A DNA stretch of 64,000 nucleotides, taken from Rhodamnia argentea. Taxonomy: Eukaryota; Streptophyta; Magnoliopsida; Myrtales; Myrtaceae. The stretch covers positions 9,725,501 to 9,789,500 of the forward strand of contig NC_063151.1 of the NCBI RefSeq assembly GCF_020921035.1. The letters are read 5' to 3'. The translations under genes were made by a program, and so were the position numbers. The notes beneath the pieces were generated by a model that was given only the letters and a program-made list of their open reading frames with translations, was not told the origin of the DNA and did no database searches. This document shows, piece after piece, positions 1-64,000 of this stretch. How positions within the stretch are numbered: position 1 is the first letter of the stretch; every line of letters begins with the position of its first letter.

Positions 1-301
1 AAGCTCAAGCCATCTACTAGTGACATGGAATGCCCAAAAAGAAGATTATTCTTAGACTCTGAGCTTTAGAAGGCAATTGAAATCATTCCATAGCTCAAAC
101 AAGCAAACAAATTTTCTACATTTTCCCCCTTCTTATGGACGTTTTTAGAACAAAATTTCCCAATAGGAGTTGAAAAGAAGAGTGGCATTATACAGCAGGG
201 ACAACACTTTCTGCTGAAACATGGGGTTACACTCAATGTAGAGTTTACGGAAAACAGCAGATAATGGAAGAAGCACACGAAAGTGCCGGACAGAACTTTA
301 C

Positions 302-1268
302 CGAATAGATGATCTTCCAAGCTACCCATTGGCATGAACTCATAAACCAACAGTCTTTGATCTCCATCGGTACAATATCCAAACAGAGTCACTAGATTGG
401 AATGGTGCAATAGGCTCAACATAAGAACCTCCACAATGAACTCCTGAAATCCCTGAAGACCATCATGATTGAGTTGTTTTATTGCAACCACCTACTCCCA
501 AGAAATAAAGGATCTGTGTCAACCAATGATGATACCAATTTAATCCAGGTTGACCTGATACAGCGACTTCCTAAGTGACACTAGAAGAACAATTTCAACT
601 TTTGAATGGCATTAGAAGTGTTCATGCAGCCTCAGCAAGCTGCAGTGGACACAAACCTCAAGCACAACACAATCAAAGTTTTGAGATTGAAGAGACTTAT
701 AATGTGATGCAACTTGCCTCGCCTGTTTCCAACCGTCCCTTGTAAACCTTTCCAAACCCCCCTTCACCAATTAAGTTTACTTCCTTAAAGTTTCTCGTCG
801 CTGTCGCCAATTCACGAAATGTGAAGCTCCGTGCTGCATTGCCTTTTTGACTACTTCCAATCTTGTTCTTGCCATTTCTAGATCCTTTTCTGCTTCCACT
901 CCCTACATATAACCACATAATTAGCACCCATACATAAAAATAAGATCTTGAACGATTTAAAAGCAAATGTATTGAGTTTTCTCAAATGGGCATCTTCATC
1001 ATACCATCTTCATCATAATAAGCTTTGCGCTTCCCGCTTCCTGCAAATCATTGGCCAATCAAATTTAACACGAGAAAGCAAATCCACTCGGCCAATTTAT
1101 GTTTCGATCACATCCAGAACGTACGAAATATAAATGGGAAACTACAACAAACTAGAGCAAACCTGAGGAATCAGCCGAGTAGCGAGAGCTAGATCGAATG
1201 CCATTATCGATTTCAATCCTGCTACCGTCTTTACGACGGCGAGAGCTAATACAAGAGAAGCAGCTCAT
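302..1268 (-). CDS. PBL21/PBL22-like receptor-like cytoplasmic kinase (5' part only)
   Basis: N-terminal part of an RLCK-VII (PBS1-like) serine/threonine kinase, a plasma-membrane signalling family acting downstream of receptor kinases. I read three exons: 1163-1268, 718-902 and 302-491. The start ATG at 1266-1268 gives MSCFSC, which lacks Gly2 for myristoylation but has Cys3 and Cys6 as likely palmitoylation sites. Exon 2 carries [13 protein letters not shown] and the glycine loop [11 protein letters not shown]. Exon 3 carries VVAIKQL with the VAIK lysine, then [17 protein letters not shown]. Exon 3 ends in phase 1 at a GT donor (300-301). The catalytic loop, DFG and C-lobe lie beyond the left edge. 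The exon 2 donor reads GAG|GCAAGT, a GC-AG intron; no GT donor nearby preserves frame. PBL21/22 assignment rests on the MSCFSC start, motif wording and neighbouring genes. Kinase identity is certain; the subgroup is likely. Confidence 0.88.
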
Positions 1269-2140
1269 CTCTTTCCACAGGCCCAAACTCGCTATAAGCA
1301 AATCGTATCGACCCGGAACAAACGCCACCCAAACCACGCAACGCTCACAAATCGCTAGTCCAAAACGAGGATCATCCTCGATCGCGGCAGAGCCTCATAA
1401 CTAAACAGTTGGGATTCACAAGGGAAAAAAAAAAGACAAACGGAATTCTGACCAAAAAGCAAAAGAAACTGAGCAACGCCCAGTTCCAAACACAAAAGGA
1501 GAAAGCTTCGCTCCCACCCCCTCCCCCGAAAAAGGAGAGATCAAGACGCAGAAACCCTAAAAGGAAATCAACGCTGCGAAAGCTCGGCCCTTTAGGATCT
1601 CATTGAACACGACACACACCCAAAAAAAGCAAACAAAACGAAATTAGAAACTACCCCCCAAGAAAGGAAAAAAAAAAAAACCCAGTAAAGCCCGCGTATT
1701 ATAATATGCGCACGAGAAGTCCAAACGCGCAGAATACACTAATCAAAGAAAAGCCAGGCATCAACGAGAAGGAAAAAGAGAGGGAAAAAAACTGAAAAAC
1801 CGCATGGGGGCGCTGGCATTGGAAGGGCAAAAGCGAGAAAATCACGGGGCTAAATTTGGATGGACGACCATGAGGCGTCCCCCTTCTTTCCAGACGCGCG
1901 CGCGCGCGCGCGCAGGTCTCGCCGCATTAGCGCTCGTGAATCAGAATGACGAGCATCTTCATCGACGGTTCAACCGCACAAAACCACGACTGGGGAAGGC
2001 CGTTCTCTCCCCGTCAATTTTCCCAGGGGGCGTTCCCCTCGCAGCTGGACGTTGTAAAGGCGAAACGCGAGAGCGTGGGCCTCTCCCTTCTCTCTCTCTC
2101 CATAACCCACTTCCTCTCTCTTCTTCTCCTCCTTTTCCTC
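1269..2140 (-). promoter_or_regulatory. Presumed 5'UTR and promoter of the kinase gene
   Basis: Sequence upstream of the kinase start, read on the minus strand. It is more GC-rich than the spacer beyond it and includes an alternating CG tract at 1895-1913 and a C/T-rich patch at about 2085-2140. Open frames here on the plus strand have no recognisable product. No transcription start or TATA box could be fixed with confidence. Confidence 0.4.
1895..1913. repeat. (CG)n alternating tract
   Basis: A run of 19 alternating C and G bases in the upstream region of the kinase gene. Such tracts are rare in AT-rich plant DNA, can form Z-DNA in vitro, and are dense CpG methylation targets. Confidence 0.9.
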
Positions 2141-3220
2141 TTTTGCATTAATGTTTCTGTGGATGTGCGTGACACTGTTGCACGTCGCTCTCCGTCCTGC
2201 TCACCATTTTCTTTTTCTGTTCTTTTTTTTAACTCTCGCTCTCCCTCTTTCTCTAGGGCGTTTAAACGCCATGCGCGGTGACGGAGCGAGTTCGAAATTA
2301 CTCTCCTACGCTCGGAAGTTCCTGATATTTACCACAATGACACTGAGCCCGAGCTTGCTCCGCGCCGGGAGGAGCTGGATTAGATTAGGCTGTGGTCCAG
2401 TGGACGTGACCGACAGGTGTCGGCTAATTGTTTTTTCTTTCGCTTCTTGTAATAAAATATTAAATCTAACCTTCGGACAATTGACACTTTTCGATCTCGT
2501 CGAACGAAATTCTTCGCAAATATGGTAAGAAATTACTTCGCCGCGGCATTGCGGAAAAAAGATCACGCCCGAGGAAAAAAAAATTCGATTTTTAGATATT
2601 TTTCTGGATATTTATCGTTTAATTAATTTTGTTTCTCACTAAAAATTTAATAAAAAGGCTCATTCCATTCGGTGGTGAAACCGAAAAAAAAAAGTGTAAA
2701 AGGTGTATAGAAACCTCCTTTAACTTTCAAGACTAATTCCGATTAGTCTACACCTTGAGCAAATTCAAAAGGCGCGATCTTAATGTCTTTTAGATATATC
2801 ATAGATATCTTCGAGTTGTATTTTGAAAGATATTTTAGGATATTTTTTTTTATATTTTTTTTTATTATGAATATCTGATTTGATTTTTTTAAATAGACCT
2901 CTCTTTATATACTCTTTTTCTATACATCGAATTATACCGAAAATTCATTCACTTCGCCTTTCCGCAATCTTATCAACGTGTCAATTCCGGAATGTGCGGA
3001 GGAGTTTCACTCGTTCCGACTCCGAGCCTAGCTCGATTGTAGAATCCCGAGAACGAGACGAGAAACAAACTCTCTTGTCATCTAAATAGGGATCTCGGAA
3101 AAAAAAAAAAAAAGGAAAAATTCGCATTTTGATGTGAGCGAGTTGAAAAGCAGGTTGATGCGGTGACGTACGCCGTGATCCGCCGCGTGATTGGGGGATT
3201 TCGTCGGACAGTCTTATTCT

Positions 3221-3253
3221 AGAGAGAGAGAGAGAGAGGGAGGGAGGGAGGGG
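3221..3253. repeat. (AG)n followed by (GGGA)n microsatellite
   Basis: An uninterrupted AG run of about 18 bases followed directly by GGGA-type repeats. No gene is nearby. Confidence 0.85.
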
Positions 3254-3339
3254 CGTATCTGGTTTTGTTGGGATTACAATGTTGACTTCTGTGGAGACAA
3301 GAACTAGATTTGGACTAATTTGGATTGTTTAAGGTCTAT

Positions 3340-3385
3340 AAATGATGGGGACCTTTTCGACCAAAAAAAAAATGATGGGGACCTT
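3340..3385 (+). mobile_element. Micro-insertion: TTCGACC plus poly(A), 15-bp direct repeats
   Basis: The 15-mer AATGATGGGGACCTT occurs at 3341-3355 and again at 3371-3385. Between them (3356-3370) lies only TTCGACC followed by eight A. This has the structure of a retroposed insert with a target-site duplication, but with a body of only about seven bases. Confidence 0.7.
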
Positions 3386-6300
3386 AAGCCATCACGATGT
3401 TTTTTCCCACTTTGTTTTTTAATTTTTCATTTTAATTTTCATTTAATCTTTTCCTTTTTTTTTTGTCCTTTCTTTGATGAGAGATCTCGCCTGTGGATGA
3501 ATTAGGTATTGGATTTGGCATTATTCATTTATTTTTTTCAACCCAACTTGGAATTTAAAAAATTTCCAACCCCCTAAAAGAAAAAAAATTAATGAGAAGT
3601 TGCGGTTAAAAGGGTTTTTAGGTCATCTCTTTATGCCCAATTGGGCAAGAGAGATAATCTTCCACGCATTTCCTGCGCATTAACAGTGTTAATTAATTAT
3701 TGTTATAGCGTGATTTATTCTGAAGACATCGGGGGGTTAGAAGTTTATTTAAGATGTGAGAATTAAACAAGTGCAAGGGACATAAAACTTCATGAGAAAT
3801 TTCCCGTAATACAATCGCGTCATTCTTAACCGAGGAGAACATTGATTTTATGGGTAGTCCTCCAACTTCTGCACGGTATTCAATGTCGTTTTGAAACTTT
3901 TTTTATTCGATTTAGTCCTTCAAATTTTCAATTTTGTTCGATGGAGTTGTTCGGCCATATTCAACTTCATATCGTATGGATTCTGTTTATGTGAATTGAA
4001 ATTGAGATGCATTGTCGCATTATGTCCTTTTGTTTTGGGTCGGGAGAAATTTCCCTGCCCTTTTCTTTTTTTTCTCTATTCATCTTAATTGTTGTCGAAT
4101 AGCCGTGTGTAACCTAAATTCTAACCTGAGGTCAAGCTGGCCTCGGAATGAATGTTGTGCGCCGGGGGTATCAATAGTTCGATTAGGTTCAGTTTTTCAA
4201 GAAAATCGAACCAAATTGAACCATTAGGAGTGAAGCTTAAATCGAATAATTCCACGATGATATGGAGGATTGAGTAAATTTTAAATAATTGTTGTCTCCA
4301 TTTATCTTCATTGTTGTCGCACAACCGATTGTGAGGCATACTACCTTATGTGAAATTTAAATAATTCGGTGGCTAATCTAAATAACAAATAATTCGGAGA
4401 TGATATGGAGTATCGAGTAAAAGTTTATGAACTATTGTTACCTTCATCGATGAAAGAAAGCACCTAATGACGAGCTTGAAAAAGGAAAATGTATTAACAT
4501 GAAAGAATAAAGTACAATACAATCAAATCTATCGACCTAAGCCTCAGTTAATAACGAAGAAAATTTGAAGAATAAGACTTAGGGTCCGTTTATTTCGATT
4601 CAAAAAATATTCTTTCCAAAATGATTGCTTATATCGTTTTACATAGTTAGTTAATGAAAATTATTTTCAATATTAGCAAAATTTTATGTCTATTTTGTGA
4701 GCGAGGCAAGTATTATTTTTAGAAATATATTTTCTAAATCGTTGATATTCTGTGAAACAAGCGAATCCCTAAATTCGTTAATAATCATCGTTGGTAGCTG
4801 GGCCATTAATTTTAATATCTTAGTGGGACTTTCGGCTAAGTTCACTTTAGTATGGATTAATGATCAGAAGGCTTCGCCGCTCAAGTTAGTGGACCCCAGA
4901 TCAACGTGTGTACGGACTGTGCTGACGATAATGCCCTTGACCTTAAAAGGTAATTACGGTTCTCCTTTGTTTTTTTGGTCAAACATATCTCCATTTGAAA
5001 GCACTGAGCTGGATAGCAATTTTGACTCCACGGCTCTTCTCCTGCTTTCTTAGGCGGGCAAGCCAACGCAGCAGAAAAAATTGGCCAAGCGGGGATCCTC
5101 CATGTCCGGTACGATGACGCGTATAGTCAAATTTGGGAAGAAGAATAGCAAGAGTGTGATAATTTCCGACAAATTGCCGTACGTGAATTTTTTTATTATT
5201 ATTTTCATTTATTTTAGTGGATTTTTTTTTAATTTTTTAATTTTCTTTTGCTTTTTCTTTTAAAAAAAAAATTATCTTGCCGGTGCCATGTCAAATTTTC
5301 GTTATGCGTCAATGTCGGATTTTCGGTGAGGCAAGTCGTTGATAACATTCATATGATCGAATCTTAAATTTGTGGCATTTAAATGAGCGAAAAAAAAGTT
5401 ATTGCATTTAAGTGAGCAACGTACAAATGTTATGGCACAAATGTCATTGTTCTCCCTTAAATCTGAATTCGCCCAGAGAGGAGGGCCAAAATTCTTAAGC
5501 TAACTATAGTGTTAGGCCCCAACATTAGTCATGCGCCATGCGCCGATCAACACGAATGAGGCAAGATCGGTGAATATCCTTCCCGTCTGTCACGATCTTA
5601 GTTTTCAGTACAATTGGAACCTCAAAAGAATGAATTATGTAGTCCCGGAAGAGGTACACAAGTTTATAGTCAAAACTCTATTATGACACTCTAATCTAGT
5701 CCTATCCTAACTAGATATACCCCTACTTTTGCCATGCACTTTGATAAAGTCTTTTAAGAGATCATCGGAAGCGTTGATCCAAATGTCCCTAAGCTTCGAA
5801 CTTGATCAATTTGTAAAATATTTTGGGGTGAACGTAAACTCAGTAAGAGAAATCTCTAGGTTTAAGTAAGGAGATCTTCTCACCATTCAAACCCGTATCA
5901 AATACATAACGTGAATTCAAAACGAGTTTAAAATATTTGCATATACAAATGAGGGGGAACACATGCATTGACATTCTACTATGATATGCACAAGAAAATA
6001 CTCATGAATGTGATATAAATTATTCATTCAAATACAAGCATATGGCATATTATTCTATGATGCACAATTAGCACATGGCAACTTACCGATATGCACAACC
6101 TTACTTGTGTCTAGCCAAGACTCATCTCGACTAACAACATAACAATGCACCAATTCATGGGGGACGGAATCATAAAATCATCCATCCAAGCCATAGCACA
6201 TCCATCACGGGTTTTCTTTACGTTAGCAAGAATAAATACGCCATTGTACGCTCATGATGGTGATTATTGTAAACCAGCTACTCAAACCATATCGTGTATC

Positions 6301-7813
6301 TTGTATGTGAGTAACAAGCCCGTCACATATAGGAAATCATCGGACCTCGTGTCCCATCAACCCTGTAGAGACCATTTTTAAACGGTAGGTCGTGGCATAT
6401 AAGACATGTGCATGTCTCTTTTACACTATAACCATGCCGCAACTATTATAAAATTACCAAAGCATTCCCACTGTTAAATTAATTATGTAATTGTTTCTAA
6501 AACTAACTTAACCACATATTATCATAAGGCTTCAAGTTATGTGATCAACCCCCAGAATTTTCAGTTTTAGTTGGCGACAGATGACGGCGTCTCGACCCTT
6601 GCTGAATTGGGTTGAGGACCGCAACGCCCACCCCTAGGGCCGGCAACGGCCACATCTCCCTCGCTAGATCTGGATTGTGAAAGCTTGGCGGCCCTTGTTA
6701 GAACAGAAAAGAAAAAAGAAACAAATCACAAGAATTTTAAAAAAATTCAAAAATTTATAATAAAAAATATCTATGTCGGTGTTGGTCATACCATATAGGA
6801 CGATTGGCATCCACGTTAGCGATTTCCAACCAATTTGATAGGATGAACTCAATTGGCACAAATGCAAAAATATTTACGACTGATTTGCTATAAATGTAAT
6901 AGGTTTAAGACAATTTTTTATAATTTTCTCCACGTTTAACATTTTTAGAAAAAAATTAAAATACATTTAAAACAAAAAACTACATCCGGGGTCAGCGTTT
7001 GTGGGCGGTGCCCCAAATCCGGAGGGATCCAAGGTGCAAATTCTCCTATGAACTCATTAATTGTTGATAAAAAGGTTAATTTTAGTCAAATTTACTTTAA
7101 AATAATCCGATTTTTAAAGGGGTATCAAATAAGACAAGACCCGAGTGCAACCTTTCCCACTTGGGAAGGAGAAAGTGGGGAATTCGTTTTCCCACTTGGG
7201 AGACGCGTCGTCTATTAAATTGACGATCTGCGTGACAGTTTTGTTCAAAAGTCGCGGACATTTTTATATTTTTTTAAAAATAGAATTTCTACTTATTTTT
7301 TCTTTTTTCCTTCACCCGATGAGGGCAGGCAAGCCGTTGCTAAACTTGTGCGGGGTCACGGTCAACATGGCCTCGCGCATTGCCATTGCGACCCCAAAAT
7401 CGCTGATATAAATGTTGTTTATCTTACGTGGCATGACCAACACCGATGTCGACATTTTCAATATCTTTTTCTTATTTTTTCCTTCTATCGACAAGGGTAT
7501 GCAATCGCTTGCTGGCCCTGGGGAGGGTCGCAATCGAGATGGCTTCACACATGGCCATTGCGGCAAGCATCGATTATGTCATATAGAACGGTCAGTATTC
7601 ACATCAATAATTTCTAGTTAAAATTGATCATATGGATTCAATTGGTACAAATGCAACAAGTTTATGATTAAATTGACACAATTGAAAGGTTATGACTAAT
7701 TTGGCATCAATATGATAAATTTAGAATTTTTTAATACTTTTACCTTATAAATATAGGGAGCGAGTACTAGATGCACCCGGCTTATGCTAGCCCAGCTCAC
7801 ATTCACATATTCT

Positions 7814-7862
7814 AATGGTGTATGTAAAAGTTAGACCAACAAAAAAAAAATGGTGTATGTAA
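7814..7862 (+). mobile_element. Micro-insertion: TTAGACCAAC plus poly(A), 14-bp direct repeats
   Basis: The 14-mer AATGGTGTATGTAA occurs at 7814-7827 and at 7849-7862. The intervening sequence at 7828-7848 is a short stretch containing TTAGACCAAC and then an A run. The GACC motif next to poly(A) matches the other micro-insertions. Confidence 0.68.
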
Positions 7863-8821
7863 TTCGGCTCACATGTATCAAGCGTAATTAAAATTTTCTA
7901 TTAGAAAGGTCATTAAATTGTATGTTTATTTTGGGAATTCGATATCTTTAGGAAAAAAATACGTTAAAGTTCAAAAAATTAATTTTTGGAATTTTCTTTT
8001 CTGTTCGGACAAACACACCTCAATTTTTTATTTGTAATTTTGCGAAGACGAGACGGGCGATGGTTGCTCTTTCTGAGGGGCAACAAGAACTAAAGAAAGC
8101 GTTACTGTTCACATGCCACGTGGGAAATTTCTAGTTTTCATTTATGTTTCATATCTATTTATAGGCTTAAAATTTATTTGAGAAATTTCGAATTTTTGGG
8201 AATCTATTTTTTTTTATGTTTCTGTTTCCGGGAACAGAAATTCATTTGGTAAAACAATTTCATTTTTCTAGTTCTCGGATAATTTTTAAGCCCATAAATA
8301 GGTATGAAACAAAAATGAAATATATAAATTTTCTTCTTTTCTATTTCTAGAATAGAAACAAACATAAAAACTCCTCTCATCACCGTTGGTCCCCGACGGC
8401 CAACGGAGGAAGAAGGAAATCTGGCGACCATAAAAAAAGAGAAAAGAAATAAAAAATAAAAATTCATAAGACATAAAATTTTTTAAATAAAAATATAGAA
8501 GTGTCTTAGCAATATGAATAAGATTGGATATGAGTCGTTAGATTCTTATTTCGTTGAAATGAGTTAAAACGAGTTAAATGAGTCAACATGGGTTGGATCA
8601 TTTTCGATTCGACTTGATTCGACTCACTAGTTTGGCACCTCTACTCGCCGCCATTGTCGAACATCTCTCATCGCAACCATAGCTCTGGCTTTCGTCGTAA
8701 CCCTAGCCTTCGTCGCAATCGTAGAAATCTTGTCTTGCTATGAAATGAATTTATGTTATGGGAATAGAAATACGAGTTTCTCTGTTCAAAAACTCGTCCA
8801 TGAAAAAAAATATATATAATC

Positions 8822-8926
8822 CTAAAGTGAGTAAAAAAATGAACCAAATAACATTTGCATTTGGCCAAGAGGCTTTGGAGCCCCAATGCTCATTTGGAAT
8901 GCTGAACCAAATAGGGCCATACTATT
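8822..8926. mobile_element. About 100-bp terminal fragment of a 'GAACCAAATAGGGCC' element
   Basis: Present in copy 1 and absent from copy 2 of the flanking tandem duplication. It closely matches the right end of the larger element at 62747-63482: both contain CATTTGCATTTGG, GAGCCCC.ATGCTCATT and end GAACCAAATAGGGCC. This looks like a short or deleted member of that family. Confidence 0.6.
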
Positions 8927-9995
8927 CAAGAACAGAATGATTATCATTCGCGGCCTTATCTTCGTTGAGTCTCCTACCCGGCCTCGGGGATCCCCTCGCT
9001 TGGATCGAGAATGTTCGCATGTCTCGCTTAAAAGTTTGAAATTGACTTGTATACGTACGCGCCTTTCATTTGGAATCACACTCGAAAGTGTGGGCTCATG
9101 GAGTCCGAAGGCATCCATGGGCCCTGTTGCGTGGTTCAGATATCATTTCAAATAAGATCGGTTTCCCCTCATTCGATGTTTAGTGCAACATGAAGTGCGA
9201 ATATGTCCAGATACAATTTGAATATGATCTAGATCAAGAATCCCATCTACTGTCTTGTTATAATTAAAAATAAAGGGAAAAAAGATAAAAAAATGATTAC
9301 CAAAAAATTATAGTGGCTGTGGTCGCCATCTCAAATGTTACGGAAAAATGATCAAAAAAGTCCTAAACTTATTGTTTTTATACCAATTCAATCCTAAACT
9401 TTTCAATTGTGTCAATTCAGTCTTATATCTTTTGATAACTTACCAATTCAGTCTAAACCTTTCAATTATACTAATTTGGTCCTAAACCTTTCAAAATTTT
9501 ACCAACTTAGTCTTAAATCTTTTGAACTTTTGCCATTTTAGTCCTAAATCTATTATTTGAGTAATTAGCAAGAATAACTAAATTAATAATTCGTAAAAAG
9601 GTTTAGGACTAGTTTGGCAAATCATTAAAAGATTTATGACCAAATTGACATAATTGAAAAGTTTATGACTGAATTAACAAGTTGTCAAAATGTTTATGAT
9701 TGAATTGGCATAATTGAAAGGTCTACTCGTCGCCACCGTCGAACATCTCTCATCGCAATCGTAGCTTTGGCTTTCGTTGCAACCCTAGCCTTCGTCACAA
9801 TCATAGAAATTTTGTATTGTTATGAAATGAATTTCTGTTTCGGGAATAAAAATACGAGTTTCTCTATTCAGAAACTCGTCCATGAAATATAAATAAATAA
9901 AATCTAGTCCTAGCCATATTATTCAAGAATATAATGATTATCATTTGCATCCTTATCTTCGTCGGGTCTCCCGCTTGGCCTCGGGGGATCTCCTC

Positions 9996-10105
9996 ACTTG
10001 GATCGAGAATGTTTGCATGTCTTACTTAAAAGTTTGAAATTGACTTGTATACTTGGATCGAGAATGTTTGCATGTCTTACTTAAAAGTTTGAAATTGACT
10101 TGTAT
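9996..10105. repeat. Perfect 55-bp tandem repeat
   Basis: A 55-bp unit starting ACTTGGATCGAGAATG occupies 9996-10050 and is repeated without change at 10051-10105. The sister segment near 9000 has one copy, so the repeat arose after the larger duplication. Confidence 0.9.
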
Positions 10106-10392
10106 ACGTACGTGCCTTTCATTTGGAATCACACTCGAAAGTGTAGGCTCGTGGAGTTCGAAGGCATCCATGGGCCCTGTTTCATGGATTGGATATCATT
10201 TCAAATAACATCGGTTTCCCCTTATTCGGTGTTCAGTGCAACATGAAGTGCGAATATGTCCAGATACAATTCGAATATGATCTAGATCAAGAATCCCGTC
10301 TGCTATCTTGTTATAATTAAAAATAAAGGGAAAAAGAGATAAAAAGGATTACCAAAAAATTATAGTGTCTATGGTCGCCATCTCAAATGTTA

Positions 10393-10829
10393 CGGAAAAA
10401 TGATCAAAAAAGTCCTAAACTTATTACTTTTATGCCAATTCAATCATAAACTTTTCAATTGTGCTAATTCGGTCTCAAACATTTTGATAATTTACCAATT
10501 TAGTCTAAACCTTTCAATTATATTAATTTGGTCCTAAACCTTTTGAAATTTTACCAATTTAGTCCTAAATCTTTTGAACTTTTGCCATTTTACTCCTAAA
10601 TCTATTATTTGAGTAATTGCCAAGAAGAACTAAATTAATAATTTGTAAAAATGTTTATGATTAGTTTGACAAATCGTTAAAAGGTTTATGACCAAATTGA
10701 CATAATTGAAAGGTTTATGACTGAATTAGCAAGTTGTCAAAAAGTTTATGATTGAATTGACACAATTGAAATGTTTATGGTTAAATTGGCATAAAAATAA
10801 TAGACTTAGCACTTTTTTGGTAATTTTCC
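10393..10829. mobile_element. Inverted-repeat MITE, about 437 bp, with 10-bp TSD
   Basis: Long imperfect inverted repeats: the left arm reads AAAAAAGTCCTAAACTTATT and the right arm, reverse-complemented, AAAAAAGTGCTAAGTCTATT. Both arms continue with sub-repeats of the type 'ccaattcaatcataaacttttcaattgt'. Flanks are TCAAATGTTA (10383-10392) and TCAAGTGTTA (10830-10839), a 9/10 match consistent with the 9-10 bp TSD of Mutator-like MITEs. A truncated sister lies at about 9339-9721. No transposase is encoded. Confidence 0.68.
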
Positions 10830-10839
10830 TCAAGTGTTA

Positions 10840-11307
10840 TCGTGGCGCGCGGGTCGTTGATATCCGCCGTGGCGAGCACGACGGCTATGTGGATTCGTAT
10901 ATTTGTGATTAATAATAAATCAAACATATGGTGGCACGTCCTTGCATTGGCCGTGCCACCAGTGACCGCTTGCGACTTTGGGTTGGCCACGGCACAATGG
11001 GTCTTCTCCTCTAAACAGTCCCCACTGTGGTGGTTGTCGCCGTTTTGGTACCGGAGATCTAAATTCTTTTCCTCTCTGAGTAATTTATTTAAAATTATTA
11101 TTCTTTTACTCAATTCTAATCTAAATTCATAAAACATTATCCTCGTAATCCGAATTATACAGAACAAGATATCAAGAAACGAATAATATTTTCGTTGTTC
11201 GTTCCGATTTTTTTTTTTCATATTTATTGAAATACCCTTTTCGAGTAATCCCATCTCAAATATAGCATGAGTAATTATTTTGAAAATGGCAGCTGACTAG
11301 ACAATGC
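10840..11307. other. Spacer without recognisable gene
   Basis: Open frames exist on both strands (for example 10781-11254 minus) but show no domain or targeting motif. The long minus frame begins inside the adjacent MITE, which argues against a gene. Confidence 0.5.
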
Positions 11308-11316
11308 AGAGGATAT

Positions 11317-11926
11317 TAGGAGTGATCGGTCCCCGGTCCGGTCCGGTCCGGTTCCCCTCAAGAACCGAGAACAGGACCGTTAGTCTCGGTTCTTAATTTT
11401 TTGGAACCGGGAACCGGACCATCGGTCCGGTCCGGTTCCCGGACGGTTTCATTGGACCGGACACATGCCAAAAAAAAAAAAAAACACACCATTCCTAACA
11501 TGGAGCACATGATCTGACGTTCAAGGTGTGGCGAGTCAAGGTTTATCCCACAAAGAAGGTGAGCCTACAACACTCTGCTATGGAGGATCAGCAAATCGAT
11601 GGTGTGGATTTTGAGACCAGTCCGGTATTGTTGCCCTTGTGGGTGGTGAAAAAGCTTCAGATTTGATTTAGAATAAGCCTTTCTCGATGGTTGTCTATGG
11701 AACTTTGTGTTATACTTCCCATTGTTGAAATTTTGGTTGTCCGCTCTCTAGTTCGAGTCACGTTTGCATGACCTAGAAAATAATTCGATCCGGTCCGGTC
11801 GGGCGGTTCGGTCTTAGGACCCTAGAACCAAGAACCGGACCGTTCCCTCTAGAATCGGGAACCGGACCGCCGGTCCCGGTCCGGTCCGGGCGGTCCCGAT
11901 TCGGGTGGTCCGATTTACTCATCCTT
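11317..11926. mobile_element. Non-autonomous hAT-like element rich in GGTCCGG repeats
   Basis: About 610 bp flanked by the perfect 9-mer AGAGGATAT (11308-11316 and 11927-11935), of which eight bases would be a standard hAT target duplication. Ends are weakly inverted: left TAGGAGTGATCGG, right (reverse complement) AAGGATGAGTAAATCGG. Both sides carry dense short repeats of GGTCCGG and GAACCGG in both orientations, around a core with no transposase. It lies just upstream of the PPR gene leader. Confidence 0.7.
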
Positions 11927-12023
11927 AGAGGATATACAATGAAACTGGGCGCTCTAGCCAGAACTAATCCTATTTCGAGATGTTTTTTTTTTTTTTAACC
12001 CAAAACCATTTCTCTTTTGACTT

Positions 12024-12290
12024 ATGCCCTCGATTCGCAGACGCCCACTGAAATCCCTCTTCCTCTCCCCCAAGAGGACGCCGTCCCACCACCACCGCCG
12101 CCACCACCACCACCATACGGCGCCGTCAAGATCGCCGCTTCCGCATCCCACCACCAACCCCCGACGAAGACCGCCTGAGCGGACGCGAGCGGCGGCGAGC
12201 AAGCAACAAATAGGACGGGCGCCGTTCGGCACGGCCATAACACCCATGAAGCTCCCCAAGAAATCGATAAGCCCCTATTTCCTCTTCCGC
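12024..12290 (+). other. Probable first exon or leader of the PPR gene, with a His/Arg/Pro-rich open frame
   Basis: An ATG at 12024 opens a frame of 89 codons to a strong donor at 12291 (CGC|GTAAGTG). The product would be basic, with a run of His encoded by a CAC/CCG-type repeat at about 12088-12116, and no acidic stretch. It could be the untranslated first exon of the PPR gene, an upstream ORF, or an alternative N-terminus. I could not join it in frame to the PPR reading frame. The antisense Trp/Gly-rich frame is a shadow of the triplet repeat. Confidence 0.45.
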
Positions 12291-12565
12291 GTAAGTGCGT
12301 GTATAGTTATTTATGCACCGACTTACTATGCAGCAGATGTTTGAGAAGCTGTCGACTATTAGGGCGGATTCCAGAAATCATCGGCACATTTCCTAAGTCG
12401 AAATACCGGCGGGTCGTTTAAGGTCTGCAGTGTCGCACGCGCACGTGCTGTATTCTTGTACTCGGTTATATATCTGAATCCGGGGGCCTTGAGCTTCAAC
12501 CTGCGAATATTGTCGATCAAAGCCTCAAAGCCATGTATGTTTCTCTGTCATGGCAATTCATCTTT

Positions 12566-13102
12566 GATTTATACTTCTTTCGGAACTCTTGTTAGGATCC
12601 TTGCTCGTGTCAGTATGGGGCTCTTGCATGGAATCTGTCATGGTGCTTTTGCTTATTCAACCTCGTTAGTTCCGGCAACAATTGGTATTTTCTTGCACCC
12701 ACCGTATTTTTTCTTTCTTTTTTGTTTTCTTTTGCTATGTGGACTTTGCCGCGTTTGGCGGTTTTGTTTTTATGGTGCAAAGGTTGGGCATATGATGGTT
12801 TACACTTGATCTCTGAACTCCAGGTAAGTTCACATGTTTGACAAGTTTATATGCTGATGCTTTGCGTCTTTGCACCTCGGTGAAGTTTTCATTTTGGATC
12901 ATTTCGCCACTTCTGTTTTGCTCGAATTTGTAGCAAACAGAGGAAGAAACATAGAAAACGTGTAACGGCTGGAATAGAGAAGGTTTGACCTATATTTCTT
13001 GTCTAGCAAGATCGTTTGAATGCTTAGGAAGGTTAGTCGTGGAATGGCTAAATGCTGTCTGGTGTGATGTTTTGAACATTTAGAGCAATTGAAAAGGCCA
13101 AC
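12566..13102. repeat. Upstream segment of the PPR gene, duplicated at 17880-18500
   Basis: This non-coding stretch between the leader and CDS of the PPR gene recurs at 17880-18500. Long shared runs include GGCATATGATGGTTTACACT and AGGTAAGTTCACATGTTTGA. It retains the unoccupied forms of two micro-insertions found in the other copy (empty sites near 12884-12910 and 13043-13062). Confidence 0.85.
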
Positions 13103-13645
13103 TGTTGCTGTTTGTCTTGCATCTACGAATTTAATGGGTGGGCATGGAAAACTGTGATTGCAACAAGATTCAACTTCTTTCTAGAGTTGTATGTTGACAT
13201 GGTTTTCACAAATTTGTGCTGTTTCTAGAAGTGTATTGGAACTCAAGATACCAAGAATTTAGTACCTCAATTTCATCTGTGGTGGACATTTACTTTTAAT
13301 ATTCATCAAAATCTGCAACTTATAGATGGCTTACTTGCTTTTATTGCTATTACTTTCTAAATACTAAGCTCGTCATTGCCAAATATTGGTCCTTTAACTT
13401 TGGAAATCAACTTGTCATTTTTGTGAAGTTGCTGCGGTTTTGACAAATCGAATTTTCATTAGGTTCAATGGAAATAACTTATGTCCCCTTTAGCAAATGG
13501 TAGCAAAGCAGCATGGGATGGGATATTCAGTAGACGACCTTCCCGCAACAGCAACATGGATCAAGTGATGCCCCATAAGATAATTCTTAACCACATGAAA
13601 GCATTGTAGGGCACAGTGTAGCTTTGCAAGTTAAACGCTCTTCAC

Positions 13646-15352
13646 ATGGCATTTCAATTTTGGTCTCATCAGCTTGCAGTACTTCGGGTGCGCTATAATG
13701 GAGGAAGACATGTTCACATGCCACACCTGCTTTCCTCTGTAGCATCATTTTCTATTGTAATGTCTGGTGATCCTTCAAATTGCTACCATGACGAATTGTG
13801 TAATAGTTATAAAGTGAAGCATCGCTGCCCTGCCGATGAGAAAAACATTCTCAATGAACTCTCTGATTTGTTGCCGATAAGTTGGCCTAATGCTGTTTCC
13901 GATGTGTGTAATGATGATTATGTAAAGAACAAGATGGGAAGTAGAGAGCATCATGGCTTCTTATCCCCTGAAGAGAAATTCCGGGGGGTTTTTCTTCAAA
14001 AGCTGAGGAGCAAAACTGCTGTGGAATACGCTTTGACAAATGTTCCTGCTTATTTGAACATTGACATTGTTGCTAGAGTTGTGAATCGAGGGAACTTAGG
14101 AGGCAAAGCTATGACAATGTTTTTCAACTGGGCGCTAAAACAGCCTACAATTAGTGCGGACACTCATAGCTATAATGTGATTTTGAAAGCACTCGGAAGA
14201 AGGAAATACTTTGGTTTTATGGAGGAGATGATGTGTGAAATGAAATCGAATGGTACAACTGCCACCTTAGAGACTCTTTCAATTGTAATGGACAGTTTTG
14301 TGCGTGCTCATCGAGTGAACAAAGCAATAGAACTTTTTGGCAAGCTGGAAGAGTTTGGATTGGAGCGTGATACAGAGTCTTTAAATGTGCTTTTGCAAAC
14401 GCTATGCCAGCGCTCCCATGTCGGTGCTGCCAACTCGCTTTTGAATTCTGTGGTGGGGAAGGTACCATTTGATATGACAACTTACAATACAATCATAGGT
14501 GGGTGGTCAAGGATGGGTAGAGTAGGTGACATTGAAAAGAATTTGGAGGCAATGGCAGCAGATGGATTTGCACCGAATTCTTCGACTTTTGGACATCTTA
14601 TTCAGGGTTTGGGGAGAGCTGGTCAGATTGATGATGCTGTCCATATTTTTGATGGATTGAAGGAGAAAGGTCATGATCTCGATTTGAGTGTTTACAATGC
14701 CATGATTTATAATTTTGCAATCATCGGGGATTTTGATGCATGTATCCAGTATTATAGGAGCATGCTGAGTGAAAGATGCAATCCTGATATGGATACATAC
14801 AAAAGTCTGATCAACTCCTTTCTTAAGTTTCGAAAAGTGGCTGATGCTCTGGAAATGTTTGATGAGATGTTGAGTAGAGGGCTTGTTCCCACTACTGGGA
14901 TGGTAACCTCATTTATTGAACCTCTGTGTGGTTATGGTCCACCTTATGCTGCACTGATGGTCTACAAGAAGGCAAGGAAAGCTGGATGCATGGTTTCTCT
15001 GAGAGCTTACAAGTTACTACTCATGCGGCTTTCTAGATTTGGTAAATGTGGAATGCTGTTGACTATATGGGATGAAATGCAAGAGGCTGGTCATTTATTG
15101 GATGTGGAAGTTTATGAGTACATTGTCAATGGACTCTGCAACATAGGACAGCTGGCAAATGCAGTACTTGTCATGGAGGAGTGTCTGCGCAAGGGTTTTT
15201 GCCCTAGCAGGCGTATTTATAGCAAACTAAATACTAAATTATTGGTTTCAAACAATGTAGAGAAAGCTTACAAGCTGTTTTTGAAGATTAAACATGCACG
15301 CCTCCATGATAATGCGAGAAGATACTGGCGTGCTAAGGGATGGCATTTTTAA
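13646..15352 (+). CDS. P-class pentatricopeptide repeat protein, probably mitochondrial
   Basis: Uninterrupted 568-codon frame, typical of intron-poor PPR genes. PPR proteins bind organellar RNA and act in its processing, stability or translation. The first 40 residues contain Arg and His and no acidic residue, consistent with an organellar presequence. From about residue 175 tandem 35-residue motifs follow, recognisable by HSYNVILKALGR, TTYNTIIGGWSRMGR, STFGHLIQGLGRAGQ, SVYNAMIYNFAIIGD and DTYKSLINSF, interleaved with segments like 'DALEMFDEMLSRGL'. There is no E, DYW or SMR domain; it ends RRYWRAKGWHF. It resembles the Arabidopsis protein I recall as At5g43820. The ATG at 13646 is the first in frame; GCTCTTCACATGG gives a weak context. 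Promoter and leader are probably at about 12.0 kb. Confidence 0.88.
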   Translation: MAFQFWSHQLAVLRVRYNGGRHVHMPHLLSSVASFSIVMSGDPSNCYHDELCNSYKVKHRCPADEKNILNELSDLLPISWPNAVSDVCNDDYVKNKMGSREHHGFLSPEEKFRGVFLQKLRSKTAVEYALTNVPAYLNIDIVARVVNRGNLGGKAMTMFFNWALKQPTISADTHSYNVILKALGRRKYFGFMEEMMCEMKSNGTTATLETLSIVMDSFVRAHRVNKAIELFGKLEEFGLERDTESLNVLLQTLCQRSHVGAANSLLNSVVGKVPFDMTTYNTIIGGWSRMGRVGDIEKNLEAMAADGFAPNSSTFGHLIQGLGRAGQIDDAVHIFDGLKEKGHDLDLSVYNAMIYNFAIIGDFDACIQYYRSMLSERCNPDMDTYKSLINSFLKFRKVADALEMFDEMLSRGLVPTTGMVTSFIEPLCGYGPPYAALMVYKKARKAGCMVSLRAYKLLLMRLSRFGKCGMLLTIWDEMQEAGHLLDVEVYEYIVNGLCNIGQLANAVLVMEECLRKGFCPSRRIYSKLNTKLLVSNNVEKAYKLFLKIKHARLHDNARRYWRAKGWHF

Positions 15353-16214
15353 GTTTGCTCTTGGTTCTGGTGTGCCAGAACATGATTCTTTTTGCTTCTC
15401 AGGCATATTCTTGTCAATGGGAAGGAGATAATTGTACAGGTAATCATCTCGTAAATCTCTTCCTAAAAAACGCAACAATCCACAATCCTTTTAATCTTGC
15501 TATTATTTAGTCTAGCACCTCTTGCACAGTATACCTTCACAGTGCTTAAATATTCTGGCATGGTCGGGGACATCTTGAGAGATCAAATCAAGTACCGCGG
15601 GACGCAGGTCAAATCGGGGACATTGCAGCTTTTTTCTTTTTTTATTACCATGTGAATATTTTTTTTTTGGTAAGGACCATGTGAATATTTATCTTTGTTC
15701 ATGACATAAATATAATACACATCTCCATTTAGTTATTGTCATCACCTTTTTTTGGGTGATTTGGGTTTATATGCGTTATTCTAGACTCTTTTAGACAAGG
15801 TAAGGCAGAAAAAGAGTGAGAAGATGGTGAAGCACGCTCAACTAGCCTAAGTTGCATGCTGTTTTTTCCTTTGCTCACTCACAAGCGTGCGAATGTTTGT
15901 GGTGGTTTCTTTATCAGAGAGAAATGCGCAGGATGATTTTTCCTTTCCTTTCTTTTGAGCTTATACTCCACTGTTTATTCAAAGTCTATGTAACGTGATT
16001 TTTCGTTGGAGCTTGCTTTGGAACAAGTGGAATGCTGAGTGTAGAATAATTCTTCGTTCTCTTTTTGCCAGACATAAGTTGATTGGCAAACAGTGTGCTT
16101 GAGGCTATGAGGCTTGGAGTCAGAGGTGTTCGACAAAATTTGTCTTTCTTATCTAAAGAATTGTGGGTACGCCTCTTGTGTTCTTGTTTGGAAATATTCA
16201 CTAGTTCCCGTCGG
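15353..16214. other. PPR 3' flank and spacer
   Basis: Presumed 3'UTR followed by unassigned sequence. One micro-insertion lies at 15647-15690. No other gene was found. Confidence 0.5.
15647..15690 (-). mobile_element. Micro-insertion: CCTTACC plus poly(A) on the minus strand, 15-bp direct repeats
   Basis: The 15-mer ACCATGTGAATATTT is at 15647-15661 and 15676-15690. The 14 bases between (15662-15675) are seven T followed by GGTAAGG, which on the minus strand read CCTTACC then poly(A). Confidence 0.7.
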
Positions 16215-17720
16215 TCCCCAAATTGTTGTTTCTGGAAATGGACTTCAGATTCATTTTTCGGAGGTGATTTATTTTCTGCAAAACCATGTCCATCTGAACA
16301 AGAATCTTCTGCGCTAACTAATCCAACTGTTAGCGCACCTCTCTCCTCTGCTGTTACTTCAGTTTCTGGAAGCCAACCTTCTGTGAGGCCCAATGCACTG
16401 AATGCTTTTGCGAAGGTCATTCTCTATGCTTTCTTCTAGCAGTCATGTTCAGCGTCCCTATGTGCCTTCAAACCCACAAGAGCACATTCCATCTCTAGGT
16501 TATTCCTCATTCGCATTGCCTGGAACTTCAGTAATTCTTCTTCCAGTGATAATCAGCTTCCTTGGCCAAAGATGAAGCCATCTGATGTTAGAAAGTACAT
16601 GAAAGTATTTGTGGAAGTAGACATGGACAGAGATGGGAAGATTACTGGCTAGCAGGCTTGCAACTTATTTCTGAGTTGAGGCTACCAAGAGGTATCCGAG
16701 GGTAGGTGTGAGGTCCTTTCTCCACTTAGTCGTATAGTACTTTCCGTTAGTACAGTTTCCTTTAAATCGCTTTTATATGTTTAATACCATCATAGGCTGA
16801 GTTACTTGCCAAAGATTATGATGAGAAGTAGAAGCAAGATGCAAAGATAGCATCTAACTTAACAATAGAGGAGGCAACCATTCGTGAACACTAGGTAGTT
16901 TTTTTTGTTTTTTTCAGAGAACTTCAGGTAGTTTACTTACTGGGAATTCGGGGATATGGTGGTGGTTGCATCTCTATCCTGCGGAATAACCCAAACAAAT
17001 ATATAACGACGGCATTTTTGCCTTTGAATATTTTCCGCAAAAGCATACAAGTTTTCATGGTAAACATAAATGGTTGCTCCCTGACTTCTATATATTTCAA
17101 GTTTGCTTCTAAAGTACTTTATCTTATTGCCCTATCTGAAGGAAACAGGTTCAAGATCTTTACATATTTTATAATGCTTGTTAATAGATTCTCCAATATT
17201 TACTCTAGTCTGCCCATTTGTCCTTTCCCATTCTGATGAGATTCCTAATGCAATTTATATTTGTTTTTGTAGAATTCACCGTGATTGATTTGCTTTTCAT
17301 TGCATGTCGTCACAACTGTTTTCCCCCCTTTATGAATTTGTATACATGAGTACTTGTCCACATCGTTTCCCAGATTACATCTGTTGTTTCAGCTTCCTGC
17401 TTTAATTATTATCTGGCAAATGGCATTAATATGCAATTGTTCGTTTGACTTTTCTTTAAATTATCTTTTGTGGTTGAAGACTTTTCTTTAAAGGAAATGT
17501 CCTTTTCCCTTTCTGATTGCTGGAAATATTCTTTTGTGGTGTTTCTACTTATGTTCTCTTTTGTGGTGTTCGATATATTTTATCTTTAATGAGATCTTTT
17601 ATATTAATTAGTAAGGTTTTCACTTGCTACAAGCTGCCCCCAAGAAACTCCCCAAAATTGTCATCCTCTCTCTGGGAGTGTGCGTGCGCGCTGTCTGAAG
17701 CTCTCATTCTCACTGGTTAG
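16215..17720 (+). pseudogene. Partial, broken copy of the EH1/Pan1-like gene
   Basis: Two blocks match the intact gene downstream. 16215-16700 corresponds to exon 2 at about 21407-21905 (phrases FFGGDLFSAKP, SSALTNPTVSAPLSSA, KITG). About 16707-17720 corresponds to 25442-26220 (exon 7 and flanking introns). The 3.5 kb between these blocks in the parent is deleted. Introns are kept, so this is a DNA-level duplicate and not a processed copy. It is disabled by TAG stops at 16650-16652 and 16829-16831, a frameshift near 16410-16445, and loss of the start, the first EH domain and the C-terminus. Confidence 0.9.
16886..16933 (-). mobile_element. Micro-insertion within the EH pseudogene, empty site in the parent gene
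   Basis: Two versions of a 15-mer (GAACACTAGGTAGTT at 16886-16900, GAACTTCAGGTAGTT at 16919-16933) flank an 18-bp insert (16901-16918) that on the minus strand reads TCTGAAAAAAACAAAAAA. The intact gene has a single GAACTTCAGGTAGTT at 25624-25638, the pre-insertion state. The first repeat has drifted at three positions, and the GACC motif is absent here. Confidence 0.55.
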
Positions 17721-18230
17721 CAGATTTATGAACATGTGGATACAGACTTATAGTCGATGCCAGTGCATCTATGTTTCTGAGCTGTATTATACGCTAATCT
17801 CTGTTTACCTTTCCTTGTGGTGTTCTTTAGTTTCAGTATGATCCGATAGTTTAGGTTAATTGAAGTCGATTTCTTCTGTGATTTATATATATTTTTGACT
17901 CGTGTTAGGTCCAGTTGTCTCATGTACAAGGATTGTTGCTGTGTCGGTATCAGGCTCTAGCACGTAATCTATCTAGTGCTTTCAATTATTGAACTTGTTA
18001 GTTCTGGCAACAATTGGTATTTTCTTGCATTCATCATGTTACTTCTTTTCTGTTTTCTATAGCTATGTGGACTTTTCTGCGTTCCTGAATTTATCAGCAA
18101 TTTTTTTTTTCTTATGGTGCAAAGATTGGGCATATGATGGTTTACACTTGATCTCTGAACTTCAGGTAAGTTCACATGTTTGACAAGTTTACATGCTGAT
18201 GCTTTGCGTCTTTGCACCATTGTAAGAAGT

Positions 18231-18278
18231 TCATATGGTCAATTTTTTTTTCTTTTGGGTCAAATCATAAGGTCATTT
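18231..18278 (-). mobile_element. Micro-insertion: TTTGACCC plus A-rich tail on the minus strand
   Basis: Flanked by TCATATGGTCAATT (18231-18244) and TCATAAGGTCATTT (18265-18278), an imperfect repeat. The insert ends TTTTGGGTCAAA, so on the minus strand it reads TTTGACCC followed by an A-rich tract. The sister copy at about 12884-12910 has no insert and a single 'tcattttggatcattt'. Confidence 0.62.
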
Positions 18279-18417
18279 GGTGGCCTCTGTTTTGCTCAAA
18301 TTAGTTGCACAACAGAGGAAGAAAAAGAAAAAACAAGTGAAGGGCGGTATATAAAAACTTTGACTTATATAAATGTCTAGCAAAGATCATTTAAATGGTT
18401 AGGAAGGTCAGTAGCAG

Positions 18418-18456
18418 AAAGGCTAAATGTTTTTCGGGCGACAAAGGCTAAATGTT
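18418..18456 (-). mobile_element. Micro-insertion of 11 bp, 14-bp direct repeats
   Basis: AAAGGCTAAATGTT is at 18418-18431 and 18443-18456. The 11 bases between read GTCGCCCGAAA on the minus strand. The sister copy has one 'aatggctaaatgctgtc' at about 13043-13059. The insert has only a very short A tail. Confidence 0.55.
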
Positions 18457-18500
18457 ATCAGGCTGATGTTTTGAACATTTGTGGAATTGAAAAGACCAAC

Positions 18501-20070
18501 CGGGCATACAAACGTAGCCACATTTCCGATATGTCGGTCAATGCTTGGTTCAGCTTCGGATTGTCTAGCAAGTTTTCATCCTCAACAGGAGGACCCCGAG
18601 CCGGGAGTACGAGACCTGAACATGCAAAATGGCCACACCTGTGATGGTACTCAATGGTAGCTTTGTCTAGTTTGAAATGAAAGGCAGTTATCTTCGTCAG
18701 CAGCCGATGCTGAACCGGATGATGAGGCAGGAAGCTGAAATCGAGTCCCATGTAAACATGTTACGGCATTAAGAGATTGACACATCGGGTCATTTTCATA
18801 TTGAAATCTGGGTCCACTTCTTCGAACATACATATCTCCAGTTTTTGGAGCTAACATGTGTGTACTTTCGGACACACTTGCACTTGCTGAAAATTTTACG
18901 ATTTCGGGTTTCCGGTTTTTGCTTCAGAATTTAGAGCAGGAACTGCGGGCCGAGGTTTGGATGCTTCGGTCATTCATTGGTTGAGGTTTGGACTGACCGT
19001 GCTGTTCTTAAGGACGATAACAATCTGCTTGGTTTTCGAAAAGCATCTGAAGCATACGAGATCACATGATCCACTCTTAGGAGCAATGCGATGTTTGAAT
19101 CAGGAACTCGCGTTCGGATTTGTCACGTCTAAGGAACACCAGTAAAAATCACCTTGGACAATTTTTATCGTATCTGGCCTTTTTTTTTTCGGCATCGCCA
19201 AGTGCGATTCCAAGCCACGGCTTAGCGAAGTATCTGCTTGATTGCCGGGGCGATGTCCGGCCATTCGAGCTCAGTCTCTCAAAGGCCAGATTGCCATAAA
19301 TACTTAAAGATTTTCAGCACTGATTTACCCAAGATCAACTTTACTTCAACTCGGTCATTTAATTTATCTTTTCAAAAAATAAAAGGAAGAAATTGGCCCA
19401 GTCCCCTGAGTTAAAAAGATTGCATTTTCCCTTTTCGCCGTATTTAATTTTTTTTTTTAAGGTTTAGTGATTTGGAAATAAAAATAATCGCTCGTGTTAT
19501 TTTAAAAAAATTGAACATATAAAAATTTTGTTCATCGGTTATAAAAAAAAATTAAATATAAATTATTGATAATATATTTATTGATTCATTATTTCAATCG
19601 ACGTGAATAATGATTTTTAAAATGAAAAAAAAAAAATGGAGGTTAACTGGATTACAAACGTGTTGTTATCTTTGTAGTAAGCCGGCAAAACTTGGGTATT
19701 TTCTAGACTGCTTTTAGATCGGACTAAAGAGTATTTCTGCTCTATAGTCTTTCCATCTCGCTACCGATTTTTTTTTTTTTAATCCGCTTTCGGAAAGGTT
19801 CGCCCTTCCTCCGTCCGCAGTTGCTCCGTCGACGGTCTCCATTTCCTCCTCGATCGCGAGGGAGAGGAAGTTCCAAAACCCGATTTGCGCTTCCAATCTA
19901 GACGAACCCGTTCCCCAATCCGACATCCCTCCTCCCCCGTCTCGCCTCGATCTGGCCAACCGCACCCCCCAATCCGATCGCTCCTCCTCCTCGGGATCTT
20001 CTGTATTGCGCGTGCTCGATTCGATTGGATTGGGTTGCAGCCGGTTGGTTTCGGGGCTCGAGTTCGCGGA
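18501..20070. other. Spacer and EH gene promoter/leader
   Basis: No gene was recognised between 18501 and about 19700; short frames are unsupported. From about 19790 the sequence turns C/T-rich, consistent with the 5'UTR of the EH gene. Frames overlapping 19714-20403 on the minus strand are antisense shadows of that leader. Confidence 0.5.
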
Positions 20071-23000
20071 ATGGCGGGGAGCATGGAGCAATTCGAGGCT
20101 TACTTCAGGAGAGCGGATTTGGACGGGGATGGCAGGATCAGCGGGGCTGAAGCCGTCGCCTTCTTCCAAGGATCCAACTTGCCGAAGCACGTCCTTGCTC
20201 AGGTTACTCACTCCTCTGTGTCTTCGCTGTGTTGTGTGGTCTACTGGATTTCTCCCGTTCTGGTCGGTTCTTAGTTCATTGTTGCGATCACTTCTTTCGG
20301 GAGTCTTGGTGATGGCCTTTTTTCTTATTTGTGTAAGTAGGTGGATTAGAAGACGAATCTGACTGGTCGAGGTGAAACTCCAGTTTCGTTTGATTCGAAT
20401 CACTGTAATTGGACCTGGATTGTCTGGTCGATAAATCTGCGAACTTTCGTGTTAATGCTGGAACTTAGTTGATTGAGGATTGGACAACCTAGCAGTGAGG
20501 GATTGTGAGCTTGTTAGGTTATGGGTGTTTCCTTTAAGTCCGATGATTAAAGTTCGCTCGGTCTTCTTCTGTGCCAATTACTAGATTGTATTACTGAAAA
20601 TACACTCAATTTCTGGAGATTTCATGATACGCATTTGAAACGAGGCAGTCAGGGATCCATCTATGTTTTGATTCACAAGTCAAGAACGAGGTTCCTTTCT
20701 TTGTTTACCCGTTCTGCCCGAGTTAGTGCTGATTGTTTGATTTTTCCAATACTTAGTTGTTAGTATTATTAGCTGGCATTTGTCTGTCGAGGAACTCATT
20801 GAGCTTTGCATTGATGCTAATGGAAACGCATTGTGATGTTACCATTGCCACAGATATGGATGCATGCTGATCAGGCCCATACTGGCTTCCTTGGTCGGGC
20901 TGAATTTTACAATGCTCTGAAGCTTGTCACGGTAGCACAGAGTAAAAGGGAATTAACAGCAGATATAGTCAAGGCTGCCCTGTATGGCCCTGCTGCTGCT
21001 AAAATACCCCCTCCACAAATCAATCTTTCTGCCATACCTGCACCACATGGGAGCACTACAGCTGTTGCAGCAACCCCGCCGATGAGAGCGACAGCTCAAC
21101 CAGCATCTCCGAGTTTTGGCTTTGGATTTCCTTCACAACAACAACAACAACCTGTTAGACCGCCTCAACCTATGCCTGCTCCTACTGCTTTCCGTGCGCC
21201 GCAGGCAAATGCAGGTTCACAATTTCCCATGGGGAGTAGTTTAGCGGGTCCTGGTGTTCCAAACACAAACATGTCAAGTGATTGGACCGGTGGAAGGAGC
21301 GGTGGAGTGTCAGTTGGATCCAGAGATACTAATTCCTCGGTTCTATCAGCTTTATCGAAACCACAGACTCTACCTTCTTTATCTCCACAGGCAGTGGCCA
21401 GTGATTCTAAAGCAGTAGTTGTTCCTGGAAATGGATCTTCTCCAGATTCTTTTTTTGGAGGTGATTTATTCTCTGCAAAACCCTCTCCATCCAAACAAGA
21501 ATCTTCTGCACTAACTAATCCCACTGTCAGCGCACCTCTGTCCTCTGCTATAACTCCTGTTTCTGGAGGCCAACCTTCTGTGAAGCCCAATGCACTGGAT
21601 GCTTTGCAGACTTCATTCTCTGAGCTTTCTTCTAGTAGTCAGGTTCAGCGTCCTCCTATGCCTTCGAACCCACGAGAGCAGGTTCCATCGCTAGGTTCTT
21701 CCTCATTCGCATCGCCTGGAATTTCAGTTGTGGTAGCTAATTCTTCTTCCAGTGATAATCAGCTTAATTGGCCAAAGATGAAGCCATCTGATGTTCAAAA
21801 ATACACGAAGGTTTTTATGGAAGTAGACACAGACAGAGATGGGAAGATTACTGGCGAGCAGGCTCGCAACTTATTTCTGAGTTGGAGGCTGCCAAGAGGT
21901 AAACTATTTCACATATTGCATTTTCTGTGTTGGTTTGTCTTGTTGGTCTTGATTTGCTAGTTTTGGTGCCTATGATGATGTCGTGTTGGATGTTCCATAT
22001 GATGTTGTGCCTCCATATGTATGGTGATACCATCAAAGTGTCTTTCATGTTTTACAACCAAAACAAGAGCCTGAAAGGTGTTGCTATCTGCAAGGGAACA
22101 CCCACATGGAATATGAGAAAATGATACCTGATGTTTAGCCGACTAGACAAAAAGAAATATGCAGAAAAAGAAAAGAAATTTATGACATTTGAAATATGAA
22201 CGTACCTTTGATGTTTACCTCAGATTTTGGTAATGTTCAATGTATGCTCTCTCTCAATCTCTTCTCTCTACTCTTGTTGCATTAGTTTTCTTAGGAGGCA
22301 GAATTCATGGGGTAGTGTTGACTTTCCTCTTGCTAAATCTCTATAATGTCCAATCTTGCTGCTCTCCCTAATTTTCCAAAGAATTGTTTCCTTGCTGAAA
22401 TCATTGAATCCCTTTGTCCATGGTGGAACTATGGAATACGCCATGATACCATCAAATCCCTCGGTCTTATGACAATATGAACCCTAACGTGGTTGGGCCC
22501 TCAGGAAACTACATTTTGGTAGTTGAGTCTGTTTTTTTTTTTTTTTTGGGTCAAAATAGTTGAGTCTGTTGGTTAGTCATTTGTACGCCTTTTTTTTCTT
22601 TCCTTCTCCTTTATTTCTTAATTATTATTTTGAATATGAAAGCAAAAGGTTAAATTGAATAGTACTTGTCCCCTTCCCCTTTTCTCCTGTTTCATCACAC
22701 AGGTATATTCGTATATGTTACTCCATCATGTTAGGCAGCATGATCATGCGTCTGTTAGTCATCATGTGAATCAGCATGATCACTAAAGGCTGTATCTGTT
22801 GCTTAAGTGCAAGTATAAGCTTAAGACCGATGCTGCATAACATCGTTATTAGTTAAAAGCTTAAAGTTGTTCACACCCTTGCTTTGTCGATGTTCGTTAT
22901 ATATCAACCACTATTTCTCGAGGAAGGTCAGTCGCAGTTGTTATCCTTTTAGTTGAACGCAGGCAAAACGTCAAGTTAGAGAACACGTTTTTATAAACTA

Positions 23001-26000
23001 TCATCAGCTTTGCATTCATAGAAATCTTAATGCATGCTTTTTGCACTAAGATCTTGTATAAGCTCCATGAATTATGATGCTTCTTTTTGGATTCTGATTG
23101 TCTTGTATCATCTATATGATATGTGATCTCCTTGTGGTGACAGAGGTTTTAAAGCAGGTGTGGGACTTGTCTGATCAGGATAGTGACAGCATGCTCTCTT
23201 TGAGGGAGTTTTGCTTTGCCCTGTATATGATGGAGCGACATAGGGAGGGTCGTCCTCTTCCCACAGCTCTTCCTAGTAATGTCATGTACGATGAAACGCT
23301 ATTGTCAATGACTGGTTTACCAAATGTTGCTTATGGGAATGCTGCTTGGGGTGCCAGTTCGGGTATTGTCCACATTTTCCTTGTTTTAGAGATGGTCCTT
23401 TCTTGGACAAGGCATGCGATGATAAAGTGTTTGGTGGCTTCTATATTAGGTTTTAGGCCACAGCAAGGAATGCCAGGTGCTCGACCATTGGGTCCTGCAA
23501 CTGGCTTGAGGCCAGGAATGCAGGTTCCTACCCCTAAGGCAGACGCTGTGAAGCAAACAAATCAACACGACTTGAGAGGACCAGCTTTAGGGGATCCATT
23601 TGCAAATGTAGTTGGCAACATTGAACAAAATTCAGTTGGTTCAGCACCTCAAGAGGTAGCAACTGGGGAGAAAAAGGCATACACATTATTTCTTGATGCT
23701 CTTATCATCTTTTTTTCTTCTTTTTTTACCTTTGCCGAATGCCTGTGTTTTCTTTTGTGTTTTGACACGTGTCTTCATTTTTATATTCTTACTTTAAGTA
23801 TGGGATGTTGCTGAAACATTGAAGGCCAAATGAGATGTTGCTGGATGTGTTCAAATAATCTAGATTCTTTTCTAGACACTCTTCCAGAAGGAAAGATGTT
23901 TTGTTGAATGTCTGTCCTTTTTCAGTCTCTTCTAAATGTTCTGCTTTTGATATGGCTTACACAAAGTAGAGCGCGAGATAACAGATCCCATAATTATTGT
24001 TGACGTAAGAATACATGCATCATATTTTAATTTCTCCATAATGCCAATAGATTTTTCTGGATAAAGCAAATGTAATCTTATAAAACTATGCTGCTCAAAT
24101 AAACTTATATGCTTGTGCTTATCTTTAATTCACTTTTGGTTGAAAGGATTATGACGTGATATCGAAATATTGTTTATGCGTCTTTTTATTTCCTTCTGTC
24201 ATTTAAGTTCTTTTCAGATTTGAATTGATATGGCCATTTGTTTTTCTTTCGAAGTAAAAGGAATACTCTTTCCCGATGGCAGGTGGAAGAAAAGAAGAAA
24301 GTGATATTGGATTCAAAGGAGAAGATTGAGTTTTACCGTACAAAAATGCAAGACCTTGTGAGTATTTTCTGTTCATATTTTGCTAATGAGGTGGAGAAAT
24401 TGATGGGCTTAATGTTTTGAAATAATGCAGAGGTTTAGCATTGTTAGTTCTATATTTGCCCCAGTAGAAGATTTGCCTGGTATTGACTTTATATTTTTGA
24501 ATTACACGTAGTTTATTATATCTTGTGTGGTTGAGTGAACTTGAAGACAGAAGCCTGGAACACAGTGGATTTTTTTATCTCTACAGTTTTCTTTATACCA
24601 AAAATCATTTTACATGCATCATAAGACAAATGGCTGGTGTAATATTACATGAACTCATCTTAAGCAAGAAAGAACATTTTTGAAATCTTATGGTTGCATG
24701 TTGTTTGTCCAGCTTGTCCTGATTTGTTTGCCTATCATGAGTAGGGTGCTGGCAAAATATGATATTTAATGCAAATACTGTGGGAAAAGCCTTGCTGTCA
24801 CAGATTTTGTGGGCATCATTTCCCCTTGTTCCAGAGTACATTTTGACACCATACGTGGTCATTAAATTGATAAGTGATAAAGAAAGGACACAAATTTAAG
24901 GTCTCGATGTAAAGGAGGATCTGCTTTTGGTCTCCATATCCTGTTTGCAGCTTTGCTGTGGACACAGATCCCTGTTTCTGTTGCGGCCGTTCTGTGTGAT
25001 GAGGTCCCAACGTTAGCAAAACACTTTGCACTAAGCTATCTGGACACTTTATTTGATAAGAACATTACAATTCACTTAGCCAATGTTCTGTTACCGATTT
25101 TATATACGGAATTTTTTTTTGGGTCGAATATATCTGGAATTTTTTTTTTTTGGTCTAATATATGCGGACACCATACTTCGAATATATCCGGAAATTCAGA
25201 GGTCAAGTTTTTGCATGTTTTGGTTGGCAAAAAATGATTGCTTGCATGTGCTGCAAAGTTCATGGTGCTTCTTGAGCTTCTGAGCTCTATTTTTACATAG
25301 TTTTTCTTTATTTTGTCTTCCCTTTTATTTTGTTCCTATGCGTTCTCTTGCTGATGTTTGCTCTTCATTCCTCAGGTTTTATTTAAAAGCAGATGTGATA
25401 ATAAACTGAATGAGATCACAGAAAGGGCATCTGCAGATAAGCGTGAGGTACTTCCTCCACTCAGTTGTACACTACTTTCCTTTATTATTGTTTCTTTGAA
25501 TCGATTTAATTTGTTCTATTTGAGTAACTTTGTAGGCTGAGTTACTTGGCAAAAAGTACGAAGAGAAGTACAAGCAAGTCGCAGAAATAGCATCGAAGTT
25601 AACCATCGAGGAGGCAACCTTTCGTGAACTTCAGGTAGTTTACTTCTGAGAATTGGGAATGCTTCTAAAGTAAATTTATAAGCCCTCTCTAACCTACGAA
25701 TTCGCCAATTATGAGTTGGGAGCTCTTTTTTCTCTTAGCCTTTGTTTGGCAAGCTGCTGTAAGTTTTCGATGAGATCTAGGAAACGGGTTCAAGATCTTT
25801 GCGTATTATATAATTTTTTAAAAGAGATGCTCTAATCTTTACTCTAATCTGCCGACATGTCCTTTGCCATTCTGATAAGATTTCTAATCCAATTAATATA
25901 TGGTTTGTAGAATTGACTGTGATTGATTTATTCTTTAGTGCATGTAGGCCCAAATGTTTCCCCCCTGTGGTAATATGTATTCGTGACTACTTGTCCCCAT

Positions 26001-29000
26001 CCTTTGCAGATTACATCCGTAGTTTCTGCTTCCTGCTTAAACAATTCTCTTGCAAATGGAATTGATACACAATTGTCCCTTTGACTTTTCTTTAAATAAA
26101 ATGTCCTTCCTTTTATCTGATGGCTGAAAAATATTCTTTTGTGGCGTTTTAACTTACATTCTCTTTTTTCCCTTATATAATTGGCAAGCATCATTCCTCC
26201 ACCTCCTAAAAATTCTGCGTCTTTTTATTATTGACCTAACATTCAGTACCTGAAACCCATTAAATATTGTAGGAGGATATATTTATTTTTCCTTATTTTC
26301 ATGTGTCTGATCTGTTGCTCTTCCAGGAAAGGAAAATGGAGTTGCATAAGGCCATTATCACAGTGGAACAAGGTGGCAGTGCAGATGGCCTTCTTCAAGT
26401 ACATGTTTCTATACTTGCAAGCCATTTGCTTTTAGCTTTTTCTCTGTGGATACTCTGCAACTTTTCTGCTAACACTTCAGCATGTCATATTAGGTCCGAG
26501 CTGATCGCATCCAATCAGATATTGATGAGCTTATGAAGGCTTTGACGGAACGTTGCAAGAAGCATGGTCTAGATGTCAAATCAACTGCACTATTTGAGCT
26601 TCCGAACGGTACTTTAAGCTCAGCACTTCACTGTTTCGAATCTCCCACATCGGAGAATTGGTTTACTTTTTTCCATAGAGATTTGTTTGTTCCTTCTGTT
26701 TAGGAATCAGGATGAGTCTGGAGTAATCATCTTTTGTTTTACTTTGACTCATCCATTGGATGGTGTCGTACATTAAGGAAATCAAGGTGTCCCTTCAGGA
26801 AGTAACTAATAGGTTTGAGTTGTTTACATCAGGAAGGAACTAATAGATTTTCCTTCTGATCTTTGATGTTTTACTTAATTGGTTTACTTGTTTGGATTCT
26901 TTTTACCGTCTGATCTTGCCTTCTGTTCCTATTTTCATTCGATGGTCAATAAAGAATTTGTTCTGGCATTTAAGGATGCTTAGAAAGTTCGTGCTTCCTT
27001 TTTAAATGTGATGCTGAAGGAGCTGGTATCCTGGTAAAGCTAGCAGTTTGATCATTGAAATGCACTGCAAAGTATAGTATTACTACTTCAGCATGATGTT
27101 TAATTAAAGAATTACCCCAGTTAAGATTTACCTTTTAACTACTTGCATTGGGCTTGCGAGGTCTATTACCTTTTTGCTTTCCTGTCAGATTGCCACCATA
27201 ACAAGCAAAGTTGGTCATTTTTTTATGTAATCAAGTTTTTAGCTTTCCCTGTCAATGCTAAGTCTGCAAGCACCTTGATATTTTCATTTGTGTTGAGAAC
27301 TTCCTTTCTTTCTCCATTAAATGCAGAACATGCTTCTTGGATGGGTCTGTACTAACTGGACCAGTATTAGAAGAGTTGTTCTTTCGTTTAATTGATGAAA
27401 CTAAACAGTTTAAACATTTAAACACTATAATTTTAGACGATTTCATAGATACAGTTCTCCTTGGACATTCATGACTCCTGTGGCCTTTCATACGGGGTCC
27501 TTCTCATCTCACTTGCACGACAATCTCGAAGCAAGAATTATGGGACCCCTGATTGTATTTAAATCGTATATTTCTATACTAGCTGTATTTTCTCTCTCTC
27601 TCTGCTTTTTTTTGTTCATACTGAAATTATTGACCAAGAGTGTGTTATCACTATTTTACTTGCATTAATGTTTCAGGCTGGCAGCCTGGGATTCAGGAGG
27701 GAGCTGCTGTTTGGGATGAAGATTGGGACAAGTTTGACGATGAAGGTGCATTATTTGTTTCCGAATTGTGACTTTGTTCTTTCAGATCTTCCAGCAGTAT
27801 CTGCTTCTCCTTCAGACACTGATTTTAGGCTCTTTTAATCATTGAAAAGTGGGCGTAAGTATCATGTGAACTAAGGATTATAGTTTTCTCCTTCAGGCTT
27901 TGTCAATGACTTGAATCTGGATGGGAAGAACGTCTCTGTCACTTCAAAAACAAAATCAGCATCTGTCGAGAGAGAAAATGCTTCTACTGAGAATGGTTAT
28001 GCCCACGATTCGATCTCAAATCCTGATGAAAAGCCTCGGAACTCTTTGGGTACCATGGAAAATACTTTTGAGGATGAATTTCAATACGCCCATAGTGAAG
28101 ATGAATCAGCACGAAGCCCTCATGAAAGTCCGGTAGGTAGAACTTCTGCAGGGAGTCCATCTCAAGTATTTTCAGATGCGCATTTTGAAAAGAGTCCTGA
28201 AGCAGATGCCGAAACACACAGGTATGTTGTCTATTTTTTCTTCACAATACTGTTACGCTTTACCAACCTAAAACTGAACCTTCTGTTTGGCCCCATGATG
28301 ATCTGAGAATATCTTAAATTGCTGGAGCAGAAGTTTTGATGAATCAACCTGGGGTGCCTTTGACAATAATGATGACGTGGACTCAGTCTGGGGATTTGGT
28401 TCCAAGGTGAGATGGTGCTAACTGTTGGATATTTCTGTTTGGTCGTGCATAAATTGTATAGCCTAGTGTCCACTGAATATCTGTTGAATCAACCTGGTTA
28501 AAGATGACTCTCTTTATGAAAATGTATTTGTTGAAACAAGCAAACACCTTGTCAGAACCCGATGTTGTTTCTTCCCTATCTGTCGCACTTGACATCCCAA
28601 TCCCTATTGCTTTTCTTGAACACATTCAAGAGAGTCCTTCCAAAACAATTTCAACACCCTGTGAAGTGACTAGGCTACTTAATAGGATAGCCCTTCACAA
28701 TCTTATGTTCCCTAATGAGGGGAGGGGGGATCGTGATCTCTGGTCCTTAGCACTATGCTTGTCCAACCAGGTTGGCATCTTCAATTAATGTGTTTTCTCA
28801 AGGATTATTTTAGAATGACCTTTCTGGATGTCTCTAGTCTGTGCAAAATCATTGCACCCTTGAAAGAGGATATAGTTTGCATCCTGATTGACTCAAAACC
28901 AATTCTTCTCCCTTTTACCCAAAAAAGGAAAAATCTGGTCTCTTTTAATTGTTTTCTTTGCTAAGGAATTGCAGGACTCGAAACATGAAGATTATTCTTT

Positions 29001-29400
29001 TTCATCGAGTGACTATGGAGTAAACCCGATACGAACAGGCTCCCCACAAGCAGATAATGCTTTCCAAACTAGGAGTGGTTTCGCTTTCGATGATTCCGTC
29101 CCAGCCACTCCTCTTTCTAGATTTGGCAACTCCTCGCCGAGATACAGCGAAGCAGGGGATCACTACTATGACAACTTCTCGAGGTTCGATTCCTTCAGAA
29201 CCCACGACAGCGGATTATATCCCCAGCAGCCCGAGAGGCTTACTAGGTTTGACTCCATTAATAGTACCAAGGACTTTGGTCACAGTCGTGGATTCTCTTC
29301 TTTCGATGATTCAGATCCATTTGGTTCTTCCGGTCCATTTAAGGTTTCTTCAGAGAATCCGACTTCGAAGAAAAGTTCAGATAACTGGAATGCCTTCTAG
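20071..29400 (+). CDS. EH1: EH domain protein, AtEH1/Pan1-like endocytic adaptor
   Basis: Plant EH/Pan1 proteins are subunits associated with the TPLATE complex in clathrin-mediated endocytosis and actin-linked autophagy at the plasma membrane. Exons: 20071-20202, 20854-21898, 23144-23362, 23450-23655 (or 23676), 24283-24357, 25376-25447, 25536-25634, 26327-26398, 26494-26608, 27677-27745, 27897-28221, 28331-28406, 28975-29400, giving 976 (or 983) residues; the Arabidopsis homologue is about 1,000. First EH domain at about 1-100 with EF-hand DLDGDGRISGAEA; Pro/Gln/Ser-rich linker; second EH at about 350-435 with DTDRDGKITGEQA and QVWDLSDQDSDSMLSLREF; coiled coil at about 535-655; acidic/Ser-rich tail with DPF motifs (GDPFANV, DDSDPFGS) and C-terminus NWNAF. 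The exon 4 donor is ambiguous: GAG|GTAGCA, or a GC donor AAG|GCATAC that better fits homologues (GEKK|VEEK). Confidence 0.93.
22520..22570 (-). mobile_element. Micro-insertion in EH intron 2: TTTTGACCC plus poly(A), 14-bp direct repeats
   Basis: TAGTTGAGTCTGTT is at 22520-22533 and 22557-22570. The 23-bp insert (22534-22556) is fourteen T, then GGGTCAAAA; on the minus strand it reads TTTTGACCC followed by poly(A). Confidence 0.7.
25101..25168 (-). mobile_element. Two adjacent micro-insertions in EH intron 5
   Basis: A target-like phrase recurs three times: TATATACGGAA, then ATATATCTGGAA, then ATATATGCGGAC. The first pair is separated by poly(T) plus GGGTCGA, the second by poly(T) plus GGTCTA. 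On the minus strand the inserts read CGACCC-poly(A) and AGACC-poly(A). This suggests two successive insertions at almost the same site. Confidence 0.6.
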
Positions 29401-30084
29401 CTGGCCATTTCTGTCCTGTTTGTCACAAAATGTTCCTCGTCTTTTTTCCCCAGGGCTTTGCCCCTTTAGCTTGTTATGTATGCCATTTTTTTTTTAATGT
29501 TTTTCTCATGCTGTATAGCAGGAAAACAGAGCTGGGTTTTTGTAATGTGATTCAATGTGGCCTTGTCTTTTCGTAGGGACGATGTATTCATTATTGTAGG
29601 ATGCCGAGACGAGAAGAGAGATTGCTTTCCTTTCGCGTGTCTAATACTGATTATATGGACTCTTGTGATATACATATTCCAATTTGTCTGCGGTCGCTAC
29701 CTGACTTGGTGCGGACTGGCTCTGTTTTGTCGAGCTTCATGCATCCTTCCTGCTTACAGTTATTTGCGCTTGCTGGTGGACTGAGCATCTGGAATATCCT
29801 TCTTTGTATAAATGTCAACTACATATGAACTAATTTAGAAAAAGAAAATAGTTTTTAACCGGCGGAAATCTAATGAAAATGTGATTGTTTTCCTGTACCC
29901 GATATAGGATATTGGATAGCATTGACAGTTTTAGTAACATAATTGATGACATTCTAATTTTCGTTTGTTTCCGACCAAATTTTTTTTTTTTCGTTTGTTA
30001 TCTCTCCCATCGAATAAATTAGGTTGTCCTTTCTTTAATTGACTCATCGAGTGAATTACTCATTTAGTGAATATTTGACTTTGA
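29401..30084. other. EH 3'UTR and spacer
   Basis: Presumed 3'UTR to about 29830, then AT-rich sequence. A micro-insertion lies at 29957-29999. Open frames at 29557-29828 have no supporting motif. Confidence 0.45.
29957..29999 (+). mobile_element. Micro-insertion: TCCGACCA, direct repeats with T-run slippage
   Basis: AATTTTCGTTTGTT at about 29957-29969 is followed by TCCGACCA, then A residues, and then AATTTT(T)nCGTTTGTT ending at 29999. The duplicate target differs only by an expanded T run. The core CCGACCA matches the other inserts. Confidence 0.55.
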
Positions 30085-30641
30085 GGCCTAATTTCCTTAA
30101 AAATCCTCAACTTTGGGTCTAGTCGTGAATCTAATATGAGCTTTTTTTTGTCTTAGAAAAAATCCCCAATTTTAGATCCAGTCTTCAATTTGTCTCGATA
30201 ATTTTGTTTTGTCTAAACAAAATGAAAAATTTCAATATATTCTCAAATCTATTTCATGGTTTAGTCCCAACTTGACGTGACATTTTCATATCAATAGAAA
30301 AACCCACACTAGCAAAGCAATAAAGTGATAAGTACCTATCGACATGGCATTTTCACGTATATAACAAATCTACTTCAATAAAGAAATTCTCCGAAATGAA
30401 ACGGTTCTGGGATATAAAAATTATGGATTAGAGTAAAAATTGATAATTTTTCTTAGACAAACAAAGTTCGGGATAGATTTGGGATTTGACCTAAATTTTG
30501 GGGTTTTTTCTGAGATAAAAAAACGTTCGGGGCAGATTTCGGATTGAATCTTAGGCTAGGGGTGTTTTTTTTAGACAAAAAAAAAATCGGGACAGATTTG
30601 AGACTTGACCAAAAGTTGGAGATTTTTTAGAGAATTAGGCC
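30085..30641. mobile_element. Inverted-repeat MITE, about 557 bp
   Basis: The left end GGCCTAATTTCCTTAAAAAT and the right end (reverse complement) GGCCTAATTCTCTAAAAAAT are inverted repeats that extend inward through CCAACTTT/TCAACTTT and 'gggatagatttgggatttgacc'-type phrases. No coding capacity. A GAATATT motif lies near both ends (30068-30074 and 30642-30648), but a clean TSD was not defined. Confidence 0.62.
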
Positions 30642-31328
30642 GAATATTAAGTGTCGTCAAACCAACATTCAACATTTAATGAGACTGTCAAACGGGCTCA
30701 ATCCACTGTTGAGAAAAGAAAATTATCACTGCCTTTGTCAATTTACTAACTCAGTAGCTTTAAACTCACTGATTATTAAGTCTTCAATCAAATTACCAAA
30801 ACACATTGATTTCTATTTCCACATCAAGCAAGCCAAACTACATCCTTTCACTATAAAATCTTGAAAAAATTACTAACACGGTCCGAAACCGAAAGCGCTA
30901 ATCTTGATAACCATGGCTACGTATCAGACTACACAGCTTTTGTTATAGAATTTCACGTTGATATTAGTGCCTCAAATGGATGTTATGTTATTAACTAAAC
31001 ATCAGTAAATTTCCATACTCGTTTGAGAAGTAAATCATATAATTGCAATTAGTACGTGTTACGTGTGACTATTACTAGTGAAACATAAACATAAAATGGT
31101 CAAGAAGACCTCAATTCTGCATGCCATTTGATGCACGGCGTGTCTGTGGGACACTGCAGTTTGGTCCGCGCGGCAATTCCCCACACGAAAGAGACATTTG
31201 AACAGGGCTCCAACATGACGGGAACCTGAGCCAGCCTCTGAGAATTGCTGTGAATCATCTCTCACTTTTTGGCAAATTCCATAGACAGTCGATCGGGGCA
31301 TGTTAAAACTTCGAGACTCGAGAGAAGG
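30642..31328. other. Spacer and leader of the coiled-coil gene
   Basis: No gene was recognised. The last 100 bases before 31329 should hold the 5'UTR of the next gene. No clear TATA element was fixed. Confidence 0.4.
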
Positions 31329-33823
31329 ATGGAGGCAGAGGTAAGAAAATTTCAGCAGAAATTCAAGAAAGTCCGAGAGGAAATGGGTCGTTGGGGGGAG
31401 CTTCAAGTTCGTTTGGTCTCGCAGTTCAGAAACGCCTCTTCGATTATGGACAGATTACAGGTATTGTCGTTGGATTTTGTCTGCGAATTCAATGTTTCTT
31501 GTTTCCGTTTCGGTTCTTTTTGTTTTTTTGTTTTACCCGTAGTACAGTCAAACTAAACTAGTAATCTCGCTGTTAGGTGATTCGGGATGGTAAAAACTAT
31601 GGTGCCCTGAAATCTGTTGATGGTATTGGTGAAGCTGTTTGGACTAAGCAGATGGATTCATTGGAAACCACTTTTCTTTCAATGAGGAAGACCATGTAAG
31701 TCTGGACAATGCCCACTAAGTGTTTGGCAAAATGTCTGTGCTGGTTTTAGCACCTTGAATTCATGAATTCTACCACTAGGTAGTTGGTCTAGTGGTAAGG
31801 GGTCACTTGTATTCCATGAGGTCATGAGGTTGATTTATGTCGTGAGCGGACTTTGAACGGGCTTGTGCTGCGTTGTCTAGTTGCGGCATACCATGTGTAA
31901 AGAGACTTCCGTCTGCTAGCATTTTGGTGCCCGTGACGGCCTTGTGAACCTCACTTTTGGGTTGAAATGTTGGGGCAGAGTAGTATGGCTCAAACCAAAT
32001 TTTACATAAAGGTGTGAGACCCTTGTGGTAACACCCAGGTGAGGCCACTCCTAATCTTTTTTTAGCCATAAAAAAATGAAAGAATTCATGAAAATCTTTT
32101 AGCTTCCACCAAGCCATACAGATTTAGGACAAGATGTACTTTTAGTTGGGACTTTTATTTGGCTGTATGTCATTGGATTGGTTAAATTTTCAGGGAGGAG
32201 TTTCATGGTGTTGTTATGTCTCTTGAAAAGATCCATCGAGACGGCAAGCAACTTATTAAAGGGGGATCTGGCCAGCCCAGTGTCAAGCATCTGCAGCAGC
32301 GAGTGGGAGTGAAACCATGTCTTCAAGATTGCTTGGATGGACTTATGATTCTCTATGAGATGCACCACTCAGAGTATGCAAGTTTTCTTTATGGAAAGAC
32401 AACCATCTAGTTCGTGGACTGGAGAGACCTTATTTTGGGAGAAAAATGCTTGAGGTTTTCAATGAGCAAAGCAGTCAGAGATTAAATATATGTACAATCT
32501 GCAGCCCAGGATTTTGTTCCAGCCTCCAGGGCCGGGGTTGTGGTATTTCCATGAATAAAAATTACGAGTTCTGAACTTGAGAAGACGGTTGTTCACCCAT
32601 ATAATGCTTCAGCTAGAATGAGTTTTCATATGAATCTAGCACAGCATCAATCACTTGAACAACCACAATGACTTTTTCCCCATCGAGATGATTTTGTTAG
32701 ATGCTCGCATCTGTTCATTTCTGAGGTTCTTTTAGTTCTTATAATTATGTATGTCCTGGCATTTAGCTTTCTTCACATGCTCGAATAGCATAGCCTATGG
32801 TCCCTGGCATCGAAGTATATGCAATTTGAAGTTGATATGTTTATTAGAACAGCTTCCTTTGTTTTGCCAGGTATTTTCTGAAATCCTCAGTTGTATCAGC
32901 ACTTTCAACTCTGGTCTTAAAACCAAGGTACTTGAAACTGTCTCTAATGGGTGAGGCTGCACCTGCAATGAGTATTGTATCATCTCAAGTTTGTATAGTC
33001 GTGTTTTTACATGGAAAAATATCTATAATCTGGCCATTCATTCCTCTTCCATGATCTCCATTCAGGGATATTGATGTATAGTTGTTCATGTTCATGCATG
33101 GTTTTCCAAGGAACATGTAGAGTTTGCAATTACCATACAGATTCCTGATATGCATATACTGTTGATAATTTGTTCTTGTACGGTTCGCACTGCAGTGCGA
33201 GTGACCTGCATGCACTCCAGCAACTTTTGGTTGATCAGCCTAACATTCCCATAGAGGAAGGTACGTATTCATGTTGGGTGTATGTCTTGAATGGTGAGCT
33301 ATCTTATGCTGATCCTCCCAGAGATCTCAAGCACTGCAGAGCAATTGAACTGAAAATCTGCTATTGACAGTATTGAATCGTGTCAGCATCGGTTGGCCTC
33401 CATTTCTTAAATGATTGAGATTTCCATATTCTTCAGGCTTACATGGCTGTTTACATGTGAGATTTGGGTAGAACAGTTCTGCCTTGACTGAGAAACTAGG
33501 TTTGTTGATTTTGTGTTAGTGAGGCATACGAGCTGACGCTCGACCTACAGAACTTGAGGTGTGATCGACGAGAATGACTACAATGATGGTCTTTCCGGCC
33601 TTTAAATCCTGGTGCTTCATTGAGATTGAACTTATGATTTCGTTAGCATTAGGATTTTCACTTGCCATTGCTCGTAGTTGGTCTGTTTGTTATTCTTTGT
33701 TGTGTCGTTAACATGTCTAAACTTTCTGCTTATTAATATGCACTAAAGATGTGTGTTTTCTTTCTTTTCTTTTTTACAGTACAATTCATCTACGACATCA
33801 TATTTGCTGAAGAAATCTGCTGA
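31329..33823 (+). CDS. Conserved plant coiled-coil-like protein (At1g20770-like), function unknown
   Basis: Six exons, all with GT-AG borders and matching phases: 31329-31460, 31577-31695, 32194-32373, 32871-32927, 33196-33260, 33780-33823. They give a 198-residue product starting [20 protein letters not shown] and ending IFAEEIC. It is mostly charged and predicted helical, with no signal peptide, membrane segment or catalytic motif. Recognisable segments include [47 protein letters not shown] and [14 protein letters not shown] recall a short coiled-coil protein of this kind between EH1 and SAUL1 in Arabidopsis, which fits the order here. Biochemical role unknown; no function is asserted. Intron 2 carries a SINE. 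The exon structure is my own reconstruction and is strong because all joins are in frame. Confidence 0.8.
31768..32081 (+). mobile_element. tRNA-derived SINE in intron 2 of the coiled-coil gene
   Basis: A perfect 11-bp target duplication GAATTCATGAA is present at 31757-31767 and 32082-32092. The insert of 314 bp begins with a polymerase III A-box-like stretch (TAGTTGGTCTAGTGGTAAGG at 31781-31800) and a degenerate B-box-like GAGGTTGATTTA about 30 bases later. It ends in an A-rich tail (CCATAAAAAAATGAAA). It is in the same orientation as the host gene and leaves the splice sites intact. Confidence 0.85.
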
Positions 33824-33934
33824 TGGCTAATATGAGGGGTTCACATGCTGTATATCCATGGGTTTCAAGCAGTTTCCCTCGTGGAATTCTCTTTGAGATT
33901 CTGGGAGAATATTTTTTATGTATTATTATTATCT

Positions 33935-33975
33935 TCTTCTTCTTCTTCTTCTTCTCCTCCTTTTTTTTTTTCGGA
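33935..33975. repeat. (TTC)n and T-run in the 3' flank
   Basis: TTC repeats followed by CTCC and a T run, just after the coiled-coil gene stop. Probably 3'UTR or downstream DNA. Confidence 0.75.
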
Positions 33976-34869
33976 TCTTCGAGAACTTCTGTTGAGGTTA
34001 TCCCTTCAACCCATTTGACTACCTGAAGAAGTACTTGGCTTAGTTCTAATTTCTTGAAGCCTCTGACGAAAGAGAGCACGTGGAAGACGATGTTTCGGGG
34101 TTCGATTTGGTACCGGTATGTCCGTTTTGTGTTCAGTAAGCCAGTCACCGAGCCGACGGATTTTTGAATTCAAAATACACAGATATCACCAAGTTTTGGG
34201 ATCACTTATGCACAGTGCTGGCACTCTCAGCACATGGCATACCACATTCATTTCCGCGACAGAACTCTTTCTCTCTCTCTTCGAGAGAAACGCAGCAGAC
34301 CCTCACTATAAACTTCAGTACTCTTAAGGCTTGAATAACACGGGGAAAACACCAAAGCCTGCTGTTATTTGAAACACCCGGATTTCAACGGAAAAATGCA
34401 TATTATGTGTAGGTTAATCCTGTTTACACGATGGGGCCGTTAAGCGGAGCTGATTTCATTTGGAGCTTCCGATGAGAAATCTCATCTATTTGTACCATCC
34501 CGTGTCCTTTCTACGTGCTGTAGCAAAATTAGGAGCTACACAAGTTCACGACCAAATTACTCCACAACATGAGCAGTTAAGGGTGAGTTTGGTTCGACTT
34601 TTGGGAAAAGCCTTTGGCTAAAATGCAGGACCTTTTAGCCTAAAGAGCTTTGGAGAAATGCAAGGCTGTTTGGTAACTTTAATTGAAAAGGGCTTTGGTA
34701 AAATGCAAGAGTGTTTGGCAAACATATATTTGGAAAGCTATTTGATGTGGTCAAGACTTTTTCTTCCATTTTTAGCCTCACTGAACTACTGTAATTTCAC
34801 TTCCATCTCTCAACAATTGAAAGGGAGTATATCTGGCACTCACTTAATTTGTTTAATAAAAAATAATTA

Positions 34870-35235
34870 ACGATAATTAGGGTCTTGCCGAATATTAATA
34901 ATATCTATTAGATTTTTTCTCACATATATATTTGGTGAGGGATTAATAAATGACAAGAAATCATTGAAACTTGCCAAGCTAGCTAAAATTCGTGAACATA
35001 ATGAAGCAGTTCTTCACGAAGCTGCATTGGCTTCCACTTCAAGATCCGCAGCCATTGCAGAAGACATTGACAGTATTGGTATTAACAGAACATCATCCAT
35101 AAATAAGAAAGAAACACTCGCAGCCATGCTGCGCAAGAAAGTGACGACGAAAGATAGGTTGTCTCATACATATTTGATTAGAAAGAGTCATTTCATCATA
35201 ATAAACGCGATCGGATATGTCCTTAGGAAATAAAT
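34870..35235 (+). other. Unassigned open frame inside the Harbinger region
   Basis: A plus-strand frame of 89 codons (34964-35233) beginning MKLAKLAKIREHNEAVLHEA, rich in Ala, Lys and Ser and predicted helical. It matches no domain I know and is opposite in strand to the transposon frames. It may be chance or a relic of another element. Confidence 0.3.
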
Positions 35236-35429
35236 GCGTTATCCTTTAAGTATTACAAACCTCCTTAACGACTTTGTAAATTTATGGCTATTTCATCACG
35301 GAAACGTGCAATGTCAAGAGAGGCATTATTATTTCAAGCATCAAACCCCTCATTTTCATCATCATGGGCAACTGAATATCTACAATCGGGATCCAATCCT
35401 GCTATTTCAAAATCCATATCAGTCATGAC

Positions 35430-35700
35430 ATTTCTTCATATATGATTGTGCAAGCCACTGTCGTTATGACAATTTGTGCTTGCTTTTCGTACGGATAGCT
35501 TGGTATATGAGTTAGAATCCTCCACTTTCTGTTTTAATGCACCAAAGGTTCGCTCAATTTCTTAGTATAGCGAGAAATGGACACGGTAAAAGGAGAAGGA
35601 CCTTGTTGAAACCGTGGCAAATGATATGTGACCTCTTTATATGGCCACAAATAACTCGTAGAATTTGGACATCCAGTATCTATAAAATAACATTTACTTA
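35430..35700 (-). pseudogene. Harbinger transposase (DDE_Tnp_4) C-terminal remnant
   Basis: Read on the minus strand: YFIDTGCPNSTSYLWPYK, VTYHLPRFQQGPSP, then, after a frameshift, ERTFGALKQK, and after a one-base insertion WRILTHIPSYPYEKQAQIVI. These are the conserved C-terminal blocks of PIF/Harbinger transposases (the DxG, YHLP.F and IERTFG...K.RWRIL regions). At least two frameshifts make it non-functional, and the N-terminal catalytic part is missing or unrecognisable. Confidence 0.82.
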
Positions 35701-35829
35701 CACAAACTCATACTTGAGATACTTGACTTTTGGTGTATCACTCTTCAAAGCTCATGAAGACCTGCCTATTGTCTATCGTTTCCTTAAAATGAGAGATTGC
35801 AAAAAAGTATAACACCTCGTCTTGAACAA

Positions 35830-36676
35830 TCTCAAGTATCCAACAAATCTATGAGATCATCGTAAAGACCAACTACATCATGTGCTTGAGATGCAGCAGT
35901 GGTAGCATTCCTGCTTTCAACAGATGTGACAAGCCTACTAATCTGTGCTTCAAGCTCCTGTCTTGCGGTCATCAATTTCTTACCTTCATTTCCGCGAGCT
36001 TGCCTCATTGAGGTATGCGAGGCTCTTTAGGGCTTTGAGTTCTAATTGGTTCCACAATGATTTGGTCCAAATGACACTCGAAATTTTCATCAGTAGATCC
36101 TACACCATCATCCATACCATGTTATGTGACCTCAACGTCCTTGTTAGTATATAAACCTTGTGCATGATTCCACGTGATTCCTTCAGTAGTAGCTGTATAT
36201 CTAAACGTGATACCTAACAGAACTTCAAGATCAGAAGGTATGTCTTTCATTAAGATTGACCTATTATAATAGAGTGTTTGAGTAAGTTGTCTCATTGAAG
36301 ATGGACTTAACAAAAAAGTAAAAGAAGAAGTGATAAAAACCTGAATTTTTTCCATCATTCGCCGCTCGCATCAATGTCCTCTTCCTGGAATCCCATCGTA
36401 GTAGTCCCGTTTCTTCATAAAGCAAGGAACTTTGTCTTCTCCATTTTTCCTTGAGATTATCCCACTCACTTTTCTTTTGATTTTTATCATAACTTTTTGC
36501 ATGTTCGGATGTTAGCTCTTCAAACTTGCTAATTATGACAGTCCACCCATCCTTTTTGTTGTTTGAAGGACGATCTTCTTTTGCAATTTATTCAATGCAC
36601 AACTTACAAAAGGTTTCAACATCTTTTGAGCTTAAAAATGCCTTTATATTTTTTGTTCCTGATGAACTTGCCATTT
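35830..36676 (-). pseudogene. Myb/SANT-like accessory gene of the Harbinger element
   Basis: Starts MASSSGTKNIKAFLSSKDVE at about 36676 and reads FCKLCIE, an in-frame stop, then DGWTVIISKFEELT, KKSEWDNLKEKWRRQSSLLYEETGL. This is the Myb_DNA-bind_3 type domain found in plant Harbinger ORF1 proteins and their host relatives. Further downstream fragments KLMTARQELEAQISRLV and VGLYDDLIDLLDT look like its C-terminal coiled region. The stop and frameshifts make it a pseudogene. Confidence 0.75.
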
Positions 36677-36680
36677 GCTA

Positions 36681-39600
36681 GTGAAGTCACATGAACAAAT
36701 TATTGGATCTTCGATCAGTGGAACGGCTTATGAAAAGGACCCCGTTCGAAAGGCTCGCCCCCTCCTTTTTCGACCCCGACCCCGACCCCGCCCGGCTCGG
36801 AGCGGGCATGCCGCGACTTTTATGGTCTCTCGAAAGATCAATTCACGGTGGCGGTGCTTGCTGAAGGGGGGTGAGATTTGTAAAACGGGGTGATAAAGAG
36901 TGCATTTTTAGAGGTGGTTGGTTGATTCTTCTCCGTCGTCGTTAAAAAAAAGAAGTGGGAAAAGGAAGAGGAAGACGATGACGACTGCCAGGTCGAGCGG
37001 CCAGCCTGTCGGTTTGTTTTGTGGGCGAGGCTTGTAACGACGACTATTCGCTCCGAGTCAACCTTCTCTCGTTCCCGAGTCAAATTGGGATTACTCTTTT
37101 CTTTTTTCCTTTTTTCATGTGTTGTTTCCATCTTTGTTGCTTTCTTCAACCACTGTACGCGCCTCCTCCTCCTTCATCCTCTCTCTCTCTCTCTCCCCTG
37201 CGTGGTCTCGTTAACTGCGAATATCAATTATCGGAGCCATTACTTCGGCCTTAGCCTTGTCGTCGTCGATACTTCTCCTCCTCCTCATCTGTCTTCGACT
37301 ACGTGCCAGTCCGGCCGTAAGAGCAGCGGCGATCTCCGCGCTTACTTGGCGATGGTTCTATCCTAACGACTATGTGATGGCATCATCGAGCTAAGAATAG
37401 GGTTTCCGAGCCGCTCTAGCGAGGAATTCGCAGCGAGGTAATCGCCATTCCTGCTCTTCGGTCCTCTCGAGTTGTTGTCTGGTTCTGTCTTTTTCCGCGG
37501 TTACGATGCGATTGGAAAAGTGTGGGGTTTTTTTTTTTTTTTTGGTGAAATCATCTCTTTCATACTGGAATTGGGAAGTGGGTCGTCTTTTGTGACGGTT
37601 GTACTGGTCCGCTAGACAAGCAATCGTGTACCTGAGCTGTGTAGCGGCGATCGAAGTTGTGATCGGCAGTCGTGGATGAGGAAAGTTGATTGATTGCGCT
37701 GAAAGGGAGTAGAGGGTTGTTCTTGACTCAACTGTATTTTAGCTCTAGCTTTGGCAAGCAGTGATTCAGCCGCAAAATAAGCCTGACCATGGATAGGCTG
37801 AGCTGATTTCTGGCGGTTGGCTTGTATTGGTGTTTTCCTTCCTTGGCTTGGTAGCTGGGTTTAACTCATTCCATTTTGGTTCTCTTCTAAGAGGCATCAA
37901 ATCTGTCCCTTCTTTGGGGTTATTCACGTCAACCCACACAATTAGAAGTCATGGATGGAATCTAACCATTATCCTATGTTTATACCCTTTAACTTGCAGA
38001 AAGTCCTGCGTAATCATTGTAAACACACAGGACCCCAGAAAAGACCATTCATTGATGATCATATCATCCTGTGGCAAGGGCGTCGTATCGTAGTTGCATA
38101 TTGGGTTTCTTATGTTTATGTGGAATTCTATTAAAGAATCATAAGTTGCTATCTCTTGATAATTTATCTGGCCTGACCATGGGCAACGCAATGGAAACTC
38201 GCACGGACATTCATAGGTCAATACAAAACATTGACCTAATTACTCAAATATAGAGTCTAAAAAACAACAAAGAAATAACAAACGAGTCAAAAAGTGCTGA
38301 AAACAAGCCCAAAAATAGAAATTTCCCTGAAACATTTCGAACTAATGGATTTTGAGGCCCTAAAACAACTGCAAAAGTCAGAGAGAGAGAGAGAGAGCAT
38401 AAGGAATCAGTTTTTTATCAAATCTTGACGGTTCATAAATGTGGCTGTAGTGTAAGTGATTCTCCCGCATCCAGTGTTTTTCATAAACATAATGATCGTG
38501 CATTTTACTACCATTTAAATTGGTTCGGGTATGTGCAGTATGATTGGAATTTTAACTGTACAGTATGATTGGAATTTCAACTATACTTGATTGGGTAGCA
38601 AGCGAGACAATATACACAAAGGGACATATGTTAGTTTATATGAACACACACAGCCTAAATAGTACAAGTATATGAATTCTTGTAGTCATTTGAGTATGCG
38701 ATAGGCTCTATGGAATGATTGATGTGCTACCAAGGTGCACGGATAATGAATATGGTGAGACTGTGGTTTAAACATGGTTTACCATTATGATTCACTGTTG
38801 TACTGTTTATGGTTTGTATCTTTCTTATCATGCTTGATCCTAAGCTAAGGTGGTGGGTTACTTGTTCAGTTGACAATTGCTTACTCAGCTATGAGACTGA
38901 GTTATAGTGTTTCCAGGCTTGTTTACCTAGGGAGAATATGGGGATCGAGGTCCTGATTAGAGTCGCAACAGAAGCATAGGATATATTATTTCATTTGAAT
39001 TTGATCGCGTACTAAGAATAATATACATGAGGTTATTTAGGGGAATCTTATCTATTTGAGGCTTAATTTACTAACAATCCAGGAGGTTACCTTATGGAAC
39101 CTGAAACTCCTTCCTGATCAAAAGTAATGAGCCGTTCACTCCATTGTACACACATCTTACTTCCAGGCCTGTTTCCTTGTTCTGCCTCTTGTACCGCTTC
39201 AGGAACTTTTCTGCAATTGTGTCCACATCAACGTTTACGCCTACTTAGGAATATCGTAACTGCAATGGGCAAAATAGTTTAATACCGGCGTTAAGCAGCC
39301 TGTATAACTTATCCGGGTAAATTATTTGATGCATGCCGTTATTAACTATACATCTGGCAGCTCATGCTTTGCACCTCTCAAACTAGAAATTTACTGTATG
39401 TGTCTGTTTTGCCTATGGACCATGACACCTCTGGCTGCTGGACTTACAATTAGCCACCCATATAGTGCTCATCCGTGCATGAGTTTTCTGTTAGCAAGTG
39501 TTGTTGCATTTAAGGGAAGAAATGATGGTATTGAATCCGTGACATTTTATTTGCACTAGGTGTGGATATTGCACATTTTTCTTTAACAGGATTTATTGCC

Positions 39601-39708
39601 TTACCAATCTTATTTGGTGACAATCTTGCTACTCTTCTTCATTGTCAAAAGAAATTAACATGCAGCCTTTCTCTGGTTATCATTTCGCAGTCAGAGATTT
39701 GGGATCAG
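36681..39708 (+). promoter_or_regulatory. Probable promoter, 5'UTR exon and long 5'UTR intron of the U-box gene
   Basis: A C/T-rich promoter-like patch is at 37150-37200, followed by a GC-richer stretch ending GAATTCGCAGCGAG|GTAATC at about 37438. This is a credible untranslated exon with a donor. The acceptor just before the CDS is CATTTCGCAG at 39681-39690. The leader intron would be about 2.25 kb. No other gene was found between; an (AG)n tract at 38381-38398 and a short tandem repeat at about 38537-38587 lie inside. Confidence 0.55.
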
Positions 39709-42700
39709 ATGGCAGGAAGTTGGGATGGAAGCCATGACACTGGCAGCCAGTCGGATGAAAGCCATCAGTTTGACAAACTGCATATTGAGCCTCTCTATGA
39801 TGCATTTGTATGCCCTTTGACTAAACAAGTTATGCACGATCCAGTGACGTTAGAGAACGGACAAACTTTTGAACGTGAGGCCATCGAGAAGTGGTTTAAA
39901 GAATGCAGAGAGAACGGAAGGAAGTTGGCTTGCCCACTGACACAAAAGGAATTGAGAAGCGCGGAGCTTAAACCTAGTATAGCTTTGAGGAACACAATCG
40001 AGGAATGGACTGCTAGAAATGAAGCTGCTCAACTTGATATGGCACGGAGGTCATTAAATTTGGGTAGTTCAGAAAGTGACATTGTGCAGGCGCTGAGGTA
40101 TATTCAGCACATTTGTCAAAAAAGCCGAATAAACAAGCATGTAGTGCGCAATGCAGCACTCATACCTATGATTGTTGAAATGTTGAAGAGCGGTAGTCGT
40201 CGTGTCCGGTGCAAAGCTCTTGATACCCTTCGAATTGCAGTGGAGGAAGATGAAGATGTTAAGGTTTTGAATCTTATATATTACTGGTGGACTTTTAGGA
40301 AGAGCAAGTACACTTAACGGCTTGTTGATTTGTTGCCTATTTTCATTACCTGTCTGATGTCTTGCAGGAAATAATTGCTGAGGGGGACACTGTTCGCACA
40401 ATAGTTAAATTCTTGTCTCATGAGCAGTCTAAGGAGAGGGAAGAAGCTGTTTCTTTGCTTTATGAGCTCTCCAAATCTGAGGCCTTGTCTGAAAAGATTG
40501 GCTCAGTAAATGGGGCTATCCTCATTTTGGTTGGAATGTCTAGCAGCAAATCAGAAAATGTTTTGACTGTTGAGAAGGCTGAGAGGACGCTAGAGAACCT
40601 GGAGAGTTGCGAGAACAATGTGCGGCAGATGGCTGCGAATGGTAGACTGCAGCCTCTTCTGACACAACTGCTTGAAGGTGCTTTTCTGGATACTCGCAGT
40701 TACATGAACGGTTTTGTTTCTTTGTTGACTATACTAAACAAGATGATGCTTGAGGAAGTTGTGAACCAAACTTTTTCTCGTGCTTTTAAGAATAAACTTT
40801 TCCCCCCGTTGTCAGAGATTCTTAAGATAACTTCCATGAGGGTCAGTCTAGTTTTTCAATGAAATTAAAGGGCAGAGAAATTCTGGTGGGGACATTAGTA
40901 CTTAGCATTCTCTTATCTTAGATATTTATATCCAATGCCTGCTTTTGGTGTCTTCTGTGACTGACTGTGTTAATGAGCTGACAGTCCTGCACCTAATGGG
41001 AGTTTCTTAAATTTTCTGCTTTAAGTTGATTTGACTATGGTTGTTACAACAGATTTGGACTGTGCATCTGCTTAGTCAATTATTGCTGCAAGCCTGACCT
41101 TTATTGCCTTGAATTGGCAACTATGATCCTCTACTACCATTTCAATGGGAGTATGTATATGCTGTTGATTTGTGGATGCAGGATCTCAAGAGACTAAACT
41201 TTCCATGGCTAGTTTTCTTGGTGAGCTGGCTCTTAACAACGATATCAAGGTCCTTGTAGCTAGAAGGGTGGGCTCTGCACTGATCAATTTAATGAAAAGC
41301 GGCAGCATTCCATCAAGAGAAGCTGCTTTAAGAGCTCTAAACCAGATTTCCAGTGAAGCAAGTGCCAAAGTGTTGGTAGATGCTGATATTCTTCCTCCTC
41401 TTGTCAAAGACCTCTTCACTGTCGGTGCAAATCAACTTCCAATGCGCTTGAAAGAGGTGTCTGCAACAATTCTTGCCCACATTGTCAACTCAGGCATTGA
41501 TTTTGATGGCATACCTGTGGGACCAGACCATCGGACTTTAGTCTCAGAAGACATAATCCATAATCTGCTCCACCTTATTAGCAATACTGGTCCAGCAATT
41601 GAGTGTAAGCTTCTTCAGGTTCTTGTTGGGCTCACCAGTTCTCCTGCTACTGTTCTGAGCGTCGTAGCTGCCATCAAAAGCTCTGGTGCTATTATCAGTT
41701 TGGTTCAGTTTATTGAGGCTCCGCAGAGAGATTTGCGTCTAGCTTCTGTTAAACTTCTGCAGAACCTGTCCCCGCATATGGACCAGGAGTTAGCAGATGC
41801 CCTTCGTGGCACAGTTGGCCAGCTTGGGAGCCTAATGAGAGTGGTCACAGAAAATTTAGACATAACTGAAGAGCAAGCAGCGGCTGCTGGACTTTTAGCT
41901 GAGCTCCCAGAGAGGGATTTGGGCCTCACACGGCAGATGCTAGATGATGGTGCCTTTCAGCAAATCATTTACAGAGTGCGAAGGATACGACAGGGAGAGA
42001 TTAGGGGCATCCGCTTTGTGACACCCTACCTAGAGGGGCTTGTTCGAATCCTAGCGAGGATAACTTTTATTCTACCTGACGAACCAGGTGCCATTCAACT
42101 CTGCCGTGAGCACAATGTCACCGCACTGTTTATTGAATTGCTTCAGTCCAATGGACTGGACAATGTACAGGTGGTTTCTGCCATGGCCTTGGAGAACTTG
42201 TCTAGAGAATCCCGAAACTTAACGAGATTGCCAGAATTGCCCCCACCAGGAATTTGTGCTTCAATCTTTCCATGTTTTAGCAAACAGCCCACCATAACAG
42301 GATTGTGTCAGCTTCACCGAGGAACATGTTCACTGAAAGAGACATTTTGTCTTCTTGAAGGACAAGCTGTAGAGAAATTGGTGGCGCTTTTAGACCACAC
42401 GAATGACAAAGTGGTCGAGGCAGCATTGGCAGCAATATCCACTTTGTTAGAGGATGGGGTTGATATTGAGCAAGGGGTTGCTATCTTGTGCGAGGTGGAA
42501 GGGATTAAACCTATTTTCAATGTGTTGATGGAGAAAAGAACGGATAGCCTGAGGAGATGGGCCGTTTGGGCAGTTGAGAGGCTCTTACGGACTGAGGATA
42601 TAGCATATGAAGTCTCTGGCGATCCTAATGTGAGTACAGCACTAGTTGATGCTTTCCAACATGCTGATTACCGAACAAGGCAGATTGCTGAGAGGGCCTT

Positions 42701-42755
42701 GAAGCATGTTGACAAGATACCCAACTTCTCAGGAATCTTCCCGAACATGGGATAG
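39709..42755 (+). CDS. PUB44: U-box ARM-repeat E3 ubiquitin ligase, SAUL1/PUB43/PUB44-like
   Basis: Plant U-box E3 ligases transfer ubiquitin from E2 enzymes to substrates; the SAUL1 group is plasma-membrane associated and restrains senescence and immunity. Exons 39709-40263, 40368-40677 and 41182-42755 join in frame to 812 residues (SAUL1 is about 800). The U-box is at about 27-100: EPLYDAFVCPLTKQVMHDPV, then EREAIEKWF, CPLTQKEL, ALRNTIEEW. Eleven or so ARM repeats follow to the C-terminus, which ends SGIFPNMG. The start was chosen because the ATG follows the intron acceptor and matches the short N-terminus of the family; an upstream in-frame ATG at 39562 lies in the presumed leader intron. 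Whether it is the PUB43 or PUB44 orthologue cannot be decided. Confidence 0.93.
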
Positions 42756-45356
42756 GTCTATTTAGATGCCTCCCATGAGATCAACACTCTCCAACCTTGT
42801 ATGTAATTTCCTTTGCTGCCTTTCAATTTTGAGGTCCAGTTTATTGGTTGTGTTGCTTAGTATATGGCAGTGTCATACAGAATTCTTTGAGGGTTTTTAG
42901 ATCTTTCCATTCGTCTTATATATTGCCACTACTGTCAATCTTGTGCTTTCTCACATGACCTGCATTTGTTGTATCAACATAGTGTCAATGTTGTATATGA
43001 TTTGACTTCGGAATTTAATTACAAAAACAGGGGTTGTATCATGATGATTGGATTGCCTTTTTGCTCCCGACTCTTTCGCTGTAGATTGCTTTGCAGATGA
43101 CGTCTGTTCAAACAGTTCCAATCTTCAGCTCTCTAGTAAGATGGTCCAGCGTTTATAACCCCTCGAGGAAGAATATTGATTGTGAAGTCTCCTGGAGAAG
43201 CTTTGGCCAAACTTCCTGTTCTCATCTTTCTTGGGAATTATGTGTCAACTTCTCACACATGGCGATGGGTTTTTCTCCTTCGCGTATAATCCCCATCCTC
43301 CCTCACTCGCTACCACCACAGTTTATAGTGTAACCGGTGAATTATAGAATCTACGTTTCCTGGAAGTTCCGAAAATCTATATTGTCATCATGCATGTTGG
43401 CTTATCATACATAAGTCGCAATAAGAAGCAGCATGCAAAGGAAAGCCGGATTGTAGTGGCCTTTCTTGCTCCTCTTTCTGGCTGTCATCGGAGAAGTTAG
43501 TTTGGCTGCATCTGGAGAATGATATACTTGCATCTGTGCGGTGGTTTCTTTGTGTTTCCTTCTCTCAACACACGACAGGAAGACGTAGAGCATGCGATTC
43601 ATGATCATAAATGTACATTCCTGTCAGTTGGTGCGATCCCACCTAACACAAGGACCGTTTCGTTCCCAATCATCCAGCGTATAGATCTGAAGAGTTGAAA
43701 CTAGGAGTGTTTCGATATAGGGAATTGTCTAGAAGGAATTTTACGTGAAGTCAGAATTGTCCAAAAGTCAATTGACTGAGGAAGCCGCTGTTTCCGAGCA
43801 ATGTAACAGAGGAAAGAAACTTAATCACCTGCAACGCACACTGATCATGGCATAAACATGGCACATTATACGTCCTGTTTCTTTTGTATGAACTGTAGGC
43901 ATTGCCTGTTCTCAAGTTCTGATTGGTTTAGTCAGCTAACAGTCTTAATGGATGAATTATTCCTGCTCTCAAGTCCTTCACTCACAAATGAGCGATACCG
44001 CTTGGCAATATCACCAAATGCTTGCTATTTCTTTCCAAAGTTCAGAATGGAAAAAGGGTAATGCCAAATATCCTGTTGAATTCAATTGATGCTCCTCTAG
44101 GCCTGGTTTTTTCTCTCGAGTTCAATTTGTGGCCACCCAACTAAGTGTATGTAACCCAAGTGACAATTGGCATTGTGGATTTGTATCTAGAGATTTATAC
44201 CTCACTTGGTGGTTTCTGTTTGATATTTGCCTAATGCATTTGTCACACCTAAATGTTGTCTGGATAGTTCCGGATAAAGGTATGGTATCAGCAAGGAGTA
44301 ACATTTTTGTAATAGATGATACTTTTGGACATGAATATTGTGACTCTCAGAGCCGAATTACTGCGCTCTGCATCAAATAACACGTAAACAAACACTAATA
44401 TGAAAGAAACCAAAAAAAAAAAAAAGAAGGACGAGAAGGAGAAGCTCCGTCAATAGCTGCGCAGGCAAGTATGGCTCCTAGCCTCCTAAGAGAAAAATCA
44501 AGTATGCTGGAGAAAGTACCCATTCAACCTGGAGTCTGAACAGAAAAGTTACAAGCTAAAGCATTCCAACACAGTCGAATTACTCGTTTGAGGAATATGC
44601 CTGTGGTGGCTACATTAGACCCTCTGTTCACTTGTTCGGAAATGTACGACTATGGCACACACTCACTGTACATTCAATAAACAAGTTGCTGACAGTTTCA
44701 AGAAAGTGCTGTAGGATACTAATCCATGTCGCACGTTTCTTTAAATAATTTTAAATGGCAATGGTAAACAACATGAACAATAGAACTATGTAGCCAGTAA
44801 GCCAGCATAATCACTCCTCTTTGTCCCCCCTTTCTGCCAATGTGGAAACAAGTACAAAGAGCAACTCACTGATTCCAGCCACAGGCACTTAGATTAGAAA
44901 TACATCTCATTTCAGTGTTCTATCAGATGGACTTAATAGCATCAATACGGGACTATCCTTTTGTTAGATCAGATTGGCACGAGGTTTTCACTGGTCACGT
45001 AGGCAATTTGGAAACTAGCACGGCCAAAGTGAAGAAGCAATGGAGAGCATATGAAAATGCGAAAAAAAGTAACAATTAAAGTACAAAATTAGTCTGATAC
45101 TGGAGAAATGAAATTTTACATCAAAAGTTACATGGGAGAGAAGCGCCTCCAGTACAATCAGTCTAGAAACACAGCACAAGAGGAAAGAGTGATGAGAGAC
45201 ATACCAGGAGGCAGTCACCCATGCAAAAATCATTTTCATCAAAGAATTAAATGCAGGACTCAATGTTGCATCTGCAATGCATGCTCAAAACCTCTGCACA
45301 ATGATAAATAGAAATCAGAAACTATCTGCGTGAGAAGCAACTTCATTAGGGGGATT
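42756..45356. other. Convergent spacer between U-box and F-box genes
   Basis: Presumed 3'UTRs of two convergent genes and unassigned DNA. Short open frames (for example 43091-43333 and 44129-44380) lack motifs. No repeat element with clear ends was found. Confidence 0.5.
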
Positions 45357-47081
45357 TCACAAATAGACCACGGCCAGAGACTTGGTCACGCAAGATGATG
45401 CATCGAGTTCATGAGCCATCTGATTCCTTGATATATGACGCCAGTTGGGGCCCTTTTCTGACACGTCACACATTGTCATGAAATCCAACACCTGACCAAA
45501 TATCTTGAACATTTCGACCCCAAATATGGAGTTCCTATCGGCCACAAATGTGGCGTTCCAATCCATTGGAGCATCGGGATGTACAGACACCTCACTCCAA
45601 TCAAGATACATGAGATCTAACTCCCACAATTTTCTCACAGCCTTATTTCTCCTGCCGATTTGACCATTTCCCTCGCACCAAGACACTGAGAGCATAAAAA
45701 GCCGACCATCACAAGAAACAAGTTTTGGGTAATACTCATGAACACGTGGAGGAAATGGGCTAGTCTGCATCCCAATCCAATATCCCCTCTCTATGTCATA
45801 TCCTGCAAGCTTGTCACTCTCCGAATATACATAAAAAATGCCATTACAAACAGTTCCAGAGCAAACAATCCCAAAATCTGGTGGCAGCTTCTGGATTTCT
45901 GTCCACTTATTAGATACAGAGTCGTATATTTCTCCAGAATCTAATGGCTCGTCCCATGAGCCAAGCCCTCCTACAGCAATAACCACGAACCTTCTAGAGC
46001 TCTTTGTGCTTGATTCATCAATCTTTTGCCTGACCATCTTGTGTGGTTTTCTAGCAGAAAAAAACGACAAATCATTCTCGTCAAAAGTGTTTCTGGGTTG
46101 ACGTCTTAGAGAAAGCCTGTGAGGATCCTCATAAACATCCGATCCACCACCCATCCTTGACCTGTTAAAACGCCTCTCTTGCCGGATTTGATGGCCCTGA
46201 ATCGCTGAAAAATCTGGATGGACCTCAGAAGCTCCTAAGATAGGCATAGACCGGGCATACTTCATTGAAGCAATTTTACGCCAAGATTTAGTCAATGGAC
46301 TGAAAACCAAGGCTCCTTTGTGTGTCTTGAATGAGCTTCTGTCCACTCTGCCGAAATTGGTCAAGCTAGAGCAACCCCCTACAACATATACATCTTCCAG
46401 GATATTGGCAACAGAAAACATGAACCTTCCTTTTAGCATATCAGCTTCTATCTTGTGCCATTGATCCTGATACACATCCAGCGCATGTATTTCGGCAGAG
46501 CAATAGCCATCTTTCACTGCACCAAACAAGAACAGCCATGGATTATGGTGCAAGCCTTCTCGTCTCATCTGAAGGAAGCGCGAAGTAGAAGTCAAGTTTC
46601 TCCATTTCTTGCACACAAGGCGTGCATTCATGAGGCTGGTTAGTGGCAGCCTCACCAAGCACATCTCTAGAATATCATCTGGAAGAAAAATGTGCATTCT
46701 GCTGTTATAGGTTGATTCTTCAAGTTCTAAATCCTTTCTGGTATTTTTCTTCCAAAATCTCTCTTTTACTCCATATGAGAAGCAGTCCACTCCAGTTTCT
46801 TCGGTACCGCATATGGTACCATATCCTCTGCTTTCTTCACCGGCACTCGACCTTCTCCTACTACTTGGGTCCCCATATTCCTCGCCTGTGTCAGCACCCA
46901 CCTTGCAACCTCCCCCTCTGCCATATAAAGTTAGACATCTCATTGAAACCCTTCTAACATTATCGTCTTCATCTTCACTTTTGAGGCTCTTTTTCCTCCA
47001 TTTGTGACTGACACTCCTCATGAGACGTTTCGATACACTCAAGGCCTCAAAATCTTGACGCAAATAGTTTTCGTCTGCCAT
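45357..47081 (-). CDS. F-box/kelch-repeat protein, CFK1-like (At5g42350 type)
   Basis: Single-exon coding frame of 574 residues on the minus strand. F-box proteins are substrate receptors of SCF ubiquitin ligases. A basic N-terminal region (about 1-60, including HKWRKKSLKSEDEDD) precedes the F-box at about 130-172 (LPDDILEMCLVRLPL, ARLVCKKWRNLTSTSRFL). Kelch-like blades follow: NILEDVYVVGG, GALVFSPLTKSWRKIASM, VVIAVGGLGSWDEPLDSGEI, KWTEIQKLP, FYVYSESDKLAGYDIE. The closest family I recall is the COP9-interacting F-box kelch pair of Arabidopsis. The start follows CTGAGTAG, an in-frame stop, so ATG 47081 is firm. A 5'UTR intron is likely. Confidence 0.88.
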   Translation of the reverse strand: MADENYLRQDFEALSVSKRLMRSVSHKWRKKSLKSEDEDDNVRRVSMRCLTLYGRGGGCKVGADTGEEYGDPSSRRRSSAGEESRGYGTICGTEETGVDCFSYGVKERFWKKNTRKDLELEESTYNSRMHIFLPDDILEMCLVRLPLTSLMNARLVCKKWRNLTSTSRFLQMRREGLHHNPWLFLFGAVKDGYCSAEIHALDVYQDQWHKIEADMLKGRFMFSVANILEDVYVVGGCSSLTNFGRVDRSSFKTHKGALVFSPLTKSWRKIASMKYARSMPILGASEVHPDFSAIQGHQIRQERRFNRSRMGGGSDVYEDPHRLSLRRQPRNTFDENDLSFFSARKPHKMVRQKIDESSTKSSRRFVVIAVGGLGSWDEPLDSGEIYDSVSNKWTEIQKLPPDFGIVCSGTVCNGIFYVYSESDKLAGYDIERGYWIGMQTSPFPPRVHEYYPKLVSCDGRLFMLSVSWCEGNGQIGRRNKAVRKLWELDLMYLDWSEVSVHPDAPMDWNATFVADRNSIFGVEMFKIFGQVLDFMTMCDVSEKGPNWRHISRNQMAHELDASSCVTKSLAVVYL

Positions 47082-47708
47082 CTACTCAGCATGCTGATCT
47101 CCAGATGTTTTGCAGGTCCAAGCAATCATCGTCTCGCTGTATCACATTATGATCCATTCATGTTATAAGATCTACCCCCATCCAAAGCAAAGCACGAAGG
47201 AATTAAGCTGAGAAAGAAATACTTTAAACAATCTATCATAGCCACAGTCACGGGGGAGAACAAATCATATCAGCCTCGAGAATGCAGCAACCACAGACAC
47301 CTCACACTGCATAAACAACTTTGAAAACTATACACACTCAAAGCTCGGGTGATGAAATAACTTATGTTAGTATGAGATCACCGCGGCCATTAACCCAAAA
47401 ATGACAACAACAGTTCAAATTCTTCATCCTTTCATAGCTAATTTTGATTTTTTTTGGGTCCCAGCAACTAGATGACCTCATTAATTGCTGCCCATGAAAA
47501 AAAAAATATGAATTTCAACACAAAGCAAGAAGAGGGAATGCAGGAACAAACTTTCCATAAACACCACCAAAAACCAGATCCGCAGATCCATCCGAACAAA
47601 GCTACGAATCAAACCCAACTCACACGGAGAACGTTCAAATCCACGCTGACATGTCCAAATAAAAAAGTTTACGGTCACAAGCAACGAGAACCCAAAGAAC
47701 AAGGGAAT

Positions 47709-47710
<2 letters not shown>

Positions 47711-47740
<30 letters not shown>
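47711..47740. repeat. (AG)15 microsatellite
   Basis: Thirty bases of perfect AG repeat within the presumed leader intron of the F-box gene. Confidence 0.92.
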
Positions 47741-47743
<3 letters not shown>

Positions 47744-47870
47744 GGATCACAACGACAAGAGGCCTAAGAGCGATTCCTCAGACAAGATCGAGCCCCATCA
47801 GACTCTTCAAAAACTTCAAAAAATCACCTGAAAGAGACGTTGCTCGAGAAACCCAGATGGGGAAATCCCT

Positions 47871-47905
47871 GGGGAGCATCAGGAGATGATGAAAAGCTTC
47901 CATCA
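47871..47905. repeat. 35-bp exact duplicate, copy A
   Basis: GGGGAGCATCAGGAGATGAT and the following 15 bases are repeated exactly at 49158-49192, about 1.3 kb away, without similarity outside the match. Confidence 0.9.
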
Positions 47906-49157
47906 AAGGCCCTTGCTTTTGAGAGAGGACCGAGAAGGTGGGGAAGTGGGTGTGTGGGAAGTTCTTAAATGGGAAAGTCTTTCAGAGAGAGAGAGAGACT
48001 GTCAATCTCTAACCTCGAGCTTTTACTTAATCCAAACAAAATTTGGGTGGGTCGGAGGAGTGGGAATTTAGTAAAGCGACGCAGCATCGCTGCTCTAAAA
48101 CGACCCCTCACCCCCCCCATTTTGTTGGTAATGGTGAAAATTTAATTTCTTCCTTCCTCTGTTAGAATCCAAGATACCCGGTAAGTACGTGTACTCGCGT
48201 GTTTACATTTGAGTAAAGGTGAAGGTATCGCGATTCTGTCATCGAAGGTCCGCCCATCCTTTGATCATTCTATGGGTTCGAATTATTGGTTCTCTTTTTG
48301 CGGCGGTCGATTTCTTCTCACTAAAATGGCTTTCGAATTTTTGTTTTTTTTCTTAATCCTAATCTTGCGGTGGACCCATTTTCACACCGATTCTTAAAAA
48401 TTTGAAATACCCGAAAGGGGAAATGTTTTCAAAGAAATTCTCGAATTTCCTCGTAGAACCTAAATGTAGGATTTAGGAACTATTTGCCGTGCATACAATC
48501 CGATTGAGGTTAGGTTAAAGGATTTTATAATTGATAGACATTTTGAGGCTTAGAATAAAATATACATCAAAATCACCTCCTTCGTATTTACAAGTCAAGA
48601 ACCGAAATATTTTGATTGGAAAATCCTTTGGGAAAGGTTGTAATGTCGATTTAGGGTAGGCTCGATAAAGGCCATATTTCAAAATAAGGGGGTGTGAAGA
48701 GTTGGTGATTACTTTTGCATCATTATCCACCGTCCCATCTACCGGGGATATATTTGCAATATTTCAGAATTATATCCATGCTCACTCACTTTCTTAAACT
48801 AATGAAACCTGCTCTTTTCTCTCATCTTGCTATGGCAATTTTTCTCTTGCCCCCTCCATGTGGCTTTTTCAATGCTCACAAGGCCGCTTTAGATCTCGTG
48901 ATTTTTTGGCAAAGGGCCTTGGCCTTGCTTTTTACCATGCACTATGCTTTTGCTTGCTCTTGAACTCAAATTTTTTATTACCGTTTGACTCATTCTTCAT
49001 CTCGAGCTTTAAAGTTTCGTAACATACAAAATATCGATCCGCAACTTTGCTATACAATTTTATTTATAATTTTCTTAGATACTGGAATAATATCCTCAAT
49101 TCCCATGGGAAAGTACAAGAAGTTTTTCGCTTTTGCTTAAGGATAATTAAGCGGGCC

Positions 49158-49192
49158 GGGGAGCATCAGGAGATGATGAAAAGCTTCCATCA
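49158..49192. repeat. 35-bp exact duplicate, copy B
   Basis: Identical to 47871-47905 over 35 bases; flanks differ immediately on both sides. Confidence 0.9.
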
Positions 49193-50014
49193 GAAGTGAG
49201 CAGAGCAATTTAGCACGTGCCGGCCTGCTGCACGTGCGAGGTGGGAGCGGGGGAGAAAAGCGGAATGCACCTGACCGGGAGTGGCGGAAAAATGAATTTC
49301 TTTTCTTTTGGGGGGGTTGGTTTTAAGAAATGGCGGAGGTAGTGGGGCCCACCGCCTGATTTCAGTCCTGGAGGTGATTATTACTCAATAAAACACATTT
49401 ATTTTGCTGTCCAGCCCACTTCAAAGTTGAGTGTGGTGGTTGGTTGGCATTTAGCACCTCTCTTTCTTTTCTTTTTTTTCGTGAAAGAACAAATGGGTTT
49501 TTCTTTTTCTTTTCTTTTCCTTTTTAGCGAAAAAAAAGGCGAAATTCCTATTAAGAAGTGGATGATAATTTCAATTTCTCACCTCGTGAGATTGGATAAC
49601 ATGAATCCGTATAATTTGTTCGAGGGGTAAAAAAAAAAAGTACCGTATGAAAGTACGTTTGTTTGAAGGAAAACTATTTTTCAGGAATTCATTTTTCGAT
49701 TTTTCGATATTTGGATGATGGGAAATAGATCTATGCACAGAAGAAGTGTTTCATAAGCTGAAAATACCAACTTTAGATTTTGAAAAAACACGACTTCCAT
49801 TTATGTCATCCAAATACCGAAAGTTTCGGAAAATTAGATTTATGGAAAATAGTCGTCCTTCGAACGAACGAAATCGATTGGCGAGACATCATAGGAAAAG
49901 CGAAGGGAGGAACACCGTCCACTAAAAAAAGAAGAAGGTAAATTCATATACTACTGTGTCGTATCGAGGGGCGACGAGATGACTTCCTAATCGGTAGAGT
50001 TATCATATTATTAA

Positions 50015-50062
50015 TCTCGGGTCATTTTTCCAACCAAAAAAAAAAAAATTCTCGGGTCATTT
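50015..50062 (+). mobile_element. Micro-insertion: TTCCAACC plus poly(A), 13-bp direct repeats
   Basis: TCTCGGGTCATTT is at 50015-50027 and 50050-50062. The insert (50028-50049) reads TTCCAACC followed by about thirteen A and a T. AACC plus poly(A) matches the general pattern. Confidence 0.65.
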
Positions 50063-50568
50063 GCATGATCAAGAGACGAGAGATAAAAAGGATCAAGAAA
50101 TCTTATTGAGATTGGACCACACGACCGGGTTGTCTAATGAATCTTAGAAGTAGCTTTTCGGGGGTGCCACATGTGTCCATAATCATTGGGGCGTTTGGCT
50201 TGGGGAGCGGTCTCAACATGGTAACAAAAACAAGACCCTCTTTGTTGAGAAAAATCCCTTTCATGGGTCGTCTTTGTCTCTCACCCGATACTCCGTACAA
50301 GGGAGCCTGGTTGTTCGTCTTCCATATCCCACCCCGCCGTGCCGGACATTCTTGCCTCCGTCGGGCCATTGACAAGGCGATCGTCGTCTAAAGACGCGGA
50401 GTCGCGTCCGGCTCGTCCCCTTATGGATCCCGCTGTGGTAGCAAGGCCGATGCGATTCGATTCTCAAGGTGGAATATGTTTTTTTTCTCGCAGTGACTTC
50501 TCTATTGACAATTGGTTCAAATTTCTAAGTCAATGGCGTCCTATCAATTTAGAGATGCTTTTCTTTGA

Positions 50569-50969
50569 GGGATAATGACACGGATGGTTCTCGAATTTTG
50601 GCACAATGCGCAACACTGTTCTTGAAATTTTAGTTTGTTCAATATAGTTTGTGAATTTTACCTCGATGTGTAATGTCGTCCCTCAATTTTTAATTTGTTC
50701 AGTGTGTTCTATGTTCAGTTTTTTATTTGGATTATATACAAATGTTCAAAGTTGTTAATTATATTGAATTAATGAAGGGACAACATTAAACATTTTCAAA
50801 TAGTTCAAGAACAACATTTAACATTGACCAAAAATTCATGGACCACACATGGAAAAATTAAAAGTTGAGGGACCATATTTTATATTTGACTAAAGTTCGA
50901 ACAAAAAAAATTTCAAAGATCATATTACACATTTCACCAAACTTCATGAACCATTGTTATCATTGTCCC
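50569..50969. mobile_element. Inverted-repeat MITE, about 400 bp
   Basis: The left end GGGATAATGACACGGATGGTTC and the right end (reverse complement) GGGACAATGATAACAATGGTTC are inverted repeats continuing inward for more than 100 bases with drift. Flanking octamers TTCTTTGA and TTCCTTTA agree at six of eight positions, a possible worn TSD. It has no coding capacity. It sits immediately upstream of the Canopy-like gene and may overlap its promoter. Confidence 0.72.
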
Positions 50970-51214
50970 TTCCTTTAATGCTAATTTTGTCAACCCATCA
51001 AGGACGAGTCTTTAAGGGACCACGCGAACCCATGGGCCGATTCAAGGCCCAACAACCGAATTGGGCTCGCTTGGGCCCGTCGTGTCTTTGGGGTACTCCG
51101 AGATTGAGAGACGAAATTTCTAATATCCCGACGACCGAACTGATCAACTCCATTGGTGGAACCCTTAATTGTGAGCTAACTGGAGACTCTGAGGAGCGAT
51201 CAGGGGAGGAGGAG

Positions 51215-54200
51215 ATGGCGGAGTCCGGCACCGCCGCGGCGTGGATTCTCGCGATGCTTGCCGTGTTCTCCCTCGCTCAATCCATTGACGACAAATGCGC
51301 CGCTTGCAATGCCGTCGCGGTACTTTTCTGTGGCTCAGTTCAATGGCGAGGATTTACGGATCGTTTCCTAACTTCGTCTTGGTTAACACTGTTGTAATCG
51401 GCGAATCTCGCTTCTCACCGAGAAATCGATTTTCCGTTTTCGTTTTAACTTTTGCGAGTTCGAGTAGGTCGTCGATCTAACAACGGTGGCGATGGTTTTT
51501 GGCAGGGAGAGCTGGAAATCGGTCTTTCCAATGTGAGTGAGTGCATGATGTTTCCTCTATGGATTCAACTAACTGCAGAGTGTCTGTGTCATAGGTTTGG
51601 TTTTTCCTCCTTGTTTTGGTTCTGTCCAGGAAAAACCGAGGAATCATTTGGATATGAGGCATCGCTTGGATTCTAAAGGTCAACGTGAAGGAAAGCTCAT
51701 CGATTATAAGTAATGCTTATATCTTTTTTTTCTTATTCTTTGTAGGACCATGCAACTTCGCTTATAGAACAATGCCCTTTTATTGTTTATGTTGTTGGGG
51801 ATGCATTGTGTGATTATATTTTGACTCGGTTTCCTGAACTCATATCTTTCTTTGTTAGATAGGCAAGTCTTGCACCGTGTAATTGTCACGTTTATATCCG
51901 GTTTGGCTGATAGTTATGCGCTACCTGTAATAATATCAAACAGGGTCAGCGAGCTGAGAGTCGTCGAGCTTCTGGATGGACTATGTGAAAAGATGCAAGA
52001 TTATACTCTCGAGAAGGTAATACTCATAAATTTTTTTATGAGTAAAGAGAAATTCACTATGAGGCACCAAGGGGGTGCCTCACTTGGCTCATTCTTACTG
52101 CAGTAATACAAGGTGGCAAAACTACTTAGGCCTGCATGGCAACCATTCTGATCCGAAAAAGTGATTTTGATTAAAATTGATTTTTCTAATTCTGTTCCCT
52201 AAATGAATTTTAGAGAATTAGAACGTGTTTGGTAAGCGCACAAAATTTCTGTTCCTAATACAGAAACCTGTTTGGTAGCTGCAAAAAAATTTTGTTCCCG
52301 AAAATAATGTCTCTTTCCAATTTTTGTCATTTAAGTCAAATAATTACGTAGTTACTTTGTGAAGTTTCATCATATATTTCGAATTAATTGAAGATTAATT
52401 CATATTGATTGTCTTATATAATATATTGCAATTGCATATAACGTTTTTTCGTGTTATTTCATCTAATTGTCTTGTCATAACGAGTCATTTTAAGCTTAAA
52501 AAAGGAGAGATCATATTGGGTTAGTGTGTGATTTTAGATTAACTCGGCTTCTCCCGGGCCTATATTAAATCATAATGAGGAAATATTAAATTTGATCTTA
52601 GTGTGATCGGTGACATGTGTATGTATATATGACAATGGAGTCGCCACTAGTCTTTAAGAAAGGTAAACCGAAAATCTCATCGAATGATCGGGAGCAATTG
52701 TTCAATTCTATGCAACCAGAGAAATCTAGGGTCGTAGGACTTGGTTACGCCGGTGATTCCATCGATTCGGCACTGAAGTTGAGTGTGTTTCTAAATGTGC
52801 GTGTTTCTAAATGTGCTTCATGCAAATTTTCAATTTATTTTCAAACTTATGAGGTAAGTCAATACTAAGTATTCACCCGGATCGTTTTTGTCTTTTTCCA
52901 AATTTTCTAAAACACCGAAAACCTTATCGAATGGTTGGGAAAAACCGTTTGATTTTATGCAACCAGAGAAATCTAGGATCCTAAAACTTGGTTACGTCGG
53001 TGATTCCACCGATTCGGCATTGAAGTTGAGTGTGTTTCTAAACGTGCTTTATGCAAATTTCAATTTATTTTCAAACCTATGAGGTAAGTCAATACTAAGT
53101 GTTCACCCAGATTGTTTTTGTCTTTTTCCAAATTTTCTAGAACTAGACTAAGTTTACAGTACCTAAATCTAGGGAAATCATAACTAATGAAAACAAGTGC
53201 GTAATCAAGGAATCATGTTAATGATATGTCGCATCATAAAACCCTAATGAAACCCTAATGGCTTAAACAAATGTTATTCGAGTTTAATGTCAAAGGAGTT
53301 TATGATTTTCCTAAAAAAGAACAAAATCTATGAAATCTAAAGGAATCTAGGCCCAAATTTATGAAAATGAGGTCAAACAGCCTAATCTAAGCTTTTTCTA
53401 TTTTTAGGGATTTTTTGAAATTTTTCTTATTTTTTAGAATTTTTTTCGATTTTTTTATTATCATATGTATTTTTCTTTGAAAATGAGATCTCATTTTGTT
53501 TTAGGTCGAGGGAAAAGTGATGAGAGAACTGAAGATGTGCAACTTCATTATGTATTATGATTCTTAAAAGTGATTCCTTTTTTCGGAACCAACTTTTTTT
53601 TTGTTCTTGTTGTTGTTCCATAACTGTTCCTGGGAGCAGAATCAGAATTATATACGTTATCATACATGATTCTCATCCTTTTTTGTTCCAGGGAACATAA
53701 TCAAAGAACCAGAATCATTGCCATGTAGGCCCTTAAGCTTTTTATTTTCATTGTTACTAAAGTTTAAGCAGTTCTTCCAAAAAGGAACATCCGGGTTTGA
53801 TATTTCGTATGGTATTTAGCAGTTTGAATAAGTAGATCAGTTCTGCTTTGGCTAACTATTAGAAAGCCGTAGATCCATCCAGTCTATCTCTTCAGATGCA
53901 AAATATTCTGTAAGCCTGTCTGGGGTCATCTGAACTGAAGTAGTTCATTGCTCATTTTGCAGAGGGATTCTACCCAACTAGAGTGGGTGAAAGTAGACGA
54001 CTGGGATCAATTGATGACCAGTATGTATTCTACGTTTGGTATTTAGTGGCTTTATTGTGCAATTTTTTTTTTGTTTGAGTAGCTCACAATTTAAGAATTG
54101 ATATTTAACAATAACTGAGAAAATCTGTCAAATAGATGATTTACGTCGGTTGGGAACTTATGATCAAGAATTACCCCCAGAGTGAGGGAAAGCATTCTAA

Positions 54201-56137
54201 TGTATATATGAACAGCAGTAGTTTGTCACCTTGTATTAGTACATGCACGTTTTAATTCAGTGCATGCTTGGAAGAAAGAGTTAACGAGTGAAGCCAATGA
54301 ATCTCTTTATAACAATGTATGATGATTAATAATCCATTTATGAAGACGAGGTTACCCTTTCAAGGTTCTGAAAAGATATATATCATGCCTGATACCTATT
54401 TGAATATTTCATTCCGTGGATCTACTTTGTATGTTTAAAGGCAAAGTTTGATCTTATGAATGTTTGGAACGAATTTCTTAGAATTAATAAATTGGCCCAT
54501 GGCATGTACTCCTGTGGATTGTATTTCCTTCTTCTTGAATCAATCAACAGAAGTATCAAATAAGGATCATATATCTTAAAGTAAAGCAGGGTTATCAACT
54601 AATTGGTTACTTGCTCATTTACAAATGCCAATGTTATCAACCGATCATATTATGCATATGCCTATTACAGAAGCTTCTATAACTCATAATCTTACTCAGA
54701 TTGACAATGATATAGTGGATCGACTGTTGTATTAGTGTGTATTGTGTATAGGTGTTAGTTGTTAGCAAAACAAAAGTTTCTGATAAAGACGAACGATGAT
54801 GATGACTCTCCTTGAATTGGCCTAGTTATTTACACTAGGATAATCCTTTTCAATAAACTTGGAGGTTCTTTGGATTCTACTGATATTGATTCAAATCATT
54901 CTATGTCTTTCTTGAATCTTGATCAATTCTGTATTAGCATGTCATGGTCCCTATGTCTCTCAAATTCTCACAAATCTTTATGATATTGTAGATTAAGTGC
55001 TGAATATGAAATGGTCTCTTTCTGTTGTGGTGTTAGACAAACAGGAAGCTAGAGCACATTCCAAAGCTATGTCAACTTATTGTGGAAGGTGAGTAAATCA
55101 GGAGGGTCCACTCTGGAAAAAAAAAAAGCGCTAAAGGAAACGAAAAGGAACATAAGTTATAGGAATTCTTTTTCATACTGTTGCATGGTGAACTTCATTT
55201 TAATGGCCATCCTGAGTAATCTTTAAGTTTGTAATAGAGTTTATTTTTATCAATTCATGAGCCTAAGATGTTTTAGGTAACATTGCAGGTTACTTGAGGA
55301 GACAGAAGATGAGGTGAGATTGCACATGCCACTTATTATCCACTTCTGCGTGTTTTGCAGCATTTTTCACAGGTCATTTAGAAATCCTGTTAACGTATAA
55401 TGCAGTTGGCAAAACTTATAAGACAAGGTTCTGTGAAAGTTGGAGGTGTAACCAAGGTTCTGTGTCAAGATTTAAGCAAGCACTGCAGCCAGACAAGGTA
55501 ACCTTTAAGTAATGTCAGTCCCAGGTGGGATCATGTGGATTGTGCTATGTGTAAAACCATAATGTATGTTGATTAGCACTTACAATCATCTAGAAAATAG
55601 CTGAAGAAAATTTATTACATCCTCAACTCTGAAGTTAAATCTTTGCTTTCACAAGTCAAATTTTGAATGAAACGCTTGCAAAGATCTCATCTCTACCGTT
55701 TATTAGAGAAAGAATCGGTAATTTTTATTCTCAAAGTTTGCCCATGAAGTTCTATAAATTGCTCTCATTACAAAGTCTCTCTTTAAAAGTGATTTTGTTC
55801 TGGAAATATTTTTTCCATTCTGGTGGTAGTTATCTCATCCCTTCCATCCCTTCTTTCAACTAAGTTTCTCTTGTCTAACTCATTTATGGAGTGTGTTCTC
55901 TATCTACATCCACTTTGCACAAGCATATACAGGTACGCTTATGCACTAGTGAAATGGAAACGTCTCGAGCTTTAAAGAATTCATTTTCTCAAACGGACAT
56001 GTGATTCGCGTATGGCTATATCTACTTTGGGTGTTAAATAGTTCTTTCTTATGCTAGGCAGCTCAATCCTTGTTTTACTCTGCAGTGGTTTTCATGAAGG
56101 GGATGGCCCTGCCGGTGCTGCTAAGGAAGAACTCTGA
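51215..56137 (+). CDS. Canopy/MSAP-like ER luminal protein (At1g42480-like, DUF3456)
   Basis: Nine exons: 51215-51319, 51506-51532, 51630-51709, 51944-52016, 53963-54020, 55037-55088, 55289-55313, 55406-55497, 56086-56137. They join in frame to 187 residues. The family (Canopy/PRAT4/MSAP in animals) comprises saposin-like ER proteins that assist receptor folding; the plant role is not established. An N-terminal signal peptide (about 1-25, hydrophobic AAAWILAMLAVFSLA) is followed by six cysteines at 28, 31, 85, 130, 160 and 167, the expected pattern. Conserved stretches are NHLDMRHRLDSKGQREGK and RVVELLDGLCEKMQDYTL. The C-terminus is KEEL, resembling a K/HDEL-type ER retrieval signal. Intron 4 (52017-53962) holds a transposon. 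Several exons are tiny (25-27 bp), so a gene finder could easily miss them. Confidence 0.9.
52127..53733. mobile_element. Terminal-inverted-repeat element in intron 4 of the Canopy-like gene
   Basis: The left end GGCCTGCATGGCAACCATTC and the right end (reverse complement) GGCCTACATGGCAATGATTC are near-perfect terminal inverted repeats. CTTA flanks both outer edges (before 52127 and after 53733), a possible 3-4 bp target duplication (TTA or CTTA). Length is about 1.6 kb. There is no transposase, so it is non-autonomous, but it holds internal tandem repeats with short open frames (52630-53110). Confidence 0.75.
52655..53110. repeat. Two tandem copies of a segment of about 240 bp inside the intronic element
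   Basis: Copy 1 (about 52655-52885) and copy 2 (about 52893-53110) share ATGCAACCAGAGAAATCTAG, 'ggtgattcca.cgattcggca', TTGAAGTTGAGTGTGTTTCTAA-type phrases and 'gaggtaagtcaatactaagt'. Both copies keep a matching open frame (MQPEKSR..., LGY.GDS.DSALKLSVFLNV). The wording recalls leader sequence of Ty3-type retrotransposons, which is uncertain. Confidence 0.7.
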
Positions 56138-57354
56138 TTCAATATGACGAGGAAAATCTCGTCTTTCAGATTCATGAGAACTGATTCTGTACAACTGAAC
56201 GACATTTAGAAAGGAAAATGGGATCATAACCAAGGAGCGAGCAGCTCCCAAAATGGGATTGCGAGAATTCTTTCTCCTTTGTAACTCAAATTTTGCTTTC
56301 AGTTTCTTGGATTGTGTTTCAACAGCTTCTTTTGAACATTACATGCTGGACTAACTTATAATTCCTGTGGCTTACCAAGAGACATCATCAGTATACTATT
56401 GAGGAAACCCCTCTCCGAGCTGCCCCATCATCCCCTGACAAAGCCATTACACAGGCTTCCTAGGCAATGAAATCGGAAGAGGTTCAGCACTATAATATGT
56501 TTGAGATATGTATCAACTACCAACGCTTGTTTAGTGCATGATTCATCATTGTCTCTTGGCTGTTCTTGTAGCGATCGGTTGGACCACTCGTGGTCCAACT
56601 ACAAAAGGGACCCGGTAATAGTATGAACTTTCATGGATTTTAATCTGGAGCGTTTAACATTTTGAGCATTGGGCATCCCAGATCATGCATCCATTAGCCT
56701 CATCTGGCAGGTGACACGTCCAAATAGATCGACAGCCAACACGCTAATAATGTAAAAGCGTCGCAATTGGAATATTATACATCGGTTCCCTCCGCAGATT
56801 ACACATCGGCAAGTCGAATCCAATGATCACTATTGTATCCCAGTTAATCCTGGTAATGCAAGATCTTTATGGACGAGGCGTGCAACCAAGGCAAATGTAA
56901 TTATAGTCCACTAGGCTGGTGTAATTACTGCGATTGCTGACCACAATACCGAAAGTAAAATGCATCAAATCCATGGGCAATCAGAAGGATCACGAAGAGA
57001 TACGTTACCAAAAAAATCGAAGACCAGAAAGACAGAGCCATCATGCTTTTCAACTTCCAGCTATTTACAATGCTTGTATGGTGAAGACCCATTGCGGTTC
57101 AGGCAAACCACATAAACGGGAGGGAAAAAGAATTCAAATCGTCACAACATAAATAATCACATACGAGCGGTGACTCAAGATGCTGAAGAATTGAATTTGA
57201 CCCGGAGGGATCATCTCGCTCGTTTCTGAGTGGACTCTCATGTCAGTCACACTAACTGGTGCAAGTTGCAGCGTGTCGTCCGTGGTGAAAGCAGGGAGCA
57301 TGACCCCCTCAGTAGCTGCTGCAGATCTTCTCGCTTTAGGCAAATTCCTGTTGC
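56138..57354. other. Convergent 3' flanks of the Canopy-like and PP2C genes
   Basis: Presumed 3'UTRs of both genes. The frame at 56934-57152 has no motif. No repeat element with clear ends was found. Confidence 0.5.
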
Positions 57355-59398
57355 TCATGCATTACAATCCAGTGCACCCTTTAGCAAATTCAGACCTTCT
57401 GCTGATATGCTCCTTCGGACTCGGGATGGAGGAATCTCAATCCGTGGTGGAGGATCTTCGGAGAAACAAACGATGATGACAGTTAAATTATCGCAACTAT
57501 TACGCTTTAGTGCCTCCCGGACTAGCTCTCTCGAGCACCTTTCGGGATCATTGTGCAACATCAGTTCTTTCCTTGCTATCGTAACAGCACACTGGCTGCT
57601 CATCACATCCCACAGGCCATCACAGCCCATGATTAGGAACTCATCGTCTTCGGTCAAGTCGGTCTCCTGCAACTCCGGCTCTGCGCTGAGAGGACAAGCA
57701 GAACCTTTTGGGCCCTTCATGTGCCAATCTCCAAGGGCACGAGCCACAGACAACTGGCCATTGAGGTAGCCATCATAAACGACCCCCCCGAGTTTCTCAA
57801 TCCTTAACCTTTCAGATGTGCAATTGGGTTTGTGGTCCTTGGACAGCTCAATAGCTCTCCCTCTTTTCCCCAGAACAGCTCGACAATCCCCAGCATTAGC
57901 AACAAACATAGTTCTGTAATTAGCAAAATCATGTGACAGGCAGGTCAAAAGACAGGTATCAAAATGCTGCATCTATAAACACAGTTGTTCAAACAAGAGG
58001 GATATATACTCAAAGCGAGCTCTAACTCGATCTTTCAAAATGAGATGTCTGGTCACGATCAACTTCAAGAGCTAATGTACAAAGAAAACCACGCAAGAAT
58101 GTCAACAAGTTACCGTCCAAAAATCAGAGCAGTGAGAGCTGTGGTGCCAGAAGAGATATCCAATGAACTGGCATCAGCAAACTCATAATCGGCTTTCAAA
58201 AAGGCACTTTTAATGGCATTCTCCACACTGGCTGGAAAATGCAAATCCTCAACTATGAATCTTAGGATGTTATCCCGAACAAACAGTGCTGCATCGGTAC
58301 CTCCGTGACCATCAAATACCTGCACGAACACGCCCATATATGAGCTTCTGAAGTTGTCATAAAAGGCAACCATTCCACCATAACAGGGACCACACAAAGT
58401 CAGCTGATAAATAATTGCATAGCAGCATTATACATTTTTCAGGTTGAGACAAAGGTCCTTTTCCTTTGCTTGAGCACATTTGGGAGGCAACTAATCATCA
58501 CCCTTTAAAGTCCATACAAGAAGCTCAAAAGCCTTACCACAAAAGCATTAGACTATGTATCCAGTGCCTAATTAAAGTCAAGCACGCAATAAAACCTATT
58601 CTAAAATGTTTGCAACTAAAGTCTACGCCAGAAAGTATAAATCCTAATTTTTGTTTTCACGGAAAATGGCCTAATGTGCTTCCTCCAACCTATCGAAGAA
58701 GCATGAATGCAAAAGGTGCAAGGAAAAGATTTTACAGATAACTCACCCCATAAAAAGCTCCAGAATGGGGGCAGCCCACCATTGTCCCACAATGTTCAGC
58801 AAGATTATCTATGCAAATGTGTTCATCTTCCATGTATTGTTTAGGCCCTCTTTCAGCACAACTTCCAGAGCGGAACACAGGTACAAATTCTGATCTTTCA
58901 TCAGGAGACTTACTTCCAAAAATGCCCACATCAGACTCCTTCAAAGGTGCCATAAGCTTGGTTAAAACATATGTTCTAAACTTTGTTGCAAATAAACTTC
59001 CTATCTTAAGCAGTATCTGTTGATATAGACACCAACAGTAGGAAACAAAACAAATTAATGACAGGGAAAATTAGTGGCATGGTCAAAACTTTACATGAAC
59101 TTGTTCTAATTGTCTTACAACTCGATAGTCATGACTAGGGAAAAGAATTTACAGTAAAACTATGATCATGGATCTCAAACCTCATTTGTTCAAGTACCGA
59201 TATTTAACTTACAAAGTCAGATGCAGCAAGAAACCTTGCAGAGCCCACAGAATGCCGCATTACCGAGAGGTGCCTTGGAGGTTTCCCATTTGCCAACTGT
59301 CTCACATTCTCCAAATTCTCATCTTCAGCTGTATCTTCCCTATTGCAACCACTTTCTAATACCGTGAATGGACAAGATAAATCTGCACCAGCAGCCAT
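57355..59398 (-). CDS. Protein phosphatase 2C (PP2C27/47/49-like clade)
   Basis: Mg/Mn-dependent Ser/Thr phosphatase. Minus-strand exons: 59213-59398, about 58747-58938, 58114-58319 and 57355-57913. They join in frame to about 380 residues. The metal-binding and catalytic motifs are all present: [62 protein letters not shown] and [12 protein letters not shown]. The C-terminus [19 protein letters not shown] is typical of the clade I recall as PP2C27/47. The start [11 protein letters not shown] (59396-59398) was chosen over an in-frame ATG at 59473 by similarity to relatives. The exon 2 acceptor is the least certain border: the nearest one giving ESDVGIF begins at 58938, and an upstream AG would add residues. 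Confidence 0.92.
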
Positions 59399-59473
59399 AT
59401 TTCCTCCAAAATCATAGATCAAACCAACCCCAGTAGAATTTCTTAACTCACAAGCCCTTGCTTTACAATTCAA

Positions 59474-60320
59474 ACTTCAGATTCCCTTATGTACTTCACG
59501 CAAGTGCCCCAATAAATTCCAAAATCCAAAGGAATGAGCCCAAATACCTTCACTGTCAGGCCAAAGCCACCAACCTTACCCTTTAGAAGGAAATACCTTG
59601 AATTATCAATCAACTACAGAGAGAACGTCCAGCAAGCAAACCCAAAAGCTTCCAACTTGTTTCCTCCTGCAAACTAACAGTATGTAAAGTCTAAACCACT
59701 TCAAATCAGCCCTGAATTCCCTAATTGACATAAATCGAATTCAGAAGTTACCCCTTCCAACAGTAACAAACCCAAATCAGCTCACCGCTCATGAACCCAC
59801 GAAAACAACCAATTAAACCACCTCTAGCCAATCAGAATTTACCCCCAAAAATCGTCACGTCCACTATTTTTGTTTCCGAACCGGAACAATTACAAACCAT
59901 CCTCCGCCGCACGACTTCCCAGATCGACCTCCAACCGGCTTCAGCCAACAAAGTGATTCCCTCGGCGAAGCCGCACGAAATGACCTAATCAACCCGAGAT
60001 TCGATCAACTCCCGAAAATCAATAGCCGAAAACCCGAACTAAAGCACGAAGTTGAGAATTTGCTCACACAAGAACAAAGCCGGGAGAATATCTGATCCCA
60101 ATACGCGATTGGCGACGACTCCAATGAATCAGCGATCATCAACCATTGGAAGAAACAAAAACAAAAAGAAAACCCTAAGATGCGAGACTTTTCGAAGAGA
60201 GAGAGAGAGAGAGAATCGTCTGCCAAATTTAGCAATGGAGAGAGAGAGAGAGAGAAGTGAAATGGACTTTGTTGAGATATGGTTGGCGACCGGCGATTCC
60301 AGGTAAAATCGCACGGGGTC
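59474..60320 (-). promoter_or_regulatory. 5'UTR and promoter of the PP2C gene
   Basis: Upstream of the PP2C start on the minus strand. AG microsatellites at about 60199-60213 and 60239-60256 read as CT-rich patches in gene orientation, typical of plant leaders. The long minus-strand Ser/Leu frame here is a product of the CT repeats. Confidence 0.5.
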
Positions 60321-62746
60321 GCCTAGCTGTCAGCGGAGGATGGGAAATGGAGCCGGACACGTGGCGCGCCGTGGTTAGCGGATCTGCCGTTCCATGGCAG
60401 ATAGGAGGGCTCCTCCTCGGCGCTGCAACCGACTCCCAGCCGTTGGATCACGTGAGTGGCGAGTACGTACGGCGAGGATCCGTCCTTTTGTGAACTTGTG
60501 TCCCTTCGCGGTCCCGAGAGGGTACGGTCGGTGACGGAAGGTTCGGATGCTTTGTGGGGTCATACGTGTCGACCTGTGAGTGGTGGGAAATTACAATTTT
60601 TGCCGCTCGGATAAGTGAGGTGAAGAAACATTATTACCTGGCTCCGGATCCACCGCGAGCTCAGTTGATCCGATCCGCTCACTCACGCGGGTCTCGCATT
60701 AGAACTTTGATCCAACGGCGAATATCAACTGGGCTCAACCATAATAGGAACATACGAGCATTGCTCAAAGTGAAGATCCAAAGCAACTCCATGCCTTTTC
60801 TCTTTGTATCGATCAATTTCATTTTCACCCGGAATTATCAACTCGTATTTTTTTTCCATTTTATTACCACGTCAAAGAAAATGTGTATTCGATTATAAAA
60901 AAAAAACAAAGAGAAAGTGTCGCTAAGAGAACTAGAATAAATGTTTTCGTTAATCTAAAAAGCAAAAAATATTTTTCTAAAGGTAAATTTTTCGAAAAGT
61001 GTTTTCATTTATCATAAAATTTGTCTAGAAATAATATATTCTTCGCGACCTTAGTTTGCATACCAAAAGATGACCAAACGGTAGGAACTTACATGTTGGC
61101 GGATGAATAATGAGAAAAAAGAATGGAACGTAATAAAAGAGAATCAACAGTCACCAAACACAATTTCTTCAAAGCATAAACTACGGTATAAACGGTCAAA
61201 ATTCATGTCCTCGAGGGACACAACCGTTCCCAAAATAGAGTAATGAATGAATGAACAAGTGAATGTATAAATAAATCAACTGTAATTTTTTTTTTGCAAG
61301 GACGATACAAAAAAGATTTACGAATGTCAATTCGTTCATAAATCTATTGTATGAATGCCAATTTAGTTGTTAGCTTACCAATTTTGTTAATGCAATATTA
61401 AAACTTTGTGAGACATTTCAACGTAATCCTTCCAGTTAATTGCCGCCCGTAAATTGCCGATTTGTGGCAATCCGGATAAGACGTCATTTCAATTAAAGTC
61501 GTCCATATTAATGTGCCCTATAAAATAGCCGGCAATAACTAGATGCCGCGTCAACATTTTTCGTTTGCAATTAGCGCTAAATTGGTTTTTTGCACAAACG
61601 TTTAGAATTACATCGACAAAATTGAAAATTTTAGAGTTGAATTGATATTCATATGACCTTTTAAAGACTTATTTGGTAATTATACAAAAGAAAAATAATT
61701 GGCCATTTGCGTAGTGCATTATGTAAAGTGGATGTCCCGAACATTACACAGTAAGGCTGCTTTTGGTAGCTCGAATTTCTAACCAGGATATGATAATATA
61801 TGAAATTTAGAGATTTTATAACATAATATCCATTATTTGGTGAATCGCGATAATAAAATCGGATATGTTCATAATCTATTCTGTTCATTGTTTCATATTT
61901 ATGACATATCAATGTAAATGAATCTGAAAATGCACAAACACAAATAATAATATGTCATAATTCACTGTCAAATCTAGTAAGAGAAATAAAATATAACCAT
62001 TCACCTGTGACTACGAAAAGTTTTGCCTCTCTTACTACTTTGTTAAACTTTAACATGAACCACAAACGTTAACTCTCTTTTTGCTTTCATAGATTTTTGA
62101 CATGAACTAGAAAGCTAAGAAATAGAAGAAGTTTCAACTCTCTCGCCGTTTTTGTAGAGTTTTGTGGTGAACTATAAAACTACAAATGCGTCATGAAACT
62201 TCAACATGAACCAGAAATATAAAGGATAAGGAGATGGGGATGCTAGTTTTTTTAGAAATTTCATTGCCCTCATTCTTCCAAAATTTAAAAAAATTATTTC
62301 AAGTTTGAATATGTTCACATAAAATGTGAGTTCTTCTACTTGTTTTTTTTACTTATTATTTAATTTAAACGCCTTATTATTATTTTTATTATTATTATTT
62401 CCTTCCATCACTTCTCAATAAAATGATAAACTATTCTGTTACACTTAAAAAATGTAATGATATAGGTACTAGCTATATATATATATGTGTGTGCGTGTGT
62501 AAACTATATATTATAAAGTAGAAAGTAATTAAATATATAAATAAAATTAGAATAAATAAAAATGATTTTTTTTATTTTGAGTTTCGTTTTAACATCAGAA
62601 TTAAGATATAATTTCAATTTAATTATTATTTTATTTTTATTATTTATGAAGTTTGTTACTTAGAACAATAATTTTTATTCCATGAATAGAAGAAATCTTA
62701 TCTACCTTTATCACACCTCCCCTCATGGAACAATTTTATCAAGGTT
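60321..62746. other. AT-rich spacer
   Basis: No gene was recognised. It includes (TA)n/(TG)n at about 62475-62500 and ATT runs near 62370-62400. Open frames are short and unsupported. Confidence 0.5.
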
Positions 62747-63482
62747 ATGAGCCTATTTGATTCAGCATTTGGCTAATGGATTTTGAGAAAAAGCAAATAC
62801 CTTTGGACTAAAAACCTTTTTCAAAATGCAAGTAGTGCTTGGTAAAGTGTATTTGAAAAACACATTGAAAAACAACTTTGACGAAAATGCTGTTTGGTGA
62901 AAAATGAACTTTGTACGGTATTTTTAATTTTTGAAAAAAGGCTGCGGTCGGCGTTAGTGGGAGGCGGCGGCGGCGACGATCGGTGGTGGTGAGGGCGATG
63001 GCGGCGGGCGATGGTCGGCAGCGATTGGTGGTGGACGGTAGGCGACGGTCGGTGAGCGGCGTGGGCGGCAATAGGCGGCCGTGGTCGGTGGCGGTGGCGA
63101 CGAGCGGCCATGATCGGTTGTCGTCGGCAATCGGCGACGACAAGTGCCGATTGGTCGTTATCGGCGGTCGGCGATGATGGATGGTAGTCTGCGGCGGTCG
63201 ACGATGATGGGCGATGGTGGCAATCGGTGGGAGGTCACTGGTGGCGGTGGGCGGTGGCGGCGGGGGTGGCGGCAAGCTAAGGTGGCAAATTTAAAAGAAA
63301 AAAAATTAATTGCATTTCGTAAAAGTCTTTTAGCCCAAAGTACCTCTAAAGACTTAGGAAAGCATTTGAAATGCAATTGCATCTCTCCAAAGTGAACCAA
63401 AAAATGAATTAAACACCATTTGCATTTGGTCAATGTACTTTAGAGCCCCGATGCTCATTCCTAATCTTGAACCAAATAGGGC
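62747..63482. mobile_element. Non-autonomous inverted-repeat element with GGC/GGT-rich core
   Basis: The left end GCCTATTTGATTCAGCATTTGG and the right end (reverse complement) GCCCTATTTGGTTCAAGATTAG are inverted repeats of the type seen in plant hAT or Harbinger MITEs. The core (about 62943-63284) is made of short GGCGG/GGTGG/TCGGCG repeats, giving spurious Pro/His/Arg-rich frames on the minus strand. Its right end matches the fragment at 8822-8926. No TSD was identified. Confidence 0.68.
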
Positions 63483-63749
63483 CTATATTCCACTTATAAC
63501 CCACTTTATCCCGCACTCGACAAGAACCAAATACAGGATGGGATAGTTTTATCTTATCCCAACTTTTGTCTTGACTACCAAACCTAACCTAACAGTTCAA
63601 AGTAACTAAGAGGATGGAACCTTGATGTTAAAAACAGTCAAATTATTCACATCAAACAAGAAGTTCTTCACTAGTAAGTAGTGTGTTAATATGTCACACG
63701 CCTATCCCGGCTTAGGAAGCGCTTAATAATTTTAGGGATAATGCGTTGC

Positions 63750-64000
63750 AAAATCTAAAACTTGACATGAATGTGCAATTTAGTTTTAAAACTTTCAAAA
63801 AGTGCAATTAAGTCCTAAAACTTATCAACTTGGTGAATCAAGTCCTTTTGTTGATTGCAATTTTTCAAAGTTTTAGGACTTGATTGTAATCTTTGTAAGT
63901 TTCAAGGTTCGATTGCACCTTCATGACAAGTTTTACGACTTGATTACACTTTTTGAAAATTGTAGGACTCAATTATACTTTTGTGATAAGTTTTAGTACT
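63750..64000. repeat. Inverted-repeat-like AT-rich repeat cut by the window edge
   Basis: Phrases of the type 'aagtcctaaaacttatcaa' and, inverted, 'ttttaggacttgatt' alternate, as in the MITE near 10.4 kb but with different wording. The element probably continues beyond the window. Confidence 0.5.

Follow-up and report, generated by a model that had tools for sequence, protein, structure and literature searches.

Poly(A)-ended SINEs of plants are thought to be mobilised by L1-clade LINEs, and the plant L1 lineage monocot 1a / LINE1-1_ZM carries a conserved 3' hairpin for which stringent RNA recognition is presumed (Ohshima 2013, PMC3747384). The plant genome analysed here, that of Rhodamnia argentea (346.7 Mb), contains thousands of tiny retroposed inserts, and their presence throughout the genome was confirmed as real. 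Each consists of a target repeat (mostly 13-19 bp), four variable nucleotides (the head) followed by ACC or ACCC, a poly(A) run, and the identical repeat again. SINEs measure 100 nt or more. The repeat-flanked bodies of the present inserts are mostly 7-9 nt, and a SINE body, that is, a Pol III internal promoter or a tRNA-, 5S- or 7SL-derived sequence, is absent. A keyword search of the open-access literature found no paper on such a class, which is weak evidence as most subscription journals fall outside that literature.

The initial annotation had placed eleven such inserts in the window, meaning the whole stretch of 64,000 nucleotides that was analysed. Eight of them (at 3340, 7814, 15647, 18231, 22520 and 50015, and two at 25101) combine the repeat with an ACC-type body and an A run, whereas those at 29957, 16886 and 18418 do not. 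The sites are as follows.

3340..3385, plus strand: TTCGACC-A(n) insert between 16-bp perfect repeats (3340-3355 and 3370-3385).
7814..7862, plus strand: AAGTTAGACCAAC-A(n), a body of 13 nt, above the norm, ending ACCAAC, between 14-bp perfect repeats.
15647..15690, minus strand: CCTTACC-A(n) between 15-bp perfect repeats; the same 7 nt form a LINE 3' end.
18231..18278, minus strand: TTTGACCC-AAAAG-A(n) with imperfect repeats, the A run being interrupted by G.
22520..22570, minus strand: TTTTGACCC-A(n) between 14-bp perfect repeats.
25101..25168, minus strand: two consecutive inserts, TTCGACCC-A and TTAGACC-A, with imperfect repeats.
50015..50062, plus strand: TTCCAACC-A13 between 13-bp perfect repeats.
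29957..29999, plus strand: doubtful member, a direct repeat around TCCGACC with AAA and then a T run, and no poly(A); it falls outside the form to which the repeat tests were applied.
16886: does not fit; a 9-bp repeat without ACC.
18418: does not fit; a perfect 14-bp repeat without an A run.

The strict form, with at least seven A directly after ACC and a repeat abutting the 4-nt head, was found at five of the 13 ACC-A7 sites of the window. A few repeat-flanked bodies were C-rich and fall outside the class (L012, L044).

Direct repeats might surround A runs by chance or be old tandem repeats, and at 25101-25168 some of the repetition may indeed be older tandem sequence. When any body was allowed, the window contained six repeats of at least 9 around A runs compared to two in the reversed sequence and a permutation mean of 1.41, a moderate excess that leaves some room for chance; this test is weaker than the ACC-specific scan. 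The latter required a repeat of at least 10 (one mismatch tolerated if at least 13), 2-8 nt, ACC with two to five C, and at least six A. It identified four sites in the window and three in 200 kb of other loci, with none in both reversed sequences; Markov shuffling, done 100 times for the window and 20 times for the other loci, also gave none. Replacing ACC by other trinucleotides gave a single extra site (CAC, other loci). Genome counts, set against the same patterns read backwards, were 1101 versus 8 for TTCGACC-A10, 1001 versus 3 for CCTTACC-A10, 280 versus 3 for TTTGACCC-A10 and 6889 versus 1000 for YNNNACC-A10. As the swapped-flank, reversed and shuffled controls were nearly empty and the pattern counts reached 334-fold over controls, chance is refuted for the class and we give it practically no credence. 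The enrichment, the preference for ACC next to poly(A) and the recurrence of this 3' motif, all proposed from the window, thus hold genome-wide.

The proposal that these inserts arose by retroposition with LINE-type target duplications was also upheld. Among 129 sites with ACC(n) followed by at least seven A, the repeat abutted the 4-nt head in 69, compared to 0-2 of 129 in ten swapped-flank sets, leaving 60 sites without an abutting repeat. A stricter target-repeat test retained 60 of the 129 sites versus 0.0 in the control. In 56 confident sites, about ten of them lacking ACC, the repeat was 13-19 in length in 47. The repeat begins with AA (83% and 82%), preceded by C or T in 78% of these 56 sites, so that the target preference is Y|AA. 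Such target sites look like those of LINE target-primed reverse transcription (TPRT), and the features expected of TPRT, i.e. direct target repeats, poly(A) beside the 3' repeat and a T-rich nick site on the bottom strand, were all found.

Derivation from the 3' end of a LINE, as had been suggested, is supported for the CCTTACC head, with the 3' terminus of an L1-type LINE group as its parent; TTCGACC could be assigned none. Our search scored 150 of 907 LINE candidates. On contig C1, CCTTACC-A10 occurred five times within 3 kb of 13 LINE zf-RVT matches (at 544, 556, 1630, 2777 and 2784 nt), in every case downstream and on the same strand as the LINE, with no occurrence upstream or on the opposite strand. 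In a proximity test run after the first pairs had been spotted by eye, random placement gave at least two within 1 kb in 0.0002 of trials and at least four within 3 kb in none of 20,000. The usual tail distance of this LINE group is 574-591 nt, and the three sites beyond that distance may be something else. At L002 the insert is a LINE 3' end, and target repeats of this kind flank it as well. The CCTTACC sites L109 and L086, both lacking target repeats, matched this LINE end beyond the 7 nt (z of 6.4 and 5.2), compared to a z of 2.8 for the best other site against any of three LINE ends (128 sites). The match between L086 and L109 was weaker, 3 of 500 shuffles reaching its score. Apart from these LINE tails at CCTTACC sites, an all-against-all search found no upstream family common to the ACC-A sites.

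For TTCGACC, the head with the highest exact genome count, no copy was found within 3 kb downstream of the eight LINE matches on C1 that lay inside the listed range, and the examined TTCGACC sites had no longer upstream sequence in common. A 56-nt body ending TTCGACC (L031) was considered as a longer parent and rejected, as it is single copy in the genome (E up to 0.1). A LINE of the other zf-RVT type, with one YNNNBCC-A10 site 791 nt downstream, is unproven as a parent because that site is not among the ACCC-A sites. Eleven ACC-A sites had some similarity elsewhere in the examined DNA, none of it recurring among TTCGACC sites. The similar bodies included the satellite-like L011, a local duplication in the window, L005 to L013 and L048 to L001; TTCGACC sites among them were L024, similar to L033 at 70%, and L041, similar within itself.

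Perfect target repeats were found with the heads CCTT, TTCG, TTTG, TATG, CTCG, CTCA and TCCG. Because several heads have perfect repeats of 14-18 bp, we reject the view that a single RNA was the source of all inserts. Copying of the heads from flanking DNA was also rejected, since heads occurred in their own flanks 22 times versus 24.4 for shuffled heads, and 30 versus 28.7 as the reverse complement. Heads other than CCTTACC presumably represent the 3' ends of further LINE lineages. The other option of the initial annotation, a very short RNA serving as template, retains some probability. An improbable alternative is that several dedicated, very short polyadenylated non-LINE RNAs use the LINE machinery in trans, each being a SINE-like head plus tail; the TTCGACC sites, with no longer sequence in common and no adjacent LINE in the part tested, would agree with this. 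Against it, a LINE group ends in CCTTACC, and a 7-nt body is too small to house an internal promoter, so that each source would need an outside promoter. A constant ACC-A preceded by variable letters would also be expected of tRNA tails, in which ACC plus A would be the NCCA end with discriminator A and NNNN the end of the acceptor stem. In a tRNA, the acceptor strand opposite a 5' G has C as its last letter. The heads that recur, CCTT, TTCG, TTGG and TATG, lack this C, and CCTTACC is a LINE end; this origin is therefore very unlikely indeed. ARAGORN found no tRNA genes in L001-L050 or the window, a weak result given its bacterial settings.

The initial description of the inserts as products of drastic 5' truncation proved too loose. 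The repeat ended exactly 4 nt before ACC at 29 sites, well above the count for every other offset: ends at 0, 1, 2 and 3 nt before ACC numbered 0, 2, 3 and 6, and those at 5-12 nt numbered 7, 6, 1, 2, 1, 1, 1 and 0. When bodies of up to 700 nt were permitted, 20 of 32 finds were 5-13 nt with a peak at 7-9, many of these loci having been chosen by the TTCGACC pattern. There is no spread of truncation lengths as in 5'-truncated copies of L1-type LINEs, and the boundary 4 nt before ACC is sharply preferred. The odd feature of the class is thus a stop at a set distance of 7-9 nt from the tail, not random truncation.

We consider it probable, by a modest margin over even chances, that each site records a TPRT event by L1-type LINE machinery halting at a fixed point on full-length RNA. 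The bottom strand would be nicked at Y|AA, and the T-rich end so released would act as primer on the poly(A) of a LINE RNA that ends in NNNNACC(C). Reverse transcription would then copy the tail and the last 7-9 nt and stop at a set position, 4 nt upstream of ACC, after which joining of the cDNA end to the target would generate the repeats, mostly of 13-19 bp. The LINE's own enzyme presumably makes the inserts, and we infer that the end point reflects a block on full-length RNA (e.g. the 3' region being occupied by protein or enzyme) rather than pre-cut RNA.

The contrary possibility, to which we give a minor but appreciable share, is that the LINE RNA serving as template had lost all but the last 7-9 nt before its tail, through a nuclease, through decay halted at a tail-bound protein or through self-cleavage. 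The enzyme would run off a real 5' end, and the inserts would be full copies of a stub. A 5' boundary sharply preferred for many different heads fits this explanation, as do the extra nucleotides before the head, which are few and often T (T only in 8 of 17 sites with one or two extra nucleotides). Moreover, the extra letter of L090 is T where the LINE copies L109 and L086 have A, which suggests untemplated addition, as at a run-off end. Untemplated letters can equally be added at a block, however, and L090 may derive from another LINE subgroup. A stop at the base of a hairpin gained no support from folding three LINE tails, no significant hairpin being found in 60 nt (z of -1.64, 0.17 and -1.41) or in the last 50 nt (z of -0.03, -1.17 and -1.4). 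In the predicted folds of L109 and L086 the last letters, including ACC, pair with an upstream GGU; neither fold is significant.

We tentatively suggest, with the balance of probability leaning against it, that what an L1-type LINE group mostly produces in this plant is a programmed stub rather than a LINE copy. Synthesis would be ended 4 nt before the conserved ACC by the enzyme or by a host defence acting on its RNA, and some ten thousand 7-nt insertions would have been seeded under several successive LINE lineages. If true, the class would rank as the shortest among retroposons, and its members would document in the genome retrotransposition that failed or was blocked. An element of 7 nt would largely escape repeat-finding tools, and such insertions would therefore pass as small indels or microsatellite noise. 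The fixed stop exposes, in sequence alone, how LINE copying begins, from start and tail to stop and joining. It also supplies thousands of insertion sites that can be dated, and an approach to deciding which of the LINE enzyme, its RNA and the host sets the stop.

Like the poly(A)-ended plant SINEs, the inserts are short and non-coding, with a poly(A) tail, target repeats and an inferred dependence on LINEs; they differ in comprising 7 nt without promoter or body. With monocot 1a / LINE1-1_ZM they have in common a short conserved element adjoining the tail and common to LINE families, but here folding of three LINE tails gave no significant hairpin and ACC(C) itself is conserved. The inserts also resemble 5'-truncated L1-clade LINE insertions in their poly(A), in repeats mostly of 13-19 bp starting with AA and, for one head, in an L1-type 3' end. 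Those insertions vary in length, whereas one body of 7-9 nt is strongly preferred here.

The initial annotation had described eleven tiny inserts in the window, most comprising an ACC-containing body and poly(A), between direct copies of a short target repeat. Reading of every named place confirmed this layout for eight of the 11, the exceptions being the inserts at 16886, 18418 and 29957: the first is without ACC, the second is without an A run, and in the third AAA followed by a T run stands in place of poly(A). The place at 18418–18456 is a perfect 14-bp direct repeat starting with AAA around an 11-nt insert, and is unlike the class. The window (C2:9725501–9789500), which had been selected because inserts were noticed there, also contains coding regions of the PPR, U-box, ARM and F-box/Kelch types, arrays at 9440–10794 of ~29–31-bp units like CCAATTTAGTCCTAAACCTTTT in both orientations, and two copies of snoR101, a snoRNA family from plants. 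Given its coding regions and snoRNAs, we regard the genome as that of a plant.

Copies of snoR101 in the window
12797–12861, + strand: snoRNA snoR101, strong copy, ~5.3 kb from the second copy
18139–18203, + strand: snoRNA snoR101, strong copy, ~5.3 kb from the first copy

The inserts exceed chance expectation. A scan close to the one originally proposed found four sites in the window and three in 200 kb of arbitrarily chosen other loci, versus none in the reversed sequences of either set and none in shuffles. A generic test accepting any body, carried out in the window only, was weaker (six finds versus two reversed and 1.41 permuted). The sequence examined comprised the window and 110 loci (299,210 nt besides the window), most of them chosen by pattern and 20 (L001–L020, 200 kb) by position only. 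A looser test took the 129 sites in this sequence at which ACC(n) runs into seven or more A; at 69 of them a target repeat abutted the four letters before ACC, versus 0, 0, 1, 0, 2, 0, 0, 1, 0 and 1 when downstream flanks were swapped between sites. This abutting-repeat test was passed by 5/13 such sites in the window and by 7/17 in the position-chosen loci; scaling from the latter would give roughly 12,000 copies genome-wide.

Patterns were counted in a single genome (346.7 Mb, 74 contigs), using the same pattern read backwards as the control.

Genome-wide counts, both strands (forward versus backwards; A10, ten A; Y, C or T; R, purine; B, not A)
TTCGACC-A10: 1101 versus 8
CCTTACC-A10: 1001 versus 3
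TTTGACCC-A10: 280 versus 3
YNNNACC-A10: 6889 versus 1000
RNNNACC-A10: 2577 versus 1168
ACCC-A10: 3475 versus 453
YNNNBCC-A10: 7290 versus 2000, many listed places also being in the ACCC list
YNNNCAC-A10, a word of equal composition: 2162 versus 1197

As the equal-composition word gave 2162 versus 1197, the background of the backwards control is a factor of ~2, and the RNNNACC class hardly exceeds it. A pattern match is not an insert in every case; a repeat abutted the four-letter head at 22 of 30 TTCGACC loci, 11 of 20 TTTGACCC loci and 20 of 40 other YNNNACC loci. Positions were taken from roughly the first hundred matches listed per pattern, nearly all on contig C1.

Fifty-six sites were confidently repeat-flanked, about ten of them without ACC. 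Target repeats were 13–19 bp long in 47 of the 56, started with AA in 83% and 82%, and were preceded by C or T in 78%. Such features are what nicking by a LINE endonuclease and priming on poly(A) leave behind. The body consists of a head of usually four letters followed by ACC, at times ACCC or ACCCC, whatever the number of C. Where the repeat end could be located exactly, it lay 4 nt before ACC at 29 sites; offsets of 0–3 nt were found at 0, 2, 3 and 6 sites, and offsets of 5–12 nt at 7, 6, 1, 2, 1, 1, 1 and 0. When bodies of up to 700 nt were allowed, 20 of 32 finds were 5–13 nt with a peak at 7–9 nt, in a survey including many loci chosen by the TTCGACC pattern; a permuted control gave four finds. 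Body lengths are not spread as in ordinary 5′ truncation, and the boundary peaks 4 nt before ACC, so that the drastic 5′ truncation suggested earlier is too loose a description. At locus L031 (~1435–1535), a 56-nt single-copy sequence ending in TTCGACC-A10 lies between near-perfect 17-bp repeats, and may reflect a template jump to another RNA. Loci L012 and L044 contain repeat-flanked C-rich bodies (TCCACCCCCACCCCC and TCCGCGCCCCCCCG) followed by an A run; these may be a distinct but related type of insert.

Perfect 14–18-bp repeats surround CCTTACC, CTTTACC, TATGACC, CTCGACC, TTCTCAACC and TTTCCGACC. Because perfect repeats flank each, the heads seem to represent distinct sources and not mutated versions of a single one, contradicting the single source RNA of the initial annotation. 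Mean mismatch between paired repeats was 0.029 at the eight CCTT sites, compared with 0.090 at both the 25 TTCG sites and the 16 TTTG sites; from this lower value, based on few sites, CCTTACC looks younger. Copying of the head from flanking DNA was rejected (22 sites versus 24.4 in shuffles). Inserts occur in close series at L068, at 25101–25168 of the window, at C1:7902561 and 7902588, and at C1:3967012–3967184, where four different heads lie inside 173 bp, as if later copies had inserted into the A runs of earlier ones.

LINEs were located by zf-RVT, a domain of plant L1-type LINEs. Of 907 candidates, 150 were scored; 16 of these lie in open frames of at least 1,200 codons. A repeat-flanked insert at locus L002 consists of the 3′ end of a zf-RVT LINE group, and 5/41 of its matches end 574–591 nt downstream of scored zf-RVT hits; the last letters of this LINE end are TTTTAC, not CCTTACC. 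Among the matches listed on C1, five CCTTACC-A10 sites fall within 3 kb of the 13 scored hits, always downstream on the same strand, at 544, 556, 1630, 2777 and 2784 nt. At least four were so placed in none of 20,000 random placements, the first pairs having been spotted by eye before the test. Only the 544- and 556-nt sites fit the distance between hit and tail in the L002 group. The LINE hits at C1:34003518 and C1:23941477 have CCTTACC-A10 2777 and 2784 nt downstream, near-equal distances that suggest a LINE form whose 3′ part is longer.

Two CCTTACC sites without target repeats, L109 and L086, align to the L002 LINE end over ~60 nt outside the seven letters (z of 6.4 and 5.2; the best other site of 128 reached 2.8). 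The alignment between L086 and L109 is weaker, with 3/500 shuffles scoring as high. Since CTTA precedes CCTTACC in both, the LINE ends in CTTACCTTACC-A(n), of which the short CCTTACC inserts contain the last seven letters before the tail. The nine CCTTACC sites read in L071–L110 comprise six repeat-flanked 7-mers, these two LINE tails, and one site of ambiguous type (L079). The LINE–insert link is thereby shown for one head, CCTTACC, among several. For TTCGACC, the coordinate test identified no LINE (0/8 zf-RVT hits in range, among matches listed on C1). A TCCGACC site 2816 nt downstream of another LINE is a lead only. A YNNNBCC-A10 site at C1:3861148–3861164 (− strand) lies 791 nt downstream of a 294-nt-type zf-RVT LINE hit and is absent from the ACCC-A matches listed.

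In the best supported explanation, target-primed reverse transcription would copy a LINE tail and end at a fixed point. Copying could end at a block on intact LINE RNA, or the template could be an RNA already cleaved at this point. One or two extra letters are present at 17 sites and are T only in eight of these, and the extra letter at L090 is T where the LINE copies L109 and L086 have A; these apparently untemplated junction letters lean toward running off an RNA end. Folding of three LINE tails yielded no significant hairpin. In the last 60 nt of L109 and L086, the predicted fold, also not significant, pairs the terminal ACC with an upstream GGU.

A keyword search of open-access literature, with few subscription journals covered, found no publication on this insert class, which is weak evidence of absence. 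Plant L1-clade LINEs have poly(A) ends, plant SINEs have only poly(A) in common with them, and one monocot L1 lineage has a conserved 3′ hairpin with presumed stringent recognition (Ohshima, PMC3747384). The passages of that review on plant L1-clade LINEs and SINEs describe no inserts so short or of fixed length.
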